From a virus, in IMG/VR virus record IMGVR_UViG_3300010397_000081, positions 1 through 26,740 of that record: a DNA stretch of 26,740 nucleotides; one strand, written 5' to 3'. The position numbers and the translations under genes are program-made. The notes beneath the pieces were generated by a model. The model had not been told where the DNA came from, did no database searches, and worked only from the letters and a program-made list of their open reading frames with translations. Positions within the stretch are counted from its first letter, which is position 1. Each line of letters opens with the position of its first letter. Below are positions 1 through 26,740 of the stretch, piece by piece.

Positions 1-332
1 CTGCGAAGGGCAGACGTTGAGCCGGACCGCGAGCGAGCAGACGAGCCGCCCGTACGATCCGGCGGGGTAGGGTCCGCGACGAGCTGCTCGTCGAGACGGG
101 CGCGGACGTCCACGCAGGACTTGTCGAAGCTGTCGTAGGTAGCCCATGCGCCGTTTAGCACACCGCTTCGCCGGCCGGCGAGATACGCGAGCTGCGTCAC
201 CGATGTCGCCGACGTGTCGGTGCGGAGCCACGACTGGGCGTACTCGGCTTCCCACGCGCGGATGTCGCGGCCGTCGGCTTCGACATCGTATGTGGTGCCG
301 TCTTCCATTTCGATCGTCATGCGCTGCCGCAC
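1..332 (-). CDS. Tail assembly chaperone (partial, runs off left edge)
   Basis: The frame is open from a GTG at 332 to the window edge, giving 110 codons without a stop. A GGGAGGG ribosome site lies 5-7 nt before the GTG, so I prefer it to the in-frame ATG at 320. The protein begins with a short acidic stretch, then has a helical segment containing WEAEYAQSWLR, QLAYLAGRRSG and ATYDSFDKSCVDVRARL. This pattern is common in actinophage tail-assembly chaperones encoded just after the major tail protein. The last visible residues are Ser/Arg/Gly-rich. Such genes usually carry a programmed frameshift near their end, but that part would lie beyond the edge. The family assignment rests on position plus pattern and not on a search. 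Confidence 0.75.
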   Translation of the reverse strand, partial: MRQRMTIEMEDGTTYDVEADGRDIRAWEAEYAQSWLRTDTSATSVTQLAYLAGRRSGVLNGAWATYDSFDKSCVDVRARLDEQLVADPTPPDRTGGSSARSRSGSTSALR

Positions 333-356
333 GTCGATCCCTCCCTCCGAAGTGGA

Positions 357-403
357 CGGCCGGCCGGTGTGCACCGGGGAGGTTAGTCACGCCGGGCCGG
401 CCG
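357..403. terminator. Inverted repeat between tail genes (possible weak terminator)
   Basis: The 80-nt gap between the major tail protein stop and the chaperone start holds a 9-bp inverted repeat, CGGCCGGCC at 357-365 and GGCCGGCCG at 395-403. A smaller palindrome, CCGGTGTGCACCGG, lies inside it at about 364-377. No T-run follows on either strand. It may attenuate transcription after the highly expressed tail protein, or it may be chance in a G+C-rich sequence. Confidence 0.3.
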
Positions 404-412
404 CCCACGCCA

Positions 413-1123
413 CTATGCGGACGCGTCTGCCTTCGCGGGGCCGCTGCGCGCGAGCGCGTGCGCGCCGGGTGCCCACGCGGTGCCGGACCAGTTGAAGTCG
501 TAGGACGAGACGGTGAACTTTTGCAGGCTGGCCCATGCCGCCGGTGTAGCCGGCACGTAGCCGAGCGTCGTCAACTCGGTGGCGTTGCTCGCATCGGATG
601 CGGTGATATTGCTGTCGGTGAACACGTCGCCGGGCTTGACGGCCGCCTTGTTCGGGATCGGGTTGCCGGCAGCGTCCACCATGGAGTACTTGCCCTGCAG
701 CGGCAGCGTCGCCGTGAACGTGGCGTACGTACCCGACGCGGCATTGCCGACATTGTCGGGCGGTGCCAGCGTCACGTTGCCGGTGAAGCCGCGCCCCATC
801 GGCGTCCCCGCCTTGTCAGTCTTCGGGTAGTACACGAACGTGGCGGACTCGCCGTCGTGCTCCAGCAGGAACATCTGAAACGACTCGGCGCTTTCGACAT
901 CCTGCACACCGGTGACGGTGAGCTGCCACGTCCGTTCGGTGGCTTCGCTGAAGCTCCCCTCTGGACAGAGCGTGTTCAGCGAAACCGGATCCCCGCCGGT
1001 GCTGGTGAGCCCCGCCTGCGTGACGGCGCACTGAAACGAGTGCACAACGGATTGCGCGTCGGTGACTTCGAGCTGGATCCACCGGACAAACAGCGGCTTC
1101 ACGTCCAGCACTGGTGCAGTCAT
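413..1123 (-). CDS. Major tail protein
   Basis: This 236-residue protein forms the stacked tube of a long non-contractile tail. The start ATG has a GGGAG site 8 nt upstream. The sequence is beta-rich and shows hallmarks of siphovirus tube proteins: an early FVRWIQLEV strand, a central RTWQLTVTG segment, FLLEHDGESATFVYYP, and a conserved-looking FTATLPLQGKYSMVD region near residues 140-155. Size fits the family. It lies between the tail terminator and the chaperone, exactly where tube proteins are found in HK97-type phages. The C-terminal 15 residues are Ala/Ser/Gly-rich and probably disordered. It contains a TCCACCATGGA motif at about 677-687. Confidence 0.88.
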   Translation of the reverse strand: MTAPVLDVKPLFVRWIQLEVTDAQSVVHSFQCAVTQAGLTSTGGDPVSLNTLCPEGSFSEATERTWQLTVTGVQDVESAESFQMFLLEHDGESATFVYYPKTDKAGTPMGRGFTGNVTLAPPDNVGNAASGTYATFTATLPLQGKYSMVDAAGNPIPNKAAVKPGDVFTDSNITASDASNATELTTLGYVPATPAAWASLQKFTVSSYDFNWSGTAWAPGAHALARSGPAKADASA

Positions 1124-1135
1124 GGTTGTCGCTCC

Positions 1136-1489
1136 CTAGCAGTACGTCGCACCACATGCGACGGTCAGTGTGTAAGACGGGTATGTCAGCTCCGCCACCG
1201 ACGCGACGGACGGCTCGACGCGTGACACGGCGAACGTCGGCCCGGTGAGCGCGCGCACCACAGCGGATGCGGCGTCGTCCAGTTCGGACTGCGCTTCGTG
1301 GCTGCCGTCGCGGAGTCCGATCACGACGATCGGCACGGTGAACACGTTGTGTTGCACGTCGACGGCGACGGTGGGCCGGTCCACCACAATGCACGGAACG
1401 GATCCGACGTCGTCGGGTTTGTAGGCGTGGACGGGCCACGGCACCGTCTGCAGTTCGGCGGCGATCTGTTCGCGGACGTCGCGGATCAT
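1136..1489 (-). CDS. Tail terminator protein
   Basis: This 117-residue protein starts at an ATG whose ATGA overlaps the stop of the connector gene, so the two are translationally coupled. The N-terminus (MIRDVREQIAAEL) is a helix followed by strands with PCIVVDRPTVAV and FTVPIVVIGLRD, then a helix with DDAASAVVRALTG. This alpha-beta order is typical of tail terminator (gpU-like) proteins that cap the tail tube and join it to the neck. Its place directly before the major tail protein supports the call. The product ends with a short Cys-containing tail (ACGATYC). Confidence 0.72.
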   Translation of the reverse strand: MIRDVREQIAAELQTVPWPVHAYKPDDVGSVPCIVVDRPTVAVDVQHNVFTVPIVVIGLRDGSHEAQSELDDAASAVVRALTGPTFAVSRVEPSVASVAELTYPSYTLTVACGATYC

Positions 1490-1806
1490 GCGATGCCCCA
1501 GACTTTGCCGGCGTCGATGTGCTGCTCGATGAGCCGCTCCACGTCGGGATCTCGTGACACGACACGGATGGCTGCCATATCGTCCCATCCGGCGACACCT
1601 TCAGGCGACAACCGTCGCTTGTAGAGCCGAGACGCGAGCAGCAGCACCGCCTGCACAACTTCGGGTGTGCGCACGTCGGACGCGCGGACGCGATCGTAGA
1701 TCCACGCTCCGGCGGCTTCGAGGCACATCGATAGGACTTTGTCGTCCTCTGTGGACTTCTTGCCGAGCATGGACCGTAGCGAGTCGACGTCCGCGCGTAC
1801 CGACAT
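1486..1806 (-). CDS. Head-tail connector (gp6-like adaptor)
   Basis: This 106-residue protein is largely alpha-helical. It opens with a helix containing VDSLRSMLG, then a long helix with LSMCLEAAGAWIYDRV, a helix with PEVVQAVLLLASRLYKRR, the loop SPEGVAGWD and a closing VERLIEQHI segment. That is the classic signature of the HK97 gp6 / phage QLRG connector family, which forms a ring beneath the portal. It follows the capsid gene by 14 nt and has an AGGGG site before its ATG. Only this protein and the tail terminator lie between capsid and tube, so the usual stopper and HK97 gp10-like genes are absent or unrecognised. Confidence 0.82.
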   Translation of the reverse strand: MSVRADVDSLRSMLGKKSTEDDKVLSMCLEAAGAWIYDRVRASDVRTPEVVQAVLLLASRLYKRRLSPEGVAGWDDMAAIRVVSRDPDVERLIEQHIDAGKVWGIA

Positions 1807-1820
1807 GGCGAACCCCTGTT

Positions 1821-3032
1821 CTACGGCGAGACGTGAACGGCACCGTTAGGGGCCGGCCGGTAAGATCCAAAGTAGGCTGCATAGGCAACTTGGATACCCA
1901 AGACGCTCGGCTCCACAACAGACAGTGCCCCTACCTGCTGCTCGTACAGCTCCAGCGCGAGTCCGTTGAGGACATAGAACGTGTTGTCGGTGATCGCCGG
2001 CGTGACGACGAGCCGCAGCCCGACCGGGTTGCCGGCGAACGATGTCGGCCCCGCCATCGACCCGGAAGCGTTCACCGGGTTGAGGAACGGGAACGTCATC
2101 ACACCGTCCGTTGAGGACAGCGACCCGAGCCGCGCCCAACCCAACGGGCCGGCCGCGATCGTGGTGGGCAGCGCGCCCGTCTGCGTGTAGACAAGCCCCG
2201 CCGCCTGATAGATCGCCTCGATCGTCGTCTGCGCGTCGGCGGCGTCGGCGAGCGCAACGTGCGAAGTGGACAACGCCATCTCCGTGACGGCCGCCTTCTC
2301 GGAGCTGATCGAGTAGCGGGCGGCGAGCTGCGACACGACAGCGTCGAGAGAGGCGATGCCCCAGTCGAGTAGCTGCCGGGACACGTTGACGTACCCGCCG
2401 ATCGTCTTCAGCGGCACGTTGTCCGACGTGATCGTGAACGCCTTGCTAACCAGCTCGTCTTTCTCGGCCGCCTGCACAGCCATGCCGAGACCGGTGCCGG
2501 CGTCCGGGTCGTTGAGCCGGGGCCGGCGGAACGACGGTCCACTGGGGATCGGATTCACGCCGACGGCGGACACGAGCGGCCGGGAGCTGTCGATCGTGTT
2601 GATGACAGGCCCGACGATCGCGTCGGGGAACACGCCGGTGAAGTTGCCGGACGTGACGTGCTGCGCGGCCCGGTGGTAGCGCTGCATCCGCTCCGTTGCG
2701 GTGCGACGCTTGTCGCCTTCGCCGATGATCCCCTGTAGATAGTCGTGCAGGTATTCGCCGGCCGTCCGGTATTGCACGGCTTCGGCCCCGCCGATCGCCG
2801 CACCGGCGAGCTGCGCCAGCCGCGTCTGCGCCGCCTCGTCCAGTGTGGACTCCCGCGCGAGTACCTTCACCTGCTCGTCGATCGACGCGACGCGATCCTT
2901 CGCGCGCGTGATCAGCTCCAGCTCGTTGCTGGACAGGTCCCGATTCTCCGACGCCGCCGTGTCGGCGAGCCCTTCGATGAACTTCTCTTTGCTCTCGCGC
3001 TCTTCGCGGAGCTTCGCAGCCATCACGTTCAT
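1821..3032 (-). CDS. Major capsid protein, HK97 fold
   Basis: This 403-residue protein builds the capsid shell. I chose the ATG at 3032 because AAAGG sits 7 nt upstream; a GTG at 3047 would add five residues and has no ribosome site. Residues 1 to about 100 are a charged coiled coil (MNVMAAKLREERESKEKF, ELELITRAKDRVASIDEQVK), the usual delta/scaffold domain removed by the protease. The shell domain follows: VINTIDSSRPLVSAVGV, PIPSGPSFRRP, a spine helix with VSRQLLDWG, and a C-terminal SVVEPSVLGIQVAYAAYFG strand. It follows the collagen-like gene with a gap of about 120 nt that may hold its own promoter. Confidence 0.93.
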   Translation of the reverse strand: MNVMAAKLREERESKEKFIEGLADTAASENRDLSSNELELITRAKDRVASIDEQVKVLARESTLDEAAQTRLAQLAGAAIGGAEAVQYRTAGEYLHDYLQGIIGEGDKRRTATERMQRYHRAAQHVTSGNFTGVFPDAIVGPVINTIDSSRPLVSAVGVNPIPSGPSFRRPRLNDPDAGTGLGMAVQAAEKDELVSKAFTITSDNVPLKTIGGYVNVSRQLLDWGIASLDAVVSQLAARYSISSEKAAVTEMALSTSHVALADAADAQTTIEAIYQAAGLVYTQTGALPTTIAAGPLGWARLGSLSSTDGVMTFPFLNPVNASGSMAGPTSFAGNPVGLRLVVTPAITDNTFYVLNGLALELYEQQVGALSVVEPSVLGIQVAYAAYFGSYRPAPNGAVHVSP

Positions 3033-3132
3033 TGCCTTGCCTTTCACTAGCGTCTGTCTTACGTGGACGCTTCGTGCGTTGGCAGCGACGGTGGCTCGCG
3101 ATGCGGAGCGGCTGTCGGGAGCGGTGGACTTC

Positions 3133-3152
3133 GTCCTATGTGGATTATGCTA
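3133..3152 (-). promoter_or_regulatory. Candidate capsid-gene promoter element
   Basis: Read on the minus strand, a TAGCAT hexamer (3152 to 3147) is followed by AATCCACAT. It overlaps the stop codon of the collagen-like gene and lies about 115 nt before the capsid start. The same arrangement, TAGCAT followed by TGTCCACAT, occurs just before the HNH gene at 8402 to 8388. No convincing -35 box is visible at 17 nt. The remaining gap (3033-3149) shows no gene. Confidence 0.3.
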
Positions 3153-3974
3153 ACCCGCCAGTACGGCCAGACGTGGCGGCGCTTGCGAATACGCGCCAGC
3201 GACGGAGCCATCGGGCGGAAATGCCGACTGCCCCGTCAGATAGATCGATGCAGACGGTGCTGTACCTAGCGAGTTTGCCGGCAGCGCGGTGCCGATCAGC
3301 GGATTACCTGAGTTGCATGTCCGCACCGTTGGCGCTGTGCCGCCCAGTATCATGGCTGCGATCCACACGAGAGTCTTCGGCGTCACCGGCACGTCACACG
3401 CGAGCTGAACTGTCGCGTTGGCGGCAACCGTCGTTGTGTCGACGTTGCCTAGATCGACGAGCTTCGCGGCCGGTGTGATGGAGCCGCTGTCAGCGTATAG
3501 AGCGAAATGTATCTTGTTGCCGGCGGTATCCTGGATGGCTTGCACACCGAAGCTGACGCCGAGGATGCGGCTGGCAGCGCCAGTCCACAGTGGTTGCCAC
3601 GTGATCGTCCCGACGCCCTGGGCGACACTCGCGGCACCAGTTGCTGGCGCGACGGGCCACCATCGGCCGGGCAGCATCGGCGACAGCGCCAACGGCGAGC
3701 CGTCGACGCCGGGGATCCCTTGCGGACCTGCCACGCCTTGCGGACCTGCCACGCCTTGCGGCCCTTGCGCACCGGCGGGCCCCGTCGGACCTGTCGGGCC
3801 GGGCACTGTGGAGTCCGCGCCGGGCGGCCCCGCCGGGCCGAGAGCCCCATCCGCACCGTCGACGCCGGGCGGCCCCGGCGGGCCGGCCGGGCCGACACCG
3901 CCGGGCAGTGACACCAGCTTCGTCGTCTCGTCCACCATGGACACGATCGCCGCATCGTCGTTCACAACGATCAT
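3150..3974 (-). CDS. Collagen-like head decoration/fibre protein
   Basis: This 274-residue protein has a short N-terminal strand region (MIVVNDDAAIVSMVDETTKL), then about 70 residues of Gly-X-Y collagen repeats rich in Pro (GPAGPPGPPG, GPQGVAGPQG), then a globular C-terminus of about 175 residues. Its start overlaps the previous gene's stop (ATGA). Collagen repeats in phages form trimeric fibres, and the C-terminal domain probably trimerises or binds. It sits between the prohead protease and capsid genes, so a capsid-surface fibre is more likely than a tail fibre. The stretch [13 protein letters not shown] also occurs in the tail fibre encoded at 22986-24185. The globular part (residues 100-274) resembles beta-rich virion adhesion modules, but I do not recognise a named family. 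Confidence 0.72.
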   Translation of the reverse strand: MIVVNDDAAIVSMVDETTKLVSLPGGVGPAGPPGPPGVDGADGALGPAGPPGADSTVPGPTGPTGPAGAQGPQGVAGPQGVAGPQGIPGVDGSPLALSPMLPGRWWPVAPATGAASVAQGVGTITWQPLWTGAASRILGVSFGVQAIQDTAGNKIHFALYADSGSITPAAKLVDLGNVDTTTVAANATVQLACDVPVTPKTLVWIAAMILGGTAPTVRTCNSGNPLIGTALPANSLGTAPSASIYLTGQSAFPPDGSVAGAYSQAPPRLAVLAG

Positions 3975-4498
3975 CGCGCGTCACCTTTCGAAATCGTGAA
4001 CGTGCCTTCGAGGCAGCGCTGCCAGTCGTCGGCTGCCGTCTGCACGTACAGATCCCACGAGTACGCGCCGATGCTGTCGGAGAGCAGCACCGTCGCGTCA
4101 GCGTCGAGCTGCAGCGTGACCGTCGCACCGTCCGGGCTGATCGTGGCCGGGATCTCGATCGTGTCCATGGTGGGCGGATCATCCACGCCTACGCCGGGCA
4201 CCGCGACGGCGAAGCCGGCGGCCGCGTCGAGCGCGACCACCGGCTCGGCTGGCGCGATCAGCGAGCCGACCGGGATCTGCGTGGACGGCTCGCCGTACAG
4301 CCCGTCGCCGAGCTGCAGCGCCACCCAGCCGTTGCCCATGTCCCGGACACTGTGGACAGGCACCGGCACGCCATCGAGATACCAGCGCCCCGGCAACGCA
4401 GTCTCCACAGCCACCGGCGTGCCGGGCTTGACGAGCTGCACGTCGACCGTCCACTGCGCGCCGGTGAACACTTCGACATCGAGCCTGCCAGTCCTCAC
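3971..4498 (-). CDS. Beta-sandwich structural protein (LtfC/Gp6-like)
   Basis: This 175-residue protein consists of two beta-rich halves. The second half ends with SWDLYVQTAADDWQRCLEGTF, a pattern resembling the small Ig-like/LtfC beta-sandwich domains of actinophage structural proteins, where a strand with Y-x-L is followed by a W/L-R/L-x-G strand. The gene is coupled to both neighbours by 4-bp overlaps and lies between the protease and the collagen-like protein. It is therefore probably a capsid-associated or decoration protein, perhaps the base on which the collagen-like fibre sits. No signal peptide or membrane segment is present. The family resemblance comes from pattern memory only. Confidence 0.55.
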   Translation of the reverse strand: MRTGRLDVEVFTGAQWTVDVQLVKPGTPVAVETALPGRWYLDGVPVPVHSVRDMGNGWVALQLGDGLYGEPSTQIPVGSLIAPAEPVVALDAAAGFAVAVPGVGVDDPPTMDTIEIPATISPDGATVTLQLDADATVLLSDSIGAYSWDLYVQTAADDWQRCLEGTFTISKGDAR

Positions 4499-5064
4499 GG
4501 CGCGCCCCGCCGCAGCTCCGCGAGCATTGCCCGCACATCATCCAGCAGCGGCGTCGGCGCTCGCTCCACATCGGACTCGCGGACACCGAGAACCTTCGCG
4601 CCACGGTACGCCGGATCGGGTGTGATGCCGACGCGATGCACATGAACGTTGTCGCGGACCACGACACCGTCAGCGTCGGTCTGTTCACGGCCGCGCGGCT
4701 CGAATTCGAGCGACAACCCGCCATGGCTGTGTTCGATCATCTCGCGGGTTTTGACTGCGTCCGGCTCGTACAGCCGGAACGTGGCGTACGCGCCGTCCTC
4801 GCGGTCCTCAATGGAGCGGCCGTAACCCAGGTTGTTCGTGAAGCCGTCGTCGTGTTCGTGCGCGAGCCGCACGCGGGACCACGCGCCCGGCGACGACTGT
4901 TTCGCGAACGCGCCGGGCACGAAACGCTCCCGCTTCATCTCGCCGGTCCACATGTCGTAGAAGTCGATCGTCTCTCCATAGGGGACGATCCGGCCGATGA
5001 CGGTGCGGCCATCACCTTCCACTGTGAACGCGTCGTCGAACGCGCGCACGTATCGAACGCCCAT
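4495..5064 (-). CDS. Prohead maturation protease, HK97/U35 family
   Basis: This 189-residue serine protease cleaves the capsid scaffold domain during head maturation. The N-terminal part contains GRIVPYGETIDFYD and ERFVPGAFAK, both characteristic of the family. The catalytic His is probably H69 in RLAHEHDD and the catalytic Ser is S118 in HGGLSLEF, followed by the FEP strand. Length matches the family. The start has a GAAGGG site 10 nt upstream and lies only 3 nt after the portal stop. The C-terminal helix (LLDDVRAMLAELRR) may bind the capsid scaffold. Confidence 0.9.
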   Translation of the reverse strand: MGVRYVRAFDDAFTVEGDGRTVIGRIVPYGETIDFYDMWTGEMKRERFVPGAFAKQSSPGAWSRVRLAHEHDDGFTNNLGYGRSIEDREDGAYATFRLYEPDAVKTREMIEHSHGGLSLEFEPRGREQTDADGVVVRDNVHVHRVGITPDPAYRGAKVLGVRESDVERAPTPLLDDVRAMLAELRRGAP

Positions 5065-5067
5065 CGC

Positions 5068-6480
5068 CTAGATCCCTTCGTTTCGGTAGCCGCCGATAAG
5101 CGTCGGGTCCGTCACCGGCTCGGGCGGCAGGTGCTCCATGAGCCGCGCCTCCGGTGGGGTGATCACGCCTGCCCCGATCAGCGTCTGGTAGATCGTGGCG
5201 CGGTCCCCAATGGACGGCCCGGTGACCTGCTCCGACTCGAACCGCATCGTCACCCCGCGCGGCAAAGCCCACCCGGAGAACGCGCACGAAATGTTGTACG
5301 CGATCGGCCGCAGCGTGGCCCGCCAAAAGTATTCGAAGTTACCTTCCACAGTGGAATACGTGAGCCCGTCGTTGACGGGCAGGCCGACAAGCCACAGCGG
5401 CACACCGAACGTGGATGCGATGCGGGCCTCGTCGAATTCGCGGAGCGCGATCAGGCCGACGTCTTCGGGTTTGAAGTTCAGCGGCGAATACGTCAACCCT
5501 CCAGAGAGGACTGCGGGCAGGATCCCGCGCGACATTGTCGCTTCGGCCCATGACGCTTTCACGGCGGCGGCCTGATCCTTCGTCAGCTTCGTCTCCGACT
5601 GCAGCACCGCCGTGGGGATGCCGTTGTCGGTGGCGAGCTGCGTGCCCCACGATTGCATCGCGTCGGCGCTGATCACGTTGCGCCAGCACGATTCGAGCGG
5701 GCCGACGCCGCGCACGTTGCCGGGCCACGTCTGATATCTAATGTGGAGGATGTCGCCCCGTGCGATGGGGATCCCACCCAACGAGTAGCGGGGCAGGCCG
5801 TCCGCGCCGGCTTCGATGTCGACATAGTCGGGGTTGATGACAACCCACCTAGCCACGTCGCCGGTGACCGGATCGCGGGCTGTGGGTGCGACGAGGGCTT
5901 CGCCACGGTGCAGCAGCGAGTTAACGAGCGCCTGTATCGCCTCCACAATGGACGTGTAGATTTCCGGCTCCGGGTTGTCGGCCCAGTCGGGTGGCGGGAT
6001 AGGCTGCCCGTTCTGCATCGCCTTGATCCCCATCGTGGCGAGCGTGCGCGAGATCAGGTCGGTGCATGCGAACACTGTGGACACGCGCCCGATCAGGCCG
6101 GTGCCACCGTTGAACGGGCCGCCCGACCAACCTATCGACGTGCCGCCCGGGTAGCCGTAGCCGCCGGTGAACCCGCCGCCGGTGTCGTAGTACGGCGGTG
6201 TCCACTGTGACGGGTAGCCCGGCCATCGGGCCGCCGTCGGAAAGCCCGCGTCGCCGGGCTGTGCGGTGCCGTCGCCGCCGTCAACGAAATCGCCCGGCCG
6301 TCCAATCTCGACATTCGTCGGGCCACGGCTGCCGCCAACAAACCAGCGCGGGCCGCCGCCCCACCAGCTGCCGCCGCCGGGGCCGACACGACGCCGGCCG
6401 CCGGGCTCCAGCGCCGCGCCGGGCGGCAGCCGGTTGGGCGGCACCGTCGAGCCGGCGTTGGCGCGCCTGAACAGTCCCAT
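5068..6480 (-). CDS. Portal protein, HK97 family
   Basis: This 470-residue protein forms the dodecameric DNA entry port. The family core starts near residue 130 (GRVSTVFACTDLISRTLATM) and includes HRGEALV, VINPDYVDIEAG, RGDILHIRYQ, WPGNVRGVGPLE and the wing/stem region with FGVPLWLVGLP and YSTVEGNFEYFW. The ATG has a GGGAGG site 5 nt upstream. The first 130 residues are unusual: they are rich in Gly, Pro, Trp and Tyr (SWWGGGPRWFVGG, PYYDTGGGFTGGYGYPGG) and probably disordered. The gene follows the large terminase by 10 nt and overlaps nothing. Confidence 0.92.
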   Translation of the reverse strand: MGLFRRANAGSTVPPNRLPPGAALEPGGRRRVGPGGGSWWGGGPRWFVGGSRGPTNVEIGRPGDFVDGGDGTAQPGDAGFPTAARWPGYPSQWTPPYYDTGGGFTGGYGYPGGTSIGWSGGPFNGGTGLIGRVSTVFACTDLISRTLATMGIKAMQNGQPIPPPDWADNPEPEIYTSIVEAIQALVNSLLHRGEALVAPTARDPVTGDVARWVVINPDYVDIEAGADGLPRYSLGGIPIARGDILHIRYQTWPGNVRGVGPLESCWRNVISADAMQSWGTQLATDNGIPTAVLQSETKLTKDQAAAVKASWAEATMSRGILPAVLSGGLTYSPLNFKPEDVGLIALREFDEARIASTFGVPLWLVGLPVNDGLTYSTVEGNFEYFWRATLRPIAYNISCAFSGWALPRGVTMRFESEQVTGPSIGDRATIYQTLIGAGVITPPEARLMEHLPPEPVTDPTLIGGYRNEGI

Positions 6481-6490
6481 CGGTGCCTCC

Positions 6491-7882
6491 CTAGTAGACG
6501 GCTACCCCGCCGCCGTCGTTGTGCTCCAAAGCCCACAGCGCGGCCGTCGCTGCGATCAGATGCGTCGGCGGCGTGGCAACCTTGCGATCCCAAACCCATC
6601 CGGCCGGCAGCGCCGCCGCCGTCGCGTGGATCGCGTCGGCGAGCAGCAGCGGCGAACGTCCGAAGTGGATCCCGCCGTCTGTGACGCGCTGCGCCAGCGC
6701 CGCGCACGCGGACGGGTACGCGCCGAACTTCAGCGGCAACTGCGCCACGTCGTGCAGCCGCTCCGCCTGATCCATGAGATCGACGAGCCCGCCACGCGCA
6801 TCGAACGCCACACCGTCCACTGTGTACCGGGCGGCGAGATCCCCGAGCCGCTCGGGAAGCCAACCTGCACCGGGCCGCGCGTCGACAAGTACGAGCACCG
6901 GCCGGCCGTCGTCACCGTGGAAGGCGGCGGCGATCGCGGCGCTGGTGCGATCCCATGCCGCGTCGCATCCCCACCCGATGGGGCGGCCGTCCGTGGGCGG
7001 GGCCGGCACATCCACGGTGAGCGCGTTGACGGTGTCTTCGTCGAGCACGGTGTCCGCTGTGGACTCACTCCACACGCCGAGCCGTTCGCGTGCGAACGTG
7101 CGACGAGACAGCGAGTCCAGCTCGCGCAGCACCGCGTCCGGCATGAGCCGGCGGCCGTAGGCAGGATTCGTGGCTGCGTGTACGCGCGGGTCCCGGTAGT
7201 CGTCCGTTTCGTCGGCGCACCATTCCCAATACGCGAGGCGCGGCGACGCTCCACTGTGGCCGCGACGACGCAGCGACATCAACACTTCGGACTCGTATGT
7301 GCCGGCCGACGACAGGTACCACACCTGCGGGTTGGGGCGCGCGGCCACGGACGGCAGCAGCGCGGCCATCACGTCGGCCGACACGGCGAACGCCTCATCC
7401 ATGATCAGACAGTCGGGGCTGAAGCCGCGCCCGGACGTGCGCGTGCGGGCGATCATTTTGAAACGGGCTCCATTGTGGAATTCGATCTGCTCGCCGCCGG
7501 CCGTGACGCGGACCCGCTTGACGTGCTTGGCGATCGCATCGGTTTCGCAGACGTCGCGCATGAGCCGCCAGGTTTCCTGCGCGGTGCGGTACTCGTGCGC
7601 CGAATAGAGGATCAGTTTCTCGCCGTACAGCAGCGCCCCGGCGAGCGCCCGCGCCGGCACCAGATACGACTTGCCGTTCTGGCGCGGCACCATGGCCACG
7701 ACTTCGAACGCGGCCCACGTGTCCGATGTGGAACGTGACGATTCGGTGATGATCTCGTCCTGCCACGGATCCAGCGGCAGGCCGGCGAGCCGGGCCAGCT
7801 CGGCGGCGTCGCCGTCGGCCCGGCCGCGCGGCAACATGCGGCGGGTGGCCCGCTGCGCGCCGATCAGGCTAGCGGCGGGCAC
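6491..7882 (-). CDS. Terminase large subunit
   Basis: This 463-residue packaging motor cuts concatemers and pumps DNA into the prohead. The ATPase domain shows the Walker A variant VPRQNGKS (residues 65-72) and Walker B CLIMDEAF (158-165). The RNase H-like nuclease domain has GCDAAWDRTSAA, a middle acidic motif FDARGG and the last aspartate in LLADAIHATAAA. A GTG start at 7882 has GAAGGG about 9 nt upstream and lies inside the end of the small-subunit gene, overlapping by 14 nt. Longer in-frame extensions would run through that gene, so I rejected them. Confidence 0.93.
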   Translation of the reverse strand: MPAASLIGAQRATRRMLPRGRADGDAAELARLAGLPLDPWQDEIITESSRSTSDTWAAFEVVAMVPRQNGKSYLVPARALAGALLYGEKLILYSAHEYRTAQETWRLMRDVCETDAIAKHVKRVRVTAGGEQIEFHNGARFKMIARTRTSGRGFSPDCLIMDEAFAVSADVMAALLPSVAARPNPQVWYLSSAGTYESEVLMSLRRRGHSGASPRLAYWEWCADETDDYRDPRVHAATNPAYGRRLMPDAVLRELDSLSRRTFARERLGVWSESTADTVLDEDTVNALTVDVPAPPTDGRPIGWGCDAAWDRTSAAIAAAFHGDDGRPVLVLVDARPGAGWLPERLGDLAARYTVDGVAFDARGGLVDLMDQAERLHDVAQLPLKFGAYPSACAALAQRVTDGGIHFGRSPLLLADAIHATAAALPAGWVWDRKVATPPTHLIAATAALWALEHNDGGGVAVY

Positions 7883-8129
7883 GGCGCTGCACCCTTCGCG
7901 CGAGCAGCTCGTCGACTGGCTCCACAGTGGCCGGCACCACCGACGTGACCGCGTGCCGGCGGGCCGCCGCGTCGATCGCCTCAAGCTGCGCCACCGTAGC
8001 GAGGAAGGCGCGCACCAGCGGCAGCCGGTCCCGGTGCGACTCGGCGGCGTCGATCTCTGCGGCGAGCTGGCCGGCGAGCTGCTCGATCGCGTCCCGGTGG
8101 CCGCGTTCGAGCGCGGCGCGGACGCTCAC
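7869..8129 (-). CDS. Terminase small subunit
   Basis: This 86-residue helical protein starts at a GTG sharing GTGA with the HNH stop codon. The pattern RDAIEQLAGQLAAEIDAA, then RLPLVRAFLATVAQLEAIDAA, resembles small terminase proteins of HK97-type actinophages, which recognise the packaging site and recruit the large subunit. Position directly before the large subunit is the strongest support. The C-terminus (LARRVQRRARR) is very basic, compatible with DNA contact. Confidence 0.75.
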   Translation of the reverse strand: MSVRAALERGHRDAIEQLAGQLAAEIDAAESHRDRLPLVRAFLATVAQLEAIDAAARRHAVTSVVPATVEPVDELLARRVQRRARR

Positions 8130-8389
8130 CAGCGCTCCGCGTGGTATTCGGCCGGTGCCGGGCTGTCGCCGCGCGCCGAGTTGCACGAGCGGTGCGCGGG
8201 CCGTCCATTGTCGACATCCCACCGGCGCGCCGGATCGTGGCTGGTGGGCACGATGTGGTCAACGGTGTCGGCACCGGGCCGCCCGCACAGGTGGCAGGTG
8301 GAGCCGAACGCCGCGAACACGGCGGCGTTGTAGCGTTTGACGTTTGGCCCGTTGACGGGGCGGCCGTCCGGGCGCGCTGTCCGTCCCAT
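8126..8389 (-). CDS. HNH endonuclease
   Basis: This 87-residue protein carries a complete HNH fold. The zinc pair CHLC is at about residues 32-35, the catalytic DHIVP motif follows, then NGRPAHRSCNSARG with the second His/Asn and a Cys. Such small HNH proteins stand next to terminase genes in many HK97-type phages and are required for specific cos or pac cleavage. No ribosome site precedes the ATG, but a TAGCAT -10 box ends 7 nt before it, so the mRNA is probably leaderless. The gene is the first of the head operon. Confidence 0.9.
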   Translation of the reverse strand: MGRTARPDGRPVNGPNVKRYNAAVFAAFGSTCHLCGRPGADTVDHIVPTSHDPARRWDVDNGRPAHRSCNSARGDSPAPAEYHAERW

Positions 8390-8429
8390 GTGGACAATGC
8401 TAGAGCACTGTCCGAATTAGACTCGCGTT
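8390..8429. promoter_or_regulatory. Divergent leaderless promoters sharing a TGTGGACAAT element
   Basis: The 40-nt gap between the HNH ATG (minus) and the small plus-strand GTG at 8430 holds two -10-like boxes. TAGCAT on the minus strand (8402 to 8397) ends 7 nt before the HNH ATG, and TAGACT on the plus strand (8418-8423) ends 6 nt before the GTG. Both starts would therefore be at or near the first transcribed base. The CATGTGGACAAT element lies between the minus -10 box and the ATG, ideally placed for an operator; it also matches the actinobacterial DnaA box TTGTCCACA on the minus strand. Neither side has a good -35. Confidence 0.45.
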
Positions 8430-8522
8430 GTGATCGATCTAGGTGGGTGGCTGCTGGTGCTGCTGATCGGCGTATTCGTGCTGATCATGCTGTCCGACGG
8501 CGGCGGCCGGCCGCCGGGCTAG
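8430..8522 (+). CDS. 30-residue single-pass membrane peptide
   Basis: A GTG start with a -10-like TAGACT 6 nt upstream opens a 30-residue frame: a short N-terminus (VIDLGG), a strongly hydrophobic helix (WLLVLLIGVFVLIML), and a Gly/Pro tail (SDGGGRPPG). It is the only plus-strand gene between the head module and the early module, and it is divergent from the HNH gene. Its TAG stop shares the palindrome CTAG with the stop of the convergent gene at 8519-8854. I do not recognise a family. It may be a small membrane regulator, holin-like or exclusion peptide. A spurious frame cannot be excluded at this length. Confidence 0.5.
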   Translation: MIDLGGWLLVLLIGVFVLIMLSDGGGRPPG

Positions 8523-8854
8523 ATCGTGTGCATGCCAAACGTGAAGTCTGGCAGCCGACGCTGCCCGTCCGTCGGGCCGAACAGATGCAAGACGAATTCA
8601 TGTTCGTTGACGTGCTCGCTCGGCGGTGCCCACACGCTGTAAGCCCAGCCAGGAAACGCCGCCCGGTGTAGCTGCTTCAAGTCCTCGTAGGACGGCACGC
8701 GCTCGCGGCGGCTCATCGAAGCGTGGATCCAGCCGTCGGCGGCCCCGTCGCCGTCGTTGTCCACGATCTGATACCACGTGACGATGATGATGCCGTCACC
8801 GTGGCGATTGGACATTCGCCAACCGGAGCCGAACGGCACCGGCGTGCAATCCAT
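8519..8854 (-). CDS. Conserved phage protein, DUF7694-like
   Basis: This 111-residue protein has a strand-rich first half (GDGIIIVTWYQIVDND) followed by SMSRRERVPSYEDLKQLHRAAF, YSVWAPPSEHVNEHEFVLHLFGP and LPDFTFGMHTI. The order 'S-R-R-x-R-x-P-S-Y-E-D-L-K', 'PP-E-x-V-N-x-H', 'LHL' and 'LPDF' is a recurrent pattern in a phage domain of unknown function (DUF7694-like). No catalytic role is known to me. ATG at 8854 or the internal ATG at 8815 could start it; neither has a strong ribosome site. An AT-rich gap lies upstream, so it may have its own promoter. Confidence 0.6.
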   Translation of the reverse strand: MDCTPVPFGSGWRMSNRHGDGIIIVTWYQIVDNDGDGAADGWIHASMSRRERVPSYEDLKQLHRAAFPGWAYSVWAPPSEHVNEHEFVLHLFGPTDGQRRLPDFTFGMHTI

Positions 8855-8951
8855 CGAGTATCACGAATCAAAACCGTCCAATAGGGTGCGAAAATATCTC
8901 AGCTTTCACGGCGGTTGCGCCGCTTCGCGCCGTCAAAGAAGCGGGCCGGTC
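8855..8951. promoter_or_regulatory. AT-rich intergenic segment, probable promoter region
   Basis: This roughly 100-nt gap separates two minus-strand genes and is visibly richer in A+T than the rest (ATCAAAACC, GCGAAAATATCTC). On the minus strand it contains ATATTTTCG, TATTGGACGG and GATACT 3 nt before the start at 8854. It plausibly carries the promoter for 8519-8854, but no hexamer pair has both good consensus and good spacing. A GTCCAATAGG variant of the dispersed motif lies at about 8876-8885. Confidence 0.35.
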
Positions 8952-9050
8952 CTAATCGGACATTCGCGCGATCATCCACGCTGCCAGGACGATGTTGACG
9001 ATCGCGAATAGCTTCGCGATCAGCCCGTCGAGCTGCGCGTCGCCGCTCAC
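8952..9050 (-). CDS. 32-residue hydrophobic peptide
   Basis: The GTG start overlaps the upstream stop codon (GTGA), the coupling used by most genes of this operon, and this is the main reason to accept so short a gene. The product has a polar N-terminus (VSGDAQLDGL) and a hydrophobic helix (IAKLFAIVNIVLAAWMIARM). It is probably a membrane-associated peptide. It is the last gene of the operon before the AT-rich gap. Function unknown. Confidence 0.5.
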   Translation of the reverse strand: MSGDAQLDGLIAKLFAIVNIVLAAWMIARMSD

Positions 9051-9295
9051 AGGTCAGCCGTCTTGATGCGGCCGGCCCGGTTGATGACATGATCGATGCG
9101 GCCGCAGTTGCAGCGCGCGTCGCCGTAGATGCGGCCGCCTGTGCGACGCGTGTATTCGGTGGCGTGCGTGTCGCACAGCCGCCACGTCTCGACGATCAGG
9201 CCGCTGTTGTCGAACCCTCTGGCGGTGATCGTGGCTTGCGCCGTGCATCCGGGCTCAACGCAGTAGTCGGTGGATGGCTTGCGTCGATTGCTCAT
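9047..9295 (-). CDS. Zinc-knuckle protein A (CxxxxC...CDTH...CNC)
   Basis: This 82-residue protein has three cysteine pairs or clusters: YCVEPGC near residues 12-17, RLCDTH near 40-44, and ARCNCGRIDH near 61-68. Spacing suggests one or two zinc sites. Its first two elements match those of the neighbouring gene at 9292-9492 (CVEGDC and FCDTH), so the two are probably paralogues. The start overlaps the upstream gene by 4 nt, and the ACTGTGGACATG sequence places a dispersed motif directly on the start codon. Possible roles are nucleic-acid or protein binding. Confidence 0.7.
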   Translation of the reverse strand: MSNRRKPSTDYCVEPGCTAQATITARGFDNSGLIVETWRLCDTHATEYTRRTGGRIYGDARCNCGRIDHVINRAGRIKTADL

Positions 9296-9492
9296 GTCCA
9301 CAGTTTCCCTTGCCGTCGCTTGTCTTCGATGGGCACGTCGGGCCGTCGCCTCTTCGCACGGCCGACGATGATGGCGACGTGCGTGTCGCAGAACGGGTAC
9401 GACGCGCGCTGCCCGTCCACTGTGAACGTGAGCCATGCTGTTGCCAGCTCGCGGCAGTCGCCTTCGACGCAATGCCATAGCGCTTGTGTCAT
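9292..9492 (-). CDS. Zinc-knuckle protein B, paralogue of neighbour
   Basis: This 66-residue protein starts at an ATGA overlap with the upstream gene. It contains HCVEGDC near residues 7-13 and YPFCDTH near 47-52, followed by a basic tail (RAKRRRPD, DKRRQGKLW). Cys pair plus Cys-x-x-His is a plausible single zinc site. It resembles protein A (9047-9295) in these elements and in the intervening A-x-A-x-(L/I)T strand, but lacks the third Cys cluster. Function unknown. Confidence 0.68.
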   Translation of the reverse strand: MTQALWHCVEGDCRELATAWLTFTVDGQRASYPFCDTHVAIIVGRAKRRRPDVPIEDKRRQGKLWT

Positions 9493-9704
9493 GGCTCGTT
9501 CCACGGCATGTCGGGGATCCAGTTCGGATCCCATGTCGGCTCGTCGTCGGTGTAGACGGTGGGCAGCGGGTCGGGTTGCGGGCCGATGATGGTCGACGGC
9601 CGGGCCACGATCACGTACGCGAACAGCGCGATGATCAGCAGGATGAGAATGAGCGTCGCGATCGACGTGACGATCGAGAGTCTGCGTTCAAGGTCGGCGC
9701 TCAT
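9489..9704 (-). CDS. Small single-pass membrane protein
   Basis: This 71-residue protein has a short charged N-terminus (MSADLERRL), one long hydrophobic segment (about residues 10-33, IATLILILLIIALFAYVIVA) and a Pro/Asp/Trp-rich C-terminal tail (DDEPTWDPNWIPDMPWNEP). The positive-inside rule is met by RR before the helix, so the acidic Pro-rich tail is probably outside the membrane. Start by ATGA overlap. Function unknown; an exclusion or lysis-accessory role would fit but is not shown. Confidence 0.68.
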   Translation of the reverse strand: MSADLERRLSIVTSIATLILILLIIALFAYVIVARPSTIIGPQPDPLPTVYTDDEPTWDPNWIPDMPWNEP

Positions 9705-9913
9705 GCGTCCACCTTGGATATCCGCTCGACGTGGCGTGGCGTGAGGATGTGGCGGGTCAGCTCGCCGCGTGCCCGCGCATAGCTGGACTTCTGGTAGTCG
9801 AGCACACCGTGGGAGCGTCCGACGTCGGTGCTCCACCATGGACACAGCGAGCAGAACGCGCGGAGTGTGCCGTCGGTGATGATGGCTGCGATCCCGTATG
9901 CGGGTTGTGTCAT
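9701..9913 (-). CDS. Small hypothetical protein with Cys pair
   Basis: This 70-residue protein begins MTQPAYGIAAIITDG and contains FCSLCPWWS (CxxC) and a C-terminal helix, YARARGELTRHILTPRH. A Cys pair plus two distal His residues could bind one zinc, giving a C2H2-like arrangement. I chose the ATG at 9913 because GGGGAAA lies 5 nt upstream; the frame stays open further upstream but through repeats and an inverted repeat. The ribosome site sits in the 3' arm of a hairpin, so translation may be controlled. Function unknown. Confidence 0.62.
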   Translation of the reverse strand: MTQPAYGIAAIITDGTLRAFCSLCPWWSTDVGRSHGVLDYQKSSYARARGELTRHILTPRHVERISKVDA

Positions 9914-9920
9914 GACGTTT

Positions 9921-9944
9921 CCCCGTCCGTCAAGGTGGACGGGG
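9921..9944 (-). promoter_or_regulatory. Hairpin covering the ribosome site of 9701-9913
   Basis: The arms CCCCGTCC (9921-9928) and GGACGGGG (9937-9944) form a perfect 8-bp stem with an 8-nt loop. In the minus-strand mRNA the 3' arm contains the GGGG of the ribosome site that precedes the ATG at 9913, so folding would hide it. Confidence 0.4.
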
Positions 9945-9982
9945 CCGCTGCCGATCGAGTCTCGTGCCATGACTGCGCGACC

Positions 9983-10135
9983 CCGTCCACTGTGTTCAAC
10001 GATCCGGTGTGGTTGCGGGGAACGGCCCCGATCGTGATCCGGCGTCAGACTCGTCGATCGGGGCCGTTCGCATTCAATGGGGAAACACTGAACAGCGTCG
10101 GCTGCCACGGCCGTGCCGTCCATTGTGTTCAACGA
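9983..10135. repeat. Direct 20-bp repeat flanking a 14-bp inverted repeat
   Basis: The 215-nt gap 9914-10128 is the largest gene-free stretch of the operon. The 20-mer CCGTCCAYTGTGTTCAACGA occurs at 9983-10002 and 10116-10135 with a single C/T difference. Between the copies a perfect inverted repeat, GAACGGCCCCGATC at 10020-10033 and its complement at 10056-10069, encloses 22 nt. The second copy overlaps the stop codon of the zinc-finger gene. In minus-strand RNA the hairpin follows that gene and could be a terminator or processing site; the duplication may record a deletion or insertion. Confidence 0.65.
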
Positions 10136-10593
10136 GCACGCTCCGCTTTCGGTAACGTGGCGAGCAGCGCGGCGACGTGATCGTAGTTGTGGAAGTTGCG
10201 ACGGTGTACGAGCATGCCTTGCCGGCTGGCGATCGCCGTGTCGCAGTCGGGGCATTGGGGCGGCTGCCGTACTTCCACTTTGTGTTTGCGACCGATGTGT
10301 GAAGCGAGGTAGATGTCCATCACTTCGTCGTCGCATGCGGGGCAGCGTGTCGGTGTCCTCTTCGGAGCGCTGCGACCCGAGTCGCCGTTGGGTGAGATGC
10401 GGCGTAGCAGCTCGTGCAGTTCGGCGACGGGCCGCACGTCGGCGGGGCATAGGTCGATGGTGCGCCGGATCGTCGCGCCGCCGTGCATGCCTGCGCGTCC
10501 TATCTCGACGGTGTAGCCGACGGCGTCGGCCGCGTCGACTTCCCCGCCGCACTGATCGCATTCGATCGTCTCGATGATCTGTTGTCGTCTCAT
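10129..10593 (-). CDS. Multi-zinc-finger protein (two C2H2 fingers)
   Basis: This 154-residue protein has an N-terminal CDQCGG pair with a later Cys (DLCPADVRP), then two C2H2-type fingers: RCPACDDEVM...SHIGRKH at about 88-111 and QCPDCDTAIA...VHRRNFH at about 117-139. Classic C2H2 fingers are uncommon in bacteria but do occur in actinophages; they suggest DNA binding. The start shares ATGA with the upstream stop and lies on a GTCCACATG motif. A regulator that binds the dispersed motif is one speculative idea. It is followed by the repeat/hairpin region, so it may end a transcript. Confidence 0.72.
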   Translation of the reverse strand: MRRQQIIETIECDQCGGEVDAADAVGYTVEIGRAGMHGGATIRRTIDLCPADVRPVAELHELLRRISPNGDSGRSAPKRTPTRCPACDDEVMDIYLASHIGRKHKVEVRQPPQCPDCDTAIASRQGMLVHRRNFHNYDHVAALLATLPKAERAR

Positions 10594-10874
10594 GTGGACG
10601 GTTGCTCCCACTTCGCTCGTTGCCGGATGTCGGCGAGCCGCAGCTCGGCCCGGTCGTCCTCGGACAGCCGGCCCATGCCGCGCCGCAGGTAGCCGTCGGC
10701 GTAGACGATGCGCCGGCTGACTTGGTAGCCACGCGTGTCGAGCAGCCGGATGCACACCGATTCACACTGCGCGCATTCGCGGTGCTCTTCGAAGCCGCCA
10801 CGTATCTTCCACGCGCGCAGTGGCCGCCACAGGTGGGCCCAGCTTCGGCATTCGGTGCCCACGTTTTCATCCAC
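10590..10874 (-). CDS. Small Cys-containing hypothetical protein
   Basis: This 94-residue protein contains HRECAQCESVCIRL near residues 31-43, a CxxC plus one Cys, and then a pattern common in actinophage small proteins: LLDTRGYQVSRRIVYADGYLRRGMGRLS. The C-terminal half is basic and helical (DDRAELRLADIRQRAKW). The start overlaps the upstream hydrophobic-peptide gene by 8 nt, and CACTGTGGATG places the dispersed motif directly on the start codon. Function unknown; zinc binding is inferred only from Cys spacing. Confidence 0.65.
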   Translation of the reverse strand: MDENVGTECRSWAHLWRPLRAWKIRGGFEEHRECAQCESVCIRLLDTRGYQVSRRIVYADGYLRRGMGRLSEDDRAELRLADIRQRAKWEQPST

Positions 10875-11004
10875 AGTGGAACCCTTCGACGATCATCACG
10901 ATGGTGAGCGTGACGATGACGGTTAGCGCGACGACCGCTTCGATGAGCAGCGCCACGAACAGCCCGAGCAGCAGCCGTGGCGGGCGCAGGTCTACCGGAT
11001 CCAC
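10867..11004 (-). CDS. 45-residue hydrophobic peptide, candidate holin
   Basis: A GTG start 12 nt inside the end of the peptidase gene opens a frame coding for VDPVDLRPPRLLLG followed by an almost unbroken hydrophobic region (FVALLIEAVVALTVIVTLTIVMIV) and ending EGFHCG. One long helix, or a hairpin broken at the single Glu, is possible. The position right after a cell-wall peptidase and the size make it a holin candidate, but many actinophage holins are larger and have 2-4 clear helices. No ribosome site is visible, so translation would depend on coupling. Confidence 0.5.
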   Translation of the reverse strand: MDPVDLRPPRLLLGLFVALLIEAVVALTVIVTLTIVMIVEGFHCG

Positions 11005-12131
11005 AGCGACACGAGCGACACGGCGAGAATGAGCACGGCGGCGACGAGCAGCCATGTGGACGGTTGCCGCCACGGCGACGGGGGCGGCTCGGCCCGGTGG
11101 GTGCGCGCCACGGACGCGGCGGGGAGCTGCCCGTACACGCCGGTGAGCGAGCCCCATCCGCTTTTGCCGCCGCCTTTCGACAGTGTGAAACCCCAGTACT
11201 GTCCGGCCCCGTGGGGTGTCGCCTCGTCGTCTGGCGCGCCCAGGCCGATGATGTTGACGGTTGTCCCTAGTGGATCCCACGCGGCGGAGAGCGTGCCGGG
11301 CACGATCACGCCGCCGAGCGTCTCCGATTTGCCGGTGCCGTTCCACAGTGCGTTCATGCCGCCGTCGGCGTACCAGTTGTGTTTGACGTTGCCGTCCGGG
11401 GCGACGTAGAAGATGTCTAGCCGGTCGCTGTCGTATGGGCAGTTGAGTATCACGGCCCCGTCTCCATTCGCCGATCCGAGCCATTGCGCGACGGTGTCTC
11501 CACGTAGGACGGACAGCATCGCTTCTTTGTTGGTTACGCTTTCCACCTGATCGCGCGATTCGCTCAGGTGGATGTGCCACAGGTGGGAGCTGTCCGATGT
11601 GCAGGCATAGCCGTACCGACAATCCCATCCCTCTACATAGGTGTCGACGTCGGCTTGTCCGTAGAATTCGCGCCAGCCGTCGAGCCGGGGGTCGTTGACG
11701 TCTTGTGCGGATGCGAGCAGCCGGCTCGTGTAGGTGGCGATGCGCGCATAGTTGCCGGACTGCGCTTCGGGGAATGTCCAGTCGTACCCGGCGGCTTTGT
11801 TGCCGGGCCCGCCTTTGTCGGGACTGTCCACAACGGAATAGTTGTTCGACGCGTTTTGGCTTCGCGTGTTGTGATAGCCAGGTTTCGATGCGTATGTGCC
11901 GCCCCATTGGGTGCCGGGCTCCAACGCGAGCAGCTGGTCGGCGAACCATGCGGACGCGTCGGTGATGTAGCTCGACGATCCACGTAGGACAGGATCGTTC
12001 GGCCCGATGCATCCGACGTCGCGTCGGTGCGGGGCCGGGCCGCCGCGCGGCTTTACGCGCCAGCGCAGCCATGCCGCGATCGCCAACAGCAGCACAACGA
12101 TGATCGCCGCGACGGCGGCCCAGCTTTCCAT
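10992..12131 (-). CDS. Membrane-anchored M15-like peptidase with lectin-like domain
   Basis: This 379-residue protein has a membrane helix at both ends (about residues 5-24 and 358-377). Between them a zinc-peptidase-like domain (60-200) carries YHNTRS (H87), GYDWTFPEAQ (D117), LDGWREFYGQADVDTYVEGWD and SSHLWHIHLSE (H186-x-H188). This resembles D,D-peptidase M15 metal sites and a family seen in actinophages. Residues 210-345 are repeats of beta strands (DIFYVAPDGNVKHNW, GQYWGFTLSKGGG) like lectin or propeller-type modules. It is likely to act on peptidoglycan while held in the membrane. The start is TCCACAATGG, again on the dispersed motif. A free endolysin would lack these anchors, so it could alternatively modify the host surface. 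Confidence 0.72.
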   Translation of the reverse strand: MESWAAVAAIIVVLLLAIAAWLRWRVKPRGGPAPHRRDVGCIGPNDPVLRGSSSYITDASAWFADQLLALEPGTQWGGTYASKPGYHNTRSQNASNNYSVVDSPDKGGPGNKAAGYDWTFPEAQSGNYARIATYTSRLLASAQDVNDPRLDGWREFYGQADVDTYVEGWDCRYGYACTSDSSHLWHIHLSESRDQVESVTNKEAMLSVLRGDTVAQWLGSANGDGAVILNCPYDSDRLDIFYVAPDGNVKHNWYADGGMNALWNGTGKSETLGGVIVPGTLSAAWDPLGTTVNIIGLGAPDDEATPHGAGQYWGFTLSKGGGKSGWGSLTGVYGQLPAASVARTHRAEPPPSPWRQPSTWLLVAAVLILAVSLVSLWIR

Positions 12132-12144
12132 TGTGGATTCCTCC

Positions 12145-12405
12145 CTAGGCGTCTTCGGCTGCCCGGCGGCGGCGGAACGCGCCGAGCAGGCTCGCGCCGG
12201 CGAGCAATAGCGCGGCCGCGATGAGCACGAACACGACGACGTCGGGCCCGGTCTTGGGCAGCGTGCCGCTGTCGGTGGGCGGCGGCGGGCTGGTGCTCGT
12301 TGTGGTGCTGGTGCTCGGCTGCCCGGATGGCGCGCCGTGCGGTGCCGGTGACGGCGAATCAGCGAGCAGCGTCGCCGTCGGCAGCGCGTCGAAGAACTCG
12401 AACAT
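12145..12405 (-). CDS. LPxTG cell-wall-anchored small protein
   Basis: This 86-residue protein ends with a textbook sorting signal: LPKTG (about residues 49-53), a hydrophobic helix (VVVFVLIAAALLLAGASLLGAF) and a basic tail (RRRRAAEDA). Before it lies a Ser/Thr/Pro-rich spacer (STSTTTSTSPPPPT), typical of wall-spanning linkers. The N-terminus (MFEFFDALPTATLLADS) is not a clear signal peptide, so the C-terminal helix may itself drive insertion, or the true N-terminus is unusual. A strong AGGAGG site precedes the ATG. Host sortase could link it to the wall. It lies directly before the membrane-anchored peptidase. Confidence 0.75.
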   Translation of the reverse strand: MFEFFDALPTATLLADSPSPAPHGAPSGQPSTSTTTSTSPPPPTDSGTLPKTGPDVVVFVLIAAALLLAGASLLGAFRRRRAAEDA

Positions 12406-12502
12406 GGATCCTCCTATGTTGACAGTCGCACCAGGTGGTGCGTGTGCCGCCCGGCTCGCCGCAGTGCTCGCCGGACGTGCATTCCTTGCAGACGAATCGC
12501 AT
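12359..12502 (-). CDS. Small zinc-knuckle protein (CxxC...WCDCQH)
   Basis: This 47-residue frame starts at an ATG immediately after the upstream stop codon. It encodes MRFVCKECTSGEHC and TTWCDCQHR: five cysteines in two groups plus His, a pattern often seen in tiny actinophage zinc proteins ('C-x2-C...C...WCDCQH'). Its last 15 codons overlap the beginning of the LPxTG gene in another frame, and its 3' end includes that gene's ribosome site. Function unknown; nucleic-acid or protein binding is possible. Confidence 0.6.
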   Translation of the reverse strand: MRFVCKECTSGEHCGEPGGTRTTWCDCQHRRIHVRVLRRAADGDAAR

Positions 12503-12733
12503 CTAGATCACTCCACTATCGACGAGCCGGATCCGCATGTCGGTATGGACAGCGGCGATCAACGCGATCAGCGCATCGAGCGGATCCGAACATCCCTCCA
12601 CTTCGTACACGAGCCGGACCCGGTACGTGGCCGGCGCGGAGTCCCCGTCCGCGCCGGCCACGCCGCCCCGACCGTCGAGCGCGCTGCAACCCCCAGCTTT
12701 GCGCTCCACATGATGACGGCCGGGAACGTTCAT
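12503..12733 (-). CDS. Small hypothetical protein
   Basis: This 76-residue protein is coupled to the upstream gene by an ATGA overlap; the start lies in GTCCACAATGA, a copy of the dispersed motif. After a basic N-terminus (MNVPGRHHVERKAGG) and a Gly/Ala linker, the second half reads TYRVRLVYEVEGCSDPLDAL, a helix (IALIAAVHTDM) and RIRLVDSGVI, suggesting a small alpha-beta fold. Similar patterns occur in actinophage hypothetical proteins, but I recognise no named family. Confidence 0.62.
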   Translation of the reverse strand: MNVPGRHHVERKAGGCSALDGRGGVAGADGDSAPATYRVRLVYEVEGCSDPLDALIALIAAVHTDMRIRLVDSGVI

Positions 12734-13254
12734 TGTGGACTCTCGATAGGAGTCGGGATCGAGAAGCTCGGCCATCCGGCGACGCGCGGGATCGGCTGAT
12801 CGTCGCGCCACGACAGCTGCCGGGCCGTCGAGCCGGTAACCCACAGACCCCACGCTTTAAGCATGATCCCCATTGTCCGCTGTGGACCGTCGGCCGGTGT
12901 CAGCTCGGCGAGCGCCCGCCGCATAGCGGTGCGCGGGTCGTCGTCGCCGACGGTCTCGTCGTCGAGCAGGAAGAAGCGCCGCACCACATCGGACGGCTGC
13001 CCGTCGTCGAGCAGCACGTACGCGACGGCCCCGGCGGCGTGCTCGTCGACGGCGCGGATCCGGCCGTGCAGCTCCCGCCCGTAGGCTCGGGCCACGCGGA
13101 GCAGCCGGTGCCGGGCGCGGATCAGTTCCACGGTGGACCGATGGTAGGTGTCGCGGACGCTGTCCCACTGGTAGGGCTTGACGTCGCGGGCGCGGTAGAG
13201 CGTGACGTACCGCGCGATGCTGTGCATTGGCGGATGGATCCGCTGTGTGTCCAT
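12730..13254 (-). CDS. Hypothetical protein, 174 aa
   Basis: The ATG at 13254 has AGGGA 7-8 nt upstream and lies in a CACAATGGAC copy of the dispersed motif. The N-terminal half is helical and basic (STVELIRARHRLLRVARAYGREL); then comes a strand and an acidic region (VAYVLLDDGQPSD, FFLLDDETVGDDDPRTAMRRAL). The C-terminal segment has Trp-rich LKAWGLWVTGSTA. No membrane helices or cysteines are present. It lies between the resolvase-like gene and a set of small proteins. I do not recognise the family; a regulatory or DNA-related role is only a guess from the neighbourhood. Confidence 0.65.
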   Translation of the reverse strand: MDTQRIHPPMHSIARYVTLYRARDVKPYQWDSVRDTYHRSTVELIRARHRLLRVARAYGRELHGRIRAVDEHAAGAVAYVLLDDGQPSDVVRRFFLLDDETVGDDDPRTAMRRALAELTPADGPQRTMGIMLKAWGLWVTGSTARQLSWRDDQPIPRVAGWPSFSIPTPIESPQ

Positions 13255-13296
13255 TGTGCTTCCCTCGTGGTGCCGGGCTGTTGTGCTGTGGCCGCC

Positions 13297-13680
13297 CTAT
13301 CCCTCAACGATGCGGCCACGTTCGGGTGACGTACGCGAATCGTGTTCGCGTACGAATGCGGCGAGCTGTGGCAGCCACAACCGGCCGGACATCGTCACGT
13401 ACCACTGGTTTGGCGAGCCACGGCCGGGCCGCTTGTGGATGACGGCCCCGGTCGCGTACGGCGACCGGTCCACGATCGTCTCCAGCTCGTCGACGTACTT
13501 GGAGAGCGTGCAGTCGCGTCTGTCCTTCGTGGACAGCACCAGCGGCAGGCCCTGGTGATCGGCGAAGTCAGACGGCCGTGGGTAGGGCCGGGCCGCCGGG
13601 TAGGTGGCGTACCCGTTGGCGGCGAGCCACAGCTCGACGGCCCGTTCGGCCCGGTAGCCTTTCGCGGTCGCGTAGCTCAC
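13297..13680 (-). CDS. Hjc-like Holliday junction resolvase/nuclease, altered ExK motif
   Basis: This 127-residue protein starts at a GTG sharing GTGA with the upstream stop. It matches the layout of phage Hjc-type PD-(D/E)XK nucleases: an N-terminal helix with GYRAERAVELWLAANGY, the first acidic residue in PSDFADHQG, a strand with the catalytic lysine (LVLSTKDRRD), the helix LSKYVDELE, then AVIHKRPGRG and QWYVTMSG. In the family the lysine belongs to an E-x-K triad; here it reads S-T-K, so a key acidic residue is missing or displaced. It would cut branched DNA after recombination or before packaging. The replication genes around it support a DNA role. Confidence 0.72.
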   Translation of the reverse strand: MSYATAKGYRAERAVELWLAANGYATYPAARPYPRPSDFADHQGLPLVLSTKDRRDCTLSKYVDELETIVDRSPYATGAVIHKRPGRGSPNQWYVTMSGRLWLPQLAAFVREHDSRTSPERGRIVEG

Positions 13681-13970
13681 AGCAGGATCACGCCGATCAC
13701 AATGGACAGCGCCACGACGAACACGAAGACGGCGGCGATGACGATCACGGCGAGCCGGCGCGACTGCTCGGCCGTCTCGTACACGTCGTACGCGAGGCCG
13801 TCGAGCCGCTCGTCGATCTGCCGGCTCCAGTCCCACACGAGCCAGTCGGTGCCGGACGCGTGGCCACTGAGCACGGCGGCCCGGCCGCCGTCGGCCATCG
13901 GCGAGCCGACGTCGTCCTCTTCGGACGGTGGCAGCTCCACCTGTGCCGGCTCGAAGCGAACATCTCTCAT
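13677..13970 (-). CDS. Tail-anchored membrane protein
   Basis: This 97-residue protein starts at an ATGA overlap with a good GGAGGA site. Residues 1-70 are soluble and acidic (ELPPSEEDDVGS), with a Trp/Arg helix (WLVWDWSRQIDERLDGLAYDVYE). A C-terminal hydrophobic helix (LAVIVIAAVFVFVVALSIVIGVILL) ends the protein, so it is probably tail-anchored with its N-terminus in the cytoplasm. Function unknown; such proteins can recruit replication complexes to the membrane or act in exclusion. Confidence 0.65.
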   Translation of the reverse strand: MRDVRFEPAQVELPPSEEDDVGSPMADGGRAAVLSGHASGTDWLVWDWSRQIDERLDGLAYDVYETAEQSRRLAVIVIAAVFVFVVALSIVIGVILL

Positions 13971-14170
13971 GATTCCTCCCGGTGTGTTCGGCCGGCGTGG
14001 CGGCAGCCGCACGAGCGCCACCGGACCCCGGCCAGTACCCAATACCAAACCTGATCCGTTCGTGGCTCCACGGCCGTCTCAGCGGGCCGTTCGGGCTCCT
14101 GCCAGATCTTGTCGACGCCGAGCGCGTCGACGAGCTGCCGGAACGTCATGACGGGGTCGCGACGGTTCAC
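13967..14170 (-). CDS. Small hypothetical protein
   Basis: This 67-residue protein starts at a GTG overlapping the helicase stop (GTGA). The middle is helical (MTFRQLVDALGVDKIWQEPE). Its C-terminus contains RSCGCRHAGRTH, a CxC with two His residues that could bind a metal. It is coupled to the ATPase gene before it and to the membrane-protein gene after it. Function unknown. Confidence 0.55.
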   Translation of the reverse strand: MNRRDPVMTFRQLVDALGVDKIWQEPERPAETAVEPRTDQVWYWVLAGVRWRSCGCRHAGRTHREES

Positions 14171-15534
14171 GGGCCGGCCCCGTTCGGGCTCGGCGCGTGA
14201 TCGATACACGCGACTGTCCACCATGGAGCGTAGAAACGTATCGCGTCACTTGAGTCACATTCGTAACATCGCCGTGGCGCGTTATCGATCGCCGCGTCTC
14301 TATCCATTGGGGACAGCGGCTCGGATCCCACTTCGCCACTTCGCCACGTGTTTGGGGCTATAGCCTTAGTACCCAAATCGGTGGCGAAGTGGCGTAATGG
14401 CCGTGCAACTTGCACGTTTTCGTCGTCCGATGTGGACGGCCGCGCCCACCTAGTTGACGCGTTTCCATCGACACCGATGAGCTTAATCAGCCCGGCGTCG
14501 GCGCGGGCCCGTTCGAGCGTCCGCTCCTTGAATCCGTCGTCTTTGCCGAGCGCGACGATCTCCTTCCACGTCTTCGGCCCGTCGGCGAGCACGTCGAGCA
14601 GAAACTCCCGTTCCATGGCGCGCACGCGCGCCTCCACGGTCTCGCCGTCGTCCACGGTGGAGCGCCGGCTCGGCCCGTCGAGCGCCTGCTGTGCGGTCAG
14701 CTCGGACACGCCGCCCCACGCGATGTACGGCGTCTCCCCGTCCGGTGTGGACTCGATCCGGAACATGATCGTCGGCGCGAGCCGCGCGATGTTGGATTTG
14801 ACGGCGGCGAGCAGCCGCCCGTCCGGCTCGTCGGGATCGCGGGCTACGGCGAAGCCGCATCGGAACGCGCCGATGAATGCGATCGATCCGTTGCCTCGAT
14901 AGATCGCCTTCACTCCGGTGCCGCCCTTGTTCAGATGCCGGACGACGATCACGGCGACGCCGGTGCGCTGCGCGAGCGCCTTCAGCGGCCACAGCGCCCG
15001 CCGCACCGACAGATCATTGTGGCTGTCCACATCGGACGCGAGGAACGCTGACAGCGGGTCGAGCACCACGATCCGGGCCCCGGTGGCCACGATCACCGCT
15101 TCCAACATGGACAGGTCGGCACCGAGCGTGAACGGCAGCTCGGGCATAGCCCCGCTAGTGATGAGCGTGACGTTGTCGAGCGCGGCTTGCGCCACCTGCA
15201 GCCTCGGCACGATCGTGTCTTCTTCGTCGTCTTCGGCGCTGATCATGATCACGTGATACGGGCCGTCATGTTCGAAGCCGTCCGGCATCGGCCGACCGCT
15301 CGACCATCGGGCCGCCAGATCCAACGTCATCAACGATTTGCCGTCGCCCGGATCGCCTTCCACGCTGGACAGTTTGCCGAACGGTATCCGGCCCTTCCAT
15401 GCCCACCGGACGCGGCGCGGCTTCACTGTGGACGCTCGCACGCCGGAGTGTTGGAGCAGCTCGTCCGTCTCGCTTAGCTCGGCGCTTTCCCACGCCGCCC
15501 ATTCTTCGGTGCCGACGGCGAACGGGTTACTCAT
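14167..15534 (-). CDS. RecA/RepA-type AAA ATPase (AAA_25), likely replicative helicase
   Basis: This 455-residue protein contains a RecA-fold domain of the hexameric RepA/DnaB-like type: Walker A GDPGDGKS (residues 60-67), FEHDGPYHVIMISAEDDEEDTIVPRL (92-111), Walker B IVVLDPLSAF (155-164) and RHLNKGG (199-205), a sensor-like motif. The C-terminal third has a winged-helix-like segment (WKEIVALGKDDGFKERTLERARADAGLI), then a linker and a Cys/His cluster (CYEC at 423-426, CIDH at 443-446) that looks like a zinc ribbon. It is the probable helicase or initiator ATPase of this phage; no polymerase or primase is present, so replication must use host enzymes. The start overlaps the upstream gene by 8 nt. 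Confidence 0.85.
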   Translation of the reverse strand: MSNPFAVGTEEWAAWESAELSETDELLQHSGVRASTVKPRRVRWAWKGRIPFGKLSSVEGDPGDGKSLMTLDLAARWSSGRPMPDGFEHDGPYHVIMISAEDDEEDTIVPRLQVAQAALDNVTLITSGAMPELPFTLGADLSMLEAVIVATGARIVVLDPLSAFLASDVDSHNDLSVRRALWPLKALAQRTGVAVIVVRHLNKGGTGVKAIYRGNGSIAFIGAFRCGFAVARDPDEPDGRLLAAVKSNIARLAPTIMFRIESTPDGETPYIAWGGVSELTAQQALDGPSRRSTVDDGETVEARVRAMEREFLLDVLADGPKTWKEIVALGKDDGFKERTLERARADAGLIKLIGVDGNASTRWARPSTSDDENVQVARPLRHFATDLGTKAIAPNTWRSGEVGSEPLSPMDRDAAIDNAPRRCYECDSSDAIRFYAPWWTVACIDHAPSPNGAGP

Positions 15535-15793
15535 GACTAGCCCGAGCGACTTCGATATCCATCACACGGATGAGTCGCTGAACGATCTGTTTCGCGCTGC
15601 CGCCCATGCCTTCCACCGGTTCCGCTAGCGCGCGGTCCATGGCCGCGCTGGCCGCCCGCAGTCCACACAGGAATCCGTACTCGTGTGCGGCCGCGATTTC
15701 GTCTTCGGTCTGTCGGTGCCACGCCATCGGGAGGCCGGGCGCGCCCGTGCTGTTGCGGGCAGCTGTGTCGGGGGCGCGCCCGGCGCTCGTCAC
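15527..15793 (-). CDS. Small hypothetical protein
   Basis: This 88-residue protein begins at a GTG overlapping the upstream stop (GTGA). After a Ser/Ala/Gly N-terminal region it has a charged helix (EDEIAAAHEYGFLCGLRAASAAMDRAL) and a C-terminal helix (AKQIVQRLIRVMDIEVARAS). An in-frame ATG in LPMAWHRQTE could be the real start, giving 66 residues. It precedes the ATPase gene and overlaps it by 8 nt, so it may be a helicase-loader-sized partner, but this rests on position only. Confidence 0.55.
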   Translation of the reverse strand: MTSAGRAPDTAARNSTGAPGLPMAWHRQTEDEIAAAHEYGFLCGLRAASAAMDRALAEPVEGMGGSAKQIVQRLIRVMDIEVARASHE

Positions 15794-16086
15794 GCTCGCG
15801 CCAACGCGCAGGCTTCGCTGTGGACAATGTCGCCGTGCTTCCATCGCAGCGTGTCGCTGCGATGCGTGTGTGCGGCGTAGATGTACGGGCAATCGTTGAA
15901 CGACCATGGCATCGGCTCGGGCCAGCCGTCGCACCGGCCGACCACAATGGCCAGCGTCCCGTCGTCGAGCCGGACACGCAGCCCGTCGGGATCGCCTTTG
16001 CCGCGCTCGATCGCCCACCACAGTCCTTCGTAGACGCCGATCATCGCGATCCGGTCCGCGAAATGGATCAGCTCCTCGGGGCTCAT
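15790..16086 (-). CDS. Hypothetical protein, 98 aa
   Basis: The start overlaps the upstream stop (ATGA). The protein opens with a helix (MSPEELIHFADRIAMIG), then GLWWAIERGKGDP and a beta region, LRVRLDDGTLAIVVGRCDG, followed by the aromatic-rich PWSFNDCPYIYAAH and RWKHGDIVHSEAC. Two cysteines and four histidines in the last 50 residues could bind a metal. No named family is recognised. Its tight coupling in the replication operon suggests a DNA metabolism or regulatory role, without direct evidence. Confidence 0.58.
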   Translation of the reverse strand: MSPEELIHFADRIAMIGVYEGLWWAIERGKGDPDGLRVRLDDGTLAIVVGRCDGWPEPMPWSFNDCPYIYAAHTHRSDTLRWKHGDIVHSEACALARA

Positions 16087-16304
16087 GCCAGCTCCATCCC
16101 GTCCTCGAACACGAAACGGGTCCGGCCGTCATGCCCGTGCACGCGCTGCGCGGCGAGAATGTCCGACCACACCGCTGTGGACCGATCCTGTCCGCGCCAG
16201 CGGATCACCGTCACATCGTCGTCGAACACGACACCGTCAGCCACGACACCGGTGCCGCTCACGCCGGTGACGTCGTCGTCCCGGACAAGTTGGAATGTGT
16301 GCAT
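16083..16304 (-). CDS. Small conserved phage protein, 73 aa
   Basis: A strong AAGGAGA site lies 8 nt before the ATG at 16304, which rules out the longer upstream frame. The sequence is almost all beta (MHTFQLVRDDDVTG, GVVFDDDVTVIRWRG, STAVWSDILAAQRVHGHDGRTRFVFEDG). The pattern V-I-R-W-R-G...STAVW...VHGHDG recurs in actinophage and actinobacterial hypothetical proteins as I remember them. Function unknown. It ends in an ATGA overlap with the next gene. Confidence 0.65.
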   Translation of the reverse strand: MHTFQLVRDDDVTGVSGTGVVADGVVFDDDVTVIRWRGQDRSTAVWSDILAAQRVHGHDGRTRFVFEDGMELA

Positions 16305-16317
16305 CGCGATCGTCTCC

Positions 16318-16842
16318 TTAGAACGGTGGCTCGTCGAGCGGCAGCGGCTGATCCTTGTCGAGCGGCTTCGTGCCGCCGTCCAGCGGCGGCGTCGACTGCC
16401 GGGCCGGCGCGGCCGGGCCATTCTCCGGCCGTTCGCATTCCTCCCGGTACACGCGCACCGCGTCGGTGCGGAGCTGCTCCAGCCGTGGCCCGTTGCCGGC
16501 GATCCACTGCTGCGCCATCTGCTCATCGAAACCAGCGCCCGGCTCGTACACAACGCCCTTGCCGTTGCTCGTCTTCGCGATGCGGCACAGCGCTACCTCG
16601 CCGCCGTCCATGTCGGCGAACTGCCCGGCCGACTTGCGCCACAACATCACGTTGTCGAACGCGACACCGGTCGAACGCCCCGACAGCATGAGAATCGTGC
16701 CGCGCACGGCCGGCTGCACGCCGTACTCCTTCGTTGTCACTTGTGGATGGAACCCGCCATGCACCCAGAGGCACACTTCGCCGGCATGCTGGAGCCCGTC
16801 GTATACGGCGGGCGGGTCGGGCTTACGGAGCGGATAGTTCAT
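16318..16842 (-). CDS. SSB-like single-strand DNA-binding protein with acidic tip
   Basis: This 174-residue protein starts at an ATG with AAAGGGG 6 nt upstream. Residues 1-120 are beta-rich and look like an OB-like core (GEVCLWVHGGFHPQVTT, VRGTILMLSGR, VAFDNVMLWRKSAGQF, EVALCRIAKTSNGKGVVYEPG). Residues 125-174 are Pro-rich and end in PLDKDQPLPLDEPPF, closely resembling the acidic SSB tip (D-x-x-PF) that recruits repair and replication proteins. Location with the Cas4-like nuclease and ATPase fits. The N-terminal fold is not identified with certainty. The longer upstream frame runs antisense to the plus-strand gene and is rejected. Confidence 0.7.
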   Translation of the reverse strand: MNYPLRKPDPPAVYDGLQHAGEVCLWVHGGFHPQVTTKEYGVQPAVRGTILMLSGRSTGVAFDNVMLWRKSAGQFADMDGGEVALCRIAKTSNGKGVVYEPGAGFDEQMAQQWIAGNGPRLEQLRTDAVRVYREECERPENGPAAPARQSTPPLDGGTKPLDKDQPLPLDEPPF

Positions 16843-16869
16843 GAGTAACCCCTTTCGAAAGTCGTGCGG

Positions 16870-17430
16870 ATGTGGCTGCCAAATAGTGATCGGTACGCAC
16901 CGATCGATCAGGTCGCGCCATGGGACGGCCCATCCCTGCGTGCCGTCCGCATTCGGCGGCATCAAGCCCCCGGCATCCACAAATCCAGCGCAGACTTCCT
17001 CGGACTGGTCTGGCCGGAGATAGGCATCCGATTCGGCGGCGTCGTTCCTGTTGAGACAGTTAACTCGAACGCGTTCGCACGCGAGCTGGATATAAGGTCC
17101 GGCATCGATAACTGGGTGATCGGCGTCGACGGCCACATGTACGGATTGGCGTCGCGTGTCCAATGGACAGACAACAGCTTCGACACATTCACGATCCGCG
17201 TGCGCTCGCGCTACGGGCGCGCCACTGAGTACGACAAGCGCAGACGCGAAATCGCGACCGACGGCGCGCTGCGACCCCACTACGTGTGTCAAGCGTATGT
17301 GTCGCGGGATCGGCTTCGGCTCGTCGCCGCCGCCATGGCACCGATGAGAGACGTTATCGCGGCAATCGACGACAACGTCGAGTCGATATGCCGAGCGCAT
17401 CGGGTACACCCATTGCCTTGCCTAACATGA
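16870..17430 (+). CDS. Plus-strand moron-like gene, unknown function
   Basis: This 186-residue frame lies alone on the plus strand inside a 10-kb minus-strand operon. ATG at 16870 has GAAAG 8 nt upstream; GTG at 16864 is an alternative. The protein looks real: no low complexity, aromatic-rich and evenly mixed (WPEIGIRFGGVVPVETV, RSGIDNWVIGVDGHMYGLASRVQW, FDTFTIRVRSRYGRATEYDKRR, RPHYVCQAYVSRD). Codons such as AAT, ATA, AGA, AGG and TTG are more frequent than in its neighbours. The pattern GID...ASRVQ...FTIR recalls very loosely the D...(E/Q)xK layout of PD-(D/E)XK folds, but no full motif is present. Its 3' end overlaps a minus-strand gene by 77 nt. Confidence 0.68.
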   Translation: MWLPNSDRYAPIDQVAPWDGPSLRAVRIRRHQAPGIHKSSADFLGLVWPEIGIRFGGVVPVETVNSNAFARELDIRSGIDNWVIGVDGHMYGLASRVQWTDNSFDTFTIRVRSRYGRATEYDKRRREIATDGALRPHYVCQAYVSRDRLRLVAAAMAPMRDVIAAIDDNVESICRAHRVHPLPCLT

Positions 17431-17500
17431 TCTGTCGCCACGTCGCGCCGGCAATAGTGCCGACCGTGATCGTGTATTCCTCCGCTAGTTCGCGATCCAT
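17354..17500 (-). CDS. Short hypothetical protein, probably truncated by the moron
   Basis: An excellent GGAGG site 7 nt before the ATG, and a gap of only 3 nt to the nuclease stop, show that this start is used. The first 37 residues look like a normal protein (MDRELAEEYTITVG, ATWRQIMLGKAMGVPDALG); the last 11 (ISTRRCRRLPR) read the complement of the plus-strand gene and look artificial. The gene therefore seems to have lost its original 3' part. TITVGTIAGATWRQIMLG could be the start of a small DNA-binding protein, but nothing can be assigned. Confidence 0.6.
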   Translation of the reverse strand: MDRELAEEYTITVGTIAGATWRQIMLGKAMGVPDALGISTRRCRRLPR

Positions 17501-17503
17501 CGG

Positions 17504-18274
17504 TCAGCCTCCGCTCGCGCCCGGACAGCTCGTGCGCTGTGCAGGATGGCCGGGCAGGTAATACGGGCACCACCGGCACAGCGCCGATGGCGAGGCCTCC
17601 ACCGTGGACGGATCAATCGCGGCGACCGTCTCCAGCTCGGCCCCGACGAGCGCGTTGATCCCGTTCACGGCCTCGTCGGCGACGCGCGGATCCAGTGTCG
17701 TGCGCCAGACCCACATGTCATCGAGCGTGCCGTCGGTGGGCAGGTATGCGAGCGCGAGCGCGCGCACCATCTCCCCGGCGGCGACAAGCCCGGCACCGTA
17801 GATCTGTAGCTGCGTCACGTACGCGCTCGGCGGGCCGGACTGCTGCACACGCTTGACCTTCGCGAGCGTGGTTGTCTTCCAATCGATGACTGTCCCCGTT
17901 AGACGGTCGAACAGGTCGACGGTGCCGGGCACGCCCCGATAGCGGACGGGATGCTCGACGAGAAAACGGCCGGACATGCCGTCAAGCGCGAGGATGATCC
18001 CGGCGAGCGCCAGATGTGTGCCGCTGCCGACGAGCGCGCGCAGCGGGTCGGGCACGTTGGATGGCCGTATGCCGGCGACTTTGAACGCGAGTTTGCGGCG
18101 GCACACTTCACCGGCTTGCGATGCGCCGATGGCGCGTTGTTTGCTGCGCGCGCTGGTGATGGCTCCGATGTGGACGAGCGACCGTAGCGCCGCTTCGAGC
18201 GCGTACGCCTCCGGGTCGGCTGGCGGCCGGGCGTCGACGGCGGCCGGGGCGCGCAGTGTCACGGTGTCTGGCAT
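17504..18274 (-). CDS. Cas4-like PD-(D/E)XK exonuclease with Fe-S cysteines
   Basis: This 256-residue protein matches phage Cas4/RecB-type nucleases. C58 (GEVCRRK) plus C233, C236 and C250 form the one-plus-three cysteine pattern of a [4Fe-4S] cluster. GSGTHLAL at 83-90 is the helix motif, GTVDLFD at 117-123 holds the first catalytic Asp, VIDWKTT at 129-135 is the D-x-K motif, and QLQIYGAG at 155-162 is the QxxxY-like motif. The start at 18274 (MPDTVTLR) overlaps the upstream gene by 16 nt; a longer frame would overlap far more. It probably supplies recombination or end-processing for replication with the SSB-like protein and the resolvase. It is not accompanied by CRISPR genes. Confidence 0.85.
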   Translation of the reverse strand: MPDTVTLRAPAAVDARPPADPEAYALEAALRSLVHIGAITSARSKQRAIGASQAGEVCRRKLAFKVAGIRPSNVPDPLRALVGSGTHLALAGIILALDGMSGRFLVEHPVRYRGVPGTVDLFDRLTGTVIDWKTTTLAKVKRVQQSGPPSAYVTQLQIYGAGLVAAGEMVRALALAYLPTDGTLDDMWVWRTTLDPRVADEAVNGINALVGAELETVAAIDPSTVEASPSALCRWCPYYLPGHPAQRTSCPGASGG

Positions 18275-18498
18275 CGGTGCCGCCGGTTGTAGTAGTACGT
18301 GCCGTCGTAGTAGAGCGCGGTGTCGAAGTGCACGACGATGCTCGTCAACACGATCCGCTTGTAAACCATCCGCTCGCAGGCGATGCACGGCTCGGGTGTG
18401 GGTTTGATCTGGTGGATCCGCACGGATTCGCTGTCGATGCGGCGGGGCCAGTCGGCGTCGACGGACACGGCCGGATCACGCGGCCGGGGCCGGATCAT
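18259..18498 (-). CDS. Small hypothetical protein, 79 aa
   Basis: The start overlaps the upstream stop (ATGA). The first 30 residues are Arg/Pro-rich (MIRPRPRDPAVSVDADWP), followed by PCIACERMVYKR (CxxC), a beta segment IVLTSIVVHFDTALYYD, and a Tyr-rich end (GTYYYNRRHRC). Cys pair plus a terminal Cys suggests a small metal site. It separates the first early gene from the nuclease. Function unknown. Confidence 0.6.
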   Translation of the reverse strand: MIRPRPRDPAVSVDADWPRRIDSESVRIHQIKPTPEPCIACERMVYKRIVLTSIVVHFDTALYYDGTYYYNRRHRCQTP

Positions 18499-18803
18499 GA
18501 CACGGCCCGGTGTACGCGCGTGAGCCGCGTGTACACGTAGCTGCGCAGGTATTCGCGGTATTTGAACGGCTCGATCGCCTCTAGCCGTTTCACGTCGAAG
18601 CGGCTGCCGCGCACTGTGGACAGCTCCAGCACCGGCTCGCCGTCGAGCTGCGCTTCGTCGGCGTCAGCCATCGACAGGAACGTGATGAGCGCCTGCTTGG
18701 CTTTCTCGCGGCGCTGCTCGGCGGCGGCGATCGTTTCGGATTCTTCTACATAGGACTTGTACGCGTCGCGGGCGTAGTCGTCCAACTCGACTGTCTTTGG
18801 CAT
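18495..18803 (-). CDS. First gene of the early operon, hypothetical
   Basis: This 102-residue protein starts at the ATG at 18803, which has GGGGGA 5 nt upstream; the longer frame to 18872 has no such site. The sequence begins MPKTVELDDYARDAYKSY, followed by a charged coiled-coil helix (EESETIAAAEQRREKAKQALITFLSMA), then a beta part (GEPVLELSTVRGSRFDVKRLEA) and the end FKYREYLRSYVYTRL. Such small helical proteins often precede Cas4-like nucleases in actinophages. It may be an accessory factor, but function is unknown. Confidence 0.65.
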   Translation of the reverse strand: MPKTVELDDYARDAYKSYVEESETIAAAEQRREKAKQALITFLSMADADEAQLDGEPVLELSTVRGSRFDVKRLEAIEPFKYREYLRSYVYTRLTRVHRAVS

Positions 18804-18939
18804 CGGATCCCCCCGTGCGTCGTGTTCGACAGCAACGGGATCCGGTTTACGCCGGCCGGCTACGGGCCGCAACGTGCGGTGTGCGCAACGGCTGCGCGCG
18901 CGTGTGACGCGTGTGACGGGTGGGATTGGACGCCTAGAC
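18804..18939. promoter_or_regulatory. Divergent control region of early (minus) and plus-strand genes
   Basis: Minus strand: TTGCGG (18872 to 18867) and TAAACC (18849 to 18844) are 17 nt apart and precede the early operon start at 18803, giving a plausible promoter with a leader of about 35 nt. Plus strand: TGTGAC (18912-18917) and TAGACG (18935-18940) are also 17 nt apart. A tandem TGTGACG repeat, 9-bp periodic, lies at 18903-18918 between the promoters and could be an operator. No gene is supported here. Confidence 0.45.
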
Positions 18940-19116
18940 GTGAGGAATGCACGCGTCCGTGCGGCACGGCCGGGCCGGACTCAGAAGCCCGGCCGTCCAT
19001 TGTGGAACGCGCGTACGGAGCATCGACGCGCGTCGCCGCACGGGGGCATCGACAAAGACGAGCGGAACGGCCGCCACGGGGGCGCGACGGCCGTCCGCAA
19101 TTGGATCAACGCTTGA
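18940..19116 (+). CDS. Possible small basic protein upstream of attP
   Basis: This frame begins at GTG 18940 and its TGA sits right at the base of a strong hairpin, which suggests a real gene end. It encodes 58 residues that are very basic and Gly/Arg-rich (VRNARVRAARPGRTQKPGR, GGIDKDERNGRHGG, TAVRNWINA). The GTG overlaps the likely -10 box, so the true start may be further downstream. Two other frames are also open: one from ATG 18947, which would suit a leaderless transcript but runs through the hairpin, and one from 18822 with several Cys. Which frame is real cannot be decided from the sequence. Confidence 0.35.
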   Translation: MRNARVRAARPGRTQKPGRPLWNARTEHRRASPHGGIDKDERNGRHGGATAVRNWINA

Positions 19117-19146
19117 GCCGCCCGGACGTGACGATCCGGGCGGCTC
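19115..19146 (+). terminator. Hairpin terminator before attP
   Basis: The arms GAGCCGCCCGGA (19115-19126) and TCCGGGCGGCTC (19135-19146) form a perfect 12-bp stem with an 8-nt loop. No long T-run follows, as is common in actinomycete terminators. It directly follows the stop of the small plus-strand frame and would insulate the attP region and the integrase promoter. Confidence 0.65.
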
Positions 19147-19189
19147 GGCTGTCCCACGCTTTAGGAACTTCGATGAATAGCCTCGCGGC

Positions 19190-19213
19190 AAACCGTTGTG
19201 CCGCAACGGGTTT
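19190..19213. repeat. Imperfect inverted repeat upstream of attP
   Basis: AAACCGTTG (19190-19198) and CAACGGGTTT (19204-19213) are complementary except for one bulged base and are separated by 5 nt. It lies 30 bp upstream of the predicted attP and may be a binding site for a regulator or accessory factor. No gene spans it with confidence. Confidence 0.45.
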
Positions 19214-19240
19214 CAAGCGTTACGAGACTGTGACTTGCCT

Positions 19241-19290
19241 AGTAGGTCCAAGTCGCACTTGCCGTTTGGCATACTCGACTTGGACCGACA
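19241..19290. other. Predicted phage attachment site attP (serine-integrase type)
   Basis: A perfect 11-bp inverted repeat, GGTCCAAGTCG (19245-19255) and CGACTTGGACC (19276-19286), encloses exactly 20 bp. Within the spacer, GCCGTTTGGC is itself symmetric in its outer bases and is centred on the same point, giving TT at 19265-19266 as the candidate crossover dinucleotide. As I remember it, the phiC31 attP also has inverted arms 20 bp apart around a central TT. The site lies between the lysogeny promoter and the divergent control region, 0.5 kb upstream of a large serine integrase, as expected for attP. The host target cannot be read from this site. Confidence 0.72.
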
Positions 19291-19320
19291 ACCCCTACCA
19301 GCACAGATAGGCAACCATAC
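19285..19320 (+). promoter_or_regulatory. Candidate integrase-operon promoter, leaderless
   Basis: CCGACA (19285-19290) and TAGGCA (19308-19313) are 17 nt apart, and the ATG at 19321 begins 8 nt after the -10 box. No ribosome site precedes the ATG, so transcription probably starts at or next to it. The -35 box overlaps the right arm of attP, so integration would bring host DNA close upstream and could change integrase expression. Confidence 0.45.
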
Positions 19321-19554
19321 ATGCGATACAAGATCACGCGGACGCGGCAGGTGCCCGACATCACGATCGAGCCCGGCAACCCGATCGGCCGGCTGTCCGG
19401 CTGGCACGACGAGACGACGACGCTCGTCGTCGACGGCCACGACGCGCTGCGCCGCGAGCTGGACGGCGAAGCGGTGCCCGTGCCGCAGCAGCGGCAGGAT
19501 GCGGGCCGCTTCGGCGACAGCCGCTACTCCGTGGCATGGGAGCCGACGGCATGA
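19321..19554 (+). CDS. Small hypothetical protein at head of integrase operon
   Basis: This 77-residue protein begins MRYKITRTRQVPDITIEPG, has a beta-rich middle (TTTLVVDGHDALRRELDGE) and a polar end (QQRQDAGRFGDSRYSVAWE). There is no membrane helix and no cysteine. The start appears to be leaderless. It is coupled to the next gene by a 4-bp overlap and so belongs to the integrase operon. A role in lysogeny, for example as a recombination accessory or directionality factor, is possible but unsupported. Confidence 0.6.
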   Translation: MRYKITRTRQVPDITIEPGNPIGRLSGWHDETTTLVVDGHDALRRELDGEAVPVPQQRQDAGRFGDSRYSVAWEPTA

Positions 19555-19754
19555 GCTGGCGCTTTACTCGCTGGCACGTGGCGATCCTGGCAGTCGCCGC
19601 CGTCGCGGTCGCCGTGTCCGTGGCCACGTCGATCCCCAGTCGCGAATGCGAGCGATGGAACGCGCTGCACAAGCGCGCGCTCATCAACGAGGCCGTCACC
19701 GGCGATTCGGCTGCCGCCGACGCCGTCCGCGCACTACGTCCGGAAGGTTGCTGA
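19551..19754 (+). CDS. Small membrane or exported protein upstream of integrase
   Basis: This 67-residue protein starts at an ATGA overlap. The N-terminus is a classic signal-anchor: MSWRFTRW followed by HVAILAVAAVAVAVSVATSI. The rest (RECERWNALHKRALINEAVTGDSAAADAVRAL) is helical, with one Cys near residue 33 and another at the end, and probably faces outside. Its place between attP and integrase means it is carried at the edge of an integrated prophage; a superinfection-exclusion role would fit but is inference only. Confidence 0.62.
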   Translation: MSWRFTRWHVAILAVAAVAVAVSVATSIPSRECERWNALHKRALINEAVTGDSAAADAVRALRPEGC

Positions 19755-19756
19755 TC

Positions 19757-21328
19757 ATGAATTTCGCTCACGAAGTCGAACGGCTCGTCGCCGAGCTGCG
19801 CAAGCGCGACGCGGATCCGTCCTATGCGGACGCTCCGATCGAAGACGTGTACGGCCGGATCTCGCACGTCAATACGGGCAGCGACAACGACAAGCCGATC
19901 GTGCAGATCTTCTACCTGCTGACGGACATGCTCGGCCGAGACGTCCGGCTCGGCGACACGTTCATGGACACCAACCGGTCGGCGTGGAAGGACGACGGGC
20001 CGCGCCCCGGATGGGACGCCGTCGTAGCGAGAGTCGCGGCCGGCACCGTGGCCGGCGTCCGGTCCGTGATGGTGGACCGGATGATGCGCCAGACGGGACA
20101 GCTCGTCGACATGATCCGCGCGTTCGAACGTAACCATGGTCGCGACGTCGGCTTCACCGTCTTCGACTTGGACGCGGACCGTTCGTACAACACGAGCCGG
20201 CCGGACGACACGCGCGACTTGGAAGGGCGCGTGAGCGCAGCGAAACATGACAGCGCAATTAAGTCGCGGAAGATCCGGCGCGGCAACCACGCGCGCCGGC
20301 TCGCCGGCAACGGCCGCAACGGGGCGGCCCCGTTCGGGCATCGGTGGAACGTCGCCGACGTCGACGACGCGCAGCTTGCCGTGGAGCGCGCCGCGATCGC
20401 ATGGGGCATCGTGCGGATCACCGACGGCGGCACGTGGGGTGAAGTGGCGCGCCGGTGGAATGAGGATGGCGTGTTGCCGCGCCGGCACCCTCGGTGGCAT
20501 TCGCAGAACGTGCGGGCGTGTCTCACGCTGGCGCGGCATGCGGGGCTGCTCATACACGCCGGTCACATCGTCGGCACGATCGTCAGCGTCGACGGCCCGA
20601 TCGTGACGTTGCCGCAGTGGCACGCCTTCGACAATGTGGTGTCGAAGCGGCAGCGGGGCCGCCAGCGGGGCGACAAGGTGTCCCGCTACTACGCGTCGGG
20701 GACGGTGTGGTGCGGCGGCACACGCGACGATGGCACGCCGTGCGAGACGCTGTTGGTGGGCACCGCACAGTCGGGTGTGTACGCGGACACCGGCGAGCGG
20801 CGGTACGGGTACAAGTGCCCGCCGCGCGGCTGCCGTGGCGTCACTGTGGACGGCCGGGCCGTGGAGGAACACGCGTCGTTCCTCACCGGCAAGGCGATCG
20901 TGGCCGGCGACAACATGGCGCTGCTGGCGCACGTCGGGCACGACGACCGGCTCGTCGAGCTGGACAAGCTGATCGCGGACGCGGAGTTGGCGATCGACAA
21001 CAAGGAGCGGCAGCGTGACGCGGCGACGCACCCGTCGCGGCGTGAGCGGTTCGTGGTGCAGCTCGTCGACGCGGAGGCCCGCCTGTCTGCGCTGCTGACC
21101 GAACGGGACGGGTTGCATGAGACGGTGCGCCGGGAGCGGCTGAAGCCGTCCGATGTGGATGAGCTGTCCGCGCTGTGGGATAGCCCGACGACGCCGGCCG
21201 CGAAGCGTCGCACGATCGTGCGGCAGTGTGTGCCGGGCGGCTTCTACGTGCGGCCGGTGGGTAAGGGTGCGCGGCTTCGCGGCGAGGCGATCTTCACGCG
21301 CTTCTACACGAAGGGCGGCGACGCGTGA
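19757..21328 (+). CDS. Large serine integrase
   Basis: This 523-residue enzyme recombines attP with a host attB. The catalytic serine is probably S36 in VYGRISHVNT, after an N-terminal extension of about 30 residues that is longer than usual. The resolvase domain continues with DTNRSAWK, GPRPGWDAVV, SVMVDRMMRQTGQLVDMI and the E-helix (LEGRVSAAKHDSAIKSRKIRRGNHARRLAGNG). NGAAPFGHRW opens the recombinase domain; the zinc ribbon uses WCGG, PCET and KCPPRGCRG (about residues 315-360). A coiled coil follows (LDKLIADAELAIDNKERQR). GGAAGG lies 9 nt before the ATG. It is coupled at its 3' end to the next gene by GTGA. Confidence 0.93.
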   Translation: MNFAHEVERLVAELRKRDADPSYADAPIEDVYGRISHVNTGSDNDKPIVQIFYLLTDMLGRDVRLGDTFMDTNRSAWKDDGPRPGWDAVVARVAAGTVAGVRSVMVDRMMRQTGQLVDMIRAFERNHGRDVGFTVFDLDADRSYNTSRPDDTRDLEGRVSAAKHDSAIKSRKIRRGNHARRLAGNGRNGAAPFGHRWNVADVDDAQLAVERAAIAWGIVRITDGGTWGEVARRWNEDGVLPRRHPRWHSQNVRACLTLARHAGLLIHAGHIVGTIVSVDGPIVTLPQWHAFDNVVSKRQRGRQRGDKVSRYYASGTVWCGGTRDDGTPCETLLVGTAQSGVYADTGERRYGYKCPPRGCRGVTVDGRAVEEHASFLTGKAIVAGDNMALLAHVGHDDRLVELDKLIADAELAIDNKERQRDAATHPSRRERFVVQLVDAEARLSALLTERDGLHETVRRERLKPSDVDELSALWDSPTTPAAKRRTIVRQCVPGGFYVRPVGKGARLRGEAIFTRFYTKGGDA

Positions 21329-21576
21329 GCCGGCCGCTGGAGACGATCACGGGCCGGGAGCTGGCGTTGGCGCTGCTCGACGAGCAGGCGGCGGCGGCGC
21401 GGCCGCTGACGTTGGACGACGCGCTGCGCTACATCGGGGCGGCGTGGGTGTGCGGCGGCTGCTCGTCGCTGTGGCTGGCAGGTTCGGCGTGCCGGCTGTG
21501 TCACCGGTGCCGGTGCGGGGATCGGGTCGGCGTGGACGGGCAGCCGTGCCCGGTGTGCGACCACCGGCTCGACTAG
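21325..21576 (+). CDS. Cys-rich small protein coupled to integrase
   Basis: This 83-residue protein starts at a GTG overlapping the integrase stop. The N-terminal half is helical (GRELALALLDEQAAAARPLTLDDALRYIG); the C-terminal half has eight cysteines in the pattern CGGC, CRLCHRCRC and CPVC, so it probably forms two zinc ribbons. Tight coupling to the integrase suggests a shared role, perhaps modulation of recombination. Known serine-integrase directionality factors vary widely in fold, so no firm call can be made. It is followed by a terminator hairpin. Confidence 0.68.
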   Translation: MSRPLETITGRELALALLDEQAAAARPLTLDDALRYIGAAWVCGGCSSLWLAGSACRLCHRCRCGDRVGVDGQPCPVCDHRLD

Positions 21577-21594
21577 AGATCCACAACCCGGGAG

Positions 21595-21628
21595 CGCCCC
21601 GGTCGCCATCACGGCGGCCGGGGCGTTT
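21595..21628 (+). terminator. Intrinsic terminator after integrase operon
   Basis: The arms CGCCCCGGTCGCC (21595-21607) and GGCGGCCGGGGCG (21613-21625) pair over 13 bp with one G-T pair and a 5-nt loop, followed by TTT. It lies 19 nt after the stop of the Cys-rich gene. The rest of the gap up to 21749 has no further clear feature except the ribosome site for the next gene. Confidence 0.75.
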
Positions 21629-21749
21629 CGCGTGGGCGGCCCCGCCAGCGGCCCTGAGAGCCACGGAGAGCGCCGATCAGGCCCGGGGCGGTGCTCGCCC
21701 GCCGTACCGTGGATCGTGCGGGCAGCTAGAGGGCGGGGAGACGGTGCGG

Positions 21750-21911
21750 ATGATCATGGATCCGGAGCGGCTACGGCCGTACGTCGGTGTCCCGGCGGAG
21801 CCGGCGCTCCAGCTCGACGAGCCACGGGCACGCGCGGTGGCCCGCATGCTCGACGAGCTACGCCGGCTGGCGCGCGAGGCTGACGTCTCAAGGGGTGGCG
21901 TCGCCGCGTAG
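21750..21911 (+). CDS. Small helical protein, last plus-strand gene
   Basis: ATG 21750 has GGGGAG 9 nt upstream; GTG 21744 in frame is possible. The 53-residue product starts MIMDPERLRPYVGVP and is otherwise a helix (DEPRARAVARMLDELRRLAREADVS). Length and charge suggest a small DNA-binding or protein-binding helix. The gene stands between two terminators, so it must have its own promoter or depend on readthrough. Function unknown. Confidence 0.5.
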   Translation: MIMDPERLRPYVGVPAEPALQLDEPRARAVARMLDELRRLAREADVSRGGVAA

Positions 21912-21920
21912 CGCCACAGT

Positions 21921-21957
21921 GGAGCGCCCCGCCGATCCTGGTCCGGCGGGGCGCTCC
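21921..21957. terminator. Bidirectional terminator between convergent modules
   Basis: The arms GGAGCGCCCCGCC (21921-21933) and GGCGGGGCGCTCC (21945-21957) form a perfect 13-bp stem with an 11-nt loop. It lies 9 nt after the last plus-strand stop and 13 nt after the last minus-strand (tail) stop, so it ends transcription from both sides. A copy of the dispersed motif (CCACAGTGGA) overlaps its left base at 21914-21923. Confidence 0.82.
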
Positions 21958-21970
21958 CATCGTCTTCGGG

Positions 21971-22345
21971 CTATGCCTCGCGTTTCGTTGTCTTCGCCGC
22001 CCGGCCGGCCGGCTCGTCCTCGGCGAGCCCGGTGCCGCTGCCGGCCGCCCACGCGGTGCCCGTCCAATGCACATGCGACGAGCCGTCACGCAGGATCACG
22101 TACGTCGGCGCGATCCACGCCGTGGCCGGCGTCGCGGTCACACCGGCACACTCCGCCAGATTGGACGGGGCGGCCGCGCCGGCCGGACCCCACGAGTCCG
22201 GCGTGCCGGCGACCGCTGTCGACGCGAGACTGTCCCATCCGTCGCCGCCCGGGTCGGCGACCTGCCTCGCTCGCGCAGACTGTTGCGCGGCGGTGCCGGC
22301 ACCGCCGAGCAGATGATTCGGGTCCGGGCTGAAAGTGCTAGGCAT
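21971..22345 (-). CDS. Last gene of tail module, hypothetical virion-associated protein
   Basis: This 124-residue protein starts at an ATG with GAGGAGA 6 nt upstream. It opens MPSTFSPDPNHLLGGAGTA, has an Ala/Gly/Ser-rich middle with APSNLAECAG and PTYVILRDGSSHVHWTGTAW, and ends in a charged tail. Short proteins at the end of tail operons are often receptor-contact or chaperone proteins. I recognise no family. The strands near residues 78-105 look like a small beta module. It lies immediately upstream of the bidirectional terminator. Confidence 0.6.
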   Translation of the reverse strand: MPSTFSPDPNHLLGGAGTAAQQSARARQVADPGGDGWDSLASTAVAGTPDSWGPAGAAAPSNLAECAGVTATPATAWIAPTYVILRDGSSHVHWTGTAWAAGSGTGLAEDEPAGRAAKTTKREA

Positions 22346-22356
22346 CGTTGTCTCCT

Positions 22357-22974
22357 CTAATCGAAATCGGTGATGAGCACGCCGCACGGTCCACAGAGGA
22401 CGTCGGCTTCCATGTCCACGCAGCCGATCGGCACATCGTAGTTGTCGCATCCGGCCGTGCGGCAGATGGAGTGACGCACATAGGTCGGCTCGGCGGCGGC
22501 GACGAGGCCGGGCGCGGACGGCGTGCTCGTCGGTGTGGTTTGTATAGCGATGATGTGCCCGGTGATCGTGTTGCTGACGTTGGTTCCGTCGCGGTACGCC
22601 ACGCCGCCCGACGTCTGCGTGACGCTCTGAACCGAGCCGGCGTATCCATAGTAGACAGCAACCTGATATGCGGTGACGGCCACGACAGGTATCTGCGTGA
22701 ACCGTCCGGTGGGCAGGTTGATGGTGATCTCCTTGAACGCCTGATTCGCAAGCACCACAGAGAATGCCGCGCCCCATGTGGCGTACGGCACCGGCCGCGT
22801 GACCCCGCCGACGACGCTGCTGAACGGGCCGCCGCCAACGATCGACCCGCTGGGGATCGTGAGGCCGTTCTTCCACAGCTCCAACTTGTCGGCGAGCGCC
22901 TTGATGTCGCGGGGTATGTCCACGGTGGATGTCGGATCCGGATACGGCAGCCCGTAGAAGCTTGTGGTTCCCAT
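22357..22974 (-). CDS. Tail fibre/tip protein with C-terminal Cys4 knuckle
   Basis: This 205-residue protein starts at an ATG with GGAGAG upstream. It begins MGTTSFYGLPYPDPTSTVDIPRDIKALADKLE, a common start of actinophage tail-fibre proteins, followed by a beta-rich region (SIVGGGPFSSVVGG, LPTGRFTQIPVVAVTAY). The last 40 residues hold ICRTAGCDN and VLCGPCGVLITDF, a four-cysteine knuckle. A similar knuckle ends the preceding, larger fibre, so both proteins probably share a tip that binds zinc, the baseplate or the host surface. It follows that gene by 11 nt. Confidence 0.75.
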   Translation of the reverse strand: MGTTSFYGLPYPDPTSTVDIPRDIKALADKLELWKNGLTIPSGSIVGGGPFSSVVGGVTRPVPYATWGAAFSVVLANQAFKEITINLPTGRFTQIPVVAVTAYQVAVYYGYAGSVQSVTQTSGGVAYRDGTNVSNTITGHIIAIQTTPTSTPSAPGLVAAAEPTYVRHSICRTAGCDNYDVPIGCVDMEADVLCGPCGVLITDFD

Positions 22975-22985
22975 CGTTGTCTCTC

Positions 22986-24185
22986 CTACTTTTCGAATCC
23001 GATTATCACGCGATCGCATGCGCCGCAGATAACGGCTAGCGCGTCGGACGGCACCGGCACGTCGATCGCTATCCCGCTGTTGCCGCAACCGTCGGTATCA
23101 CAGACGACTGTATGGGTCGGCGTGTTGTCGTCTACGGTGGACGGCTCGGCACGGCCGGGGCCGGACGCCGATGTCATCTGCGTCGCCACCCAATGCACGA
23201 CAAGCCCCGTGGCAGCGGTCGCACCAGGGTTATATGCCTTCGCCACAAACGATGTGAGCGACGTGGAGCCGTCCGACCCACTGGTGGCGTAGCCGTTGGT
23301 GGTCGCCGCACCGGTGGTTATCACCGGCGCTTGCGTGAAGCGACCGGCCGGATAGGTGACCACAACCGAACCGCCCGTGTCGGGGTTGCGGTCGGCTATG
23401 GCTGCCTTGCCGGCCGCCATCGCGAACGGCACCGACGGCCCCGGCGGTCCGGGGACGCCTTGAATTCCTTGGATTCCTTGGTCGCCTTTGACGCCTTGGA
23501 TTCCCTGCTGACCGGTGTCGCCTTTGACGCCTTGGATTCCCTGAATACCTTGGATACCTTGGGATCCCTGCGCGGCGAGCACACTCCAATACGTTGGCGA
23601 TGTCGCGGGTGGATGGTTCGCGCCGGCCAGGATCGCAATGTACGAGCTGCCGCCGACAGACACGGCATCGTCGACGGCGTAGGAGGTCGCGGAGGACCAC
23701 GCGCCGCGCCATATCAAACCTTCCGCGCCGGGCGGTCCGGGCACAGTGGAGTCCGCGCCGGGCGGGCCGGCGGATCCTTGTGCGGCGAGAATATTCCAGT
23801 ACGTCGGCGACGCTGCGGGTTGATGGTTTGTACCGGCAGCGATCGCAATGTATGAGCTGCCGCCATCGGATACCGCGTCGTCGATGGCGTACGCAGTCGC
23901 GGCCGACCATGGGCCGCGCCATGCCAACCCTTCGGGGCCGGGTGGTCCGGTGCCGGCACCAGCGTTTCCCACCATGCCGATCGCGAGCGCGCTGTCCCGG
24001 TCGAGCAGCACGGTCACGTTCTCGCCGACGATCGCGGTGAAGCCGCCGAGCGGCACGCCGGGCATCGGCCCGCCCGGCAGCAACACGTCCAGTGTGGACG
24101 CGTGCACGGCGGTAACGGTGCCGGTGCGCATGATAACGGCGCGTTCGTTACGCGCGTACGGGTATTCGTCTTCGGGCCGTGTCAT
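22986..24185 (-). CDS. Modular tail fibre: tandem carbohydrate-binding-like repeats, collagen stalk, Cys4 tip
   Basis: This 399-residue protein starts by an ATGA overlap. Order: an N-terminal baseplate-like beta domain (1-80: [37 protein letters not shown]), two tandem modules of about 50 residues ([20 protein letters not shown] and [20 protein letters not shown]) resembling carbohydrate-binding modules of the CBM5/12 type, a collagen stretch ([19 protein letters not shown]), a beta-rich head ([13 protein letters not shown]), and finally [10 protein letters not shown] plus [13 protein letters not shown]. It is the probable host-recognition fibre. The Gly-X-Y part shares [13 protein letters not shown] with the capsid-module collagen-like protein. 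Confidence 0.8.
23572..23927 (-). repeat. Internal duplication within the tail-fibre gene
   Basis: Two DNA segments of about 150 bp, at roughly 23572-23718 and 23780-23927, encode near-identical modules (WRG(P/A)WS(A/S)AT(A/S)YA(I/V)DDAVS and (H)xPA(A/T)SPTYW). They are separated by a short collagen-like linker. The DNA copies differ at many silent positions, so the duplication is not very recent. Confidence 0.75.
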
Positions 24186-25231
24186 AGCAGCCGCCTTAGT
24201 GTGACGGCAGTGGCGAGCGACGGCACCGCGAGCGTGACCGCCCGCACCATGTACGTGAGCCCGAGGTATTCGACGACGTCGCCGGACTCCAACCACGGTG
24301 CGGGCAGGATCGGCATCGACTCGTAACTGTCCAGCTCGGACAGTCGGGCGCGCAGCAGGTCGGCGGCGAGCGTGTCGGCTTGCGCTTGCGTAGTGGCCGC
24401 GTCGCCGTTCTGCCGGTCGGTGACAACGTACGGCCGGTACCAGGGCGGCGGTGCGACGCCGGTGATCGCGGCCGCATTGGCTGCGCCGATGAGTCCGACG
24501 GTGTCGGAGCCGCGTGTGACGAGCACCCGCGCGTCGGTGGGTGCGCGGACGTGATGGCTGGTGCCGCCGTCGGCGACGCGCCGTTCGACGATCGCGGCCG
24601 GCGCGGGCGGTGTGGCCGCGCGCACCAGGGCGGCGACGTCTCCGTTGTCGGCGAAACGCAGCGCCACGCCGAGCGCGTCCGCAGTGGACAGGCAAGTGTC
24701 CCAACGGCCGGCCCCGAATTCGGCGACGGTGGCGAGCGGCACCGGCAGCGCCGGCACCGCCGACACGTCAGTCGTGCGTGACAGCGCGAGCACGCACGCG
24801 TCGGCGACGAGCTGGCGCAGTGTGCCGGACAGGACCGTGTCGGCCTCGTACGGCCGGCCGTTGACGATCTCGCCGGGATCGGCGGCGGTGATGACGGCCC
24901 CGCCGGTGGACGACAAGTCTTCGGCGATATCGGTGACGCACAGCACCGGCAGCCGGTAGATGATCGGCTGCAGTGTTTGCACACCGACGGTGGCGCGGAT
25001 CCACATCCCGGCGGCAAGCCACGACGGGATCGGCGCGGTGCGTAGCGTCATCGAACGCGGCACCGCCTGTGACGCGTCGTCGCGTAGCTCGCCGTCCACT
25101 GTGGGTAGCTGCGCGAGCGGTGCCGTGTTCGGGTCTTGCGGCTGCTGTTCCCACACGTCGACGGTGAGCGCGACGGCGACGCTGGTGATCCGCTGGCGGC
25201 CGCCGGGCGGCGGGTTGACGGGCGCTCTCAC
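24182..25231 (-). CDS. Tail-associated protein (Tal-like, DUF5047)
   Basis: This 349-residue protein starts at a GTG overlapping the upstream stop (GTGA). N-terminal strands ([34 protein letters not shown]) and the sequence between [34 protein letters not shown] and the C-terminal [21 protein letters not shown] follow the pattern of actinophage minor tail proteins often annotated DUF5047. This type sits at the tail tip between the Dit-like ring and the fibre. Position supports the call. No peptidase motif is visible. Confidence 0.75.
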
Positions 25232-26055
25232 GGCTCGATCCCCGTCGGCGACAGGTACATATCCCGGTAGGTTTTGCCGACGAACTGCAGCGCCAGCTCA
25301 GTCGCGGGCGGCCCGATCTTGCCGTACTCCAACCCGGCCGCCGCAGCGTTCGTCTTCTGCACGCCGTACGTGACGGGCTTGAATGTGGCCAGCTCGCCGG
25401 GGTCGACTTCGAGGAAGTCCACTGTGAGCAGACACGCGCCGGCGGTGCCGTACCGGGTTTCGCCGATGTCGAGCGGCGCGAACAGCATCTCGTCCACAAC
25501 GGACTGGCAGGCGGCGGGGATGCGCAGCTGGCATGGCGAGCCGGTGGACATCGTGTCGACGATCGCGTCACGTTCGGCGTGACTGCGCGCATACAACGTG
25601 AGCGTGCCGTTGGACAGCGAACGGACGTCGCCGGCTGTGACCGCGCCGGGCACGGCCGCCACGTAGTAGGGGCTGATCCGGCCGGCGCGTGTCCGGTCAG
25701 TCACGTCGACGATGATGACGGCCACATACCGCAGTGCGGGGAACACGGCGTCACGGATCCACGGCATGCCGCCGGACGGCACCGCCCCGGATGTGGCCGA
25801 CCCGAGCGGCACCTGTCCGGTCGAGTCGAACACTTCGTAGATGACAGGCGTGTCGAACGGGTACAGGTAGTCCTCATAGGACGCGGCGTGTGTGACGCTG
25901 TCGACGACGATGGAGCCGCCGATCGTCTCGGCCGGTGCGGTGCCGACCCGCCGCATGATGGTGATGACGTTGGTTGCCGGGTCGAGCCCGGACACGGCGA
26001 TCACGTTCGGCTGGCTCGGCCCGGTGGCTGTGGTGATCGTGACGACGACAGCCAT
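25228..26055 (-). CDS. Distal tail protein (Dit-like minor tail protein)
   Basis: This 275-residue protein starts at an ATG directly adjacent to the tape-measure stop. It has an Ig-like N-terminal strand series (MAVVVTITTATGPSQPN, IAVSGLDPATNVITIMRRVG, YEDYLYPFDTPVIYEVF) followed by a galectin-like second half (LSNGTLTLYARSHAERDAIV, CQLRIPAACQSVV, FLEVDP). This matches the actinophage minor tail protein that follows the tape measure and forms the tail-tip ring. Such genes lie one step before the Tal-like protein. The C-terminal 50 residues are helical and contain YGVQKTNAAAAG. Confidence 0.72.
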   Translation of the reverse strand: MAVVVTITTATGPSQPNVIAVSGLDPATNVITIMRRVGTAPAETIGGSIVVDSVTHAASYEDYLYPFDTPVIYEVFDSTGQVPLGSATSGAVPSGGMPWIRDAVFPALRYVAVIIVDVTDRTRAGRISPYYVAAVPGAVTAGDVRSLSNGTLTLYARSHAERDAIVDTMSTGSPCQLRIPAACQSVVDEMLFAPLDIGETRYGTAGACLLTVDFLEVDPGELATFKPVTYGVQKTNAAAAGLEYGKIGPPATELALQFVGKTYRDMYLSPTGIEP

Positions 26056-26740
26056 CTACAGCCTCCCGCGCGTACGTGTCGCGGCGAGCTGCGCCGCCAC
26101 TGTGGACTGCACGTCGCCGCGCAGCGCGTACCGGATGGGCTGACCGTCCAGGTACAGGCGGGGCTGTAGCAGCGTCAGCCCGCCGTGCGGCGTGACGGCC
26201 GGCGGCGGGGCCGGCGCGGACTGCAGGTTCGGATTGTTCGACCCGTTCAGCCGGGGATCGTTGAGGAGCTTCTTCGCGTTCGGCGACAGCGACGCTTCCA
26301 GCATTAGGTGGACGGTTCGCGCGCGGGCCACATCATCGATTGCCGCTTCGGCTTCTTTCGCGCCGGACACCGTGACTTTCGTCTTCACTTCCTTCGGCGT
26401 GTCGAGCAGCTTGTCGACGTACGTTGTCGCGGCCGTCTTCGACAGTCCCAATTGGACGGCGGTGTCGATGAGCTGCTGCCGCTGCCTGCCGTAGTTCTCC
26501 ACGATCTTGTCAGTCGACTTCCCATGTTTGATCGCGTAGTCGAGCTGCGTCTGCGTGAGGTCGGCGATCGCGGCGGCCGTGCGGTCGATCTGCGTTTCGG
26601 CCTCGCGACCCTTCTGCTTGTTGAGATCGAACGCGGTGCGCGCGTGGTTCACGGCCCGGCCGGCTTCGCCGACGATCTCGCGCAGACTCGCGAAGTCTTC
26701 TTTGACCGCGATCTGTTTCGCATGCGTGTCGCCGACGACA
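26056..26740 (-). CDS. Tape measure protein, C-terminal part (runs off right edge)
   Basis: The frame is open from the right edge to a TAG at 26056, giving 228 codons. It encodes long charged helices (RAVNHARTAFDLNKQKGREAE, YAIKHGKSTDKIVENYGRQR, TYVDKLLDTPKEVKTKVTV) and a Gly/Pro-rich end with LQPRLYLDGQPIRYALRGDV. KEVKTKV and helix repeats of this kind, followed by a minor tail protein, are typical of tape-measure C-termini, which set tail length. Most of the protein, including any transmembrane region, lies outside the window. The internal GTG at 26652 is not the real start. Confidence 0.85.
   Translation of the reverse strand, partial: VVGDTHAKQIAVKEDFASLREIVGEAGRAVNHARTAFDLNKQKGREAETQIDRTAAAIADLTQTQLDYAIKHGKSTDKIVENYGRQRQQLIDTAVQLGLSKTAATTYVDKLLDTPKEVKTKVTVSGAKEAEAAIDDVARARTVHLMLEASLSPNAKKLLNDPRLNGSNNPNLQSAPAPPPAVTPHGGLTLLQPRLYLDGQPIRYALRGDVQSTVAAQLAATRTRGRL

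Follow-up and report, generated by a model that had tools for sequence, protein, structure and literature searches.

The stretch of DNA analysed here, referred to as the window, comprises positions 1 to 26,740 of the virus record IMGVR_UViG_3300010397_000081. Its called genes fall into two divergent transcription units, laid out as follows:

1-18803, minus strand: leftward lytic operon carrying genes for replication/recombination, packaging, head and tail; rich in sites, with fewer of them above 16.2 kb
18804-19320, no strand: stretch separating the two transcription units, with no gene called in it
19321-21911, plus strand: rightward integrase module with a serine integrase (19757-21328) and small genes; sites not in excess
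21971-26740, minus strand: leftward operon continued (tail genes)

The last of these is linked to position 1 via 1,875 bases of the tape-measure gene (contig L010). Two opposite-strand genes are called inside the lytic operon, at 8430-8522 and 16870-17430.

Dispersed over the window is a short element, GTCC-N5-GGAC, which has palindromic outer arms and an A/T-rich centre. Its two inner arms are unequal, the GT arm being better conserved than the other. When every 4-letter dyad with a gap of 0-19 was scanned without bias, the motif discovery suggested by the first-pass annotation, GTCC-5-GGAC ranked first in the window (26 observed, 0.99 expected), followed by TCCA-3-TGGA (19 observed, 0.67 expected). 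The exact sites, none of which is assigned a strand, are:

108-120, no strand: exact GTCC-N5-GGAC site
1277-1289, no strand: exact site
1744-1756, no strand: exact site
1961-1973, no strand: exact site
2106-2118, no strand: exact site
2838-2850, no strand: exact site
3930-3942, no strand: exact site
5203-5215, no strand: exact site
7052-7064, no strand: exact site
8383-8395, no strand: exact site, overlapping one of two TTGTCCACA matches
8681-8693, no strand: exact site
8949-8961, no strand: exact site
12875-12887, no strand: exact site
13522-13534, no strand: exact site
13914-13926, no strand: exact site
14425-14437, no strand: exact site
14740-14752, no strand: exact site
15025-15037, no strand: exact site
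19819-19831, no strand: exact site, one of two matrix sites within the integrase module
22389-22401, no strand: exact site
24087-24099, no strand: exact site
24329-24341, no strand: exact site
24677-24689, no strand: exact site
25492-25504, no strand: exact site
25870-25882, no strand: exact site
26445-26457, no strand: exact site

A 19-bp fitted matrix with a threshold of at least 10 bits adds 57 sites (345-25106), each running from centre -6 to centre +6:

Centres 1-15 of 57: 351, 680, 960, 1917, 2265, 2543, 2734, 3062, 3139, 4570, 4810, 4980, 5023, 5350, 5505
Centres 16-30 of 57: 5742, 5947, 6306, 6664, 6821, 7474, 7727, 8209, 8416, 9421, 9713, 9837, 10361, 10593, 10875
Centres 31-45 of 57: 11269, 11504, 11832, 11984, 12132, 12517, 12734, 13132, 14222, 14308, 14656, 15106, 15364, 15427, 15667
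Centres 46-57 of 57: 15819, 16029, 17603, 17898, 18169, 18750, 19001, 21154, 22650, 22924, 23136, 25100
18995-19007, no strand: GTCCATTGTGGAA site, one of the 57, in non-coding DNA that separates the lytic operon from the divergent integrase module

The first-pass annotation described this element as a TCCAYWRTGGA family and proposed counting it against codon-shuffled sequence. That word occurs in the 26,740 bases 6 times exactly, 43 times with at most one mismatch and 90 times with at most two. The count of 43 was reached by none of the Markov sequences of order 1 to 4 (100 each, means 0.4-3.0), and shuffles preserving protein and codon usage gave a mean of 7.4 and a maximum of 15 in 200. A 15-bp fitted matrix at 9 bits or more finds 95 sites, compared with 7.6 in order-3 Markov sequence and 25.5 in codon shuffles (maximum 37 sites in any of 200 shuffles), and the 19-bp matrix finds 83 where 4.8 are expected. 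Chance is ruled out as the origin of the sites by these counts, and the excess is stronger than claimed from inspection (83-95 sites against 5-8 in Markov sequence). The earlier figure of roughly sixty was a fair count by eye; the span given, 347-26107, is slightly short, with further sites at 114 and 26451 (the site at 26101 belongs to the looser 95-site set only). An origin in codon or protein composition, such as frequent Ser-x-Val-Asp, might explain why roughly one in four matrix sites survives codon shuffling (25.5/95) and why the sites prefer one reading phase (52 of the 87 in-gene sites of the window). Its probability is nonetheless practically nil: all 200 shuffles fall far below the observed count and a relative, G002, encodes nearly identical peptides with other codons, results which refute it.

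The comparison with related phages proposed by the first-pass annotation gave a divided answer. The element is in excess over codon shuffles in the window and in four diverged relatives (G001, G010, G011 and G012), with 83 sites in the former and 44-105 in the latter, the five genomes spanning 26.7-30.2 kb. Among 3-letter dyads, TCC-5-GGA ranks first in four genomes and second in G011, where the excess is weakest. G002, a single case represented by a 19-kb partial contig, shares the backbone, with homologues of the packaging and head genes, yet its integrase is of the tyrosine and not the serine type, and the element is not in excess; Pfam identifies a Resolvase domain in 5/5 integrases of the motif-bearing phages and Phage_integrase (tyrosine) in G002. 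At equivalent codons in peptides with no more than one residue changed, the four motif-bearing relatives retain the window sites in 10/21, 11/20, 10/19 and 6/14 cases. The DNA word is thus kept in 37/74 such cases, compared with 0/16 in G002, and selection therefore acts on the DNA. With the sites of all five genomes as reference, G002 keeps 1/54. The backbone tree of the family was unresolved. Neither L009 nor L016 (5-6 kb each) has an excess, L009 (5.4 kb) being the sister of G011; the L016 shuffle is uninformative because no genes were called there. G009, which has sites in common with part of G010, and L013-L015, which are fragments near G001, were left out of counts as independent genomes.

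Viral contigs fished with ACTGTCC-N5-GGACAGT yielded 100 stretches. After the fishing site was masked, a strong excess was found among the 80 loci L060-L139 in L082 and L068 (both G012) and in L129 (the contig of the window phage). Among the 20 loci L140-L159, L141 was marginal (5 against 0.82, P 0.0015); of the family proteins compared with it, only part of the primase-helicase gave a match. Exact GTCC-N5-GGAC occurs 0 times in BaileyBlu, once in Rousseau and 4 times in Celia (counts without shuffles, Celia minus its last 493 bases). An ATC-17-GAT seed in G001 was rejected, as it recovered codon periodicity only. One search of bacterial genomes for relatives found none and another found six, with terminases 25-29% identical; a search of 396 Actinomycetota genomes, run with no positive control, found none at E 1e-80. 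Integrase and primase scans of viral contigs, and Rfam at gathering thresholds on the window, gave nothing useful.

Pooled over the five genomes, 299 of 338 sites lie inside called genes and 39 between genes. Site density is 2.45/kb in lytic-strand genes, 3.29/kb between genes and 0.79/kb in opposite-strand genes. The integrase module, with limits set by the analysts, contains 6 sites over the five genomes where 33.0 are expected (Poisson P about 1e-8), and TCC-N5-GGA is found there 6 times against 5.0 in shuffles, compared with 239 against 86.8 outside; the depletion at 16.2-22.25 kb of the window concerns a region chosen after being seen. The window, G001 and G010 have a site between the two transcription units, and G012 has one within a short HTH gene located there, while the corresponding region of G011 has no site above threshold. 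Orientation relative to the gene is unbiased in the pooled set (103 same, 101 opposite), which rules out orientation-dependent stoperators. Single genomes lean both ways, G010 at 9:18 and G011 at 12:6, and a second method gives the same opposite leanings (12:28 and 15:7).

Sites less than 80 bp apart are few (21 observed, 64.8 at random, pooled), a deficit that falls short of significance when G011 is taken by itself (P 0.17), and spacing is more even than random in three of the five genomes (the window, G001 and G012; not G010 or G011). Such spacing, the unbiased orientation and the gene-internal position of most sites would also suit a protein of DNA organisation, segregation or packaging, for which the sites must cover the genome more or less evenly and which has no part in transcriptional silencing. 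We regard this structural role as unlikely: it does not predict an integrase module without excess, unless the module was recently imported, nor the absence of the element from G002 despite homologous packaging and head genes.

Two further origins suggested by the first-pass annotation, a host-genome signature and DnaA titration, were not upheld. In 60 Actinomycetota genomes (31/60 with a match, about 179 Mb), the oriented form GTCCNNTGTGGAC was counted 63 times, compared with 11 times in the 26.7-kb window. For the host signature this is a partial test, since these genomes stand in for the host and G010 and G011 contain none of this form. The perfect word was found at 23 sites in 18 of 396 Actinomycetota genomes, a count which says little because the five phages themselves lack it. 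A related proposal, that the sites serve a host protein or act in the host as a mark for modification or for passing as self, with the integrase module kept site-free by frequent exchange, is quite improbable. It agrees with the failure to recognise any phage gene as a candidate and with integrases that are 32-41% identical in the pairs shown, below the overall 48-58%, but GTCCNNTGTGGAC is not frequent in any of the 60 genomes, and the G+C content of the five phages, from 58 to 69%, does not suggest one host. For DnaA, the two TTGTCCACA matches are present on the minus strand (8389-8397 and 15819-15827) and the better-kept half GTCCAC resembles the box. Titration of host DnaA is nevertheless very unlikely and was ruled out as the general explanation, as a TTGTCCACA-type 9-mer is found in only 3 of the 338 pooled sites; the oriented matrix also has no TT 5' of GTCC, and the symmetric outer arms would be left unexplained.

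The 13-base inverted repeat could form a short hairpin, and RNA hairpins (terminators or RNA-protein sites) would be a further reading of the palindrome. Complementary non-consensus pairs are, however, rarer than expected at the two innermost positions (12 against 29.7 and 8 against 18.0) and G:U pairs are not in excess over A:C mismatches (118 against 123), which rules out this reading and leaves it an exceedingly small probability. Perfect palindromes, moreover, are under-represented among the sites. The negative half-site correlation is partly created by the score threshold itself, and the deficit was therefore also compared with simulated sites, giving 2 perfect-arm sites against 15.8.

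No HTH match was obtained with Pfam or PHROGs for any of the 48 called window genes, and among the genes scanned in motif-bearing phages, a minority of the relatives' genes, HTH genes were found only in G012. No repressor-type ortholog under 260 aa is common to all five phages. The opposite-strand gene 16870-17430, considered as a repressor, was rejected: its phage matches are only weak, to a hypothetical protein of haloarchaeal tailed viruses, viral contigs gave no match, and its AlphaFold model is unusable (mean pLDDT 32.9). A C2H2-like zinc-finger protein encoded at 10129-10593 falls below Pfam cut-offs and is a weak candidate binder, because its two-finger version was found by pattern search only in the window and G010. 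A protein other than a recognisable HTH repressor would be compatible with the Pfam and PHROGs negatives.

Dispersed repressor-type sites, the remaining suggestion of the first-pass annotation, are favoured, with the repressor gene itself not found. We propose, with a probability of about one half, that the sites are operator or silencer targets of a putative DNA-binding protein that shuts down the lytic operon but leaves the integration module free. A sequence-specific, probably dimeric, protein would recognise the element. It would occupy sites of moderate affinity, numbering from dozens to roughly one hundred, both along the one long operon of lytic genes and close to where that operon starts. 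Lytic genes would be held silent in the prophage by a block to initiation at the control region and, elsewhere in the operon, by a block to elongation or DNA access. The oppositely transcribed integrase module, with no excess of sites, would stay expressible; we also infer a tie between the array and the integration/immunity module. Counted against silencing were the position of most sites inside genes, the lack of a recognised repressor, the lack of excess in L009 and the status of G002 as one partial case. The site-poor integrase module could instead reflect repeated import from motif-free phages; the gene 16870-17430, which looks imported, is also site-free.

A more far-reaching reading is put forward tentatively, at clearly less than even odds. 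The family may cover nearly its whole lytic genome with deliberately sub-optimal targets, about 270-590 bp apart, of a putative DNA-binding protein of a new kind, other than a standard HTH repressor, acting either through direction-independent silencing of elongation or as a new phage chromatin. The integration module would be exempt, and a swap of that module would remove the whole array. To our knowledge, few phages are known to have dispersed repressor sites, and prophage silencing by off-promoter binding is understood chiefly from a single system whose sites are oriented and asymmetric. The denser, orientation-free, gene-internal array of this family, with its natural presence/absence contrast between relatives, would allow testing of whether direction matters and of site-affinity tuning (perfect sites being under-represented), and would show how a hundred sites are acquired or lost when the regulator of a genome changes.

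Repressor sites in phiC31 are inverted repeats. The comparison with that phage covers the description of its dispersed sites; in the window, Pfam and PHROGs recognised no phiC31-type repressor. A published passage gives 18-30 dispersed repressor sites as a range covering phiC31 and L5 (PMC4557955). In cluster A phages (L5, Bxb1, TipsytheTRex), published passages describe 20-30 asymmetric 13-mers oriented with transcription, located in promoters and short intergenic spaces and bound by a monomeric two-domain repressor (PMC6550527, PMC9283540). The first-pass remark that cluster A sites are asymmetric agrees with these passages, but GTCC-N5-GGAC is itself not fully symmetric. As in cluster A, many short sites of one motif, varying somewhat between relatives, are spread across the genome; unlike the cluster A sites so described, those of the window family number 44-105 in 26.7-30.2 kb, have palindromic arms and unbiased pooled orientation, lie mostly in genes and have no recognised cognate repressor. 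In SPbeta, the 15-bp SPBRE motif lies in promoter regions of about ten genes and is read by the master repressor MrpR, which has a tyrosine-recombinase fold (PMC10516654). SPbeta thus likewise pairs a repeated element with a serine recombinase, but its promoter-region sites differ from the mostly gene-internal sites here. The BPs gp33 operators are described as few and intergenic, with a 12-bp palindrome; in such an operator a clear palindromic site makes up one half, and a variable version of it makes up the other (PMC4557955). The window family resembles them in having one half better kept than the other and differs in its many sites and palindrome sequence. The best explanation is that the arrays would work like L5 stoperators or other dispersed operators, yet depart from cluster A in orientation and in promoter/intergenic placement.

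An unbiased dyad scan of the window gave GTCC-5-GGAC (26 occurrences against 0.99 expected) and TCCA-3-TGGA (19 against 0.67) as its top dyads. Fitted matrices locate 95 sites at 15 bp and 9 bits (7.6 in Markov sequence) and 83 at 19 bp and 10 bits (4.8 in Markov sequence). In 200 codon-preserving shuffles the 95-site matrix found a mean of 25.5 and a maximum of 37 sites, bearing out the excess of a dispersed near-palindrome reported in the first-pass annotation. Across the window and four diverged relatives that carry the element (G001, G010, G011, and G012; together, the five genomes), both members of the three TCC/GGA pairs match the consensus in 299, 316, and 266 of 338 sites, respectively, and the central base is A or T in 269. 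An oriented model, in which the inner-arm GT is kept on one side and the opposite inner arm is free, beats a symmetric one (log-likelihood gain of 107, where simulated symmetric data gave 35 ± 4). The word perfect on both sides, GTCCACWGTGGAC, occurs 0 times in the five genomes (about 10 expected in sum), and perfect arms around any centre occur twice against 15.8 in simulation. This shortage is read as intermediate-affinity tuning or asymmetric contact, the data separating neither from the other.

A DnaA box is present in just 3 of the 338 pooled sites, which argues against the earlier suggestion that the array titrates DnaA. The host-genome signature also proposed there is not supported in a comparison with Actinomycetota at large: GTCCNNTGTGGAC has 63 matches across 60 genomes of that phylum (~179 Mb), whereas the window by itself contains 11. 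The other phages contain 5 (G001), 6 (G012), and 0 (G010 and G011) copies. Matches to the perfect word are just as scarce, at 23 across 396 genomes, a weak test because the phages themselves lack it. Formation of an RNA hairpin predicts compensatory changes and G:U pairs, neither of which is in excess.

The window, an IMG/VR virus record (26,740 bases; G+C 67.5% by base counts), matches phage families for terminase, portal, protease, capsid, and tail proteins. Its terminase shares ~33% identity with the terminases of actinobacteriophages, Arthrobacter phage BaileyBlu among them. A simple gene caller identified 48 genes, arranged as a single long operon transcribed leftward and a short module transcribed rightward:

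1-18803 and 21971-26740, minus strand: lytic operon
19321-21911, plus strand: integrase module
19757-21328, plus strand: serine integrase, within the rightward module
18804-19320: region without called genes (G001, 6753-7238; G010, 9668-10438; G011, 7696-8183)

Both window ends (1 and 26740) fall within the tape-measure region. L010, another contig from this phage, bridges them via 1,875 extra bases of that region carrying 7 additional sites, so the map is circular (~28.6 kb). Two collagen-like tail proteins are encoded (3150-3974 and 22986-24185, both minus strand), the latter with a 210-base tandem repeat and a carbohydrate-binding module match. A small protein (12145-12405, minus strand) matches the LPXTG Gram-positive cell-wall anchor, and short proteins resembling it by eye occur in G001, G010, and G011. 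A 73-aa protein of PHROG 7499, a family of unknown function, is encoded at 16083-16304 (minus strand), with copies 66-71% identical to it in contigs of relatives (L037, 5429-5638; L039, 11572-11793; both minus strand). It sits at differing genome places in three relatives, as if mobile.

The gene-free region in the window, G001, G010, and G011 contains ATCGACRAAG followed by a long stem (single-sequence folds and inspection by eye), whose arms vary in sequence among the four phages while pairing holds within each. A TCAACG-like word follows the stem in the window, G001, and G010. Possible identities for the region are a structured RNA, an origin of replication, and the attachment site; Rfam at gathering thresholds gave no match in the window.

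Contigs of this phage family were gathered by portal and terminase scans and read whole. GTCC-N5-GGAC exceeds codon shuffles in the window (26 against 3.1), G001 (19 against 5.4), G010 (9 against 2.5), G011 (11 against 4.6), and G012 (28 against 6.7). At the three-letter level, TCC-5-GGA ranks first against shuffles in all of these except G011, where it is second. No excess of GTCC-N5-GGAC was found in G002, a 19-kb partial contig with the same backbone (0 against 0.7), in the distant G013 (4 against 3.3) and G014 (2 against 1.6), or in L009, a short sister contig of G011. Dyad scans against shuffles found nothing comparable in G002 and G013, and a small CAAC-4-GTTG set (n=6) in G014. Proteins common to the window and relatives are 26-76% identical, the four motif-bearing relatives averaging 50-56%; a protein tree did not resolve branching order.

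Sites recur at identical positions far above chance (in G001, for example, at 15 of the 63 window sites, where 0.11 would be expected), though the majority have shifted between relatives. Where the peptide is identical or one residue off, the four motif-bearing relatives keep the word at 10/21, 11/20, 10/19, and 6/14 sites; G002 keeps it at 0/16, using other codons (for YSTVE, TSIVE, etc.). G002 retains the word at 1/54 when sites of all five genomes are taken, and at 2/38 alignable window sites, peptide disregarded. These sequence comparisons show that selection at the sites acts at the level of the DNA.

Pooling the five genomes, 21 pairs of sites lie <80 bp apart, where random placement gives 64.8; the deficit is significant in four of the five. 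Density per kb is 2.45 in lytic-strand genes, 3.29 between genes, and 0.79 in opposite-strand genes. Within boundaries that we chose, the integrase module contains 6 sites where 33.0 would be expected (P ~1e-8); its TCC-N5-GGA count is background (6 against 5.0 shuffled), the remainder having 239 against 86.8. A site-poor stretch of the window, picked post hoc, spans 16.2-22.25 kb (7 against 21.5). Orientation is balanced when pooled (103 against 101), with opposite leanings in G010 and G011.

Most likely, a protein dimer would bind the GTCC and GGAC arms spaced 5 bp apart, at many medium-strength, mostly well-separated sites along the lytic operon and close to its start. In a lysogen, bound sites would silence this operon, with the integrase module, whose expression must be separate, exempt. 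All five motif-bearing genomes have a Resolvase (serine) domain in their integrase; G002 has a tyrosine integrase (Phage_integrase) flanked by the same neighbour genes. Absence of the array alongside a different integration module fits, as a single case, a reader protein encoded with or tied to the module. In G012, an HTH_26 gene and an HTH_17 gene adjoin the integrase region, and no such gene was common to all five genomes among the minority of relatives' genes scanned. The protein at 10129-10593 (minus strand) carries a pair of C2H2-like zinc fingers that score below Pfam cut-offs, with a two-finger relative, by pattern, in G010 only and a partial one in G001. A 186-aa gene at 16870-17430 (plus strand, opposite to the operon) weakly resembles (26%, E 4e-4) a hypothetical protein from tailed viruses of Haloarcula.

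We infer the silencing role from site anatomy and by analogy with the L5, phiC31, and SPbeta systems described in the literature (PMC6550527, PMC9283540, PMC10516654, PMC4557955). Of the first-pass proposals, dispersed repressor-type sites are favoured, though Pfam or PHROGs recognised no repressor among all 48 called window genes. The literature covered, thin for subscription journals, yielded no report of the element in phages, whether for stoperators and SPBRE, for dispersed palindromic operators and phiC31 repeats, or for the literal element words. The GTCC-N5-GGAC array would work like dispersed operator systems, yet it fails two defining features of cluster A, site orientation and intergenic placement, and is thus probably a variant within the dispersed-operator kind.

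Follow-up and report, generated by a model that had tools for sequence, protein, structure and literature searches.

The window analysed here, 26,740 bases long, makes up an entire IMG/VR record. Between positions 413 and 18803 it carries 32 called open reading frames (ORFs), all on the minus strand, and a single plus-strand gene, here termed P0001, flanked by an exonuclease gene and by a gene that position and sequence lead us to guess is single-stranded-DNA-binding-like (ssb-like). The features referred to in the text are as follows:

413-1123, minus strand: major tail protein, at one end of the record
16318..16842, minus strand: ssDNA-binding-like (ssb-like) gene, downstream flank, its place beside the exonuclease gene conserved in records L011-L013
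16843..17503, no strand assigned: extra segment of 661 nt from exonuclease stop to ssb-like start; the two flanking genes overlap in L011
16857..16861, plus strand: possible ribosome-binding site GAAAG, 8 nt before the ATG, predicted from sequence
16870..17430, plus strand: P0001, ATG at 16870-16872, stop at 17428-17430, 186 aa
17053..17238, plus strand: putative active-site codons E62 (17053), D74 (17089), D80 (17107), R96 (17155), Q98 (17161) and K123 (17236)
17354..17500, minus strand: small ORF of 48 aa (MDRELAEEYTITVGTIAGATWRQI...), with GGAGG ahead of it inside the exonuclease end, overlapping P0001 tail to tail
17504..18388, minus strand: exonuclease (PDDEXK_1; PHROG exonuclease E 5e-39), flanking the insert on its minus-strand upstream side
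19196-21576 (strong part 19321-21576), plus strand: block made of a serine-integrase-like gene and small ORFs
start at 19196 or 19748, plus strand: serine-integrase-like gene (PF00239 (Resolvase) E 4e-7; PHROG integrase E 3e-22)
19321-19554 and 21325-21576, plus strand: small ORFs in the integrase block
26056-26652, minus strand: tape-measure fragment, at the other end of the record

The preliminary description had P0001 standing alone and opposite to its neighbours. This holds from 413 to 18803, where it is the sole plus gene, but a second plus-strand block lies at 19321-21576. A minus ORF at 19361-21118 was rejected as a gene, codon score and integrase match both marking it as a shadow of the plus gene. 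The phage is probably temperate, since it carries the serine-integrase-like gene. Possibly the record represents a nearly complete genome, circularly permuted and lacking mainly tail genes. Collagen-repeat proteins are encoded in the tail or structural region at 3150-3974 and 22986-24704, the latter also containing a carbohydrate-binding module (CBM_5_12). An 86-aa protein encoded at 12145-12405 (minus strand) showed a match to the LPXTG cell-wall anchor (PF00746 E 2.6e-6), which is odd for a phage and may hint at a Gram-positive host.

The minus frame antisense to P0001 is open from 16318 to 17409, across most of the gene, and codon statistics alone could therefore not settle the strand. It was settled by homology: an HMM built from the ten relatives described below, with P0001 left out, was compared with all 427 stop-to-stop segments of at least 30 aa in the six frames of the window, and matched the P0001 frame with 126.4 bits (E 2e-38) while no other frame was matched (runner-up E 2.4 among the 427 segments). 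The 186-residue frame, called convincing on first reading, is thus borne out, and this comparison identifies P0001 as a real gene. Its codon choice differs as had been claimed, AAT, ATA, AGA, AGG and TTG making up 4.8% of its codons vs. 1.5% of those in nine reference genes on the minus strand (p = 0.003 by Fisher's test, the five codons having been chosen post hoc), and its synonymous-codon score of 0.09 falls under those of all nine reference genes (0.13-0.39). The GAAAG ahead of the ATG sits within a palindrome, TTTCGAAA, of which the opposite strand reads GAAAGGGG ahead of the ssb-like gene. A search of positions 15500-18500 found no sigma-70-like promoter, and terminator-like sites were no commoner than chance, so that we could assign neither element to P0001 itself; no RNA structure was detected at its start (z +1.3).

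The extra segment holds P0001 and the 48-aa minus ORF that overlaps its tail. The records L011, L012 and L013 share the neighbouring genes, with exonuclease identities of 58, 54 and 47%, respectively, and no member of the P0001 family was found in any of the three. In L011 the exonuclease and ssb-like genes overlap (..CACCGAAAGGACACCGCTGTGACCTATCCG..) and the junction is empty, while it is occupied by two ORFs of 99 and 169 aa in L012 (6648-7453) and by ORFs of 218 and 55 aa in L013 (6781-7660), all oriented as the flanking genes and unrelated to P0001. Since the content of this junction differs from phage to phage, P0001 is most simply read as a foreign insert and a newcomer there, in support of the initial idea of acquired cargo. 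Direct repeats of more than 7 nt were not found near the insert ends. The ssb-like gene showed no family match and a scan for further relatives of it found none. The 48-aa ORF, also with no family match, looks like the start of a helix-turn-helix protein (LAEEYTITVGTIAGATWR), a remnant, possibly of the gene into which P0001 was inserted. With other ORFs at the same place in L012 and L013, the junction is a possible hot spot for cargo.

A tblastn search with P0001 retrieved only HCTV-1 gp144 and HCTV-16 gp149 (E 4e-4 and 5e-4), and scans for close relatives of P0001 found nothing. We made use of a DNA pattern derived from the spacing D-x11-G-x-A-x-R-V-x8-T-F-T, which is identical in P0001 and the Haloarcula virus protein, and scanned it through IMG/VR and GTDB genomes together with two further patterns. 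Ten other distinct family members were recovered. A Myxococcales MAG supplied one of these (L033), and the remaining nine come from viral records (L005, L006, L008, L009, L010, L035, L036, L037 and the Haloarcula virus protein); a further candidate, L034, was rejected as a chance motif match. Independent tblastn searches starting from L010 (E 5e-10) and L009 (E 1e-13) also reached HCTV-1 gp144. The pattern GID...ASRVQ...FTIR...TEYDKR, which the preliminary description had thought might define a family, does so, the motif having found all IMG/VR members. Since the relatives recovered lie in other contexts, homologues are not always tied to this operon. Identity among members is roughly 22-45%, yet twelve residues are invariant in the alignment of the 11 members (A5), namely P49, E62, D74, G78, D80, G92, R96, T106, F107, T108, K123 and P136, and Q98 is conserved in at least 90% of them. 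Searches of Pfam, PHROGs, NCBIfam and PADLOC gave no significant match to the family at the thresholds used. On these comparisons the family is viral and undescribed.

The copy in the window departs from its relatives at both ends. Residues of about 36-177 match the family, the match ending at profile position 148 of 179, so that the last 31 positions (149-179), with a conserved F-x-V-x-W segment, are missing, and residues 1-35 form an N-terminal extension with no counterpart in the family (an endolysin origin for this extension was rejected, no match being found). P0001 also lies on one of the longest branches of a tree that could not place it. As the C-terminal segment is lost, P0001 may be decaying rather than working cargo; its sequence is probably that of a decaying or altered gene, and that it has any activity seems doubtful. 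One rival explanation, which concerns P0001 alone and is compatible with the restriction-type explanation of the family given below, is that it is a decaying fragment brought in by illegitimate recombination and has no present function. The lost C-terminus, the unmatched N-terminus, the long branch, the want of a promoter-like site and the overlap of its tail with the small ORF all argue for this. Against it, P0001 runs through 186 codons with no stop or frameshift, keeps all 12 invariant residues and has a possible ribosome-binding site, and we place the decaying-fragment explanation a little short of an even chance.

The fold was examined on the full-length protein of L009, for which a model of good quality was obtained (pLDDT 88, pTM 0.85), the model of P0001 itself being weaker (pLDDT 70). 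The best viral match of the L009 model was an uncharacterised Salinibacter phage protein (E 5.5e-6, TM 0.60), with a NO VEIN-domain phage protein and SSV2 ORF211 among the others. Its PDB matches include D212 (2W8M; prob 0.80, TM 0.38), HincII and MvaI, none of them individually significant (the best PD-(D/E)XK match had E 0.033 and TM 0.38, and no match reached E <= 0.001). For the P0001 model, what we take to be PD-(D/E)XK enzymes account for at least 28 among the 50 best PDB matches (13 HincII entries; none significant alone). The order of elements in the L009 model fits an alpha-beta-beta-beta-alpha-beta core. The L009 model thus weakly resembles PD-(D/E)XK nucleases, and modelling makes a nuclease fold likely for the family.

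More specifically, D80 opens one strand, R96-V-Q98 follows sixteen residues on in the next strand, and K123 lies in the following helix. In EcoRV, D74 and D90 have the same spacing as D80 and R96. No canonical PD-(D/E)XK, HNH, GIY-YIG or PLD motif is present, since the (D/E)XK position reads R-V-Q, with D80-x15-R96-V-Q98 replacing D-x(n)-(D/E)XK. With the acid of (D/E)XK absent, E62 and K123 would have to serve. The acidic and lysine residues E62, D74, D80 and K123 are invariant in the family, and we propose E62, D74, D80, R96, Q98 and K123 as putative catalytic residues.

In eight of the ten other members (L005, L008, L009, L010, L033, L035, L036 and L037) the gene is found directly 3' of an N6/N4 DNA methyltransferase gene (PF01555), in a METHYLTRANSFERASE coupling that overlaps the end of that gene by 8 or 11 nt, or in L033 follows it after a 1-nt gap. 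The coupled methyltransferases form one clade, with about 45-66% mutual identity in the catalytic region; the 20 best-ranked matches in phage records to one of them reached at most 28.4% identity. Across about 190 Myxococcota genomes, the methyltransferase clade and the partner co-occur in one genome and neither occurs elsewhere. In L006 a methyltransferase lies 3.6 kb away, and in HCTV-1 none of the coupled type was found. No methyltransferase of this clade was found in the window record either, and the phage probably does lack it, since the missing part would be mainly tail genes if the genome is circularly permuted. The L036 record (G008, 26 kb) has three PF01555 matches at 11.6-15.8 kb.

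Coupling to a methyltransferase clade points to a restriction-like nuclease activity. It would also fit a second rival explanation, that the family serves the methyltransferase as an accessory or specificity subunit and that its nuclease-like fold, catalytically dead, is used to bind DNA; the 8-11 nt gene overlap suggests translational coupling, and the canonical (D/E)XK motif is missing. Five charged residues nevertheless stay unchanged among members that are roughly 22-45% identical, as would those of an active site, solitary copies occur in HCTV-1 and the window with no such methyltransferase, and the partner diverges faster than the coupled methyltransferase, as restriction enzymes usually do relative to theirs. 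We therefore consider an accessory role fairly unlikely and slightly favour a restriction-type function for the family, which most likely cuts DNA that does not bear the mark of the virus.

HCTV-1 gp144 (AGM12001) and HCTV-16 gp149 are sequence homologues of P0001 that are recorded as 'hypothetical protein'. Like P0001, gp144 is solitary. It sits in a run of small plus genes, is full-length, has its immediate neighbours on its own strand and shares 26% identity with P0001. Unlike the window phage, HCTV-1 carries 7-deazaguanine pathway genes, those for QueC, QueD, QueE and QueF. All viruses of the HCTV-1 family are reported to encode the preQ0/G+ pathway, and DNA so modified, which was detected in viruses including HVTV-1, is reported to be resistant to type II enzymes (PMC8651126). 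The same paper describes apparent restriction-modification pairs in other archaeal tailed viruses and suggests that these degrade the DNA of the host or of competitors (PMC8651126). As the pathway is present and such DNA resists type II enzymes, a solitary nuclease would be tolerable in HCTV-1.

Overall, we propose, at about even odds, that P0001 is the orphan and rearranged version of a viral protein of nuclease fold, which in its relatives is joined with a DNA methyltransferase into a module of two genes. Where the module is complete, the methyltransferase would mark the DNA of the virus itself and its PD-(D/E)XK-like partner would cut unmarked DNA, be it that of the host chromosome or, during lysogeny, that of competing phages, while in HCTV-1 the 7-deazaguanine would give protection in place of methylation. 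In the temperate window phage, a family gene would have been inserted backwards between two replication genes, without methyltransferase or C-terminal strands but with its invariant charged residues kept, and P0001 would be a passenger in decay or, alternatively, an exclusion protein in attenuated form. Weighing against this proposal are the absence of any PDB match significant by itself, the weak model of P0001, the R-V-Q in place of the canonical motif, the truncation, long branch and missing methyltransferase of P0001, the methyltransferase at 3.6 kb in L006, and the fit of the coupling to an accessory subunit as well. That P0001 is instead a working immunity or exclusion 'moron', as the preliminary description suggested, and acts otherwise than by DNA cleavage fits a single inverted insert of foreign codon use in a temperate phage but is very unlikely, as no PADLOC family was matched and as the pairing of its relatives with methyltransferases, together with their nuclease-like fold, suggests that the target is DNA. 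The widest form of our proposal, a new class of viral nucleases whose non-standard active site (E, D, R/Q, K) serves to destroy DNA without the virus's mark (methyl or 7-deazaguanine) and which persists in temperate phages in the form of an orphan exclusion gene, is speculative and, taken whole, unlikely.

These findings offer a testable function for what isolated archaeal viruses carry as a 'hypothetical protein', add to viral restriction-modification a family absent from four profile libraries, and show a phage junction that is repeatedly used for cargo. If the nuclease is active, modified viral DNA together with the P0001 family would amount to a general strategy of take-over or exclusion in bacterial and archaeal viruses.

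Three known systems offer a comparison. As in type II restriction-modification, the family pairs an N6/N4 methyltransferase with a small, faster-diverging protein of predicted nuclease fold, and eight of the ten other members have such a cognate methyltransferase while P0001 and the HCTV-1 protein do not; the family differs in being viral, in having R-V-Q for (D/E)XK, in matching no Pfam, NCBIfam or PADLOC model and in that its cleavage is predicted. D212, the most convincing solved structural match (2W8M, prob 0.80), is likewise a small viral protein, and has been called a putative nuclease of PD-(D/E)XK fold (PMC4187194). It is unlike the family in its 8% identity and TM of 0.38 and in resembling Holliday junction resolvases. 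To our knowledge, D212 has no link to a methyltransferase. Lastly, P0001 differs from prophage morons in being truncated and in that neither a promoter nor a terminator belonging to it was found, but resembles them as a single inverted gene in an integrase-bearing phage, at a junction that relatives leave empty or fill with other genes, and lies between two genes that are adjacent in L011.
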